From the NCBI GenBank assembly GCA_947034895.1, contig OX344763.1, forward strand, positions 75,039,093 through 75,103,092: a stretch of DNA of 64,000 nt, given 5' to 3'. Each line of letters begins with the position of its first letter. Position 1 is the stretch's first letter. The notes beneath the pieces are model-generated. The model was not told the origin of the DNA. It did no database searches and was given only the letters and a program-made list of their open reading frames with translations. This document shows positions 1 to 64,000 of the stretch, one piece after another. The stretch is from Rhytidiadelphus loreus. Lineage: Eukaryota > Streptophyta > Bryopsida > Hypnales > Hylocomiaceae. Both the position numbers and the translations under genes were made by a program.

Positions 1-1395
1 GTTTTACTTTCATGGTCATTGAATTCAAATAGTTGTTTTTTCAATCCCTAAAAAAATGTAAGTCATACATCATTTACATTCTCTTATTATTTTTTCTATT
101 TCCAAAAATAAAAGCAAGTTGGTTTTTTTTCCCTATTTATTCTAATTCAAATATAGGAAACATAAATTTTAGACTTTTTTAGACTTTTCCTTCTTATTCG
201 TACTTTACCTATTTCAAAATAGATGAGAGATGTTTTTATTTATTTATTTAACCTTTTTCGCTCTCTTCCTATTTATTTTATTTGGAAAAAGGAAGTTCAT
301 TGACTTCTTGCCACCATTTTTTTTTTTTTTACAATGAAACAAGAGTGGATATTGCAAAAAAGATATGTAGCCATAAGCTTTGTCATTTATTAAACACGCA
401 ATTCGAGAAAACTCGAATGAATTCAATAATAAATGTAAATCTGGTTTTACCATATATATTATTCCTAGTAGCATAATGTTTTCCTACCATATTCTTTTTT
501 TTGGTATATGTCATCCAAATTGATAAAAACACACATTCTTTCATAGATGGTTGGAGTATGATATAAGTCCAACAATGACTTTCATTTATAGATTTGTGTC
601 CATACAAGAAATTTAGTTATTAGGCATGTAATTTACCAAAATTAGTGTGTGTAACATAGTATGTAATTTGAGTCTACATCCAAAAATACATAATGAACAT
701 CTCATGTCAAAACAATTACAAAGACATTATTGTTACAATTGCAATGGTTAATAATCATAACATTGGTTATTAACAATTGAATTAGTTATTAACAATAAAA
801 TTAGTCATTAACAATAAAATAAGTCATTTACAAAAAAATTAAGAATTAACAATGAAATTAATTAATAAGAAAAAAATTAGTTAACAACAACTTCTTCTAA
901 AACAATTGCAAAGATTTAACTTCTGTTCAGATAATCAATAAGGAATCCATTTGTACCACAACCGACCTCAACCCTAATGGCTCCCCAAATATAGTATAAA
1001 GTATAAACTAGTATTCCATAAATTTTGCAACACAAATGGGATTGAGCTCACAATCCTTTTTTTTTCCCTTGCGATTTGGTGCTCAAAAGCAACAAAAAAA
1101 TTAGGCTAGCTATAAGCTATAGGAATTTTTTAGGAAAATTTTGGATGAAATTGCTAGAAAAACTTCAACTTCTAGAAAAGTCTTCGATGAAATCGCCACA
1201 ATGTAAATGAAAATAGAATTTTAGATACTTAGTATCACATTTTCTATCCAGTACGTGGATGAATGTTGAAGCTTGGAGCCCCTCCGTAACATTTAGTATT
1301 GCCACTTTCCCAACGCAAGGAAAAATGGAAAAAAAAATATCACAATCTATAAACATGTACTAAAAAAGAAAAGAAAAGTCTATGCATTAATAGAT
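1..1395. other. AT-rich intergenic DNA
   Basis: I see no convincing gene here. The stretch is AT-rich with long A and T runs. Positions about 750-860 hold several imperfect direct copies of a TTAGTCATTAACAATAAAA-like unit. Short open frames lack codon structure or homology to anything else in the window. Confidence 0.6.
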
Positions 1396-1675
1396 GGACC
1401 CGCGGTCGCCTGGGACCCGAGGTCGCCCAGGACCCGCTGTCGCCTTCGCAAAGTGGACCCGTGGTCATCCTGGACCCGCGGTCGCCCATTCGCCCGGGAT
1501 CCTTCGACCCGCGGTTGCGTTGGAGCACCTGTCCAGACCCGCAGTCGCCCCACTCTAGGACCCGTGGTCGCCCTGGAGCACTTGGGCTGACCCGCACGAG
1601 CCCCACTTCAGGACCCGCACGAGCCCCAAGGGCGACCTCGGGTACATCAGCGTTCTCCTCCACCCGCAGTCGCCA
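1396..1675. repeat. GC-rich motif array upstream of the EPEPW coiled-coil gene
   Basis: About nine imperfect copies of GACCCGCGGTCGCCC, with variants at the GCGG and CGCCC positions and irregular spacing, stand out from AT-rich surroundings. The array ends about 280 bp before the ATG at 1956. The same motif recurs at 7781-8130 and 8676-8905, before two other genes, and is absent from the rest of the window. I infer a promoter-proximal binding array private to one transposon family. Short open frames across it are by-products of the GC-rich repeats. Confidence 0.7.
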
Positions 1676-1955
1676 TTAAATTTTCCCTGGCATTCTGCGC
1701 ACTGTCTTTCATCTGCTGATGTGGCTGAATGCGTGCACAGAAGCTAGGGGTTTCAGTTGTGGGGGGGGGTTGTCCCTTTGCACGGCTCATTTTATTCACG
1801 CTTGGATGACATAGGGTGTTTCACGAGAACATTGTATTTTTGTAAATGTTAAATGTGATAGGATTACGTTTAGCATTTTTTACACCTACGGTTTAGGCTT
1901 GCAATCCTAAACCGCATAGTACTTAGTTGGCTATTTTTGAGACGAAGTGATCGTT

Positions 1956-3350
1956 ATGGAGGGCGAGGACTCTCAACCGCCACACAGTATGTCAAGATAC
2001 TGACTTCGGCTCACCAAAAAGGCGGTTCGTGACAAGGATCGTAAAAGGAGCGGCAAACCTCGCAAGAAGCGTGTACCCATCTTGTTGCATCCAAAGATGA
2101 AGGCCTTTTTGGGATGGGAAGTAGAACCAGAGCCTTGGACATATGAAACTGTAAACAAATATGTGGATTGGTGCCACATTAACAAGTTGTTCCCGTTTTG
2201 GCGACACCCTTTGCACGTGAAGTCTAATAAGGCAAATTTGGCTTACTGCAAGAGTGTTGTCTTCCAGCGAAGGTGTTTGGAGGTATGGCAGCAACTCTAT
2301 TTAGAGTCCCAGCCTTATCGAAATGACAACTTCTCTTTCTATCTTGTGCAAATGGTGTACGTTGAAGTTCAATTGAAGAAAAAGGTAGATTGGACAACCT
2401 TGAAGGAGCTTCCTATCGGTGACCGCCCGGACAGACCGATAGTGCTGGATGAAGAAGGACTTCTTCAAGCAAATCAGAAGCTTTTAGAAGCAAAGCCTGA
2501 CAAGTTGGCTGTTGGTGATGACCAAGTTCAATGGTCTTCAACTTCTAGCTCAGATGAGCACACTCACGAATACGATGGATATTCTTTTGAGAGTGACGAC
2601 GAAGACATTGGCAAAGAAAAACAAGAGGCGGCTGAGGACGTTCAAGTTGACAAGAAGGGAAAAAGGAAGCTTGAGGAGCCGCAATCATTGTCCAAGATTC
2701 AAAAACAAAGCTTAGATGTTCATGTACCGATCAATGTGGACCGTTCTGGTGCAGACATTGGATCCAGCGGAAGCAGTGACAATGATTCGGAAGACAATTT
2801 GGAGATGTTGGGCACTAAGATCGAAAGTGCACGAGCAGCTTTGACTTCAACAGTAGCGGATCTTATGAATTTGAAAGAGAAGGTACAACATCTTCCAGTG
2901 AATCCAACTGTTGTGGATGGGTTGAAGAAGGAGTTAGAGGCGACTGAAAACGCCATTGCTGAAAATGAGAAGATTTACTCTAAGTTAAACAAAAGTAGAG
3001 TAAATTATTTCAAGAAGATCGAAGACGGGCGAGCACACATTTCCAATGATTTAGCGATGCTTCAAAATAAACTTGATCTTTTGCAACGTGATAAATGGTC
3101 CCATCAAAGCGAAAGGAGAAGCTTGAATCTTCAAATACGTGAGCTAGAGATGGAATATTATGATGATGCCTTAAAAGAAGCCAAAAAAGAGGGCATCTTG
3201 GCTTTAGCTCCGGATTATGGTAGCAATACAGAAGAAAGAGCAACGCTTTTTTATTTGGTGAAGCTACTGGAGAAAAAACAAGAGTTGTTGTACGAGGGCA
3301 TATTGGACTTGGAGCGCCACATCCTTTATTTTAAGGAATGGCGCAAGTAG
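1956..3350 (+). pseudogene. EPEPW-domain coiled-coil protein, RING-less relative (in-frame stop)
   Basis: The function is unknown. The frame runs from ATG 1956 to 3350 with one in-frame TGA at 2001-2003 (codon 16). After the stop come a basic stretch rich in K and R, then a domain with GWEVEPEPWT, YVDWCHI, NKANLAYC and VDWTTLKE. That domain is shared with the RING genes at 7643-5118 and 32517-51890. A Ser/Asp/Glu-rich linker follows, then about 170 residues of predicted coiled coil (KKELEATENAIAENEKIYSKL). Unlike the two paralogs it has no RING finger. The homology to them extends upstream of the first internal start codon, which supports ATG 1956. The N-terminal stop makes it a pseudogene unless a downstream start or splicing bypasses it. 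Confidence 0.6.
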
Positions 3351-3599
3351 AGTGTGGAAGCCATAGGTGCCACCCGTGCGGAACTTCAAAGAATGGGACC
3401 GGAGCCCAAAGAAAGTGACTTTGTGAATAGTGAAAAAAGTGCTTAGTGGTTGGATCTAGTGTGGTAGAAAAAAACATTTTGGCCTTCCAATTTTCGATTT
3501 TCCAAAGGTTTTGTGGAATAAAGAAATTCACACCTTTGTTTTTGAAATGTACATATGTTTTTATTATATTTTGAATACGAGGGCTATGAATTTGGTGTC

Positions 3600-4620
3600 T
3601 TTGCAAGAATGGATGTCAGAGATGGTACCTATGGGCTGAAATTTTGGACTGAATTTTTGAAACTTTATTTGAAGATAGAAAAAACGATTACCTTTGTGGT
3701 AATATAACTTTTTTTCCAATCGGTGCCCGGGAACAAAAGTTATGCCCATATAGTCCAAACTCCAAAGCAGGGGAGAATGGGCAGCAAAAAAATGTGACAA
3801 GCATTTGAATTTATTTTTCTAAATTTTTTTCCCTCACAGATTATAATTTTGTCTATCCGGAAAGCTTTTTTTCATTTCATTTGGATTTTTTATGAGAAAG
3901 TTATGGACAATCTTGTTTATTGGGCAATTAGAGCTTCTGGTGGGAAAAATACCTTGTAAGATTAATTTAGGAACGCAATTTTGGCAATTGTTCAAGAAAA
4001 GAAGTTTCACATGGTTTAGTTTGCTTGCAACAACAATTTGACCGTGGGGATTAGTGCATTTTAATTCTATCTTAGAAAGAAAATAGATTTTCATTCAATC
4101 TCATATGTACTTCTATTCTACAATTTTTTTAAGAATGAAAATTAAGTTTTTTTGAAAACCTTTTTTTATTTAGACTCTCAACTCAATTCTCCACTATATT
4201 TGTTTAAAGCTCAAAACTCTGTAGTGCAAGAAATTAAAGTGAAAAATGTTCAAAGTCAAATAATGTAGTCCAGCAATGTGCTGAAAAAATTGTTTTTTTC
4301 ACTTTAAATGCGGATATCTTGCAATCTGTAAGATGAAAAATTCTGAAATTTTTTCCACACATTCTCATACTAGTAAGGTGTAAGATCCTATGGTTATATG
4401 TGGGAAAAAAACAATTTTCAAAAACAATTTTGGATACTTTAAGAAATTGTTGAGTAGAAGTAGGTAAGATCTAGTTGTAAAATTTAAATAATGAATATCT
4501 CTAAAATGAAATGAAAATGGTGAGAGTGTGCTATCAAGTGAAGTTAACTATGTGACCGGACCTAATTTTTTTTTAGATTGTAGAAATTGCCTGGAGAAAC
4601 AAATCCTACAAGCAACTTTT
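3600..4620 (-). repeat. Dispersed non-coding repeat, copy 1
   Basis: On the minus strand this stretch aligns by eye with 52600-53350 and, more weakly, with 29480-30200 and 61350-61440. Shared landmarks are CAATCGGTGCC followed by an AAAGTTAT-type segment, GAAGATAGAAAA, and an ACCGTAGGAT...AAATTTCA...GATTG.AAGATAT...GCATTCAAA series. No copy has an open frame of note. All four lie beyond the 3' ends of the RING/kinase-type genes, so they look like transposon flank or subterminal DNA. Confidence 0.55.
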
Positions 4621-5117
4621 AAAAGAAGAAGCTGTAGACTCAAGTTGCCCGCCAAAGAAAATGGTCCATAACTTTCTCATAAAAAATCTGAATGGAATGA
4701 ATCAAATTTTTCCATGTAAACCAAAACATGTTGTATGAGAAAAAAATCCAAAAGGAAAAAATTCATTAAAAGATTTGAAGATTGCAATTTTGTGGGGACC
4801 GTGTATGGAATCATTGTGCGAGGCATTACAACAAATGTATTTGCATTTCACCAATTACATTTTAGACTACAAATGTATAAGTATGCCCAAACCTTCAAAA
4901 CCAAAGCAATAGAAGGTTGTTGTCGATAAGCACAGTAGTACAATACACAGCCAAGGCGTTATAGTTTTAGAAGCCAACATCTTAACTCTAATTCTTGCTA
5001 GAGTACTACAGTGTGCGAGTATGGATATGCTACGGCCCTTATACTATGGGCCTTACATCTTGTATACTACTACGATTAACTAGAACCACCGTTGAAGTAA
5101 GTATCTCATAGAAATGT
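4621..5117. other. Intergenic sequence, no gene seen
   Basis: This lies downstream of both convergent genes, 1956-3350 (+) and 7643-5118 (-). It is AT-rich and I see no motif or repeat. It may contain their polyadenylation signals. Confidence 0.5.
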
Positions 5118-7643
5118 TTAGTTCAAGTCCATTGGATTGTTTTGAGAACCACTCGTTGCACCTTGTTTGTAATCATTGGACTCTCCAACAACGAGTTTCT
5201 TCTTAGCACGAGTCCTTGAAGCAGGTCCATCTGCTTGTAAAATAGATTCCAAGACATTGGAGTTCTTGAGAGCTTCAAGTGTCCTTTTAGTTTGCGGAGA
5301 GTGTAACTCCAATAGATAATCGAGTGCTTGGCTTTGGTAATAAGGCCCGTATGTTGAGTCGAGGTAAGCCATACTATTCAAGTCTTCTAGAGTGGCATTT
5401 TCATCACGATTAGCCCCTTGTTCACCTTCAAAATTCCAACGGTGTCCTTCCGGATGAGCACCCCACTTGAAGGTTTCGGATGTCTTATCAAAATATCCAC
5501 CAAGGCATTGAAAAAAAAACGCCCTCTTCCCTGCATTGTGAGCTCCTTTTCCCATAAGGTTGAATGCCACTCTTAGAATTTCACGCGGGTCCATTTCCCA
5601 ATTCAATTGTGAGGCAGCAGCTCCCATTTCTTGATCATGTAGGCCTTCTCGCCAACTCCAAAGCAAGTCTCGTCCCCAAAATCGTGTCTCTACCGTCGTG
5701 TCTCTATTGTGTTCCCAAAAAGGTGGCATGTAAGTCATCAAGTTGAACATGGTATACAAGCGATCATGGAATGGTGCTGCACAAATCACACATCGTTGTC
5801 TAATCAGACATTGAGTGATGAGACACTGAGGATGGTACACATGTGTACATGATCCAAGTGCCCATCCTCCTTCTAGCCCAAATTGTTCTAGACATATGGG
5901 GCATTTGGTATGATCCAAGACGAAATGAGCTGGCTTTGGCCACAATAGACTTTGGTCTTTTTCGTTGAAGTGACTAGACATCTGATTTCCATGGTCCCAA
6001 CCATTTTGTGCCCAATCTATGACATTTTTTTCCACCACGTCAAGCATGGACATGTTATCCGGAAACATGTCCTCCATCAATGCCCATGATGTCAATCCAT
6101 TCTCTCGTTTAGGGGCATTTGCTACAAAGTTCTTCGAAACTTTGTCTAGCTCTTTCGCAACTTGTTGAGATTGATCCACGGAGAGAATGCACGCGACCTT
6201 CCAATGATAGTATGTCGCTGCCAACACTGCCAACTTCTCTCGAAGCATTCTGATTTCCTCAGCCAAATCAAGTTCCTTTGATGATTGTAGATGTGGAATG
6301 GCAGGAAACGAAAGTGAATCCTGAGTCCCTTGCAAACCATCAACGTGCGGATTGCTAGAATCTCTTGAGACGAACGGAAGCGGTGCCATTGGAAGAATTG
6401 AAGAACGCTTCGTATGCTTGGCAGGGGGAGAAAGGTGAATGACATCGCTGGTGAGGTCCCCAACAAGCTTGTCCAAGTGATGTGGATCCTGCTCAACAAA
6501 GGTTTCGTCCATGTCCGACAATGTGAAAGTCTGACGCTCTTTTTCTCGAAGGCCTTGTAAATCTTTCAATTGTTGAGAAATGAGAGCATTTTTTTGTTCA
6601 CATGTAGGCCGCCATTTCTTCACATCACCTTCTAAGGTTGCAATTTGTGCATCCTTGGTCTTCAAGAGGTCGAGAGCCTTCGCCAACGTCATCGCATTGT
6701 GAACAACATCAGATTCAGACTGTGGAATGGGAATGTGACTTGTGGCACATACGGGCGAGTCGTCACTTAAAGCAAAGTCGAAGACGTTGCTGGCGTCTTG
6801 TGGTGGCAAGATTGGAGTCGCAATTGTGGTTGAGGCTGATGCCAATCTAATTTTCGTGGTGGACCGTCGCACCTTGGCAGGATGTTTCATCTTCTTTCCT
6901 CACGATGATGAAGCGGCTTGAACATTTGGATCTGGAACTGGAACTGGAACTTGGACGGGGGTGATAATCTGCTCCTTCACTCGTACAAGCTTAGGAATCC
7001 GTGTGCCATCTGAATCATTATCCTCTTTTGATTCTTCCGTGTCTACCTCTTGAGTTTCTTTGTTTTGTGGATCACTTCGAAAAGGCCCAAGTCCACCCTC
7101 CGGAAATTTCAGAACCCCTCTTGGAATTATTCCAACTTCTGGACGCTCCACGTAGGTACTTTCTTTGATCGTGGTCCAGTCAACCTGTTTGTTCAAGGCG
7201 ACCTCAGCATAGGCACCTCTAGCAATGAACAAAGGGGCCTCATTCCTATTTACAAAAGGGGTTTTGTAGAGGACCTGCCACAATTCTAAACACCTTCGTA
7301 CGAAAGCTGGATTTTCACAATACTTCAAATTTGCCTTGTTATTGTGTCGGTTGTGATGATGGCGCCATGCCGGAAAGAACTTCCCGATGTGACACCATTC
7401 AATGTAGTCTTCGTACACCTGCATACTCCATGGCTCTGGCTCCTCGTTCCACCCTTTGAAAGCTAGGTGGTTATCATTGTTCAACACATGCCATCGCTTC
7501 TTGTGAATGTTACCCCTCCTTTTTCTAGTCTTGTCTTTGGCAGCCTTCCTAATTGCACCAGGAGTGCATACAGTGGAAAAAACCGGAAGGGACCCATCAC
7601 TGCTACCTCCAATTGCTATGAGATTTGCGGACGTCGCAAAATT
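5118..7643 (-). pseudogene. RING-H2 finger protein, copy A (in-frame stop)
   Basis: Likely a RING-H2 E3-ligase-type protein encoded by a transposon. The same frame is read through 7643-6903 and 6899-5118 and is broken only by a TGA at 6900-6902. The N part has GWNEEPEPWS, YIEWCHI, NKANLKYC and VDWTTIKE. A variable linker and a helical stretch follow. The RING is C-P-I-C (near 5915) ... C-T-H-V-Y-H-P-Q-C ... C-V-I-C, a C3H2C3 pattern. The C-terminal part is conserved with copy B (FFFQCLGGYFD, RTRAKKK). The open frame extends upstream of 7487 to a likely splice acceptor (CTTAG at about 7644), so a 5' exon is probable. It diverges from kinase copy A across a GC motif array. CGA to TGA decay is likely at the stop. 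Confidence 0.7.
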
Positions 7644-7774
7644 CTAAGAATTAAATGATAGCAAAAAATAGTATATATATTATCCAAAAGGGTCACGCAT
7701 GCAGCCAACAAAGGTTGCAAGACAGAAAGCCTCAATGGAAAATGAAGGTGATAGCATGATGATGGGCTACTGGC

Positions 7775-8135
7775 TATATAGGGCGAGTGACTTCGGTCTA
7801 GGGGGGCGAGTACGGATAGGGCAACTGCGTATCCAGCGACTGCGGGTCTGGGTAGGGCGACTGTGGGTCCAACGTGGGCGACAGCGGGTCTCGAGAGGGC
7901 GACCGCGGGTCCAAATTGGACGACTTCGGGTCCACCACCGAGTCTAGGTACCTTTTGCGCACCCACGGTCGCCCACCCAAGACTACTTCCTGAACCCGCG
8001 GTCTCCCTCCCAAACCCGCAGTCGCCAACTCGCGGTCTCCCTCAGAAAATTGCAATCGCCCATCCGCTGTCGCCCTCCTCCACCCGTAGTCGCCCACCCG
8101 CAGTCGCCCCTACCCGCACTCTCCTACCCGTACGC
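7775..8135. promoter_or_regulatory. Two-faced GC motif array and TATA box of RING copy A
   Basis: The left half (7781-7935) carries the motif as GGGCGACNGCGGGTC and the right half (7960-8135) as ACCCGCNGTCGCCC, so the array is arranged as a large inverted repeat around 7945. A TATATA at 7775-7780 is placed to serve RING copy A on the minus strand. Many units carry CG or CHG transitions. Confidence 0.6.
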
Positions 8136-8164
8136 GCCCTCCAATTTGCCAAGTGGATGCCATG

Positions 8165-8640
8165 TGGCATCCACCTGGAGGGGGGTAATTTCCTGTAAAG
8201 TCAAAGGTAAATTTGACTTTTCGTGACGTCGCGTGGGCTCTACTAGACGTGGCACGACGTCTGTCTGTCGCGGTGTCGTGCTGTCGCAGCGAACAACCCT
8301 GCCTTTGTCATCTCAGTTCGCAATTCATAGTGGTCCTTGACCGAACCTGTAAGACCAAACCAGAACCTTGTACATCATGCACATTTGATTGGGAATCGAA
8401 CCGCAGACCTGCCATACTCCACTTGAGTTCAAAGAAGTCGACCCTTGTGTGAGAATCCCTTCCACTATTTCACCTTCCCGTTAGTCACATCGCGAATCAC
8501 CTTTGATGCACCACTCCTTGTCCATCCCATCTTTATTCTTTTTTTTTCTTTGATTCTATGGGCTCCAAAATACCATCAGCTGCCCAATACAAAATAGTCT
8601 CGAAGTTGCCCCACCCAAAGGCGCCCAAGCTCCAGCAAAG
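8165..8640. other. Spacer with a tRNA-like (SINE-like) fragment
   Basis: On the minus strand, 8402-8391 reads GGTTCGATTCC plus one base, matching a Pol III B box. An A-box-like TGAACTCAAGTGG lies about 30 bases upstream of it. This could be the head of a tRNA-derived SINE. No tail or target duplication was found, so this is weak. The rest of the spacer holds nothing recognisable. Confidence 0.3.
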
Positions 8641-8675
8641 AGGAATTACAAATGCGTGAATTTTCCATTGTTTCT

Positions 8676-8905
8676 GGACTTGCGGTCGCCCCACTCGAAG
8701 TCGCCTACCCCATTTGCCCTAGCACCCCAAAAGCTGGAAATCCCAAGTTCCAAGGCAACCACAAGTGTACGGGGCGACCTCGGGTCTATTGTTTTAGGAC
8801 CGCTTTGTTACCCTCGGTCACCCCACACCCGCACGCGCCCTGTCATCCGTACCCGCCCTTATGGCGACCACGGGTACTTAAGCGGTCGCCCTCACCCGCA
8901 TTCGC
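8676..8905. repeat. GC motif array upstream of kinase copy A
   Basis: Six to eight degenerate ACCCGCGGTCGCCC-type units occur in both orientations (for example GGGGCGACCTCGGGT near 8780 and GCGGTCGCCC near 8880). They end about 155 bp before the kinase ATG at 9060. The motif is the one used at 1396-1675 and 7781-8130. Confidence 0.6.
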
Positions 8906-9059
8906 CACTCTTGGTCCTGTGCTACGGCTTTCATCCACCTTGAAGTGGCTGAATGCGAGCTTGTGGGCCAAGGCGGTGATTGGAGGGTGGACTTGTTGCC
9001 CTTTTTTTCCACAACTCTATTTATTCATCGACTGTGGGTAACTTTGTGAAGGAAGAGCT

Positions 9060-9745
9060 ATGTCTAATCCAAGGGAAGGGAGTAGTGTAATGCATCCGTC
9101 CCTATGGAATATTAACCACAATGACCCCCGGGAATGGGAGAATGCTACAAGGAAATATGTAAGGGGCACCAACCTTGACAATCCCGCGGAGTTCCAAGTG
9201 ACTATTGATTCGTATGAGTCAACGGGTGTAGAGTCATCATCAAAGTCGAAGAAGTCAAAGACGGCACATGATAAGGATCCAACTTATCCTCCACGGGATT
9301 ATTCAATATTTGCACAGCGAGTGTGTTTCGAATGGTACGAGGAACGCACTGTAGAATTCCTGGAGTCTACATACTTGAGGCATAAAGAATCAGGCATCAT
9401 TAAGTTGAAGAGAGATTTGAGCACTTTTATTCTGAAAAAGTGCAAAGAATCTCCAAAATATGCTGATGTGGATGAAACGTACTTTGGCAACTATGAGGAG
9501 TGGATAGAGAACGTGCTCATAGAAATCAATTTCAATACCAAAAAAATCATTGTAGAGCACCGACCTATAGTCCTTGGGTGTGAAAATAAGGAGACCATCG
9601 AATTCCACGCAAAAATGGCACGGTGGCAGAAAGCGGCTTCTCGACTATCAAAGACTGTATCTAGGGCGATGGGGTGGTAGTTGGACGCATTGAAGGCTAC
9701 TCTTTCTCAAAACAGTGGATCGTCTCTCATGTGGATCAATTCTAC
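9060..9745 (+). pseudogene. Transposon-borne kinase family, copy A, N-terminal half only
   Basis: This matches the N-terminal domain of kinase copy B (32012-30432): a Ser/Lys-rich start, then PPRDYSIFAQRVCFEWYEERTVEF aligning with PPHEY...AVKFYTQRSV, and a conserved YFGNYEEWIENVL block. An in-frame TAG lies at 9678-9680. After it the frame resumes (ALKATLSQ against PWKATLED) until 9745, where similarity stops at a CCGG-rich LTR-like sequence. The catalytic domain is missing. The start ATG 9060 is the first in frame. It diverges from RING copy A. Confidence 0.6.
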
Positions 9746-10386
9746 TGTCACAACGTGATTTTTGTTTTTTTCTTAAGTTATCTACAAATTTGGATCAGAA
9801 GTTCTTGGCAGGAACTCCTATCCGGTTTACAGATAAGTAAGAACCGGAAATTAGGACAGGAATGAAGTAAGGTAGCTAACCGGATAATAAGCCTGAACCG
9901 GAATAGTTCATGACCGGAAGAATTCTGACCAGGTTAGATTAGGTTAACCGGATTAGTTAATGATGACCTAATTTGGCGGCGCTGGCAGTATATAAGGGAG
10001 CGCTCTGCCAATTAGTTCCCCTTTTTCAAACCCTGTGTGTAGGAGCCCTCTCGCTGCTGGAGTTGTTGTTGTGTTGCCCAGTTGGGTTTCTTGTCATATC
10101 TGTAAGGAAGAGTGAAATTATTGACTGTTGTCTTTGAACGCTGCGGGGTTGGAAATCTGCAATTGCAAATTTGTCGCTTTCCGGTTATGCGCTGTAAGGG
10201 AAAGTGAGATACGGGACGTGCGGCTAGGAGTGGAAAAGAAGGTAGAATCAGTAAGTATTTTGAGCGGAGTGCGTCCATGCCGCAGTTACGTAGGCCCAGA
10301 CAAAGCATAGCCACAACGGAGATCAAACTGAAGAAGGTGATTCCGGTCATCCCCTCACGGGAACCGGAGAAGGTGCAGGCGGAAGG
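9746..10386 (+). mobile_element. CCGG-rich LTR-like sequence
   Basis: It begins TGTCACAACG where kinase copy A stops, and ends where the FCP1-like gene of Element 1 begins. It holds many CCGG-centred motifs (AACCGG, CCGGAA) at 9820-9960 and a strong TATATAA at about 9992, followed by a leader-like region. This is the layout of a solo or truncated LTR. The last CA that could end an LTR is near 10376. No matching 5-bp target duplication is visible, and no internal retroelement sequence adjoins it. Confidence 0.4.
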
Positions 10387-11500
10387 CGCCTCAACCACGG
10401 CAGTAGGACATCCAAGAGGAACGTATCCTTAGGACCATTCCCCCTGTTTGTCCAAGTGTCTGGGAGAATTACATTCTCGCTCTTGTTCATGATTTGCTTA
10501 CTTGGACTGTCGTCTATTATGATAGTATTATCCGACGTAAAATTCCCTCGTGAGCCATTGAACAAGGCACTCAAGTTCTTCAGGAAGAGGTCCTTATTTG
10601 TACCCAGCTCTTTGAAAGTAACGACCCTTCCAAAACCATCCCTGCACTTAAGAGTCGTGTAGGTGCCTTGAGCAAGTACAATTACGGGGCTCTCTAGACC
10701 ATCGAAAAGATGCTTGACTACGCATTCAGTATTGGCCATAACCATGGAGCTCCACACTGAATTAGTAGTTATCGTTCCTAATTCACAGAGGAACTGAGAA
10801 CAGTGCGGCCTCACATGAACTTCTTTTGACTCCAGAATGGTGGGATTTGTGGCCGATTGGCCCTACGAAGGATCTAGTACGTGACTATAATAGCCCTTTG
10901 ATTTCAAATCTATAGTCGCACATAAAATCCCATTCAGGTCAAGGATGACATTGAGCCACTTCTTTGTCACCCCGGACCTGGATGGAATAGTTCCCTCCCT
11001 TGATGGCTCTCCACGCAGACATGGAGGATCCGGACCCTGCTATCAAAGATACAAATGTGCAGCTAGTTACTAGCCTGCACTGACACATTTACGAACCGAA
11101 CACCAAAATACAAAATGAATGCAAAAAAAGAAAAAACAAGATGAACTTTGGCTATTGCATGGAACATGACAATCGAGATTTCGACAATTTTAATTTAAAG
11201 TTACAGAAGTAATACCTGATTAGGATTTGAGTCCCGTGACATTTTGACGACATTGAAAACCTTCACTGGAGATTGCTGAATTGCGACCTCACCGGGCATA
11301 ATCTCGGGAAAGGCTAAATCATCATTCTCAACTTCCGGTTCTACCGAGGGTAGGATTTTTGCTTCAAGGGCTGGCAACTCCGTGACTTCTTGGAGGACGT
11401 CCATAATATCATCGTGATCAACATGAAGAGCATCATGCTCTTCATTTGGATTGAGATTGGAGGAGGAAGGCACAACATCAACAGCAACTGGGCCTGCCAT
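10387..11500 (-). pseudogene. FCP1/NIF-like HAD phosphatase gene of Element 1 (truncated)
   Basis: Two exons: 11500-11216 (starts MAGPV, 95 codons, ends CAG before GTATTA) and 11039-10387 (after a TAG acceptor). Exon 2 has the HAD motif I signature as LDLNGIL, a VWSS segment and the motif IDDSP, as in C-terminal-domain phosphatases of the NLI-interacting-factor family. In classical members motif I is DxDxT/V; here the second Asp is Asn. An in-frame TAG is at 10863-10865. The 3' end is cut inside LLPWLRRL by the LTR-like sequence. The intact homolog is at 46335-47488. Confidence 0.7.
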
Positions 11501-11685
11501 TCATAATTATAGAAAATGGAAAATGTAAGAACATCTTATATTAATTCCGCAGAAAACGGAAAATACAATACAAGACATATTGATGAAAACTATGAACTTC
11601 GTCGTTCCATTCACAAAGAGTTTTCATTCACCAAAAAATAGTTTTTGTCTCTGATTTCAAAACTACACCTACGTATAATACAAAT

Positions 11686-14600
11686 CAGGTCGAGCCAACC
11701 TAAAACTACACAATTTCATTGAGTGATTATTTGGATCAACCTGCAATTTCATCTGATTCATTCGAATGGATATTTCGCTGGTCAACATTCATTGGTGATC
11801 AGTCCACAACGACATCCAAATCAACAGAGTCCAAAGGATCCACTTCAGGTGATACAATCGAGTCCCTCATTCCAGTAGCCTTGAATTCAATCTCGGGTGG
11901 TGGCGCTGGAGCGTCGGGGACAATGTCGCTCGGGGGAGACGAGGGAGGAACGTCTGGGACGAGTTCTATTGGAGGAAGCGGCGGTAGAACATCAGGCCTA
12001 ATGTCGCTCAAGGGCTGGGGCGGAGGAACGTCTGCTCTTGTAGGTGGTCATGTTGGATTTGGGTTCATCACCTTGCGTTGAGATTGACCAGCGTCAACAG
12101 CAAATGCCCCTACAACATCCAGCGGATCAGAAGATTGACTCTGGATCATCAATTGTGAAGCAGTCTACGCGGGCTCTATCGATGCCAGAGGAACTACACC
12201 ACTTATCTTGTTCATAATGGCTTCAAACTGGTTACCCGACCGCGTTGTATAATCGCAAATTAGATTTTGGAGCTGGTCTAGTCGCACATTCGTCTCCGCA
12301 TACATTGCAAGATTTGATGCCCTATCTTGAATCCTCTCTGCTCGCAACTCTGCAATTTGCGAACCGTAGTCCTCCTGGTCGAAGGCGGCCCTCCTCCGCT
12401 TCCCATGGTGCACGGGTGGCGGCGTGCTCGATGGTTGTGTCTCGACCATTTCCACGCGAACCGGTTGCCCCGACGACGTTGATGATGTTCCCACATTCTG
12501 GGAAAAATTAATGGAAGTGTAATCCTCCTCAAGCGCAAAGTCATCTGAATTGTCGTCGTCGTCGTCTAAATTGACACTCTCTCACTGCAATGGTCCAGGT
12601 TGCGATGAAGGAGTCTGTGTCAAATTCCATGCAGACTTACGCCTTCTCTTAGACAATAATGGCGTTGAAGGACCACCAGGTTTCCTACTATGGTACATCT
12701 CGTCCACGAAGTATCCCCCCGGAAGAAAATCATTCTTGTCTAATGATTTTCCTAGATTGACAATTGATGTCTAGGGATCCGACTTGTCAGATGTCCCGAC
12801 GGCATAGACAATAAGCCCTAGCATCTGCACAGGCAATTCAAATATTGGATGTTAGTAAATTGAGGATTCATGCAGTTTAGGTCATGCCGACCTAAATATC
12901 TCAAAGACTGCACACTAATTCAGATAATCAGCATGAAATTGTAGAACTCTATATCCTTGTTATTTGAATGAATCAACGTAGGAATTCAAATCACAATATG
13001 CTATCCACGCAATAATCAGGTCGACTCGACCTAAATACAACATACCATTGCAGCGCATGTGAATTTTTCCCCTGCAAACAATGACATGACAGCCCTACAG
13101 CCGATTGAGTAACGCCTAAGGATGTTTATGTAGAACTCCATGCGCAACTCAGTATTGTGGATGCGGTACTCCAACTCGTTGTATGCCCACGGCTTATTGA
13201 AGACGTCGGTGTTGGGAGCACGGTAGGCTGGTTTGGGAGGAATGATTGTTGCCTTATCTGGATATTGCAGAAAGGTCAAATACACTTTCTCGACTGCCTT
13301 GCTATTACTCGCAGAATAATCTCCCATTCGTTCATGCTTTGCTGGCACGTAGTCCGCGTAATCCATGTGGTAAGTCTTGAGGACCTCATCGCTCTGAATA
13401 TAGTACAGAGCCTGGGTTTGCTCAACCAGATCGGAGCAGATGAACAGCCAAGTCTGAATTTCATGAAGCAAGGGCTTCTTCATTTCCTGAAACGACTTCA
13501 TGACCGCAAAGAAATACGGCATCGTTGGAGTGCATTTGCTTTTGTTTAGTACAATTGGAGTGTATCGAAAATCTAATATGCCGAATTTTATTCTAGACAA
13601 AGTGCTCTCCGTCCACGCACGTACAGGCCAATTCGAGTGTTCATCCCTGTTGATGTCATATGGTCGGTAATGCGCCACCGCAATGGGTTTTACAAATGCT
13701 GCACGCTGAGCTAAGAAGACCTTGAAGAACTCTGCTGCTTAGGGTGAAATAACCTTTGTCTTCTTATTCCGTGACTTCATCTGCTTGGCCTCTTTCCAGT
13801 AGTCATCCCCCGGTTGCTCCAGAAGAACATTCATCGTCGCTCTAGTAATGGAGCGACTCTTTTTGAACTCTCTCCACTTCTAGGTGTTGAGTTCATTGAA
13901 GGTGTTCAACAAGCCCAGGTTGGGATCAATGTTGTTCAACTCCTTCTTCACGAGGTACTTCCTCTTTCGGCGCTCCACCCACTCCTTGCATGTATAACAG
14001 CTTTCCAAAACGGAGGATGCCTGTTTTATTGTCACCTTCGGGTGACTGTGCTTTCTCTTCACTCTGTCTTGGTGAAGAATGTGCTTCGCCAATTTACTCA
14101 TGTCGTCATACGAGAGGTTGCCAAACAAATTTTAATTAAAAAAAAAAAGAATTCATGCGTCAGATTTCTTGCCTCTGACTTCCACCCTGCCTTCTTATTA
14201 AATTTGACAAGAGTGTCGGGGTTAATGAGTTCGCCGTGAGCGTTACTGGAAATTACTTCCCTCCACAACGCGAATACAGGATCTAGAGCGGTTATGATTT
14301 TCAGTTCATTCCTAATCTGCAGCTTCTCCTCAGCATCCTTCCCACGGGATGCTCTCTGCGACTTGACAACATCCAACATCACGAATCGCTTGTTCATAGC
14401 CTTCACAAATTCCTGTGAACATCATACAATCACATTTAGGTCGAGTTGATCTAAATTGCTAGCATGTTCTAAAACGACATTCACATTTTATTGAAGCAGG
14501 CAGTTTGTTAGCTACCTGAAATTTTGCTTTGTTCGCTTTGTTCTCAGCATTTCTTCGAGCATTGATTGCGTTCCAATTGGGTTGGCATCCTTCGGGTTCC

Positions 14601-16600
14601 TTGGTCTTCCCATTGCCTCCCAAACAGTTCTGGCTCCCAGGATATTTGTTGACCAGGACGGCTTCATAGCTATAAAATGGTTTACTCGGTTATAGTAGGC
14701 AAAGATGGCCCTCAGTTTTGCAGTATCTTGAGACCACACCACGTAGCAATCCCACTGTCGAAAGTTTTTGACGATGGACTCGTCTAAATTCATATCCACC
14801 ATCTTCTTGCTAGCCGTCACATTGTGCTGACCATTAATTAAAAAGAACTCCCCATTTTTTATTTCCTCCCACGACTCTTTACTGGGTTTTAGTGCCTGAT
14901 TTGTTGGCATCACACATAGAGTCTGCTTTGTAGTATGATTTGGCATATGTACTAGAAAGTGCAATATGTCCATTGCCAATCGATCTTCGTGGCTTCTAAT
15001 ATTCATCTCTGTTGGCGCCGCGATCAATTGTGAAATATGGATCGACTTTTTTTCTTCTATTTCAAATATGTACGCATCAGTACATGTTGCCCAGTAGTTT
15101 TTGTACGCCTCCGCCAATTTCTTGTAATCGTATTTCCTTTTTGGATCGTGTGCCTCGGAAACATCGGTCACTTTAGAGGCGAAGCTAGGTTCTACGTTGG
15201 CGGAGGCAGCCGCATTCAGCTTTGCAACTCTTTTCGATGAACTAGACGCCAGATTGCTCTTTCTTGGCCCAGGCGGAGGTGTCGCGCTATTGAGGATTCT
15301 TCTTGTTCCTCTGCTGGATTGTGTACTGGGGGTACCCAATGAACCCTGACCTTCTCCACCTTGGCTTGGAATGTCCTGTGATACCGATCTGGGTGCCATT
15401 TCTTTTCGTTTGGACTCCAACTTTGCTGCTAGCACAGTGAAATCGGTGAACATCTTCCTCAATCTGTTACACAGTGTCTTCCCAGTGAACGTCTTCTCAG
15501 CAGTGGATCTAAAAAAGTTATCGTCAATCTTTTTCTCCAGCTCAAGAATCTCATCTCTATACTTTGTGGGCTCAAGCATAACTAAAAAGGGCGTGATGTT
15601 GAATGGAATTTTCGCGGAGTCTACAATGAATGTGAAATGGTATTGTTCTTTCTCCGGTACCCCAGACAATGCCGTCACATAGTGAATTTTTACAATGGAA
15701 CCAGTGTCTGGAGCGATATCCTTGATCTTCTCTTCAAATGAGACAGAGTAATATGGTTCACTATCGACATACGTGTAAGTGAAGCAAATCAGATTTTTCC
15801 AGGGAATCATCTTTAGACTCCAATATTGCATTTTTTCAGGGTTTTGGAACTCCCAGTATTCTCCTTCGTTGTCGATGTCATCTCCATCGTCTTCTTCTCT
15901 TTCACGTTGGGATCGCTTGAAGAAGGCTTCAAGTTTTGGCACTTGAACGTCCATACTGCACAACAAGTGAGTTGTCCAACATATTTAGGTCGAGCCGATC
16001 TAAATTTCTCCGTTCATGGATGAAGCTCTAACATTTCAGTATCCGATTGTTTCGATTATTACTGAGGACTGTTCGGGTCTATTGTTGATGCGTTTTAGGT
16101 CGAATCGACTTGATTTGTTATATTCAGAGTTCATTATTTATTTTATTATTTATATTCTTGAATTATTTTGTATTTTATCTTGGTATCTTTTTTGCGTAAA
16201 AGATTTGGTAATCTTTAAAATTCGGGATCAGGTTGAGTCGACCTAAAATGTATTAGTTTTTTTGTTTATGTAATTCAAACTTAGGCTTTGACACTGTCTT
16301 CTTTTAAATTTATTTCTCGTTTTCTAATTCATTATTTATTGAGTATCGGCCTGTTTAGGTCGACCCGGCCTAAACTGATTTCATTTCATTTAATCATAGG
16401 AAATTCTTAGTGTTGTTCTACTGCTACCATGTTGTTATTTTAGGTCGGCTCGACCTGAATTGAGTTCATCTGCAAATTTCTTCTGTGCTTAGTGACTGCT
16501 AAGTCACATCTCATTGTAGGTCGAATGACCTAAACGAACGTCTTCAATCATGGGGAACATCTGTAATCGACCTAAAAGGACAGTAGTCGACCTAAAATTA
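11686..16600. promoter_or_regulatory. Element 1 palindrome set, gene-side cluster
   Basis: Consensus TTAGGTCGANTCGACCTAA, odd-length with a free centre. Sites begin at 11686, 12876, 13017, 14435, 15984, 16094, 16227, 16354, 16439 and 16515 (degenerate), with half sites near 16566 and 16584. All lie in introns (12876 and 13017 between exons 2 and 3; 14435 between exons 1 and 2), between genes, or upstream of the exon at 15954. None lies in a coding exon. Many changes are C to T or G to A, as expected for methylated, ageing sites. Confidence 0.85.
11799..15954 (-). pseudogene. GQHS-motif gene of Element 1, three exons, heavily mutated
   Basis: Exon 1 (15954-about 14516) starts MDVQVPKLEAFF after a TTGTGCAG acceptor and holds WEEIKNGEFFLINGQHNVTASKK. 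Exon 2 starts at 14412 (EFVKAMNKRF) and ends at 13046 before GTATGT. Exon 3 runs 12824-11799. All three align with 41850-46141. Damage: a one-base frameshift near 14565 (after it the other frame reads RRNAENKANKAKFQ, matching Element 2), a frameshift with an A/T-run insertion near 14130, stops in exon 2 between 13680 and 13880, and at least four stops in exon 3. The protein would have been about as long as the Element 2 copy (1333 aa). No known domain is certain. Confidence 0.75.
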
Positions 16601-16619
16601 CGGTAAGTGACTGCACATT

Positions 16620-18290
16620 CCACTAAACGTTAGCATTTCCTAAACCCTAAAATGCACTGGCAATGAATTCAAAGTTCCTAAAAGATACAAAACTTACAAC
16701 AAGAAGTCATACCTTTCCGAGAATGGGAACACAAACGCACTTCAATCACCAAGAATGAAGAAACAATCCCAAACCCAGTACACGTACCTGCGCACATTAC
16801 ATATATGTAAACATTAAAAGACGGTTTAACAGAAACTGAAGCATGAAGTACGATTAGAAGGAACCGGGAAGTTCTGAAATAGTTAAACAAGGGAATTTTT
16901 CACATTTATAGTTCCAAAATCAATGAAATGCATAGCAGATTTTTCAATCTAACTAAACCACGAACTACAACAGGAGGTCGAATGTAACAAAAAATCGTAA
17001 ATACAAGCATAAACCACTCACACAAAACTGTGCAAGCAGTCAAACGTAGAAAACATGAAATGAGAGCAGAAACCGTAAACCCTAGATCAGCGTCATGAAA
17101 TGAAGCAATAACCAAGCATAATGAAATGAAGCAGAAACCTAGCATAATGAAATGAAGCCAAATGAAATGAAGCAGAAACCTAGCATAATGAAATGAAGCC
17201 AAATGAAATGAAGCACAAACCCTAAACCCAACGTAATGTTCAAATGAAGCAGAAACCACTGAAATTTCAACGTGGATGCAATTAACCCTAAAGCTGGGAG
17301 CACTCAAACTTTCACAAACTCTCAATACCTCCAACTGCGAGCACTCAAACATGGAGCACTTAAACATGGAGCACTCAAACTTCCGAATAACTCTAACACC
17401 TGCAGCAAGCACTGAAACATGGAGCACTGAAACTACCGAATAACTCTAACACCTGCAGCAAGCCTTGACCCTAAACCACAATGAACTCACCCTAAACCAC
17501 AATAAACCACTTGAAAGCCTCACCCTAAACCACAACGACATGAACGTAAGGGATGCATGTGAACTCACAGAACTTTCTTGTGCGCGCTCCGCAGTAGCGG
17601 CGTACTTCAGCAACAGCAGCGACCCTAAACCACTTCAACAGCAGTTGCGCGCACTCCACCAGCAGCGGCGTACTTCAGCAGTAGCGGCGGCCGACTTCAC
17701 CAACAGCACGCGTACTTCACCAGCAACGGCGACCCTAAACTACTTCAGCAGCACCCCACAATACCAGCACCCCACAATACCAGCACCCCACAACAACGAT
17801 CGCACCCCACTCCGATTCAAATGTCGAACCGAATTTCGCAGATGTTCCTCCCCTACTGATACTCGCCTCCTCCCTAGACTCGACGAATGTAGAAGCAGCG
17901 CGCTCCAAACAAACAGAATAACGCAATTCACGCACGACCAAACTTCAGCAACACCAGCATCGGATTCAAAGCCACAGCATGAGAATCACAGGCACAACAT
18001 CGGAATTTCCCGGTGCCAAACCCTAACAACAATTTCGCAGATTGTCCTCCCCGCATCCTCCCATTTCGAAACCCACCCTCTCACGAGACCCGGCCCCTCC
18101 CGAGACCCACCCTGAAACCGAGACCCGCCTCCCTCACCAGACCCGGCCCATTTCCAGACCCACCCTCTTCCGAGACCCGCCCTCCTCCCCAGACCCGACC
18201 CCTCCCGAGACCCGACCCCTTCCGAGCCCCACCTGCCTCACCAGACCCATTCCCATTCCAAAATCCACCATCTATTCGGGGATCAAAGTG
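16620..18290. other. Upstream region of Element 1 GQHS gene: telo-boxes, short repeats, C-rich tract
   Basis: Telo-box-like ACCCTAAA motifs occur near 16636, 17084, 17218, 17284 and 17466. Tandem variants of AATGAAATGAAGCAGAAACC fill 17100-17230, and a repeat built on ATGGAGCACT and AACTCTAACACCTGCAGC fills 17340-17460. At 18040-18250 the plus strand is C-rich with GAGACCCGNCCC repeats, so the sense strand for the minus-strand genes is G-rich. Long frames here follow repeat composition and are not called as genes. Confidence 0.5.
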
Positions 18291-18293
18291 GAT

Positions 18294-18487
18294 TGATCCC
18301 CTCGCTCGTCCTTACCAAGGGTGCATGTAAAAAAAAAACGTACTTTGGGCCGTTCTAGAGTATACTCTCGACCTCCCTAGACTAATTTGGGTATTTGATC
18401 GCAAAAATGAATTAAAAGTTTGCAGAAAAATTCATGTGCGAAAAAAAAAAATTACAGGGTTTGCCCGCAGGGCCGAGCAAGGGGGTC
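18294..18487. mobile_element. Short TIR element (MITE-like), copy in Element 1
   Basis: The left end TGATCCCCTCGCTCG and the right end CGAGCAAGGGGGTCA are imperfect inverted repeats. A related copy sits at 39568-40051 in Element 2 with the same internal landmarks (CCTTACCAAGGGTGCA, a TATACTC/CTTGACC-type segment, AAAAATGAATT, TTCATGTGC). Either it inserted before the two elements diverged or it is an integral part of them. Confidence 0.5.
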
Positions 18488-21400
18488 AGTTCTCCCTGGC
18501 CCTATTTGGGAAGTTTAGGAATAAGTGTTACAGTAATCATACTAGCTCATTAGTGTTGTTGTTTTTCCAATAAGAAGACTAAAAACAAACAAAAAAATAG
18601 AAAAATTAGAGATGAAATAGTGTAAAAAGTAAAATACACATCTTAGATGACATCTAGATTTTGCATCTCTTTGAAATCCATTTGCCTTTGATTGCACCAG
18701 TTTAAAAGATGAAATTGTCAAAGATGTTTTTTTAGGTTTTGTTTTCAAGCCATAGAACTCTAAAAGTTTCATAACTTGAAGGTACATCCTAAACCAAAAA
18801 TAAATTTGGAAGCGCCCAACCTTAGACACTTACTTCTTATTTGGAGACCACATGTAGATTCCCTTAAAATGAAAAAAAAAAATTAATGAAAATAACTTTG
18901 CACAAATTCATACTCATCACAATATCTTTGAAATTTTAGTACGAATTCGTACCCATCTATTAAAAAAATATGAATCTTAAATATGAATTCATACGCATTA
19001 CAACATTTTTGCAACTAAAGTATGAACCGTCCATTGAAAATTGAAATTAGGGTGCCTTACTATGAATGAAGAATATTTTGTAGTATATAAATACTTGCAG
19101 TTTCTTTATTATATAAATAAAAATAGTTTCCTTACAAGTTTTAACCACACTAAATTATGAATGTTCTATAGTATATAAATAGTTGTACTTTAGGATTACA
19201 TTTTGAATACTTTTAATTCAATCACTATTGTAATTAAGAGTCATGAATCTCTCTTAGAAAAATCTCAAATATATGTATGTATATTGAATGACTTTAATGG
19301 CTTTTAAAGTAAATTTCTTCTAGTAAAGCTACTTAATTGTTAAAGAACCCTAATTTTTTTTTCCAGGAAATGTAATTAAAGATCTCATATTGTCCTCCTA
19401 AAAATTAGAGGTAATACATGTCTTCCTCATTCATACTCTAGCACTTCATCAATAACCTTATATAGTATTTTCAAATTCCACGGTTCATATGACTCTTCCC
19501 TATTCATAATGTGCCCCTTCCTCATGTGCAAATTGTTGTGTAAAGCATATGCGAAATAGTGAAAATGGATTGCTACACTCTATATAATTTATAAGTATCT
19601 CACATTAGATTAATATTTTAATTTAGAGTATTGTAATTCAATATGATTGCGGAATGCATCCATTCGTTTAGTTGACATCATCTATCTACCTCTACGAAAA
19701 TAATAATTATCATTATAGTTCATACTGCATTATAATATAAAAAATTGGCCCACTATACAATGCAAGGATAAACAATTCAACTCCTATTGTACATTAAACA
19801 ATTCTTAGTTAGCCATTGGTTGGAAATAAACTATATCATCATTAAATAAGTATTTTAGGAAGTTTTGTTAATTACTTGGACCTACTAGCTTTTAGCTTGC
19901 AAAACAAAGAAGCACACATGATGTCATGTGTGCCCTAATTCATGAAATGTATTTTAAAGGACATAATTGATTAAAGGCATAGAAGTCACATTGAAATGCA
20001 TAGTAAAATAATTCTCAATAATTTCTTGGAATTAGAATTCCTTATAAATTTTAGAGGTTCTAGAGGTTCTATTTGAACACAATTCATTAATAATTGTAAT
20101 ACTTCTCACATTTAAAAGATCTAATTAAAGTTCAACGCATATAGAAATGTATGTGTTCTCCTTCTTTATTTACATTAATAAGAATTAGTTCAATGGTTTT
20201 AAGAATTTCAATTCATTCAATTGTTGTCAATTATAGAGAAACAAATTTCGTTGAACATTTCCATGAATTATAACTTTTGAAATTCTAAACAACTCGGCTT
20301 TTGTTTCCATGCATGTATGTAACAATTACAAGAGTTGTACTGAAGTTAAAATATCTGAAAGTATAATGAATGAAACGTGACTTGCTTTAACGTCAAGTTT
20401 ACAATGAAAGAAATAATAGTTACATGATTCTATAAATATATGCTTTTCAATAGAATAATCAAAATTTCATTGGTAAATTTCAACGTATAATGACATTGCT
20501 TAGGGTGATTTTTGTTTAGTATAAAATCTAAAATATGTGGAATGAATAAGTGAATAAATGCCTTCTTCTATGAAATGAATGTTTCCATGATCTTTGTGAC
20601 TTCGTGATATTCAAAACATGTATGAATCTTATTCCACGCATTCATACATTAATTCTATGAGTTCTAATATAAACTACATGTCAGTTTTAAAGAATACATA
20701 AAGTAAAGCGCATTAATATAAAATTTAATTGTTATAAAAGTAAGTAAGCCTTTCCCAAGAAAGTGTACAGTTATGCTTGATGATAATTGGTATAATTCCG
20801 AAAAGCAATTAGGCAGTTTGGGCATAAGTACATAACATTAATAAATCCTAAACCATCAATCATTTTCATTCATTCGTGGCTTTTTACAATGAATGCTTCA
20901 ATTGATGGCCTACTCATACTCTAAAACAAAGTAATCATTAATTATAACTATAGGATACATCATGTTTAAGACCATGATTTGTAATTACCAAATTCATTCA
21001 CTTAAGAATAATGATGAGAAATTCAAAGTCTTCTGAATGTGTCTTACATTAGTATGTTTTGCAATTATGTCCGCATGTGAAGTGCATGAATAAATAAGGT
21101 ATAATGCACCTTTCAAAAGTTAGTAGGAGCCATACAATTGCATGTCACCATTTTAGAATTTAACCTTTCAAGCTATAATTACTAAAACTTTAGTAAAAGC
21201 ACCAATGTACTACAAGTACACTGTCCCTCCGTCTAATAAGAGAAATAATTATGGATGACGCACATTCTTATTTTTTATCAAGTATTTCTTTCTAAATAAC
21301 AACATATGAATATACAAGGTACTAGGGTATATACAAATTAAAGTGGATGTTCAATGACCTTTTTTTTAACTTTGAAACTGTAATGAACACAAAAATGGAC

Positions 21401-24400
21401 CACCAAAGATCTTGATTTTAATCTTCATTCGTGAATTTTTATTAGCTTTTGTGAGCTTCTATTACAAGTTTTCATGTGATGGTTTTGTCAAATATCTTGA
21501 TATGACAATGTCTATATCTTGGGATGTGTTTCTTAGTCTACGACTTTATTTATTAGAAAGCTTATGGAATGTCCCCCTTCCACACATGAAGGTGCCTCAA
21601 ACCTATATGGCCCTCAAACCTCGAACTTTAGACTCTACACTTTGTGATGGAGAATGTAGTTCATAAAATCGAATATAGAATAAGAACTACTACTTATATT
21701 TATATTTTATATCATACATATATATACTGTTTGTTTGTTGACTTTTTGTTCACATTTGGATAAGTCAAATAATTGGACAACTCTAAACAAGAATCACATT
21801 CTCGATGAATTTAAGAAAAAAATATTGTGCTACATTTTCAAGAATTTATTGACTTGCATTTGGGCTATAAATATCCCTAAATGTTGTTGAGGTTGTTGTG
21901 AATATATATAGCCCAAGTGGAAGTCAACTTATTATTTAACTTCTAAATGCCCAAGGCACCAAAATCTAGTATTTGCAAAATGCCGAAGTAAAATTAATCC
22001 TATTTAGTAGTTCATACTTTTCAATAACACTTCTAGAAGTTTAGTTTTAGCATCAAAATATCGATCGAAAAATAAATAATATTGATTATTCTATTCAAGA
22101 TTTTGAGCAAGGGTACCCATTGCAATTTTCAGTACCCTTAGTGTTGAGAGATCTTGAAATGAATCTCAGAAACACTAGACTTCGGACTAAAATCACATCG
22201 AAAATTCAATTTTAAAACATTATAGAGTACATTTGAAGAAGTCATCATTTGTTTGGGGTTATACAAATTAGGCCCTTAAACCTCATATTTTCTCGGTCAC
22301 CGAGTTCTTACATCCTCACTTTTGTAAAGAGCATTGAAAGACTTCACATCACTCTTGCGATTTTCACACCTTACCCGTAAACCCTAAACCCTAAACCCTA
22401 AGTCTAGTTGCAATTCATTTTGATAATGTAAGGGTGGAAGTTGAATAGCCCCTTTATAAATAAATGTAATGATGGAGGTTATGTAGCCATGGTTTTGTTT
22501 TTTTTAAATTTGTATGGTTGTCTATTTTGAAACCAATCAATTTTAAACAATTTGTTTAACAGGCTTAAAGGTTTTTTAAAAAATTCTTTGGAGTAATTCA
22601 CTCAAAGTTCTAGTTTTAGTCTAGTTGCATATCAATTTTTGATAAAGTAAAGGAGAATGTTAAATGTCCCCTTTATATTTTGCTAAAATCATGACAAGTA
22701 AATATTCATGGTTTTTCAAATAAAAGTAAGTAGTTTTCTATTCTTAGAACTAGTTACTTATATTTCAGCAAACTTGGATGGTAAAATATGTTAATTACAT
22801 ATCCAAGTTACTATTTTATAAGGCCCCTCCCACCCTTCCCTTCCTTTACCCTCTAGATTAGAAAATATTGAAAATTAATTTAGCCACAATTTGGATGTTA
22901 CTAAAACCTTATAGCATAAATTCTATTACCTAGCCTTGGATGGAGATGTCTATGTTCTAGGTTTATTGGAGGAAGTTGGAACACCACATACTTGTTCTCT
23001 AAATTATGACGGGATGACAAGTAGAAAATTGGTACCAAAATTCAATCAGTTGGAAAATTAGACTATGATTGAAGTTGATTTACAGATATGGTACAAGTTT
23101 AGGTGGCCTAATTTGTCCCTTCTAAAGTCACTATTGGCCATGGTTTTTGAGCAATTCTCTCCATGCCAGAGATACTAAGTATTTTAATTACCATTCTATG
23201 ACAACTAGTTAAGTAGTCATGTTAGTGGGTTTTAGTTCTCCAAGGAAGTAACGTCTGGCATAAATGACCTAATTTGAATCGAGTTGGTGGTTTTTTCCCC
23301 CTCTTTTCTTAAGAGCTAGGGTTTTCTCTGGTTATGGTGGCTCTGTGCCCTAACTTGAAGCTCATAGTATAAATAGAGGGCCTGAACCATGGATGAGCCC
23401 TCTCACTTTTTGGGTGGTATTTACTTTCTGCATTGGATTTAGAGGAAGTTAGGGTGTGTGGAGAGAAAGCAAGCACAGATGGCATCCTCTCAGGTCCTCT
23501 GTTCTTTGCCTTATGTGATTGATGTTGATCTGCAAGTTTTTGAGACTAATATGATTGCCCCATTTTCTTATGTGAATTGTTAATGAGATTTTGCATGGTG
23601 CTTTTTCTTCTTGTGATTGCTATAACACGCTGTTGTGAGCTGAAGACACCTGACATACATTCTCTAACTAACTTTTTGTTCGTTGGATTGCATGGGTGCA
23701 GGTGAGGTTCACAGCCTCTTGGGTTAATTTACCAATCTGCAAAATACTCTATCTATAGTTTTTGGAGGCACAGTTGTTATTTGGGATACTAATTCCTATT
23801 GGTTATAGGCTTTAGTATATTACATATGTAGTCTAAAGTAAGCTTAGGAGATGTGACATTGTACTTAACTAGAAACTGTACCACCATGAGTTTGGTTGTT
23901 CTAAAAAGATTTTTCACTTGAGCCATCTTATCAGTTTGATGTGACTTCTATAAGAGGTTGTAAGACTTTGATGTGAAGTTTGGGATAGCAAAATAGATGG
24001 ATTTGAGATGTCTCTATCTTAGAAGCTATTTTATGTATGTACCTGTCTTGATTAGTCTGGGATTTTTCTTTTTATAAAAAGCTTAGGAAAGGCCTTGTTA
24101 TGAGGATGTCCCTCCCACCCACGCGGGTTGTCTAAACCCTAAATTCTGTACGGTTACAATTCATAAAACAATCATACAATTTATTAAAATGATGGCATTT
24201 TGTTCAAATTGGAGGAAATTCCAAAAAGCTCAGAATAGGCCTCGGTAACTAGGAGTACAAATAGTTAAGGGAATGAAGAAAAAGTCCGACCAATTACAAA
24301 AACAGTAAAGCACACTGCAGTCCAAGATAAGAAAGAGAATTTTAGGAAGCTGAAAAAAGAAGTTTAAAAAAAGTTCATTCTAAACTAAAATACCTAAACC

Positions 24401-25020
24401 CAGAATAATTTAGACTATGAACTGTCAGTCCTAAATAAGGTGAAGGAATAAAGAAAGCTACCAGCTGTCTATGTCGTTTTCCTAGTGAACAGTACCTTAC
24501 TCCAGGAATTTCGAGGAAAAGCACAAATGTTGTTGGCATGGCATTTTAGAATTCGAAATTCGGTGTTGTAGTTGCCGCCATCCCCATTCCCGCCTAGAAG
24601 TAGTTGAGTACTATCGACTTCTGGCTTCTTCGTTTTCCTTTTCTCCTCTCAAGCGACTGTGAAGCTCCGCTTACGCACTGCTCCTTTGTTTTCCACCACT
24701 ATTGATTTCCGTGAAGAGTTGTTCAATCATAGACTGTGCACGATCGTACTATTGTAGTTCGTTGACGCGCTTCACGTTTTTGGTATGACATGCAGGAATC
24801 CTTAGTGTCTTGGGAAGTTTCCATTCAAATGTACCTTAGGGTTCACGGTTTTGCGAGATGGTACACTTATAACTGCTGCATTGTGTACTGCTTTCATATA
24901 CGGACCAATTCATTATATTTCAGAGTCGTATAGTAGTAGTTTGAAAACATCCGAATATGTCGCCAGAAATCACGAAATACGACATTAAGAGAAAACAGCA
25001 TTTGAAGTTCCTGAATTTCC
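18488..25020. other. 6.5-kb AT-rich non-coding filler of Element 1
   Basis: No gene is supported. Landmarks: a short CCCTAAA run (22376-22400); a TATAAATA at 23368-23375 followed about 100 bp later by an ATG and a CAG/GT-type junction, which may be an unrelated promoter; and a less AT-rich stretch at 24540-24780 that may be the promoter or leader of the DUF7869 gene. The rest is AT-rich, has no counterpart of similar size in Element 2, and may be decayed insertions. Confidence 0.45.
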
Positions 25021-25027
25021 GGAGACA

Positions 25028-25648
25028 TTCAGGTCGTGTCGACCTAATTGAACATGAAGAGGAGCCTCATCATCGTGGTCATGTTTTAAACAAAGTGAAG
25101 GAACTTTATTCCTCATATTGAGATTCAGGTCGACTCGACTTGAATGACGATCTTGTATTTAGTGATGTCAGTATACATGCCAATATAAATTCATAAAACT
25201 ATATATTTCAGGTCGAGTCGACCTGAAAGATGGATTAGTGAATGTTATGTTTATTTAAATTTCACAATGAAATTGTTCCAAATCCGAAACAATCTAATAC
25301 CAAAATTATAAGGAATTGATAAATATTTCATGAATGATTTTTGATTCAGAATTTTTAGGTCGATTCGACCTAAATAAAATTATGGTACTGAATTAATGAT
25401 TAGAATTAACTTAAGGTGCAAAAGTAGACATTACATATAATGATCTTTGCAACAATTTGAACTTACCCTTCTCTTTTTTATTTTTCGAAGCATTCTGTGC
25501 TCTTGGGACTTAACTACATGACGACATTAGGTCGACTTGACCTAAAATAAATCTTCATGCATATGAATTAGTATTAGGTCCGTAATTATTTAAATCATGT
25601 TCTATGCAATATTCTATGTATTCATTGTTTAGGTCGATTCGACCTAAT
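25028..25648. promoter_or_regulatory. Element 1 palindrome set, DUF7869-gene side
   Basis: Sites of TTAGGTCGANTCGACCTAA type begin at 25028, 25123, 25206, 25354, 25526 and 25628, all within 710 bp upstream of the DUF7869-type start codon (25735). The sites at 25206 and 25354 are perfect or nearly so over 21-23 bases. They probably lie in a 5' leader intron, because the coding exon follows a TGTGTAG acceptor. Confidence 0.85.
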
Positions 25649-25734
25649 AATTTCAATAACTGCTTATTTTTTAAACAAGCACATTCGGGGATTTGTCTTC
25701 TAACTATACATCACATTGTTTATGTGTAGATACT

Positions 25735-28575
25735 ATGGGCTCCACGATTGATCCTTTCAACAATATACTCTGGTCTGACGATGATGGGGATAGCGGACAT
25801 GATATGATTGTTGACATTCCTGAGTGTGAGGGAATTCCTCGACATCTGTGGAATACAAGTGTTGTTACTCTCTATAATGAGGAAGGTACTCTTGTTGGTG
25901 ATGGTGTATGTCACAGTGCGAATTCTGAGCTCGTGCTCGGTGCCGATGGTCCTCTCGGCGATACTCATGTAGCAGTGCACATTTCCAAGACTCATTCTGA
26001 AGTAGATATCCCCCAGGAGAGGGTACGTGCGTTGGTAGCATGGCCTATTCGCCTAGTCCACTGCCGTGGAGCAAGTCTGCATGACCATGACGCCAGGGAT
26101 AATCACAATCGATTACTAGCAAGTCATATGAATCCCCCTTCCTTGAAGTCCAACCGATCATATACAAGTAGCATTCAAAATCCGCCTCGCAAGACTTGCA
26201 TCAAAATGAAGGACCTTCTCAGTCAAGAATCCATCAATTTGGTGTCTAGTAAATTGTGCTGCAGTAGAAATTGTGTGCAGCCTTTTCCAAGAGAAAAAAT
26301 CCGAGCTTTCCGGCAGCGCATGTACCAAAACACATCGTTCAAGCATAGAGCTTTCATGAAAACTGAAGTGCATAGACAAGTGCATCAAAACTCGCGAGGT
26401 AGAAGGGTGGTTACAATTGATGAGATAGATGTTTGCATGAGAGCTTGGATGCATATTGCCGGGGTCCCTGAGTCTATTTTTTATCGCTATTAGAAATATG
26501 CCTTGAAGGATGGTCGTGAAGCCAGGGAGCATGGTAATTTGGGATTGATGAAGCCAAGAAAGCACATAGAACAAGCGGCTGTTACTCTGAAATGTATCTT
26601 AGAAAGAGAAGCGGATTACATGCCACATTGTACCCGAACTTTGAAGTCCGGGGACAAGGTCGTCTCCAAAATCTTACCAACTACTTTTCAATGGAAAGGT
26701 CAAATGGCAAAAATCAACGAGACCAATGTTGCATTCGGGCTGAAAGAAGTGTCCACATCTAACTTGAGCAAAATCAGGTCTACTAGGTTCTCTGAGTACG
26801 ATGTGAAGCAACCTGGAGATAATTTTGCTCGTTGTGGTACTTGTGACAAGTTGCGAGAGCTCATGAAGAGCGCTCTTGCGGGGTCTGAAACCGCTATGTT
26901 ATGGTCTCGGAGGTTGGACAAACACCTAGCCATTGCTCGGGCTCACAAAGAGATCTATTATGCGAATCGATATTGGTCGCACAATTCTCCCCATGAATGT
27001 CTTACAATCATGCATGACAAAATGGATCATGCAAAAACAGCTTCGCTTGTCTTCTCTCACAAAAGTAAGGAGCTCGATGGCCTTATGAAGTTGCCCGTGT
27101 CAGTCACTGGTATAATTGCGCATGGTCACGATGATGTCCGGTATGCACATTATGGCTTCGATTTCTTTCCCCATGATTCAAACTACACCATTGGTTCAAT
27201 GGCAAAGTTGTTGCGAGACCTTGAACAACCACCAAAGTCTTCTTCTAGACAGTTGTTTGTCAATGCATACTCATCACCATTGTTTGAAGCAGTGCTGAAG
27301 GGCAAAGAGATGTGTCAAGCGTCGCTTCCTGAACCACCGATAACCTTAGTGCTTGCAACGCCGTTGCCACCTATTCTTAATGTGCAAATGGATAATGCCA
27401 CTGGGGACAACAAAAACAGATAAATGTTTTGTTTTTGGTCTCTACTTGTCGCGAACAAGATCTTTCGTGAAGTGTATGTGAACTTCATGATCGTTGGTCA
27501 TACGCACGATGATATTGATGCATTGTTTGGGAGATGGAGCATGCTATTGAAGAAGGAGAGTTTCCCAACAGTTCCTGCGCTTATGAAGTCTTTCATGGGT
27601 GTGGAATCCATTCCTACTATTCCTCACCTAATTGAAGAGGTGCCCAATTTCAAGGGCTTCATTGCAGGTTCATTTCTTGACGGTGGCAACATCCTCGTAG
27701 GACATACGAGACCACAACAAGTCAAATTCTATTTAGATTTACATGGAACTCCGGTCATGAAGTACAAGCTACTGTGCACTGACGTGGACTGGTTGGGGGA
27801 AGATGGAAGAGGCATTAAGTTGAGGAAAGAAGACACTGAAGGGATTAGTTTGTGGCCGCGTGGAGTACCTTCGGCAGTTCAACAAGGAGCCATGAGAGGC
27901 GCACAAGACATTATGAAAGGTATATTTGGATTTGAGAAGTATTGGGAAAACATGTGCAATGCGGACGTGACTGGGGAGTACCGAAGGCGCTATGAGCATT
28001 TAGTGCATTACTAGCATGATGTGAGGGTGGCAATGCAAAACCCGAGACCGAGCACTACTGTTTTGCGAGATGGTTTTTGGCCGATAACGCGTGTTCAAGC
28101 GACTCTGGTGGATCAGTTAGGCGAAGATGGCGAGGATCGTGAAGAGTTTGCTGAGGATGATGCCTATGTTGGGCCTTTGTCTGGTCACCCACAACCATCC
28201 TTCAGGGTGGGACGTGATCTCTTCAATGGCTATTTCGTTGCAGTTTGACCTGTAGATGGTGACAGTCGACCAGTTTGGATTGCAAGGGCATTGTCTGATC
28301 CAAACTGTAATGCAAAGAAACCGAATTGTGTATTCATTCAATACTTCCGTCCAACATCTCGAAATCAAGATGTTCAAGACTACTACATTGGGTGGGATAC
28401 CGAAAGAGGTTTGCGTTGGAAGGTCGATGAAAATGAGCCGCCAGTTTGGGAGCATACAAACGCTTTGATGACAGCATGGAGGTCACAAATCAAAAAAGAT
28501 GCCGTGCGGTGGATGATTAAGATCCCGGCTGTTCAAATTGAAGTAATCAACCAGAGTCTTGCATCATACACTTGA
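25735..28575 (+). pseudogene. DUF7869-type protein of Element 1 (four stops)
   Basis: The coding frame starts at ATG 25735, a few bases after a TGTGTAG splice acceptor matched in Element 2. Features in order: an acidic N-terminus, a CCSRNC cysteine cluster, a GVPESIFYRY segment, a C-x2-C pair, YANRYWSHN, an IIAHGHDDVRYAH segment, VQMDNATGDNKNR and VGHTHDDIDALFGRW. The last two blocks are the hallmark of the DUF7869 family and resemble an acidic-triad nuclease fold. In-frame stops are TAG 26491, TAA 27421, TAG 28012 and TGA 28246. Relative to Element 2, the 28012 (TGG to TAG) and 28246 (CGA to TGA) stops fit cytosine deamination. Confidence 0.75.
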
Positions 28576-29019
28576 TATCTAATGACAAGTGTGCATGCAT
28601 GTTGGATGTTTCCTAATTATATTATAGTACATTGTCATGTTTTGTAGAATTGATGGAATTCTAATATAGAAAAATATGTGGAATTTCTTTAGGGCGATAG
28701 AATTTATATTATGAATGTTTGCTAATGCATAAATCTTTCAAAGTGTATGTTTTTTATTTAGAAAAAATAATGCATTTACATCTAGTATTCATATCTTTTG
28801 TAATATATTATGGTACTTTGTTTTCTCTATTTCTCATTCGATTCATTTTTTTATTTCACATTGTGTATATTTCATTTGGAATTGTACTTTGAATAATAAC
28901 CAAAAAAGTAGTGAATATACCCACTTTTTTATTTGTTAACATGTTAAGCACTTGTCACATTTAGGATAGAGGGCCGGTTGGAGGTTACAACTTTTCTGCT
29001 TGCAAAGCTCACTTAGCAG

Positions 29020-29135
29020 CACCAAGTCATGTATTTTTGTCATGCGCTCATACGAATTCAATGAGAATCGAACCTGGACCGCTTGGATGAGAAAAACGAT
29101 CTCTTACAACCAACCGCAGATGTCATGACTTGGTG
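29020..29135 (-). repeat. 116-bp tRNA-like foldback unit, Element 1 copy
   Basis: It is bounded by inverted repeats CACCAAGTCATG / CATGACTTGGTG. On the minus strand it contains GGTTCGATTC (B box). The same 116-bp unit occurs in opposite orientation at 32821-32936, at the same distance (about 450 bp) from the end of the DUF7869 gene. It is therefore shared by both elements. Confidence 0.6.
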
Positions 29136-29479
29136 TTCAGGATAGGAAATGATCTTCACTTATATGAATCAGAAATTGCTATTACAAAGAATGAAATGTA
29201 TTGCAAGACTCTATAAGTCAAAAAACTCTCATTTTAATGGAAATTGCTCTAATGACATGAATGAATTTAGTGTATATCAACCTAAATTGTCTAAATCCAA
29301 CATTCAATTTTTAGCATCTAAATAGATATATTATTTTGAGAGGGTCCCAAACTCCCAAATTAATGAATATAGTGTTTAATGGTAGGTGAGATCAGGGTTG
29401 TCATACCGGACGGATGTCCGGTTCGCCCGTCCGATAGAGGTCTCGCCCGTCCGATGTGGTCAACACTAAAGTTGACTTT

Positions 29480-30430
29480 TTTTAACCCTTAAAGGACCGT
29501 CACTATGTTTTCACCAAAAACTCTCTAAAACTGTCATTTCTAGTACAACTACCAAAATTTTGATAAAAAACTTTTTTTGACATATCTAACCGTAGGATGT
29601 TGTATTATATAGTATCAAAAACTTGTGGTAAAAATTTCAGACATTTCCACCGGGTGGATTGCAAGATATAAGCATTCAAAATTTCAAATTAACTAAAATA
29701 ATTTTTTTGACCCTGCGAAAAGCAGGGCAGCTGCACTTCACAAGCTCACATTTCTATGAAAAAATGACCTAAATGGTGGTGCTTCTTTGGATTTGTTTTC
29801 CTAGACAAGTTGGCCACATGCTTGAAAATTTTCAGATCATTTGGAATAGTACAACATATAGGAAAAAAATAGTAAGTAGGTAGTACTAGAGAATGATTAA
29901 AAATACTAAATTATTTACAATTTAAATATGGAATTGAAAATTTACAATTCCAATGGTCGAAATGTTGTAATAATGTATGTACATCCTATAATTTTATTTT
30001 TGTCCAAAAATATTGAAAATTGGATAAGATAAAGGATGTCAAAGTTTATTTTAGAGCAAGAAATCCAAAACTGCCCGCAAACAGAAAATCCTCATAATCC
30101 TCATAATTTTTTACTCATTGATCAAAACCGAATGATTATAAGCTTTTTGCCTTTTTCTGTATATCAAACTCTAAAAAATCAATTTCAAATCTAATTAGTT
30201 GTTTGCTACTTTGTTTACTACACATTCACAAATTCACAGAAGTCATACAACTGTCTTGATGGAAGAAAGACCAAATTGCATATTACAAGATTTTCACCAT
30301 ATGTCCGTATCTTTATGTATGAAATGTGTAGCAACCATGAAATACACATGCTTGATGCTCTTCTAACCAAAAATGTGTGGTCTGCCTATAAAACTATCAC
30401 ATACTAGAGCTCAAAAAGTAAAAACAATAT
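29480..30430 (+). repeat. Dispersed non-coding repeat, copy 2, and kinase 3' flank
   Basis: Homologous in the same orientation to 52600-53350 (ACCGTAGGAT, AAATTTCA, GATTG.AAGATAT, GCATTCAAA in series). It fills the space between the hAT left terminus and the kinase stop codon at 30432. No gene is seen. Confidence 0.5.
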
Positions 30431-30431
30431 A

Positions 30432-32012
30432 TTATGTCCGATAACAACATTCGGGCATAGTCCAACAGTGAGGTGCCTTCCTCAAAGTGTCTAGAACATC
30501 AGGCACAGATGCCCTCTCGCCTACATCTATTTTCTGGAGGCTCAGTAGTTGAATCCTCAAATGTTGATACTGCTCTGGGTTTTTGGTCGTAAAATACTTT
30601 GGATCCCACTCTTCTTTCCAAATTTGATATGCTATCCATCCAGTTGCATATGCATCAGCAGCCATGGAGTAGAAGTGTTTTTTCTGCATGACTTCAAGTG
30701 AGGTCTTTGACCCCTTCTCTCCATACATGTAGAACAACTCAAGGGCTGCATGTTTTCGTTGTTTTTTCTCCCGTTGGAGCTCCTCCATGGTTCGATAACC
30801 ATACCTTGATGGCTCCTTCTTTACAACTCGACCAGAAAGCCCCCAATCGCAAATCCCAATGTACACTGTGTTTTCTTTCCATTCATCAAAATGGAGCAAA
30901 ACGTTGGATGGAGTAATGTCATTGTGTAAATATTTTGCTTCATGGCATTTTCCCACTATGACAAGCAATGATAAAGCCAAATTCACGCGGTTTCGGCGAT
31001 AAGTTGCAACCCAACCGAGTTCTTCCTACGTCAACCCTGCATCATGTTGTCTCGTGATGTCATCCACATCCAACGATTCACTTACTTTTGAGTTGTACTT
31101 GGCCAAGAAAGAAATCAAAGACCCTCCATTCCACCATAGCGTATAGCCTTCCATTGTTTTTGGATGGATGTACGTAAGTCTTACGATACCAGGATGTATC
31201 ACTGGACACCCCCCCGCCTCGCTTACAATAGCTTGGCGCTTCTCCTTCTCATTCGAGGTCTTCAAAGTCTTCCCGGCGAAGCAAATCCAACTGGGAATGC
31301 TTTGTAGTCTCGTGAGCACCACCTTCCTCACAGTCCCATATGATCCAGTCATAGTTTGATTCGGCATGGGATTCACTTTCACACAACTTTCCAACCACTT
31401 GAATGTTCCACTCACATAATGAGCTCGTATTTGGTCTTCAAGCGTCGCTTTCCATGGTGCTTGTTTCTTTCTACGCGAGGAAGAAAATTGTTGGGAGAAC
31501 TTCTGAATTTGGTACAATCTTGAACCAAATTCCTTGTCATGCGTGTCCCAATCACTACCATCCTCTTTCTTCTTCGTGTGATAACACCAATTCGCCACAA
31601 TATTGGTGGTCAATTGCGACACTTGTTTATCCAACCACTCAGAGTGCAACCAGTAATCTTGATAGTTGTTGAATCGTTCGGATGCTCTAAATTTAGTCTC
31701 CAACTCTTGCCGCACTTCAGCATTCAACTTGTGGTACCCTTCTTCGTTGAAATTCACGTATTCTCTGCACATCATTCCCACACTTCGTTGCGTGTAAAAC
31801 TTGACCGCTATTGCTCTAGCCTCAAGCACATATTCGTGAGGGGGCATGTCAGGATTGGGTTGGTTTTTACGCTTCGACCTGCTGGATGATGAGGGATTGG
31901 ATGACCCTGAAGCCCCTGACACATTTGTGGCTGGAGGCACCACTTCAAAAATTGCATCCAAGTCTTCAAACACCGAGCGGTGACCCGATGACCCACTCCC
32001 TTGTCCTGCCAT
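30432..32012 (-). pseudogene. hAT-borne protein kinase, copy B (one in-frame stop)
   Basis: About 527 codons from ATG 32012 (MAGQGSGSSG) with a single TAG at 31028-31026. The N-terminal 240 residues are a family-specific domain shared with copy A. The kinase domain shows the glycine loop (TGSYGTVRKV), a beta-3 lysine (ICFAGKTLK), the catalytic loop LHNDITPSNVLL (H-N-D with the downstream Asn) and CDWGLS in place of DFG. Kinase activity is plausible because Lys, catalytic Asp, Asn and metal-binding Asp are all present; substrates are unknown. It diverges from RING copy B across a shared promoter. The sense strand reads through the stop in the same frame, so one substitution separates it from an intact frame. 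Confidence 0.75.
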
Positions 32013-32183
32013 TGTACAATATTTCGGACCACCAAAGTTTCGGAGAAAATCAAAAAAATCGGGTGCTATATGTGGGCCAAGCCCAATCACCCACCAAACT
32101 CACTTCCAAGGGTCGCTTGCGCAAACAAAGGTGTGAGGTGTAGGGCGTGGACTTGGCAAAGGAAAAATGAGGGAGCACATGGG

Positions 32184-32392
32184 ATTTATAGTCCCCGCCC
32201 CTCCCACGTCCGCGCCCTGGCCCGACACGTCCCCGCCCTGGCCCGAGCCGTCCCTGCCCCGCCCGACACGTCCCTGCCCCGGCCCAACACGTCCCCGCCT
32301 TGGCTCGTACACGTCCCCGCCTTGGTTCGGAAACGTCCTTGCCCTGGCCCCAGACGTCCCCGCCCTGACAGGCAGATTTGAGGACTATAAAA
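32184..32392. promoter_or_regulatory. Bidirectional promoter: 8-unit GC array between two TATA boxes
   Basis: Eight direct units of about 21 bp (ACGTCCCCGCCCTGGCCCG consensus) fill 32205-32370. A TATAAAT on the minus strand (32190-32184) sits 172 bp before the kinase ATG. A TATAAAA on the plus strand (32386-32392) sits 125 bp before the RING ATG. The same core, GTCCCCGCCCTG, recurs at 54610-54735, 55800-55915 and 60440-60515 inside this hAT only. Confidence 0.75.
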
Positions 32393-32820
32393 GTCCGTCC
32401 CCGCCCCATTAGTCCTTGCCCTGTGTATTCCAAATCCTCCACCTCTTCATTGAGCTGGTCGTTGGCGTTGTGTAGGGCCCTTTACAGTATATAGGTTTTT
32501 GCCAAAAAAATTCACAATGGCGACACCACCAAGAACCAACAAAGCTGAACGAGACAGGACTCGACTAAGGCAGGGTAAAACACTATATTCATTAAAATGG
32601 GAGGATCGGACCCTCTCAAAATGAAGTAGTCCATTTAGACGTTAACAATTGAGTTTTAAATCTAGCCAATATCCATTCATAAACACAAAATCTATTAGTT
32701 GCAAAGTGTAGTTTCCATTAAAATGAGAGTTTTGATAGTCAAATATATGTACAATTGATTTTGTTCTGTATAATACTAGTCTTCAAATTCATATAAGTAA
32801 AGATTAGGTCCTACGCTAGA

Positions 32821-32936
32821 CACCAAGTCATGAGCTCCGTGGTTGGTTGTAAGGGGTTATTTATCTCATCCACGCGGTCCGGGTTCGATTCCTGTTGAAT
32901 TCGTATGAGCGCATGACAGAAAAACATGACTTGGTG
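32821..32936 (+). repeat. 116-bp tRNA-like foldback unit, Element 2 copy
   Basis: Ends CACCAAGTCATG / CATGACTTGGTG. Inside are an A-box-like TGAGCTCCGTGG (32831-32842) and a B box GGTTCGATTCC (32882-32892), about 40 bp apart as in tRNA genes. No full cloverleaf or acceptor stem can be drawn, so it is tRNA-derived and not a tRNA gene. It matches 29020-29135 inverted. Confidence 0.6.
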
Positions 32937-33375
32937 TTGCTAAGTGAGCTTCGCAGGCAGGAAAGTCGTAACACCAACCAACCCCTACCCAAAATGTGAC
33001 AAGTACTTTACACATTATCAAAATAAAAAGTGGATATGTCCACTCCACTTTTTTTGGAATAATTACTAATATAATTTCAAATGAAATATACTCATTGATA
33101 CAAAAAACAAAAAACAGATTGAAAAACTATGATAAACTAAACACGACAATATAATAGGAAGTATATAAATACCGTATGAACATTTCATTGTCATCTAAAA
33201 ACAAAAAACACACTCCAAAACATCTATATAGCAGCAAAAATTAAATTAGTAAAAAATCAAATGAAACCTACACTACATAAATATATAAAAAACACATCTG
33301 TTATATGAATGAAGAAGTTGGTAAAATCATAATTAAACCAAATTCACACCATCAATTCATATTAAACTTCAAATA

Positions 33376-36213
33376 TCATGTATATGATGCAAGACTTTGG
33401 TTGATGACTTCTATTTGAGCTGCCGGAATCTTAATCATGCATTGCACAGTATCTCTTCTGATTTGAGACTTCCATGCTGTCATCAAGGCGTTTGTTTCCT
33501 CCCAAACTGGTGGTTCAGCTTCATCGACCTTCCACCGCAAACCTCTTTCACTGTCCCATCCTATGTAGTTGTTCTGAACATCCTCATTTCGGGATGTTGG
33601 ACGAAAATATTGAATGAGCACACAATTTGGTTTCTCTGGATTACAAAAAGGGTCAGACAAAGCCCTTGCAATCCAAACTGGTCGAGTATCACCATCCGTG
33701 GGTCGAATTGCAACAAAGTAGCCTTCGAAGAGATCTCGAGCGCCCCTGAAAGATGGTTCTGGGCGACCTCGTAAAGGCCCGACGTAGGCGTCATCTTCCC
33801 CGAACTCTTCACGAACCTCACCATCTTCATTTAATTCGTCAGCAGCAGTTGCTTCAACATGAGTAGTTGGCCAAAAACCATCCTTCAAAACCAAGGAAGG
33901 AGTTACTAGTTCTAGCAATGCTTCCTTCACACCACGCCAATAGTGTATCAAATGCTCATACCGTCTTCGATACTCTCCACTTACATCTGAATTGCACAAA
34001 TTTTGCCAATATCTCACAAATCCAGATATCCCTTTCAGAATGTCCTCCACGCCTCTCATTGACCTTTGTGGAACTGATGAAGGTACTCCACGAGGCCACA
34101 AACTCCGTCCTCCTACATCTTCTTTCCACAACTTAATGCCTCTACCTTCTTCCCCTAGCCATTCTACATCAATGCACAACAGTTTGTACTTCATGACTGG
34201 ACACCTTGCTGAATCTAGGTAGAACTTCACTTGTTGTGGCTTGGTGTGTCCAATGAGTTTCTCATCACCATCTACAAATGATCCTTCAATAAATCCCTTG
34301 AAATCGGGCACCTCCTCTATAAGGTGAGGGATAGTGGGAATGGATTCCACATCCATGAATGACTTCATGAGAGTAGGGATTGTTGGAAAACTCTCCTTCT
34401 TCAACAGCATGCTCCATCTTCCAAACAACGCATCAATGTCATCATGCGTGTGGCCAACAATCATGAAATTCACGTATATTTCACGAAAGATTTTGTTTGC
34501 CACAAGTAGAGACCAAAAACCGAACACAAATCTGTTCTTGTTGTCCCCTGTGGCGTTATCCATTTGCACATTAAGAATGGGTGGCAACGGTGTTGCAGGA
34601 ACCAATGTGTCTGTTGCTGGGGGTAGCGAGGCTTCACACATCTCTGAGCCTTTCAAGACCGCATCAAACAAAGATGTAGATCTCGAATTCACAAACAACT
34701 GCCGAGAAGAAGACTTTGGTGGTTGTTCGAGGTCTCGCAATAACTTTGCCATTGAACCAATGGTGTAATTCGAATCGTGGGGGAAAAAGTCTAAGCCATA
34801 ATGAGCATAACGCACATCAGCATGACCATGTGCAATCATGCCAGTCACAGACAAAGGCAACTTCATGAGGCTATCCAGCTCTTTACTCTTATGTGAGAAA
34901 ACAGGAGAAGCTGTTTTGGCATGATCCATCTTGTCATGCATGATTGTCAAGCACTCGTGTGGAAAATTATGAGATCGATACCGATTTGCATAGTACAATT
35001 CCCTATGTGCTCGAGCAATAGCCAGATGTTTGTCAAGTAACATTTGCCACTTCAAACAAGTCTGTGATCCTGCTAAAGTACCCTTTATAAGCTCTCGAAG
35101 TTTGTCACATTTTGCGCAGCGAGCAAAATTATCTCCAGGCTTCTTGACATCATACTCTGAGAACCGCGACGATCTAATCTTGCTCAAGTTTGATGAAGAG
35201 ACCTCCTTGAGTCCGAAAGCAGCATTGGTTTTGTTAATTTTTGCCATCTGTCCCTTCCATTGAAATGTTGCCGGGAGAATCATGGAGACGACCTTGTCTC
35301 CTGACTTGAGAGTCCGAGTACGATGTGGCATATGATCTGCCTCTTTTTCAAGAATGCACTTCAACGTAGCAGTAGCTTGTTGAGTATGCATTCTAGTCTT
35401 CACTTGCCTAGTATTGCCATGAACCGTCGCTTCACGACCTTCCTTCTTGTATGCTTGGTAGCGGTAGAAGGTAGACTCTGGGACCCCAGAGATGTACATC
35501 CACGCTCGCATGCAAACATCTATCCCATCAATCGTCACCATCCTTCTCCCTGCATAGTCACGATGCATTTGTCTATGCACATCGGTCTTCATGAAAGCTC
35601 TGTGTTTGAAAGTAGAATTCTGGTACATGCGTTCACGGAAGGCTCGAATTTTCTCCCTAGGAAATGGCTGCACACAATTTCTGCTGCAGCACACCTTGCT
35701 TGAAACTGCATGGATAGAGTCTTGAGTGAGAAAACCTTTTGTTTTTATGCATGTCTCACGTGGAGGGTTTCGAACGTCACTTGTATACGATCGAACACAT
35801 GTTCTAGATGGTGGGTTCAAAAGTCTTGCTTGCAATTGGTTCTAATTATCTCGGGCTTCATGGTCATGCAGACTTGCTCCTCGGCAGTGCACTAGTGTGA
35901 TTGGCCAGACTATCAATGAGTACACCTGCTCTTCGGGGATGTCAGCCTCAGAAAATGATTTACAAAGGTGAACAGCCACGTTCGCATCACCAAGCGGACC
36001 ATTCGCTCCAAGCACCAAGTCTGAGTTCACGCTATGACAGGTACCTTCACCAACAAGTACTCCTTCCGGGTTGTATAGAGTTACACACTTTGTGTTCCAC
36101 AAACGACGAGGAAGACCCTCGCATTCGGGAACGTCAACAACTACTTCTTGAGGCACTTGATCCTCAATGTCCGAAAAGTCTAAGTCACTGACATCAGCAG
36201 CTATGGGATTCAT
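33376..36213 (-). pseudogene. DUF7869-type protein of Element 2 (single TAG; candidate transposase)
   Basis: About 945 codons from ATG 36213 (after a CTACAG acceptor) to 33376, interrupted only by TAG at 35844-35842; the Element 1 copy has a His codon there. The N-terminal 120 residues are acidic with VPECEGLPRRLWNT. Then CCSRNC, GIDVCMRAW...GVPESTFYRY, C-x2-C (CAKCDKL), the MIAHGHADVRYAH region, VQMDNATGDNKNRF and NFMIVGHTHDDIDALFGRWS. The DN...NKN and HTHDDID blocks are the DUF7869 signature. Because it is the largest conserved enzyme-like protein in both copies, I infer that it is the transposase or part of it. A C-terminal segment (GWDSERGLRWKVDE) is also conserved. Confidence 0.75.
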
Positions 36214-36341
36214 GGTATCTGTAGATTACAATGAGTAATTATATGATTAGAATATTTAAAGTCATTTCAAGATCCACATAAAGAAGGATATCATTATATT
36301 CGATGCAACTCAATACCAACAGGACAATACAATGTAGCAAG

Positions 36342-37148
36342 TCAGCTCGAATCGAGCTGATGAATAAGGCCCAGAAATAAGAATTACTAGTCACATTGAA
36401 GGTCAAAAACTTCAAGGATACTCCAACTGAAATGGAGAAACTTCATTGTTAAATCCAAAGAAGCAAAGAACTAGAGACCAGGCCTTAACTGGAAGGCAGT
36501 TTTGTGGCAAATCCAGAACTCATGAGCTGTAAATCTAAACCAGACTGATGTTCCAACCAAAATACATGTCTACACTCTCATCAATTAATAGTTTAATGAA
36601 GAGAAAACATGAATTCAATCTAAATGAGAATCTCTACAGAGGATGTGTTGAGACTTGCATATCAGCGCGAGTCAAGCTAACTTGCAAGGTCTACTGCAAT
36701 ATTATTCCTCGAGATGATACAGATGGAATAGAATGTAGACATTCATAAAGGGAACAATTAAAATAATAAAAGGAAATACAAATTAATAGACGTAGCGACT
36801 GATATGATTGACCTCCTGTATGTAGAGTTCCATTTCCAGAAATTCAAGAACCCTTGCCAATCAGCTCGAATCGAGCTGATTGGCATGACTTAATATATTT
36901 ATGTTATGAAAATCAGACACCAGAACCTGTAGACTTATCTGGCGAAGAAACTAATATGTCCGACCTCCTTTGTACAGAGGTCCTGGTCCATAATTTCAGG
37001 ACCCTCGGTAAATCAGCTCGAGTCGAGCTGATTTGTAGAACATGCAATTTACAAAATATCGGCGTGGGTTGAGCCCGAGGTACACCATTCATAGCTATAT
37101 CGGTTTACGTATTCTGGAACATGTAAATTAGCTCGACTCGAGCTGATA
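36342..37148. promoter_or_regulatory. Element 2 palindrome set, DUF7869-gene side
   Basis: TCAGCTCGANTCGAGCTGA sites are at 36342-36360 (centre A), 36859-36881 (A, extended to 23 bp), 37011-37033 (G, 23 bp) and 37128-37148 (C). A decayed one lies near 36652-36672. They lie 130-935 bp upstream of the DUF7869 start codon, mirroring the position of the Element 1 sites at 25028-25648. Confidence 0.88.
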
Positions 37149-37159
37149 TGTGTCAGCCA

Positions 37160-38409
37160 GTATTTCGTATTAATTGAATTAATATAATTACTATTAATAG
37201 TAATCCGGATTTCAAGGCGCAATAAAAGGAATAATTATTTCTTTCGCAGTCGTTGCGTTCACACTGGAATAATTGTTGCGTTCACACTGGACTAATTAGT
37301 CCGTGAGACGATGTGACGGAATCAATATGCATTGCAAGGAGAATACAACATCACTATCGTCCATGAATCGTAGAGGATAGAAGCATGCACTTAAATATGA
37401 ACATAAAATGCAACTAATAACAAACTGGAAACTACTAAAGGTCACATAAACGTAGAACAGTGCATGGCAGTGACTGAAGAATTGGGAATGACGTACAATA
37501 TTCAACTTCAGTTGCGGTGAAGCACCTCCTTCTTCTATACAAATGGAATGAATAAAAAAAGAATGACTGTAGCCAAACTGTGAGCTCCGACCTGGTGACC
37601 AAGCAACGATTTTGAGTCTCGCTGGCGCCTACAAAAAAGTAATCAATACAAGCAGAGTACAAACGAGAAGGAAGAAATGCGCACGGAGGTCCATAGAGTT
37701 GAAGAGAAAGGACGAAAGTGAGGCTTGCAATTGCGATGACGACGTCCACCTGACTGATTGGCGGGAAAGAAAGAGCGCCATCTTGAGGATCAATTTGAAA
37801 TGAGAAATGTTTGAAGTCGGGAATCCTTGAATGCCGTGGGCCTACCCACTTTCACCCCATAAAACGACATCAATTGTTAAGTAAAGTGATTGACCCCACG
37901 CAAATTGTGGGGTCACCAAAGTTGCTGAGATTCTTTTTATAAGCAACTATTGACTTTTCCTGACAACCGTGGCTGTACTCCGGCTTCGCGGCCTCTCGGT
38001 TGTCATCTACAGTGTAAAAGTCCTCGAATCTTGGAATTACAGGTATTTAATACGACAGTCCGCTAGAATCGTATTTTCAATTTTTAGTGTGCTAACATAT
38101 TCTTGGCTCAGACTTTTAGAAAGAAGGGTATCTTTCAGTACATCAAAAGAGAAGGATCTACAAATTTTTAATCTTCCAAAATTAATGATGTGTTTCTGGG
38201 TATTAAGATTTTAGGGTTTAGGGTATAGGGTATAGGAATTTTTTTTTTTTGCATGGTCCTAAAAAAAATCAAAACATTTGCACGCTACAATGGAAAAATG
38301 ATATTCTTGTCCCAATAAAAGGTTTAGGGTCTGCGAAATGTTTTGAAACAAATAATCGGAAGATGCACTCACTGGTTTAAATTGTGAAAGTTCATTTTTA
38401 CTTCTTCTT
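37160..38409. other. Upstream region of Element 2 DUF7869 gene
   Basis: No gene is seen. A hairpin with 9-bp perfect arms, TGACCCCAC (37891-37899) and GTGGGGTCA (37907-37915), is present. A short TTTAGGG/TATAGGG run lies at 38212-38237. Open frames at 37435-37749 (-) may be untranslated leader of the DUF7869 transcript. Confidence 0.4.
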
Positions 38410-39367
38410 CAACTTCCACAACATGTATTCCATTTTCTTTGCACGTGGATTTCATGACTTTATATTTTTTTGGACATTAAAGTAGAGGGCACGATTATTA
38501 CCCGAATATTTTGTTTCACGTAAGAGGTCATTCAAGGTAACCTCCAATTGCATATGTTTTTGGAATCTCGATTTTAGGAATGAATGCAACTTGCACAACT
38601 TGTATTCCATTTTTTTTGCACGAGGATTTCATGACTTTATATTTTTTTGGACATTAAAGTACAGTGCACGGTTATTGCCCGAATATTTTGTTTCACGTAA
38701 GAGGTCATTCGAGTTAACCTCTAATTGCATATTTTTTTGGAATCTTGATTTTAGGAATGAATGCAACTTGCACAATTTGTATTCCATTTTTTTTGCACGT
38801 GGATTTCATGACTTTATATTTTTTTGGACATTAAAGTAGAGGGCACGATTATTGCCCGAATATTTTGTTTCACGTAAGAGGTCATTCGAGTTAACCTCTA
38901 ATTGCATAGTTTTTTGGAATCTTGATTTTAGGAATGAATGCAACTTGCACAACTTGTATTCCATTTTTTTTGCACGTGGATTTCATGACTTTATATTTTT
39001 TTGGACATTAAAGTACAGTGCACGGTTATTGCCCGAATATTTTGTTTCACGTAAGAGGTCATTCGAGTTAACCTCTAATTGCATATTTTTTTGGAATCTC
39101 AATTTTAGGAATGAATGCAACTTGCACAACTTGTATTCCATTTTTTTTGCATGTGGATTTCATGACTTTATATTTTTTTGGACATTAAAGTACAGTGCAC
39201 GGTTATTGCCCGAATATTTTGTTTCACGTAAGAGGTCATTCGAGTTAACCTCTAATTGCATATTTTTTTGGAATCTCGATTTTAGGAATGAATGCAACTT
39301 GCTCAACTTGTATTCCATTTTGTTTGCACGTGGATTTCATGACTTCATATTTTATTGGACGCTTTGA
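38410..39367. repeat. 177-bp tandem repeat, about 5.4 copies
   Basis: The landmark CACGTAAGAGG recurs at 38517, 38694, 38871, 39048 and 39225, exactly 177 bp apart each time. Units differ by a few substitutions. As 177 is divisible by three, one frame stays open through several units, which produces long but probably meaningless ORFs. It is satellite-like and absent from Element 1. Confidence 0.92.
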
Positions 39368-39567
39368 ATTGGAAGGTACTTTGAATGTTCTTGAATTGTA
39401 GGCACTTTCGAATATCTTCATTCATTGGTAGATTTTACAAAAGCGTTCATATTAGGTTTGCATTGCTTTGAGAGTGGACTAGAAGATTTTAAGGAATAGT
39501 GCATAATAGGGAAAACATTAGCAAACAAACAAGAAAAGGCGGATTGTAGGTAGGGATCAGGTACGTT

Positions 39568-40051
39568 GACACCCTTGCTCGGCCTTACCAAGGGTGCAAT
39601 TAAAAAAAATGCCCCCTATTTTGGATTGTTCAAGGGTATACTCTTGACTAGGGCTTTTATTTTCATTTTTTAAGAATAGCCACAATGGCGATTTAAAATG
39701 TTATAGTGGTGCTCTAAATTTCAACATTCATGCACATTGGATAGAAAATATCACATTAGTACATATTACATGTCAATTTGACAATTTTCATCTAAGTTCT
39801 TCTTCAATGTGAAATTTTCTGGTGATTTCATCCAAGTTTTTTGGCATTTTTTAGCCAGATTTTGTTTCCTGGTGCAAACTGGTACTAAAAAGCCAAAGAA
39901 AAAAGCCCTACTCTTGACCTCACCTAGGTCTATACTCTTGACCTCACCTACCTAATTTGGAGTCTTTGATTGCAAAAATGAATTCAAAATTTGCAAAACA
40001 ATTCATGTGCACGAAATTAATAATTCTAGGGTTTGCCGAGCTAAGGGATCA
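39568..40051. mobile_element. Short TIR element (MITE-like), copy in Element 2
   Basis: The left end TGACACCCTTGCTCGGC and the right end GCCGAGCTAAGGGATCA are imperfect inverted repeats. It is longer than the Element 1 copy (18294-18487) because of an internal stretch of about 290 bp that includes duplicated CTCTTGACCTCACCTA. Confidence 0.5.
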
Positions 40052-40059
40052 GTTCTCCT

Positions 40060-40560
40060 TGGCTGTAGGGAGGTCGGTTGGAGGAGGGAGGGTCCTAGGA
40101 GGAGGGAGGGTCGTAGGAGGAGCGAGGGTCGCAGGAGGAGGGAGGGTTGCAGGAGGAGGGAGGGTCGCAGGAGGAGGGAGGGTCGCAGGAAGAGGTTGGA
40201 GGAGGAGGGTAGCAGGTTTAGGGTTTGGTCCTCCTCTCGCAAGTTTGCTTGCGTTTCTTTGTTGTGGGCTTGCGTTTCTTTGTTGTGGGCTTCCGTTTCT
40301 ACGTCGTGGGCTTTCGTTTCTACGTTGTGGGCCAGCGCTTGCAGGAGGAGTTTGGAGGAGGGTTGCCGCGAGTGTTGGAGGGAGGGTCGCAGGAGGAGGG
40401 AGGGTCGCAACAACTGCCGCGAGGGTTGGAGGAGGGTTACCGCCGCGAGGGAAGTGCTGCTCGCTGCGAGGGAAGGAGGGAGGGTCGCAGAAGGAGGTCG
40501 GTTGAAGGAGCGAGGGTTGCTGCGAGTTTCTTCAAGGTCCTCGTGCTTCAGCTGCAGCTC
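40060..40560 (+). repeat. G-rich GGAGGGAGGGTCGCA repeat tract
   Basis: Degenerate tandem repeats of GGAGGGAGGGTCGCAGGA dominate 40070-40200 and 40370-40530. Between them is a TTTCTTTGTTGTGGGCTTGCG repeat (about 18 bp period, 40250-40335). Runs of GGG spaced a few bases apart could form G-quadruplexes on the sense strand of the GQHS gene. Open frames on both strands here are repeat artefacts. Confidence 0.65.
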
Positions 40561-40890
40561 GTGGTTCTTCAGGTACAAGTTTAGGTGCGGCTTGCTTGCG
40601 TCGTTCTAGAGAATTGTGTGCTTGCTGCTGCAGAAGTTGAGGTGCGGCTTGCCTGAATTCTGTGCTTGGTTGCTTGAATTCTGTGCTTATTGCTATAGAA
40701 GTTGAGGTGCGGCTTGCTTGCTTGCATTGTGTGCTCGCTGCTGTAGTAGTTGCAGGTTTAGGAATCAGATTTTGTGTATGGAAATTCTGGCGCGTTTTCT
40801 TTTTTCTTTTTTCCTTTACAGTTCTAGTTTCTTATTCTCTATTGACTATGCAATGTATGTTTTTGATTACGTAGCACCTGCACTCTCAAC

Positions 40891-41100
40891 TTTAGGGTAT
40901 TTAGGGTATGCACAACTTTAGGGTATGCACAATCAGGGTTTCTTTAGGGTTTAGGGTTTAGCCCAGGGTTTGGTTAGGGTATCCTAGGGTTACCCTATGA
41001 CTTAGGGTTCACCGTAGGAGTTGCAGAGGGTATTGCAGGTTATTTTTAGGGTTAGGTCAGAATCCACAGTTTACGTGAGCTAGGGTTTAGGGTTTAATGT
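40891..41100. promoter_or_regulatory. TTTAGGG / telo-box cluster
   Basis: TTTAGGG or TTAGGGT units recur at least ten times without forming a regular telomere array. They lie upstream of the GQHS gene. Telo-boxes (AAACCCTAA) are known plant promoter elements. Similar ACCCTAAA units lie in the matching place in Element 1 (16636-17560). Confidence 0.55.
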
Positions 41101-41258
41101 TTTTGTTCTACGTTTGCTGAAATAAAGAACCCTAATCCAGTAAGAAATGTAATAAAAATTTAATACGCACACCAAAGTCTAGTCGATCCAACCCATCAGA
41201 ATGAAACTCGAACTCGAAACATCCAAGCACCATAGAAGCCGCATCAACAGCAGCTGCA

Positions 41259-41788
41259 GATCAGCTCGACTCGAGCTGATCTGCATTACATACGACAGGT
41301 GCAACATGTACAGATCAGCTCGAGTCGAGCTGATTTGCAGCCACGCATCTAAATCCTTTGACGAACGTTCGTTTGACGACTCCAACGATATGAAATATGA
41401 AAGCTATACGCAAATTGCTAGAGAGCCTAAGAAAGAGAAGCCCCATGCTAATCAGCTCGAGTCGAGCTGGTCCGTCGACAGTAAGAAGTTACCAGCAAGA
41501 ACTATCAGTCAAACAAATTATCTATGGGGGATTGCGTGATAACCAACAAAATATGCCACGAGTACAAAATTGCATCTATTAAATACAGACAATATAGAAA
41601 TCAAGTAAATAAGATTAAATCCATCAAATACCAGGCTTGTCTGTAAATCGGCTTGACTCGAGCTAATCCATCAACAGTCTACGAATGGAAGTCATGTCGT
41701 CGAAGACCAACCATAAGAATATCATTAACCGAACGCCTCATGTGAAACATGTTGATTCAAAATGTAAATCAGCTCGACTCGAGCTGAT
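41259..41788. promoter_or_regulatory. Element 2 palindrome set, GQHS promoter/leader cluster
   Basis: Sites at 41259-41281 (C), 41314-41334 (G), 41451-41471 (G, one arm base changed), 41647-41667 (C, three changes) and 41768-41788 (C). All lie upstream of the coding exon at 41850, which follows a CTTTGCAG acceptor, so they may be in a leader intron. Further sites: 43310-43330 and 43398-43418 (intron 1), 44875-44895 (intron 2), 46166-46184 (before the FCP1-like gene) and 47566-47584 (before the small gene). Confidence 0.9.
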
Positions 41789-41849
41789 TAGTATCATACT
41801 GAACATAGGACTGTGTGTTAACAAACTTACTGGATGCATTCTTTGCAGA

Positions 41850-44800
41850 ATGGAAGACCAACTAGAGAGCCTCAACATGTACTTCAGGAAGACCGAAGTT
41901 CAATTCCCTGAGGAGCGTCAAGATGATGACGAAATGCTCATTGAAGGAGAATACTGGGAATTCAAAGAGCCAGAGAGAGTGGAAGCCTGGAGTTTGTTTA
42001 TGGTGCCATTCACGAACCTCATAGCCTTCACATACAAATTCAAAAACGCACAAGTATTCATTCAGCTGTCTTTTGAAGAGAAAGTGAAGGACGTCGAAGT
42101 AGATGCGCACCCGCTTATAAAAGTGAAATGTGTCACTGCGAAACGCGAAATCCCAAATGCAGAGCAATACCACTTCACAATCTGCATTGACTCCCTTCTG
42201 ATTCCGTTCAGCATGACACCGTTCCTCAGAAGCCTAGAACCTACACCGTATAGTGAGGAAGTCAAAGAGCTCGAGAAAAAAATAGACAAGAAGGAATATC
42301 AGAACCTAAACAGGACTTCCCTCAATGGAAAGCGACTGTGTTCCAAGATTCGGTCGCTATTCAACGACTTCAACACTCTGAAGGGGAAGCTCGAAATGCA
42401 GACTGTAATGAACCAGCCAAGGTCTGTATCGATGGACCTAGTGAGCGGAGGAGGCAGTCAAGGTTCCCGAAGGCAAGCAACACAAGCTTCTGTTGGAGGT
42501 CGAGGAAAGAGAAAATCCTTAGTTCAAAGTACACCACCGGCGCGGAAGGTTGGGAAGAAAAGCGACGCTTCTCCATCAACAAGAAAACCTATTCAGAAGG
42601 TGTCTGAAGAGTCAGGCCTTCTTGAAGGAAGCTATGTTGAGGAAATGTTTAATGTTCCTCACTCCCGAGCAACAGACAAGAGGCCGGACTACAAGCTTGT
42701 CAGCGAAGCCTACAAGCGCTTTTGGACAACCTGTGAAGACGCTTACATCTTCAAGGTTGACGAAAAGAAAGAGATTCCTATCGAGCAATTGATGGGAGCC
42801 CCTTCAACCTTCAACATTCGGTCAAAGGAGGACAGACTTGTCGAGGACATGGTCAATTACCTGGCCAATATCCCTGATAAGTCAACCAAGCAGACTCTCT
42901 GCGTGATGCTAGTGGGCTTCTGCGTGAAACCGAAGAAGTGGGATGATATAAAGGAAGGAAAATTTTATATCATTAACGGTCAGCATAGTGTGGATGCCAG
43001 CAAGATAATCGTGGCTGAGGGCAGTGATTTCAGTGAAGATATAAAAAAGCATTTCCGGAAATGGAATCGTTTTATAGTATGGTCAAGTGATGCAGAGAAA
43101 TTACGCAGCATTTCAGCCTACTATAATCGAGTGAACCACTTCGTGGCCGTGCAACCGTCATGGGCAACCAACATTTTGGGTGCTCGTACCGTATGGCAAG
43201 AAATGGGCTGTCCGAGAAATCCACTACAAGCACAGTCGGTGGGGACTGTCACAACATCGAGACGAACCGTAGAGAATACGAGGAATGCCACTAAATTCCA
43301 TGTAAGTAAATCAGCTCGAGTCGAGCTGATCTGCTATTGAGCTGATCTATACACCTTGTTTAATATGATATTAGACTTCAGTACAGAAGGGCTGACAATC
43401 AGCTCGAATCGAGCTAATCCGCATCCTCTGACCTCCTGTTTTTTCATTGCAGGAATTTGAGAAAGCGGTGTATATTCGGTTCTCCATGATCGACGTGAAT
43501 AAGAGCTTGAAGATGACCCAGAAGAAGGATCGAGAAGAGAAATTGAAGCTTACAAACGAGCTGAAATTGATAACGGCTCCTGAGGAGGTGTATAAGCTCT
43601 GGAGCGATGTTATAACCAATGCAGCGCATGGTGAGCTCGTAAACGCCGATACGTTGAAGAAGTTCAACGCAAGATCGGATTGGAATCCTGAGAACTGTAT
43701 GCTAACGCGTGAGTTCTTCAAGTTCCTCGGGAATTTAAGTTATGAGGAACTCGGAAAGCTTGCAAACCACATTCTCAACCAATCAGGAGTGAAGCACAAG
43801 CTTCCGTATCCTAAAGTAACTATCAAGGCAATTACATCAGTCCTTGAAAGTTGCTACACAACTAAAGAGTGGGCGGAGCGACGTAAACGTAAGCATCTGG
43901 TGAAGAAAGAGTTGCACACCATCAATCCCAACCTTGGTCTCCTCAACGCACGCAACGAAGTTATAGTTGACAATTGGAAGAGATTCAAGAGAGAAAGGTG
44001 CATCACAAAGGCTACGATGGATGTCCTCCTCGACCGTCCTGGAGAAGCATACTTTGCTCAGGCGAAGCTTGTGAGGTCCAAGAACAAGACCTGTGCGGAG
44101 CTCTCACAACAAGCGTTTGAGTTCTTCAAGGTCTTCCTGGACCACTGGTCGAAATTTGTCAAGCCTACTGCAGCTGGACAATACTGGACGTACAACACGA
44201 ATAACAATACACACTCTGATTGGATGACGTACGCCTGGTCGTCGGATACCCCGAGGAGAATGTCTCTCGGATTGATTGATTTCCGAAACCTTCCCGGGAT
44301 TGAGAAGAAGGACAAGTCAACTGTCGACAATCCTTTTTTTGTGGAGGTGATCACATCAATGTTCCAGAAGAGCCAGCCAGGACTTGACGATGTGCCGGCG
44401 TGGTTGTTCATCTGCGCGGATGAGAAGGAACAAGCGCAGGTATTGAACTTCGTGGAGTCGAACGAAGTCTTCATTGATTACAATGTTGACTTCTCCGTAT
44501 ACAGCGCTGGGAAGAATGACCGCTTGTGCGATGTAGCTGCGTCGAAGACGCCCAAGAAGGTGTTGCTCATGTTTTTGCAGAAAACAAGCAACATCAATCC
44601 AGTGGTAATCCCTGAAGTGTTCGAGTGCCCTGAGACTGCACGGTACCAAAAGGCGAGGGCCTACGGCGAGCTGGAATACCGTATTTACAACACGGAGCTG
44701 CGAATGGAATTCTATCTCTGGCTCATCAGGAAGTTCAGCAACCCGGGAATGTGTGTGTTCTCGGGATTTACAGGAGGGAAATTCACATGTGCAGCAATGG

Positions 44801-46141
44801 TAAGCACCATTATACTAAATCTGTTTATAATGAGTTCAAGTAAATCCTGTTCATGATTGCATGTCACATGTATGATTAGCTCGACTCGAGCTGATCTATC
44901 TGACGGAATTTCGATTGAAATGTCGTTGTGGCCTGCAGATGAGTTGTGTTGATATGTACGCTTCTGGTCCAGCGGAACTGGCACCTTGGTGGCAGGATAT
45001 ATGCACAAAGGCGCTCAGTTTGGACAAGTCGGATTTCCTCGATTCTGGTTACCAGGTGCAGTCAGCAATCGTGGCTCCCGGATCTTCGACCCCGTCATCT
45101 TCGAGGCGAATTCTCAGATCCAGTCAAGGGTCTCCTGGGAATCAGTTCAGAAGGAACGCACCAGCAGTCGTTGCCGATGTTGAAGACTTATCATCGGATG
45201 ATGCGATACATGAAGACGATGTTGGAGACTGTGAGTTGATGGAAGAAGAAAGACTGGATGATATGCTGACGCCCACAAGTCGGCCGCTTGCGGACGTTCC
45301 TAGATCATCTGGTTCGTCGATGCTCCCCCCAGCTTCGCATACTCCATCTGGGCAGCCGCTCCAGATGAAGAAGCGGGATACCATGAGCAGTGTCATGAAG
45401 CAGATGGCCGACATGAATCAGAGAAATGCAGATGCCATTGCGCAAATGCGGGAGCAGAACGAGATATCGCAGAAGAATACAGAACTCGCTCTTGCAACAT
45501 TGCGTGCGGAACAGGCTCAGGAACGCCAACTGAACATGGAGATGCACAGGAGCACACAGGCATGGATGGAGCGGGAGTCTCAACAGAACAGGGATTTCTT
45601 CCAGGCGCTGTTGAACAGAAATTCGGTTACACCGATTGCATCTATTGCCCCGTCCGGGACGTCACAGCAGTTGCTTCTGGTGGGCCAGCCATCAGCCTCA
45701 ACGAACAGCGGTGCATCTAGCCACATTGAGCCAATTATGCAATCTCCGCCCTTACCTGCCGGAGCACCAATCTCACCACCTCTCCCCCCTGCGCCAGATC
45801 ATGTAGTAGAACCATCTCCGCCAGTTGAGATGAATGTTCCAGATTCCGTTAACCCGGAAGGTGGAGAGGATGTTCCGGATTCCGAAGATCCGGAAGGTGG
45901 AGAGGATGTTCCAGATTCCGAAGATGCGGAAGCTGAAGAGGATGTTCCAGATTCCAATGATCCGGAAGGTGGAGACGATGAATTAGATGTCGAAGACCCG
46001 CAAGGTGGCCAGGAGCTACCGTTGTCCACGTTGGCGGAAGTGATCGTGGTTGGGCACAACCTGACCGTGGATGCTTCCATTGTGGAAGTTGGAAGTGGCT
46101 CCCAACCCACCGATGCACCATCACCAGGTTGTGCCCAATGA
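41850..46141 (+). CDS. GQHS-motif protein of Element 2, three exons, about 1333 aa
   Basis: Exons 41850-43301 (484 codons, ends CAT/GTAAGT), 43453-44799 (449 codons, after CATTGCAG, ends ATG/GTAAGC) and 44939-46141 (401 codons with stop, after CCTGCAG). All joins are phase 0 and no stop interrupts it. Exon 1 has EGEYWEFKEPERVEAWS, SFEEKVKD and FYIINGQHSVDASK (near residue 375), which resembles the DGQHR/ParB-like motif; this is a weak, by-eye match. Exon 2 is unknown and basic in its middle (WAERRKRKHLVKKEL). Exon 3 has a Q/M-rich helix and an acidic repeat, four copies of VPDSEDPEGGED-type. The splice sites hold in Element 1. Possibly a DNA-binding accessory protein; function unproven. Confidence 0.8.
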
Positions 46142-46334
46142 TCACTTGTTCCTTGTTTTGTAGTTTCAGCTCGACTCGAGCTGATTTGAATGATTTAGCG
46201 GAAGTTGTACATTTCTATAGATATAGAGTTTTCATATAGTTCAGTAGATTTGGACTCACTTTTGTATTCTGAAACTCATTTAAAGAGCATGTAATATATG
46301 ACTTTCTCACGGACAGTTACTTCTTCAATATGTA

Positions 46335-47488
46335 ATGGCAGGCCCCCTCCGTGCTGAAAATGTGAATATTGTTTGTCAATCTTCATGCCTTCCATCTTAT
46401 ATGCAAGCCCCATTGGATGAACCCACCATCCATGTCATCCCAGAACCTACTCTGCGTTCGAATGAACTTATCGTCGGAGCTTCTGCATTGCATACAGCAC
46501 CTACCACACTTGTAGACGCGCATGAACCTTCGGGTTCCTCGGGGAGGAAGGTACTATATTCTTCTACGTTATCATGAGATGTTACGATATGTAGGGTGGT
46601 GTCGTTGGTAGTGGACTTCTTGATTGTTTTCACGCGATGTCCGCTCTGAGCGAGTTTCCTGAATGTAACTGGATACGCTATTCGTCCGTTTCTCAACAGA
46701 AATGCGGTTTAAACGTAGGAACATCTGAGGCCGTTCATCGTCCATTGAGGTCCGGGGTGGCAGAGAAGTGGATCAACATCGTTCTGGACCTCAATGGGAT
46801 TCTATGTGTAGCCGAAGATTGGAAGTCCAAGGGTCCGGTGGCACGATTCAATCACCATTCTATGCCGCACTCATCGACCGCTGCTGCGATTGTTGGGCCG
46901 AAGGCGGTGTACGTCCGCCCAAATTGCTCCACGTTCCTAGTTGAGTTGCAGAAGATTGCGTTTGTTTCCGTGTGGAGCTCCATGAAGAAATCCACCGCCG
47001 ATGAGATTGCCAAGTACCTATTCAGGGACGGAGAAATGCCCGTTCTCGTTTTGAGGCAAGACTCCTGTAAAATAATTAAGTGCAGAGATAGGGCCGGGAG
47101 GTTGACATCCTATAAAGAACCGGGAACTGATAAGGACTTGTTCCTAAAAAATATGGAGTACCTCCTCTCTCGCTTGCGTGGCCGGTTCACATGTGACAAT
47201 ATGGTCATTGTGGACGACAGCCCTCGTAAACAAATCATGAACAGGCCGGAGAATGTAATACTTCCGGATTCGTGGTCATACCGGGGGAATGGGGACAAGG
47301 ATTCATTTCTACTAAATGTCCTACTGCCCTGGTTTAGGCGATTGCATGTCAATCGCAACGTCGGGCTCAAATCGTTTCGGTCAAATGGTCCGGGGAGAAT
47401 CGGGCGTAGAATGCTCTGCGAAGAGAGGGTGCGCCGAGAGTACGACAAGCTTATGGAGGTAGTTCGCGGATCGGCTAGCGTTAGTTAG
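46335..47488 (+). CDS. FCP1/NIF-like HAD phosphatase of Element 2, two exons
   Basis: Exon 1 46335-46550 (72 codons, starts MAGPLRAEN) and exon 2 46700-47488 (after TCAACAG), phase 0, 334 aa in total. Exon 2 carries VLDLNGILCV (HAD motif I; the second Asp of DxD is Asn), VRPNCSTFLVEL, VWSS (motif II region), KDLFLKN and VIVDDSPRKQ (motif III/IV), then LPDSWSYRGNGDKDSFLLNVLLPW, as in NLI-interacting-factor/FCP1-type phosphatases. The first, nucleophilic Asp is kept but the acid-base Asp is replaced, in both element copies. Catalysis is therefore doubtful and a binding role possible. A palindrome at 46166 lies just upstream. Confidence 0.78.
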
Positions 47489-47710
47489 CGGTGCACCTAG
47501 AGGTATGTAGTTCGAGTCGCGTCGCGTTGAGTGGTCATTTTTTTTATTCCATATAGAATTCCGTTTCAGCTCGAGTCGAGCTGATTTGTAGCTTCACATG
47601 TCTTTTTATCATTTGTGGAGTTTCTTTGATGCTACCAATAAATGTTACTTCCATATTTGATGAGGACGGTTATACTGTAATTTTACTAATTTACCCTTGT
47701 TGGTTTCCAG

Positions 47711-48340
47711 ATGGACAGCACATTCCGCGCTCCGGTTGGTCACCTTCAATGCCAAGTGTCGGCCGACTCTATTTTCGACTACGGGCAATATGTAATCCTC
47801 AGTACTGGGAACTTCTTGTGCTCTGCTCCCACTGTAAATTCCTCAATGGACTTCTCTGTCTTGCCCGTTGATGACGGGGTGGTGGACAGTCCTCCTGATC
47901 GGAAGCCACGCTTTCCGGTGTCTTGTTCACCATCGCCGCTGCGCTCAAGGAACCGCAAGGATTTTTCACAGTGCCCATCGGGATTAGATAGATTGACGCA
48001 AAGAAGGCTTTACGAAGACGCCAATTACCAAATGACTACCCCGGTGGTGGACGTGCAAGTCCCAATTCAAGCATGTGAAGAAGACGTGAAGCTGGCGGTT
48101 ATTCCACCCTTACCTACTCGGCGCCGTGTATCATCTTCGATGGGTAGAGTGAAGAGGAAATATGATGGGCCTTCGAGCAGTCAATGCTCAACTCCATCAT
48201 GGGATTCCTGGGAGCGACGGTCCTTGAGGGCACAACGGCTGGAACATATCCGCGAGGGTGGGAAAATTGCAAAAGGATATAGTCGTGGACCTGAAATTCT
48301 CAAGGCCATGGAGAAGATGAAGAGTAAATCGCTCCAGTAG
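47711..48340 (+). CDS. Small basic Ser/Pro-rich protein of Element 2
   Basis: 209 aa from ATG 47711, which follows a TTTCCAG acceptor, so a leader intron is likely. A palindrome lies at 47566, within that presumed intron or promoter. The protein is rich in S, P and R, with short basic patches (RTRRRVSSSMGRVKRKYD, SWERRSLRAQRLEHIREGGK) and no recognised domain. It is a candidate nuclear protein. Element 1 has lost the matching region. It may be spliced to upstream exons I cannot see. Confidence 0.55.
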   Translation: MDSTFRAPVGHLQCQVSADSIFDYGQYVILSTGNFLCSAPTVNSSMDFSVLPVDDGVVDSPPDRKPRFPVSCSPSPLRSRNRKDFSQCPSGLDRLTQRRLYEDANYQMTTPVVDVQVPIQACEEDVKLAVIPPLPTRRRVSSSMGRVKRKYDGPSSSQCSTPSWDSWERRSLRAQRLEHIREGGKIAKGYSRGPEILKAMEKMKSKSLQ

Positions 48341-48573
48341 TAGTTCCCTATGATAAATGTATATTCTAGAATAGACACAGTCAAGTGTCTTTAAATAGTT
48401 CATAGTTTTCACGCACTTACGTAGTTGGGACATATATCTAGAGTGTAAATGATGTAGGTAGCGACAATCCTCCTAACATAAAAGACACGATGCCTAGAGA
48501 TTGTATCGGTGCCATTCGATGCAACATGTTCAATTTTGACAGATCCGGTAGTCTAGGTTCCTTGTTTTCTTTG

Positions 48574-48893
48574 GTTGTGATGGCCTTGTGAGTAGGAGTT
48601 CCAAACAATGAGATCGCGGATATAGGAGAAGGAACTGGACGATGGTCTCCGACGTACATCTAAGCACTAGAACTGTACAGACTTAAACATCTAGGCGTCG
48701 CTCTTTAGAGCTCCATGAGCGGGCAATCCAAATTACCATGCGTGAAATTGCCGTTCGAGGAACTCCGGAGTGGCGCCTTCATGTTTTCGGTTCTAGGATT
48801 TGATTGCTTACATCTATGTCGGGGACCATCGTCCAGTTCCTTCTCCTATAACCATGGCCCCGTCGTTTGAAGCTTCTACTCACAAGGCCAACA
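48574..48893. repeat. Long inverted repeat near the right end of Element 2
   Basis: Arms of about 88 bp, 48574-48662 and 48806-48893, pair imperfectly. The best blocks are GGCCTTGTGAGTAG and GGAGAAGGAACTGGACGATGG. The loop is about 140 bp. It could fold into a long hairpin in RNA or be a foldback insertion. Confidence 0.7.
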
Positions 48894-49116
48894 CAGTTGG
48901 AGACGATGAGGTCCTTCATATGAGGCATCACTAGTATATGTAGTTGTACATAGCAAGTGCATATGACACTTCGGTACTTAGAGTTTCAAGCTGTGTTGGA
49001 GACTTTGTAGAAAGGATCTTGGATAGAGAGCATCTAATGATTGTAAATGTGATGTAGGCCTTCAAATGAGTTAGTTCTATAGTGAAGGCGAACTGTAGGA
49101 AGCATAAATAGGAGAA

Positions 49117-49235
49117 TCCATACAAACAATTGCCGGCATGGTCATTGAGAATGACGCTCACTCCTTGCGCTGCACACAACGCAATGTTTGAGGGTCACTC
49201 TCAATCGTCATGTCAGGCAATTGTTTCTATGGAAT
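49117..49235. repeat. Compact hairpin near the right end of Element 2
   Basis: Arms at about 49117-49165 and 49186-49235 pair with few mismatches (CCATA.AAACAATTGCC.G.CATG, then ATTGAGA.TGAC), with a 20-30 nt loop. The size and pairing resemble a plant small-RNA precursor, but nothing shows it is processed. Confidence 0.6.
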
Positions 49236-51890
49236 CTTGTATTTTTGCTTCTTTCGATTTGCCTCTGCTATGAAATTAGTTGATTTGGAGACCTTCCTTT
49301 CTACTTTATGATGTCTGTGGATGCCGTAGCGGGTCAGTGCATGTATTTTGACAAGGAAAGTGTATACATCCTATAAATTTGTGGATTCAATGATCATATA
49401 ATATATAGGAGTTATTATATATGCTTCCACTTTCTAAATATAGCACTTCAATATGTGTTTTAGGGGTCATTGTATTGCTGATTTACTTATATTTAATACT
49501 GACTTCTCTTAAGTTTATGATTTCTAGTGATTGCCAAGCTCTCATTTCACTAGAAATCTCCCATTTTAATGAATATAGTGTTGTAACAAACATCGGAAGA
49601 GGTTACATGTACTTCGAAACCCCGAAAAACTGGCATTTAGGGGCTGGAATGACGTGCCAGAACCGTGGAGTTTCGAAACTTGCATCACTTACATAGAATG
49701 GTGCCACATTGACAAGGCCTTCCCTGAAGAGCGACATAACTACCACCGCCGATTTCATAAAGCAAATTTGAAACACTACATCGATGAGGCCTTTAAACAA
49801 AGATGCATCGAAGTATACCAAGTGTTATACGAAAAACCCACTGTGAAAAAGAATGAAATTCACCTTTTCATTGCACGAGGTGTACATGCGGAGGTGAGAT
49901 TGAACAAGCGGGTGGATTGGTCCACTTTGAAGGGCACGCCAACCACAGCAGATGGTATCAAGATACCAACACCAACAAATGGAATGATTCCAAGGGGGGT
50001 TATGAGATATCCCGAAGGAGGGCTGGGCAGGGTCAACACACGTATTGAGCCGCCTAACACATACGAGACGGCGGATTCTACTACTGACGATGACTCTGAT
50101 GGATCTCATGTTGTGGTGGAATTAACCCCTAGAGGACAACAACGTGCACAAAGGAGAAGGGCGCAACATGCACCTCGTGAACAACTTCCAGAACCAAATA
50201 TTCGTGTACAGGTCCAGGGCCCCGTTGAACCAGTACTTGGAGTTGCTCAGGCGCAATTCCAAGCACCTGATGAACCAACTCTTGGAGTTGTTGATGTCAT
50301 GGCTGCTGCAGACACCATACAAAGCTTGAGGGTGCAGTTACAAGACCGAGGTGATGAACTACATTCTCTATATGAAAATGTGGGCAAGTTACGAGAAGAC
50401 ATTACGCTCAAAGACAGAGTAATTGCTCAACAAGCACGTGACATAGAGGAGCTTTGGCAAGCTCTACAAGCAGCACAAATGATGAACGAAGGTCAAGATC
50501 CACGAGGACATGCACAAGGACCTCCTCGGGATTCTCAAATTCCGAGGCAAAATGCTCCAGGTGATGCTGCCATGTCTACACAAGAAGATTCATTGGCCTT
50601 TCCCGAAATAATTGCCACTGGCAACGTACCAATGCAGACTGAAGTTCGGGGCATGGGTATGGACAACAACCTTGAGCTCAACAACTTGCGAGGCGAAAAT
50701 CAAACATTACAAAATCGTTTGCATGCCTTGGTGGAGCAGTACTACCAGTGGAAGTTGGCATGCATGTTCACCGTTGACAAGACACGACAACTAGTAGCAG
50801 AGTTCAAGAAATTGGACCACTACTACAGTGAGCACAATCAAGAAAGGGTGTTTGGCTTGACTTCATGGGCCCTTGTGGATGATCTTTTCAGTCCCAACAT
50901 GGCAATCATTGAGCTTGATGGTGGAAAAACAATCATTGATTGGTCCAAACACAATTGGGATTTCAAAAACCAACTTGGGTCGAAGGTCGACTACAAAGGG
51001 AACCCATTGTTGGAGTGGCCAAATCCTTCAAGTTTTGTGCACGACGGGACCACATGTCCCATTTGTATGAATCCATTTGGCCCTGAAGGTGGAATGCAGT
51101 TGGGCACGTGCAACCATGTATACCACCCATTTTGCCTCATCAGTTTTATGATTGTTCGTCGTCGGTGCGCAATGTGCAAGGCTCCCTTCCACGAGCGCTT
51201 GTACGAGTTGTTTGGCTTGGTCCCATACATGCCACCACATTGGGAATACAATGCCACGAATGCCCCAGATCACCGTAGAATGTGGGGAACAGACTTAGTG
51301 TGGAGTTGGAAATTACAAATGACATCGTTGGACAAGACACAAGTCGTTGCTGAATGTGGTTGGGAGACTGACCCCGATCAAATTGTCCAAGTCTGCCACC
51401 ATTTGATTCCGATGAAAGACAAGCATAGCCAAGGACGGCAGAATTTTTTCTTTCAATGCTTCAATAGACATTGGGACGAGGTTGGACTCAAGTTTCAATT
51501 TGGACCTCACCCTCGGCGATGGTTATGGGGCGTTGATGGAGTTCGAGTCACCGATGACAATGGAATTCGTATTGGGGAGGACTTGGACATGCCCGCCCCG
51601 CGGAGCTTGCTCAATTATCGGAATCTGAGTGGAGGGAAACTTTCAGAAACGAAGGGCTGGATTTTTTGCTTGAACAACATAGCCCAGATACACGCCGAGC
51701 TCTGGAGAGTCTCAAGCAATCACAAATCATGAGGGCCATTCTAGAAGAAGACGGACCAGCAAGGAGAACTCGGTCTGCAGTTCGTAGACTTCAACTAGGC
51801 TCCAACGAAGATTTTCCAATGCAACACGGCGCACACGACGACAAGGCTGGACCTAGTGGCACTACAAACAGTCCAATGAACATCGACTGA

Positions 51891-52599
51891 GTGCATTTTT
51901 TAGTGTGCTAAACTAGTAATTACTAATTAACAAAGCATGTTTTGCATATACAGTTATAGACTTTGGCACTTATCATTACCGAGGCTTATAGAATTGCTAC
52001 TTTGGTAGTTCGGTACTACAAACAGTATTAGACAAAGACTTGTGGATATGCATATTTTCTCGTGGAAAAAGTATTGTATAATGTATACTTTTCAATTTTT
52101 GTACTACATGATGCATATGAAATACATATATTCAATTGTTGAATTCCTTTGCATGATATGGCATGTGTGATATGTGGATATAATAATGTACTCATGGCCT
52201 AAGAATAAGTGCATTTCGGATTTTGAGTGTATAAAGGTATATATTCATGTAAATATATATGTATTAATATTATTGTATGTGTATAAAAATTAAAAAGATA
52301 TTAAAAATTTAACATTAATGTATATTTTGTTACAAATATATTGATGTTAATGTATGAAGGGATACATTAACCTTTGAATGACTTGATCCATCCAAAAATG
52401 GTAAAATTTCTTATTTTAGCTTGAATAACAATCAGGTATTTTTATTGCTTAAAACTTTGAATTCTATATCATTTACAGAAATTGCAATTTTGTTCGCGAA
52501 TGTTTCTAATTGTTATCATTTCTAACTTTCTATTGCAGAAAATCAGCATATAATCATATATGAGGAAAAAGAGGAAAACAATTCAATCACCCCCCTAAT
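51891..52599. other. RING copy B 3' flank, no gene seen
   Basis: AT-rich, with TATATA-type runs at 52230-52360. Probably the 3' untranslated and intergenic sequence of the hAT element. Confidence 0.45.
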
Positions 52600-53350
52600 G
52601 ACATTTTTTCTGTCTAAAAACAATAAAAACTGCCATTTCTACTACGTTGTCCAAGATTCAAAAAAAATTCTATTTTTGAAACTGAACCGTAGGATCTTGA
52701 AATTTACTTGCTTGAAATTATGTGGTTAAAATTTCATGAAGTTAGACCGTACAGATTGAAAGATATGACTATATGAGCATTCAAAGTTTAAAAAACAAGG
52801 TTTCTTCAACACTAAACTGCAATTTTAGATGACTTTTATTGCTATTTGTAGAAAAAATGTGTACTATGGAATTTGAATTAAAAATTTATTGTATTGAAGA
52901 CTTGAGTTGGGAGTCTATGAAAAAAAATTCAAAAAATAACAACTTCATTTTCATACTTCAAGAAATTGTCAAGTAGAAGTGTAGAACTGTAGAAGCACGT
53001 TTAAAATTGAAAGAAAAACTAAACAATTAATAGCTCTTAGATGGGATTGAAATACAATAATCCCAATGGTGAGATTGTTCTAGCAAACAAACATAACCTT
53101 TTAAAAAACCAAAAATCTGAAAATTGCATTCTAAAGATTCAATTTCTTTTGCTGCCCACCGAATTCAATTCTACGCATCTTGTGGTATAACTTTGGCTTC
53201 CAGGCACCGATTGAAATAAAAATTATATTCCCACAAAGCTTATTACATTTTCTATCTTCAAAAAAAGTTTTGCAAAATTAGGATAAAATTTCAGCCCATA
53301 GAAACCTGCCCGAATTCTAAAGTGTCCCCTCAAGGGACAATGGGACTTTA
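52600..53350 (+). repeat. Dispersed non-coding repeat, copy 3
   Basis: Same family as 29480-30200 (same orientation) and 3600-4620 (inverted). It contains ACCGTAGGATCTT, AAAATTTCATGAAG, GATTGAAAGATAT and, near 53200, GGCACCGATTGAAAT. No open frame. Confidence 0.55.
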
Positions 53351-54409
53351 GGGGTTAATTTGAAATTTTGGGGGGAGGTGCAAGTAGTAATGGAGGTGAA
53401 CCAAAAAAAAATCCAATTGCTTATTTTATTTTTCACACAAAAGAAAGCCACATCAAACTATCAAATAAGTGAAACAACTTGAAGTCTAATTCCATCTTGA
53501 CGTCCTAAACTTGAAGTTGAAACCAAATGAATCCTTTTATGTAATTGATATACAAAATTTATATACATTTTGCTAGTTCCTCCGATATTTTTTCTTCTTA
53601 TTTTTTGTATTTACAATAATTTAGGAATAAAAGTAAAATTATTCTGATTTCTTAAAGGTAAAGGTGGAAATAAAATTATATGAATTACAAAATATATATT
53701 AGAGTAATCCATAATTTGTGTTGTAACTTGTAAGCCTGTAAAGTGTAAAGTTTAAATTAAGAATGTAGGGTGGAATTGTTTTGGGAAAGTTGTATTGTTG
53801 TAAAAATGTTGAAGCATGTAGTCATGTACTCATTTAGCCAACTTGCCATGAAGAATGAATTCATAGAATAACCACCATTTTTTGCCTCCACCATTCATCA
53901 TCCGAAATTCTTATAAGCTAAAATTTGAACAGTCAATATTTGTTATAATTAATTACACACATCCTACTATCCTAAATATAGTAGGATTTTTCTTGGTATG
54001 CTTCTATAAAGAAATTCAAATACATTCCATACTTGTTCAAATTTTCTGAAATTGTTATCATTGAATACCCCAAATTTCCATACTTGCTCAAATTCTCTTA
54101 AATTTCGTTGAAACATTTCTAAAACCCTTTTTTTTGGAATTCCAAACCCTTTTAGCTTCTATTTTGGAGAACTATAACATTCATCCTTTAAGTCTTCAAC
54201 TTGAATTTTCAAAAACAAGTACTTTGTTTACCATTACAAATCCTAAAACTTCTAGCATCTTATTATATTTGTTTTCTTGAAAGTGTGCAAGTTAGTTTTA
54301 ATTCTCTAGAAATCCCATTTTTGGGGTGTGGGGACTATTTCTCAAGTCCTTGGAGAAGCGAAGAAGACCAAGGGCGATACATGAAGGAGACACATCTTTC
54401 CATGAATTC
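53351..54409. other. AT-rich spacer, no gene seen
   Basis: No coding signal or repeat was identified, apart from a short near-repeat of CCATACTTG.TCAAATT.TC.GAAATT at 54025-54110. Confidence 0.4.
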
Positions 54410-55915
54410 TCTTTCAACTCAAAAAGTAGTTGGACTTCTTAATACAGCCATTGACTTCAAGAAATTCCCCGAGCTCAAATTAATGGCTGACTGCATTAAT
54501 TGGTTTCCCTCTTTCCCTCTCTCCATGGGAAGGAAGAATCCCATGCTAATTTCATATTTGAAGGTCAATTCCATTCCCCCCCGTCGTTGGTGGAGAGAGT
54601 TCTTGCATCCGAGGTCAGGGCGTGAGGGTGGGGACGTCAAGGCGTGGATGTCCCGACAGGGCGGGGACATGAAGTCAGGGCGGGGACTCCAGGGCGCAGA
54701 CGTCCTGCCAAGGCGCGGACGTCCGGCCGTGGATTCCAATTCCAATTCCAATTCCAATTGCAATTTTGAACTCCCTCCTTGAACTCCCTCCTTGAACTCC
54801 CTCCAAGCCAATTTTGAACTCCCTCCAAGGGTTTGCTATCCCCATACCCAAAATAATGAGATGAACCGTTGCCCTTGAATTAAAAAATCACTTAACGAGT
54901 ATTTCATTTCAATACCCACCCCTCCTAAGTCCTAGACTTGCTTTAGATTTTAGAGCTCTAGGATCCCATTACACAAATTAGAGGGTGGAGTCTAATGATT
55001 GAATATTTGAAATCATAAACAATTTTGCTTCATTTCATTCCCAAAGACCCAAACCGCTTTGCTATCCCCATACCCAAAATAATGAAATGAACCGTTGCCC
55101 TTGAATTAAAAAATCACTTAACGAGTATTTCATTTGAATACCCACCCCTCCTATTTTACCCATTACAAGAAATTTTGGTTAAAGTCTTTAAGCCCTAAAT
55201 CCTTGTACCCTTTTTCACGGAAAAAACCCCTTCAAGCATATTCTAAAGCATTATGATTTGTATTTGATTTAAATCCAAAACCTTGTAGCTTTGTATTTAA
55301 AAAATGAAGACTTAAACCAAAAGCTTGAGAAGTATACGTTGGTAATAGTTTGATTTGTAAACTTCAAATCCAAAATCACAAACACCTTTTCTTAATAAGA
55401 ATGAAATATAAACTTTGAACTTGAATTTAAACAATTATGGACCTTGACTTTCATTAGGACTCGAAATCCTTTGGGATTTTTGTTACACAAATTTAGTTTT
55501 TCTTGTTTGGAAGTTCAATTTCATTTTCTATTTTTTTTTTGGGTTCCAACTTTACATGGGTCCTACTTCTCAAGTGCTTGATGAAGGCAAGAACTTGAAA
55601 TTTGGCCTCAAGAAGGGAGTGACATGCTTTAATACGTTGTCATTGAACTCAAAAAGTAGTTGGACCTCTTAATGCAGCCATTGACTTGAAGATATTCCCC
55701 GTGCTCAAATTAAGAGCTGACTACATTAGTGGATTCTCCTCTCTCTATGGGAAGGAAGAATCCCACCACGGAATTCATACCAAAGTCTATGGTAGGACCT
55801 CCCCCTCCTGCCGTCCGGGAACGCGTCGCGCCGGGGCGTGGACGCGTCGGAATTGTGTGACGTCCGCGCCCCTGACGTCCCTGCCCTTGCAGAAGAGGTC
55901 CGCGCCCCTGCACCC
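54410..55915 (+). repeat. Duplicated promoter block upstream of the hAT transposase
   Basis: A block of about 150 bp starting CTCAAAAAGTAGTTGGAC occurs at 54418-54570 and 55650-55795. Each copy is followed by a GTCCCCGCCCTG-type GC array (54610-54735 with the motif mostly inverted; 55800-55915). A second direct repeat of about 95 bp (TTTGCTATCCCCATACCC...) is at 54831-54930 and 55060-55155. Small tandem repeats, TTCCAA and TTGAACTCCCTCC, fill 54735-54830. Confidence 0.7.
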
Positions 55916-55921
55916 CCAGGC

Positions 55922-55928
55922 TATAAAG
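55922..55928 (+). promoter_or_regulatory. TATA box of the hAT transposase gene
   Basis: TATAAAG immediately follows the GC array and lies 250 bp before the likely start codon at 56178. The spacing echoes the TATA boxes of the kinase/RING promoter. Confidence 0.55.
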
Positions 55929-56177
55929 CCAAGCTTGTCGGATTGACTTCTTTACATTTGTCATCTTGGCCTCATCATCTTGGACTTCAATTCACTTTGA
56001 GCTCCTTGGGAGTCTACTTGGGTGACAAATGGCCCTAGTTAGCTGTTGAAGTGATGTAAAAGTCAGTTCAAGCAGTTGATTGGCGCTAACTACTATTTTG
56101 TCCTTTTCATTTGGTGTAATAGCCTCTTCTACAGTTCTACCTCCTCCAAGAAAACGTTTGCATTCGTCGTGAACGCG

Positions 56178-58862
56178 ATGGGAAGTCAACGAAAGCAAAC
56201 AAAAGAATGGGAACCGTGGTATAATTTCTCTGAGAACGGGGGGAAAGTGAGTTGTGTATTTTGCAATGCAACATTCACCTATAAACGCGAGCGCGCTTTT
56301 GCTCACTTTGGATATGGCGCGAAGTCCGAGAGGTCAATTTGTCGTAATGCAACGCGAGCCGTGCGCCACCAATTTGCAAATTGTGCAAACTTTGTTCCTC
56401 AACGATTGAGCCCCGAGGACATGTATGAAGGAGAATCAATTCCCACTGGTCCATCAAGAGCAACTCCAGTTGCAAGTTCAAGCCAATCCTTTCAAAACGA
56501 AGTGACGGGAGGGGGTTCAGGTGACGCCCAAGCTGAAGAGGTTACTCTCCCTGAAGGGAATGATGCAATACAGAGGTCCCAAAGTCTCGCTGCATCAAAT
56601 TCCACAAGATCTGGGTCATTACTTCAGCAACGTATGAAGGATGCTTTTAATGTTGCGAAGAGGAAGGAGTTGGATGACAAGTGGGCATCATTTTTTTACG
56701 AGGCGAACGTGCTATTTAATGTGGCAAGAAATCCAGCCTTTATTGAGGCTGTGAGGGCAACCTCAATGGCAAGGTTTGAATACAGTCCACCTTCTTACCA
56801 TCAGTTCAGGACGAAATTGATTGAACCGAAGAGGTTGCAGATCGAGAAGCAAATTGAAACCAAAGTTGGTTTTGCAGTGAAACATTATGGGGTGACAATA
56901 TGCATTGATGGCTGGGATGACGTGAACCGGAGGCCTCTAATGAATGTAATGATGTCGTGCCCTACCGGTGATGTATTTTTGGGGGCCATTGACACCACCG
57001 GGCAAAAGAAGTCCATGCGCTACATAGCGGACCAGATGAAGGTATTCATTGAAAAAGTGGGTTCAAAGTACGTGACACAGGTTAGTACGGATAATGCAGC
57101 GAATATGCTTGGAGCATTGGATGATATCGTTCGCACGTATCTACACATTTTCAAGCAGGGGTGCATGGCACATGCTTTGGATCTCATGTTGGAAGATTGG
57201 GCCAAAGTACTAGAATTCAAAGATTTAATTCAGAGGGCAAGAAGATTGTGCCAGTACATTTGGAACCATCACGCGACCATGTCGGTATTCCGGGAGTTGA
57301 GTCCGACCCTTCAGTTAGTAGTGCCCAGCGAAACCCGCTTTGCTTGTAATTTTCTCATGTTGCAGCGATTGGAGAAACTTCGCGGAGTACTGCTGCGGTT
57401 AAAAGACCATGCGCGCGTTCAAAATTACTTTGATGGTCTGCGAGACAGACAAAATGCGGAGCAAGCAGCTATAGCTTTACGTAATGTGGTGTCAACTATC
57501 GAAGACGTGGGCTTCTGGCAACGATGTGCAAATTACGTGCACATGACTGAAGACGTATTGAAGGCATTGCGCATATTTGATGGCCGAGAACCAGCTATGG
57601 GTCGGGCGTGGCTCGTAATGCACAATTTGAGAGCGCATGTGTTTTCTTTAAGAGGGCCACCCTTCAACCTACGAGATGACATAGCCACCACCATGAAGGA
57701 GTCTTTCACATCTAGGTGGGACATGGTGTTCACGGATGTTCACTATGCTGGGGCCCTTCTAAATCCATATCTTTTGGATAACGTGGCACTTAGGGTTGAT
57801 GGAGTTGCCCTCTGTGCATTGTATCGAGTCATCCGCAAAATGGAAAATGTAGTGGGTGTGGAGTTTAACAACGTGTTGGCGGAATTAACAGAATTCGAGG
57901 AGGGCACGGGGCCATACAGTGCAGCAGAGACACCTGACATCCGAGCGACACAGATGCTTCCTCACCAATGGTGGCACAGGGTTGGAGATCGAGCACTATC
58001 TAAGATTGCCGTTCGTATTTTGTCATTGACGTGTTCAGCATGTTCATGTAAAAGGAATTGGAGTATGTATTCCTTTGTCCACAACAAGGTCCGGAATCGG
58101 TTAGCCCCCGAGAAGGCTGAGTCATTGGTATATATTTATACCAATAGCCGTGTACTTCAGCAAAGACCAGGGGCCGATCCTGTTCGTTGGTATGATGCTA
58201 ATATCCTCTCGGAGGATTCTGATCCAGATGCTCTTGGCCCCGTTCCAGTGGTTGAACGCAATCGTGAATTTGACGCGATGGTAGCTAAGGAAGAAGAAGA
58301 GGCTGATGTGGAAGCTAACCGAGCACCCCGAGAATACCGACCAAATCCAGAATTGTGGAGGGCGGGGGCTGATCACCTTGCAGAAGCTAGAAATTACTAC
58401 GGAGATGGTCATGAAGTGGAAGAGGAAGTCCTCCCTGGTCGCTGGGGCCCTTGGGGAGCCGATCCTCGCCGAAGTCCTACACCCATTGGCGATGAAAATG
58501 TAGTTGTTTCTGAAGTGCAACCTTTGTCATCGTCTTCCGAGAGTGATCACCCGGCCGCAGTGGACGCCGATGATGATAATGTTATCTCGAACAATGACGA
58601 CAACCTCCCTTTGGAAAACGAAGGGGGAAATGGAAATGGCAGTGAGAATCTGAGGAACAATGCAACTCAGAATACTGAAGGATCCGTTTGCGATCGTGAT
58701 GGCAATAGGGGCCCAGAGGAGTGGGGGGCCGCGATAGCAACAGAGTTGTTGGAGGACGCCATGGCCAAAACATTGGAAATACAAGGATGGCACGACCGAT
58801 CACAAGACATGTTGTGGAGGTTAATGCAGTGGGAAGAACGCGTTTTGACCCTGAACATTTAG
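56178..58862 (+). CDS. hAT transposase (BED finger, DUF659, hAT dimerisation domain)
   Basis: 894 aa from ATG 56178; an open frame exists from 56076 but this ATG begins the BED domain. The BED zinc finger uses C26, C29, H43 and C55. A DUF659-type catalytic core follows: ICIDGWDDV (near residue 243), a second Asp in STDNAANM (near 304) and the C-x2-H motif GCMAHALDL (near 329). The dimerisation domain spans about 604-654 (LSLTCSACSCKRNWSMYSFVHNKVRNRL). An acidic, Asn-rich tail follows. No stop interrupts the domains, so this may be a functional hAT transposase acting on the CAGGG ends at 29393 and 60643. Near the end the frame may shift into 58863-59596. Confidence 0.9.
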   Translation: MGSQRKQTKEWEPWYNFSENGGKVSCVFCNATFTYKRERAFAHFGYGAKSERSICRNATRAVRHQFANCANFVPQRLSPEDMYEGESIPTGPSRATPVASSSQSFQNEVTGGGSGDAQAEEVTLPEGNDAIQRSQSLAASNSTRSGSLLQQRMKDAFNVAKRKELDDKWASFFYEANVLFNVARNPAFIEAVRATSMARFEYSPPSYHQFRTKLIEPKRLQIEKQIETKVGFAVKHYGVTICIDGWDDVNRRPLMNVMMSCPTGDVFLGAIDTTGQKKSMRYIADQMKVFIEKVGSKYVTQVSTDNAANMLGALDDIVRTYLHIFKQGCMAHALDLMLEDWAKVLEFKDLIQRARRLCQYIWNHHATMSVFRELSPTLQLVVPSETRFACNFLMLQRLEKLRGVLLRLKDHARVQNYFDGLRDRQNAEQAAIALRNVVSTIEDVGFWQRCANYVHMTEDVLKALRIFDGREPAMGRAWLVMHNLRAHVFSLRGPPFNLRDDIATTMKESFTSRWDMVFTDVHYAGALLNPYLLDNVALRVDGVALCALYRVIRKMENVVGVEFNNVLAELTEFEEGTGPYSAAETPDIRATQMLPHQWWHRVGDRALSKIAVRILSLTCSACSCKRNWSMYSFVHNKVRNRLAPEKAESLVYIYTNSRVLQQRPGADPVRWYDANILSEDSDPDALGPVPVVERNREFDAMVAKEEEEADVEANRAPREYRPNPELWRAGADHLAEARNYYGDGHEVEEEVLPGRWGPWGADPRRSPTPIGDENVVVSEVQPLSSSSESDHPAAVDADDDNVISNNDDNLPLENEGGNGNGSENLRNNATQNTEGSVCDRDGNRGPEEWGAAIATELLEDAMAKTLEIQGWHDRSQDMLWRLMQWEERVLTLNI

Positions 58863-59596
58863 ATCACAATGATGTTTTTGCGTTTATTGACCCGCTTGAA
58901 GACGAAGCCCATATACCACTACCAGTTGCAGTGCATACTATTATTTCTAACCCTTCATCTCCCGCAACTTCGAGTGCTCCTTGTCGACCTTCCGAAGAAG
59001 TGCTAGGCTCAGTGGGAAATGTTGCAATGACGACTCAAAGCATTTCAAATGTTACAACGGGTGGTAGACACCATACCGCCTTTCAACCCGCAATTCACTA
59101 CACTATGGGTGAATATCAACAAGGACATGGAAGGAGTTTCGTCCGTGGAAGAGCAAGAGGTCGTGCAACGATTGGAGGCCATGATATTAGAGGTGGACGA
59201 AACAATAACGAAGCGTCGTCATCGAGGCCGCCTAAACGCCCTCTTCTAGGAATTGGGGTCCGAGACCCGAATGTGGTGATAGAGCCATTTTTGAATACGT
59301 ATGTCCCAGGACCAACTTTGTCCACTCCAGCGTATGTCGTTCCTCGAGTACAAGGAGGCCCCATTATAAATTTTGACGCGGAGGACCCTAGAGCTCAACG
59401 GCACGAGAGGTTTAAACGTAGTCATAGGCATGGTCAAATAGCTGTGGAGCTTCGAAATGAGAACTCGGAAGTGGAAAACCAATGGACCGCAGACGGTGAC
59501 GATGGAGAAGATGAACGTGGAACTAGTGAAGTTGGTGATGATGAAGACGACCCTGATTGTGATGAGGCACCAGTAGATGATGATGTGGTCATTTGA
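58863..59596 (+). CDS. Possible C-terminal extension of the hAT protein in another frame
   Basis: A frame open from 58721 to 59596 overlaps the transposase end. From about 58840 it reads RTRFDPEHLDHNDVFAFIDPLEDEAHIPLP, then a low-complexity part with RGG-like repeats (RSFVRGRARGRATIGGHDIRGG) and an acidic tail ending DDDVVI. A single-base shift near 58840-58850 would fuse it to the transposase. Either the gene has a recent frameshift, or splicing or an independent start is used. It is not recognised as a known domain. Confidence 0.45.
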
Positions 59597-60430
59597 GATG
59601 TTGCATTACCAAATCCGGGTACACAAGAAGTTTGCAGATCAAGTCGTTTCAACAATTGAGGGGCACCTGACAACATTTGTGTTCTGTAGACCTTCATTCA
59701 TCATGAGTTCAAGACAGTTGCACTAATTGAAACATGAAGTAATGAAGATCTACAAGAAGAAGAAGGAGAATCTTAGATAACCAGTAGAAGAGGAGGTGTA
59801 TCTTGAGAGCAGTATATTCATTGTGTTGTGAACTTGTTATTGTACTGAACAACGCTTGAAATATAAAAATGTTTTTGGTTATCTAAAATAAAAAAGTTTC
59901 CAATTGTGCTTGTAGAATTATCACATTTGCCATGCATGAAGATGACATTCATGAGTGTAGTTATATTGTATAGTTTGAATGTTGTAAGTAAGGTGTACTA
60001 AATTTATTACTATCCTTGCATTCACGTAGAAAAAAACATTCACTACTATCATCTTTGATGCCTTCCGAAGGGCTGAAAATTTGTTATTTAAACATGAAAT
60101 TCTTTTCACAAAATGATCTCTTTGCTAATAACATGTGTGCTAAATTTCAAGGCCAGAAGATTCACACATAAAAAGATATTCACAATGTACCAACATGTGT
60201 ACTTGTGTGGTTCAGAGAAACAATTTCAATGCTACCAAGTACCAACTCCCAGAAATTGAGAAATCAAAATTCGGCCATGAATTTTTTGGCATGAGATCAT
60301 GTCTATGTTGATAACATGTGGGTCAAATTTGAAGTTCAAAGGATTTGCCTATAAAAAGATACTGGAAATGTTTTTCACCCTATGAAAGCAAGAATTCGTA
60401 AATGAAGTACAAAAATTCTCCAAAAATTCA
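59597..60430. other. hAT transposase 3' region, no gene seen
   Basis: Contains AATAAAA-like signals near 59888 and AT-rich sequence. No other feature. Confidence 0.4.
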
Positions 60431-60439
60431 GATTAAACT

Positions 60440-60643
60440 GATGCGTCCCCGCCCTGTCCAAACATCCCCACCCTGTCCAAGAAGTCCCCGCCGTGACGGA
60501 AATGTCCGCACCCTGATTTCAGTGTTGGAAAATTTCAAAAATGAAAGGTGTCCAAAGCATCCGAAGCGTCTGTCTGTCCGGTCTGGTTCGCCCGTCCGTC
60601 CGTCCCGTCCGATCACTCCGACCCGTCCGTTATGACAACCCTG
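60440..60643. repeat. Right subterminal region of the hAT: GC units and CCGTCCG repeats
   Basis: Four units of GTCCCCGCCCTG type lie at 60445-60515. At 60575-60632 come TCTGTCTGTCCGG and GGTTCGCCCGTCCG, followed by several GTCCG copies and the terminal ...TATGACAACCCTG. GGTTCGCCCGTCCG also occurs near the left end at about 29419. Confidence 0.7.
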
Positions 60644-60651
60644 GGTGAGAT

Positions 60652-62210
60652 CATAGAATATTTTCTAGATAGCTTACAATTATATCACATGATCATTTTA
60701 TTAAATGGTCCCTAACAACTCTTCAATATCCACAAGCCCTACAATCACGAACCGAAAACCCTACAAAGCCCTCGCAAACTAGAACCCTAGAACCCAAACC
60801 TAAACCCTCAAATGCCCAACGCATTTTTGGATGTTTTATGAATTTGCTTTAACTTGAACAAGAAGTCAACATTTTGAATTATAGAATCAATTTCTTTGTA
60901 CTTCTTCATTTTTCCTCCAATCCCAAAAAACTTTATTTGTGCAAATTTTAAAATTGTTGTGGAGAGGGGTAATACACTCAAAGTAAAAAATGTACATTTC
61001 TCTTGTTATAATCTTACAACTCTCATGCAATTTTGCACTCAAAATAAATGTGCCTACTAACAAGCAAGTTGTTTAAACATTCATACGGTTAGATTAAAAA
61101 ATAAATAGGAAAATTGCTTCAATGGGAATTACTATAAGTCCATGCTTTTTTTTCATAGGAAAAATACAAGAGGGAAAGGCTTCGGCACTTAGGGCTTAAT
61201 TAGTAATGCACTCTAATTGTAATGCACTTCAAGATTTTTTCTAAATGGCAAGCTTTGAATCATTCCATTTGGATTAGTGATGTGAAAGTTATGAAGCTTC
61301 TTGTTTTGTGGGCAACTAGTAACTTCTTGAAAGATTTTTTGAGCTTCCACTTTGAATGCTAATATCTTACAATGTATAGGGTCAAGCATTACCAGAAAAT
61401 CATTACATCGTTTGAGACAAGTGTAGAAAAAGATGCTACACTTAGTTTATAAAAATTATTTAAAAAAATTATTTCATAGTTGAAAGTAGCCAAAGTGATG
61501 GTTTTGAATGGTTTTGATCTGAAAATGGCCTTCGGACTTCAGGGGTTAAATTCACATCTAAAGAAGCTTTTATTAGTTTTCAATCATGACTCAAACATAT
61601 AGATCTTGCAATAACTTTTTGACCATGTACTCAAAAGTAATGAATGTGGAGAAAGCCTTCAAGGTACTTCTTGTAAAAATGTTTTGTGAAACATTAAAAG
61701 GAAAATACAAAATTTAATTTTTAATTTGCGGACCAAAATGGTTTTGTCGAGAGAAAACGGAATTTCTACATATAAGGGTTAAATTAATTTCACCTAAAAA
61801 TGGTGTAACGCATTTAACCCTTATGTTCCCATTTTTTTTGGCCCAATCAAACCAATTGAGAATTGTTGTTTTTATTGCCAAAAACCTATTAAGATTATAA
61901 GAAAGTCATCCTTTTTTCTCGGATGAACCAATACTAGTGCTGATTGTCAATGCTTTTTAGAAGGAAAATGGGCTCCATTATTCCAAGGCTATATATCTTA
62001 CTGTAGGATATCTTACTAGAACATTGAGCCTATTTAATTCATTCATTGCAACAAAATACAGACATTGATATGAGAGATTCAATACAACATACCATGAAGA
62101 CTAGATCCACAATATTGCCAATTTTGGAAAAATGGCACTTCATATTAAAATTTGATTACATGTACTAGAAGTACTACTCCAAAATGATACTATGGTATTC
62201 TTCTATCACA
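60652..62210. other. Non-coding sequence right of the hAT, with repeat copy 4
   Basis: Around 61350-61440 there is minus-strand similarity to the dispersed repeat (TTTGAATGCTAATATCTTACAATGTATAGGG). A short CCCTAAA run is near 60800. No gene. Confidence 0.4.
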
Positions 62211-63231
62211 CTACAACACAGAGTCCCGAAAAACTAATTCTGGAGGCTTCATGTTCCAGGGTGGAACCATGACTGAAGCTACCACCTCAGAACATGTGAG
62301 TCTCATTTGTACGTCAGCATCCATAAGCGCACGTAACTTCGTTGTAAAGAACTTCCCTGACTCAGGGTTTTTGAATAGTTCCCTATCATATTCACCCATA
62401 TAACCAATTTTCATGTTCCCAATCAATTTACCAATAGAAAACAAATCAGACTTAACCGTATACTTGTGCATGGCTTGCATCTTGTCAAGGCTCGTTTCTG
62501 AATCCTTTGGCCCAAACACATAGAACAACTCCAGAGCCACCTACCATCTACCTTACAACATGTAATCCCTCTCTTTCGTGGTTTTGTATCCAAAATGTGA
62601 GGAAGCTCCCTCTTGTATACGACTGGCAATTCCCCAATCACAAATCCCAATGTTTATAACATCATCCGAGTACGGCGGATAATGGATTAATATGTTGTTG
62701 GGAGACAAATCGTTGTGTAGAACACCTTCATTGTGTACAAGATTTGTCACATAAACAAGGGCCTATGCCAACTTCGCCTTGTGCCTTCAAAAGAGGCTAA
62801 TTTGCTTCACTTGGTCTTATTGAAGTTCCTTCACCAACTTGATTTCGTGCCAATCGGCATGTGGCACGACCTTCTCATTCAAGCGAAGAAGTTTGTTCAA
62901 ATTACCACCATTCCACCACAACGTGTAGGCCTCTATTGTATTGGCGAGGATAGCCACAAATTTAACAATGGCTGGGTGATTTAAAGGACACACCAAGGCC
63001 TCACTGGATAGTTCCTATCTCGCATCACGCGTGTTTGTTTGCTTTGACACCTTCCCCGCAAAATGTACATGCTTGGGTATTGTAGACATGCCATCAATGT
63101 ATACCTTACGCACCTTTTCATACCCCCCTTGCTGGTCATATCCACTAAGCGGAACCACCTTTGTAGTAGATGTCGCAGCACAGGATAAGCAATTTCCATA
63201 TTATACTACCAAAAACCACTCTAAAGTATAA
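62211..63231 (-). pseudogene. Transposon-borne kinase family, copy C, broken
   Basis: Minus strand, several frames. It reads YEKVRKVYIDGMSTIPKHV and FAGKVSK (beta-3 Lys), then YTLWWNGGNLNKLL (copy B: YTLWWNGGSLISFL), VLHNDLSPNNILIHY (catalytic loop), ICDWGIAS (DWG) and ALELFYVFGPKDSETSLDKMQ. Stops or frameshifts lie near 63010, 62815, 62790, 62570 and 62540. Only the kinase domain is present. The N-terminal family domain is missing because similarity ends at about 63235, against an LTR-like sequence. Confidence 0.7.
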
Positions 63232-63235
63232 CAAA

Positions 63236-64000
63236 AGTGACTTTAAAGATCGAACCCACGCAATTCTGTGAAGTATTCATCCTATTTACGATTCTAAGCT
63301 AAGTCAGTCTTCAACAACACCTTTCCGGTCCTACTCTTGCAACCGGAAAACCACACAACCCGTAGAAATAACTCCCGGATTCTATTCAACTTCCGGTCAA
63401 AGACATAATCCGGTCTTGGAAGTAATCCGGCTAGTAAATCTACGACAAAACTATGACTTTCTAACTTCCGGTCTTGGGTACGACTCTGAGACCAACCAAT
63501 TCCGGTCTCTTCTCACTGACTCAAGTAACCTATCCGGTTTGATTTAACCTCTGTTTCACCATCAGAGGGATCGCCGCTTGAATTTGAGAGTGGTAGGCCT
63601 GCCGCTCCTTCCGTGACTTATAGTGGCTGAAGACCCACTTCTTCTACTCTACTCTCCTATTCTAATCCGGATCCGGTTTGATCTTTCACAGTAACCCGGA
63701 AACAGATCCGGACTACAGGTCACACAAAGACCCCCCGTACAATCCACTCATATTACAACGACAATGGTGCTGCGTTCCGGTAGTACGAAGTAAGGCGGCT
63801 ACAAGTCTATCCGTCTGTTCCAATTCTACAAAGATTCTTCCGTTCGCCACTATAGCAATGAGACCTCACAAGAGTTCGGACACTCAACCGGATCCCCTAC
63901 CCACGAGTTCTAGCGCGCCTAAAGATCCCTTCCCTATTCGCCTAGCCTTGCAACGGCTTTCTCAACCAGAATACTGAATCTCAATAGAAATGAGGCACTG
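63236..64000 (+). mobile_element. CCGG-rich LTR-like sequence and possible retroelement start
   Basis: TTCCGGTC/ATCCGGTT motifs are spaced through 63330-63550. A TTATAGTGG lies near 63619. TGGTGCTGCGTTCCGG at about 63767 could be a primer-binding site. The frame MRPHKSSDTQPD... ends at 63977. The style resembles 9746-10386, but base-level homology is not clear. The window ends here, so the structure cannot be completed. Confidence 0.35.

Follow-up and report, generated by a model that had tools for sequence, protein, structure and literature searches.

Family-private palindromic sites and a candidate ParB/methyltransferase-like reader in DNA transposons of the moss Rhytidiadelphus loreus

A stretch of 64,000 nucleotides from Rhytidiadelphus loreus (C3:75039093-75103092, hereafter the window) holds two transposons, E1 and E2, each carrying its own version of a palindromic site in many copies, which raises the question of what reads these sites and why each element should have a private one. 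Here we describe the elements and their sites in the window, follow the sites across the genome (scans over 407 Mb in 489 contigs), and consider which protein might bind them.

Two mirror-image elements and their palindromes

Using tblastn within the window we found E1 and E2 to be related and in mirror-image orientation (Table 1). The pair described in the initial annotation of this DNA stands, and has relatives, with the correction that the two elements are mutually inverted, E2 occupying 32579-49582 and E1 ending at 29376. The left end of E2 is common to two other copies and its right end to one, with target duplications of 4 bp that read GTAA for the window E2 and GAAG for a copy on C2. 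E2 interrupts a coding exon of a RING-like gene, and joining its flanks restores an open frame that resembles a RING-like paralogue also in the window; RING models score below the Pfam cut-off. A search for the second end of E1 found none, and 10383 is its last homologous base and not a proven end.

In E2 the DUF7869 gene runs leftward, and the ParB-like, methyltransferase-like, tail and FCP1-like ORFs run rightward between 41.8 and 47.5 kb, with the same gene set inverted in E1 at 10.4-16.0 kb and 25.7-28.6 kb. The DUF7869 protein, the presumed transposase, scores 143.2 bits against a curated PF25273 cut-off of 26, and is 77% identical between E1 and E2 over 821 aa (61% in the N-terminal part). 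Besides DUF7869 nothing in Pfam matched the 821-aa E2 protein at E ≤ 0.5, and we found no literature naming this domain. The FCP1-like proteins of the two elements are 55% identical, and in E2 the DxD motif reads DLN. Among the matches listed, the named relatives of the element proteins were from the mosses Physcomitrium patens and Ceratodon purpureus.

Table 1. Positions of the two elements, their genes and their palindromic sites in the window.
Feature	Position	Strand	Basis or remark
E1, mirror-image relative of E2	10383..29376	.	right-end inverted repeat 29352-29376
Nine GT-class palindromes, E1 introns, 3' gap and leader	11685, 12877, 13016, 14436, 15985, 16095, 16228, 16355, 16440 (11685..16458)		
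E1 methyltransferase-like exon	13034..14415	-	48% and 55% identical to E2's, in two pieces
E1 ParB-like exon	14515..15975	-	45% identical to E2's
Six GT-class palindromes upstream of E1 DUF7869 gene	25029, 25125, 25208, 25355, 25527, 25629 (25029..25647)		
E1 DUF7869 protein	25729..28572	+	Pfam and similarity to E2 copy
E2, complete DNA transposon, 17,004 bp	32579..49582	.	ends common to other copies
E2 left terminal inverted repeat, 25 bp, AACACTATATTCATTAAAATGGGAG	32579..32603	+	GTAA target duplication precedes
E2 DUF7869 protein (PF25273), presumed transposase	33376..36225	-	Pfam 9.7e-42
Five CT-class palindromes upstream of E2 DUF7869 gene	36342, 36662, 36861, 37013, 37128 (36342..37146)		
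Five CT-class palindromes, leader of E2 ParB-like gene	41261, 41315, 41452, 41648, 41769 (41261..41787)		
E2 exon 1, GQHS protein, ParB/sulfiredoxin fold	41850..43301	+	start codon inferred from homologues
Two CT-class palindromes, intron between ParB-like and methyltransferase-like exons of E2	43311..43417		
E2 exon 2, beta-class N6-adenine DNA methyltransferase fold without DPPY	43453..44799	+	
CT-class palindrome, intron between E2 exons 2 and 3	44876..44894		
E2 exon 3, fast-evolving, repeat-containing tail	44939..46141	+	frame open from exon 2 to stop
CT-class palindrome directly past E2 exon 3 stop codon	46166..46184		
E2 FCP1/NIF phosphatase-like ORF	46595..47488	+	Pfam NIF 2.2e-15
CT-class palindrome past E2 FCP1-like ORF	47566..47584		
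E2 right terminal inverted repeat, 25 bp, same as left	49558..49582	-	GTAA follows

The type 1 palindrome TTAGGTCGANTCGACCTAA has 18 matches in the window at up to three mismatches: E1 contains 15 (11685-16458 and 25029-25647), and the remaining three are E2's own sites, against 0 expected from shuffles. Likewise, the type 2 palindrome TCAGCTCGANTCGAGCTGA has 18 matches, 15 in E2 (36342-37146 and 41261-47584) and three at E1 sites, with 0.02 expected. These counts replace the ~17 and 14 sites first reported for E1 and E2, respectively, while the private palindrome of each element is retained. E1 sites are more degenerate, with 2 of 15 exact compared with 9 of 15 in E2, and all 19 TCGANTCGA cores in the window lie within E1 or E2 (0.66 expected). 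None of the 30 sites overlaps a coding exon assigned in either element, in agreement with the initial annotation; E2 is 49% coding, and its 15 sites would all avoid coding exons by chance with a probability of 4e-5. Shifting the exon borders by a few bases in a later refinement left this result as it was. The first of the two palindromes in the first intron of E2 begins at intron base 10, and no tandem arrays overlapping the in-window sites were found.

In Spm/En, the element-encoded binder TnpA has many private sites close to the ends, at distances of a few hundred bp at most. The palindromes here, being family-specific and inside the elements, could similarly be bound by the transposase for cut-and-paste; however, they adjoin genes and not ends, and E2 is free of sites for 3,763 bp from its left end and 1,998 bp from its right end. 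On these distances we rejected subterminal transposase sites and consider this role improbable. With every E2 site at least 1,998 bp from either end, the parallel with TnpA that had been drawn earlier is weakened to the possession of many private sites and a binder that is here only proposed to be element-encoded.

Site classes across the genome and element lineage

The framework TYAGNNCGANTCGNNCTRA occurs at 922 places genome-wide and its reversed control at none. Its arm classes are discrete, with exact same-arm counts of 506 for CT, 133 for CG, 107 for GT and 1 for AT (all controls 0), and the other 175 places have unlike arms or another dinucleotide XX. The CG class is absent from the window, and was found in copy L034, then in 7 of 20 more copies picked to be diverse and, in mixed form, in L042. 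An extended class, GCANTTCAGGTNGNNNCNACCTGAANTGC or near it, is found in L051-L054 and at 110 exact places genome-wide (control 0), and does not keep the central GANTC. As a genome marker TCGANTCGA alone was discarded as too short, with 9,131 places compared with 3,554 for the reversed pattern.

On contig C1, to which the comparison of sites with element copies was confined, 71 of the 87 exact sites listed have a listed copy no more than 20 kb away, such surroundings making up 0.88% of the contig, and 16 have none nearby; the CT sites in this comparison are among the 50 of 506 listed, up to 75.4 Mb, and the copy list comprises scored ParB-like candidates (78 of 1104 and 87 of 1069), scored DUF7869 candidates (55 of 2146) and the L059 copy. 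This is in keeping with the view that the palindromes are not common in unrelated regions. Fifteen of 16 C1 copy places are single-class, one of them by virtue of a single CT site at 18 kb from a copy that belongs to another class, and the sixteenth is mixed (4 CT and 1 CG). At three further places on C1, with five copy entries, exact CT, CG and GT sites are all missing; reading by eye we saw extended-class sites at two of them, and at the third the nearest listed extended-class site is 26 kb off.

The symmetry of the site continues outward. Among distinct half-sites (CT 183, CG 108, GT 57, extended 10), C and A at -4/-3 recur in all four classes, with shares of 0.73/0.54 in CT, 0.81/0.57 in CG, 0.56/0.58 in GT and 0.80/0.90 in the extended class, and G at -5 is shared by CT (0.66), CG (0.46) and extended (0.90) half-sites but not by GT (0.18). 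At -1, CT half-sites mostly have A, and those of the other three classes mostly T. These weaker symmetric bases lengthen the site to about 27-29 bp, so the 19-mer first reported is the core of a somewhat longer palindrome, and what had been described as different outer arms is mainly a variable dinucleotide within it.

We then compared sites between copies, with the centre base as an internal control; all values are biased upward because the starting sites were found in one copy. In the three most diverged comparisons the flanks are ~50% identical and the arms 77-93% (arms/flanks/centre: E1-L037, 0.87/0.53/0.20; E2-L016, 0.93/0.50/0.33; L044-L047, 0.77/0.47/0.67). The contrast between arms and flanks is weaker in closer relatives (GT group, 0.91/0.68/0.60; CT sub2, 0.88/0.81/0.64; E2 group, 0.98/0.93/1.00; L034-L041, 0.89/0.78/0.20; L046-L050, 0.96/0.62/0.80; L051-L052, 0.94/0.75/1.00), and on small counts some groups, namely L046-L050, L051-L052 and the E2 group, do not show a centre base freer than the arms. 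Arm types were also matched in the relatives, 28 times in 27 of 152 proteins, in translated read-through and not DNA, and some of these matches are surely chance.

The least probable of the readings considered is that the sites are spread copies of a functionless mini-repeat. Some copies do carry sites in tandem units of about 81-82 bp, including an 81-bp array in L047, but the arms are conserved above the flanks, and within one element the 30-bp flanks of different sites agree at 0.32 and 0.35, near the background of about 0.29-0.30; the sites are therefore not copies of a larger repeat. A role as RNA hairpins of introns and leaders, in splicing or small-RNA production, would suit those sites that lie just past 5' splice sites, apparently in relatives too, and the palindrome could fold into an 8-bp stem with a triloop. 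However, among 285 sites reduced to 220 with different surroundings, broken pairs on the sense strand are A:C at least as often as G:U (122 versus 92), which disfavours hairpins, a very unlikely reading.

Site class was called by framework scan (≤2 mismatches) in 51 copies, namely E1, E2 and L006-L054, with L005 left out as the window's own copy. The majority class is CT, CG or GT in 46 (L042 being a CG/CT tie), extended or related in four (L051-L054, labelled by eye) and none in L027, the framework site being lacking in L027, L053 and L054. On a tree of 45 of these copies (quick method, midpoint root, six near-identical E2 copies, L007, L008 and L010-L013, dropped, and only one gene fetched for most copies), the class labels, excluding L027, need 5 changes where the least possible is 4; shuffled labels need 17.8 on average and as few as 5 in none of 200 shuffles. 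Arm type thus follows element lineage, as the initial annotation had proposed. A host transcription factor or chromatin protein exploited by the element would account for the gene-proximal position of the sites, but three strict classes and one extended class coexist in one genome and track element lineage, which is not expected from one factor, and a single host factor is therefore very unlikely.

Judged by XX, the GT form belongs on this tree to E1's clade and to L051/L052. A single base separates CT from GT, and again CG from CT, and mixed CG/CT half-sites make up 5 of the 10 sites of L040 and L042; we infer a stepwise path between the GT, CT and CG classes.

A candidate binder and its proposed action

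One reading frame continues across three E2 exons with clear splice signals, exon 1 ending in CAT and followed by GTAAGT at 43301. In the predicted structure a ParB/sulfiredoxin fold occupies model residues about 302-439, the N-terminal (CTPase) fold of ParB being present, and the N-terminal domain is weakly PH-like. The nucleotide-binding arginine motif of ParB is of the GERR type; here the nucleotide-contacting arginine is replaced, the motif reading NGQHS with serine in 39 of 42 rows. Beta-class N6-adenine DNA methyltransferases have catalytic DPPY and FxGxG motifs, and here DPPY is replaced by D(F/L)R in most rows, with a lysine in the SAM loop in 29 of 32. The match to the methyltransferase fold is of moderate strength (best Foldseek E 1.6e-3, rows that differ by up to 1 Z counting as tied), and the tail is 26% identical between E1 and E2. 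Neither half of the window proteins matched Pfam, and no ParB model matched at E ≤ 0.1 among 46 family members; weak matches were to Tugs (best 0.00036, in 8 of 44), N6_N4_Mtase (0.029, in 1 of 44) and DUF6551 (0.063, in 1 of 46). PDB sequence searches with three proteins gave no match. The candidate binder thus appears to combine a ParB/sulfiredoxin-fold domain, a disabled adenine-methyltransferase-fold domain and a variable tail, which lends structural support to one of the candidate binders named in the initial annotation, the GQHS protein, and places it in one gene with an adenine-methyltransferase fold.

Our preferred reading, to which we give a probability of roughly one half, is that this ParB/dead-methyltransferase protein binds the palindromes of its own element as a dimer, most likely as a VANC-like anti-silencer. 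Each family would encode such a protein, a symmetric dimer of which would sit on about 15 dispersed palindromes per element, with the core TYAG-XX-CGA-N-TCG-XX-CTRA within ~27-29 bp and a weaker CA (GCA in most classes) further out. The bound sites would be those in the leader and introns of the gene for the binder itself, and those lying upstream of the gene for the presumed transposase. Family specificity would be set by XX together with position -1, and the protein of an element and its sites would change in step through GT, CT and CG, by one base each time. The bound protein would mark the non-coding DNA of the element as its own, and the most likely purpose would be to keep host silencing off the element, as VANC does for VANDAL. 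Each family's protein probably reads its own site, so that the family controls only itself, and the palindromes are most simply accounted for by a dimeric two-domain reader that the element encodes and that matches its own sites. The core of the earlier proposal, a dimeric element-encoded binder that co-evolves with private symmetric sites, withstands, as far as tested, the refuting conditions set with it: sites lie near copies and arm class tracks lineage, with the binder itself a prediction.

Lineage tracking cannot single out the binder because all genes of one element are linked, and the binder might instead be the DUF7869 protein, the FCP1-like protein or the product of a further ORF. The same or another element protein might also be an autoregulator that represses or activates both the presumed transposase and its own gene, so as to limit or time activity, with no part in anti-silencing, a possibility that we consider less likely. 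Sites do concentrate in both divergent leaders and in the introns of the binder gene, and the ParB relative KorB is, by its entry titles, a transcriptional repressor; however, sites 46166 and 47566 follow downstream exons far from the leaders, and private divergence in each lineage would fit an arms race more readily than plain repression. More doubtful is a eukaryotic ParB/parS-like chromatin system, in which the protein, its methyltransferase domain turned into a DNA reader, would nucleate on the palindromes and spread or bridge along its own element against silencing. New families would then arise as the site shifts one base at a time (GT, CT, CG), with copies that mix half-sites, such as L040 and L042, as intermediates.

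Relation to known systems and implications

The VANDAL elements of Arabidopsis have a MULE-type transposase, VANA, whereas no MULE model matched among the 20 ORFs we scanned with Pfam, and the candidate binder here is ParB/methyltransferase-like. VANC proteins recognise short family-specific motifs, many per element and mainly in non-coding DNA, with diverged motifs in related families and tandem expansion in some copies (PMC5735166), and anti-silencing is described for VANDAL21 (PMC5735166, PMC10398659). The moss elements likewise have a private motif enriched in their own copies, mainly in non-coding DNA. The VANC21 motif is described as 9 bp long, non-palindromic and arrayed in a single orientation by tandem repeats (PMC5735166), unlike the symmetric and mostly dispersed palindromes of ~27-29 bp found here, and because of these differences in shape and arrangement we regard the moss system as working like VANC and not as a member of it.

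Compared with ParB, KorB and Noc on parS-type palindromes, the triphosphate-contacting arginine motif is altered here, no ParA match was found among the 20 ORFs scanned, the host is eukaryotic and there are several sites per gene. Fusions of ParB to N6/N4 DNA methyltransferases are enriched in phages (PMC12704722), and Bce_0392 is a ParB/DNA methyltransferase fusion (PMC5512222). The moss gene similarly joins both folds in one mobile-element gene, but in a eukaryotic transposon, without DPPY and with no ParB Pfam match. The survey in PMC12704722 screened eukaryote proteomes using models from Pfam and TIGR, and reports sulfiredoxin as the commonest eukaryotic member. In the open-licence PMC literature, to which our search was confined, we found no paper describing such a system, and nothing relevant in the moss/Physcomitrella literature on ParB, methyltransferases or new transposons, PMC3671162 included.

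The site system is larger than the E1/E2 pair first described, extending to classes across the whole genome, and at least four of these coexist in it. If the protein binds its own sites, this would be a second, independently built case of self-recognition by a plant transposon, differing in its protein and in the symmetry of its site, and it would place a ParB/methyltransferase protein of a kind reported as phage-enriched (PMC12704722) in eukaryotic transposons. The elements would then offer a natural series of protein-site pairs, mixed intermediates included, and such pairs would bear on how a binding protein and its many dispersed sites change specificity together.

The E2 insertion and neighbouring genes

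Element 2 (E2) interrupts a RING-finger-like gene within one of its coding exons. Pieces of this gene flank E2 on both sides, and two paralogues of the gene, one of them partial, also lie in the window. Both E2 and its inverted relative, Element 1 (E1), contain an FCP1/NIF phosphatase-like gene; in the E2 protein the DxD motif is replaced by DLN, a substitution that may weaken catalysis. Two mutually related kinase-like genes were also observed, one of which is located between the elements.

Genes and repeats in the window
Feature	Position
RING-finger-like gene, pieces flanking E2	32548-32578; 49583-51732
RING-finger-like paralogues	5118-7643; 2004-3350 (partial)
FCP1/NIF phosphatase-like gene, E1	10383-10985
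FCP1/NIF phosphatase-like gene, E2	46595-47488
Kinase-like genes	30432-32099; 62226-63170
Separate hAT-type transposase (DUF659 + Dimer_Tnp_hAT)	56055-58862
E2 central tandem repeat (177-bp unit x 5.4), flanked by the divergent genes	38410-39360
128-bp inverted repeat pair, close to E2 right end	48576-48895
Similar short blocks	18293-18500 (E1); 39566-40063 (E2)

Similar blocks within the elements

The similar short blocks lie between the divergent genes in each element and are in direct orientation to one another, whereas the elements themselves are inverted, and they are therefore probably another repeat.

Palindromic sites in other copies

Elsewhere on the contig (G000:C3:15814302-15814566), four GT-class palindromes, the E1 type, are spaced exactly 82-bp apart, a sign of tandem expansion of the site in that copy. 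Two other genomic copies, L040 and L042, carry mixed CT/CG half-sites, possibly reflecting a specificity change in progress.
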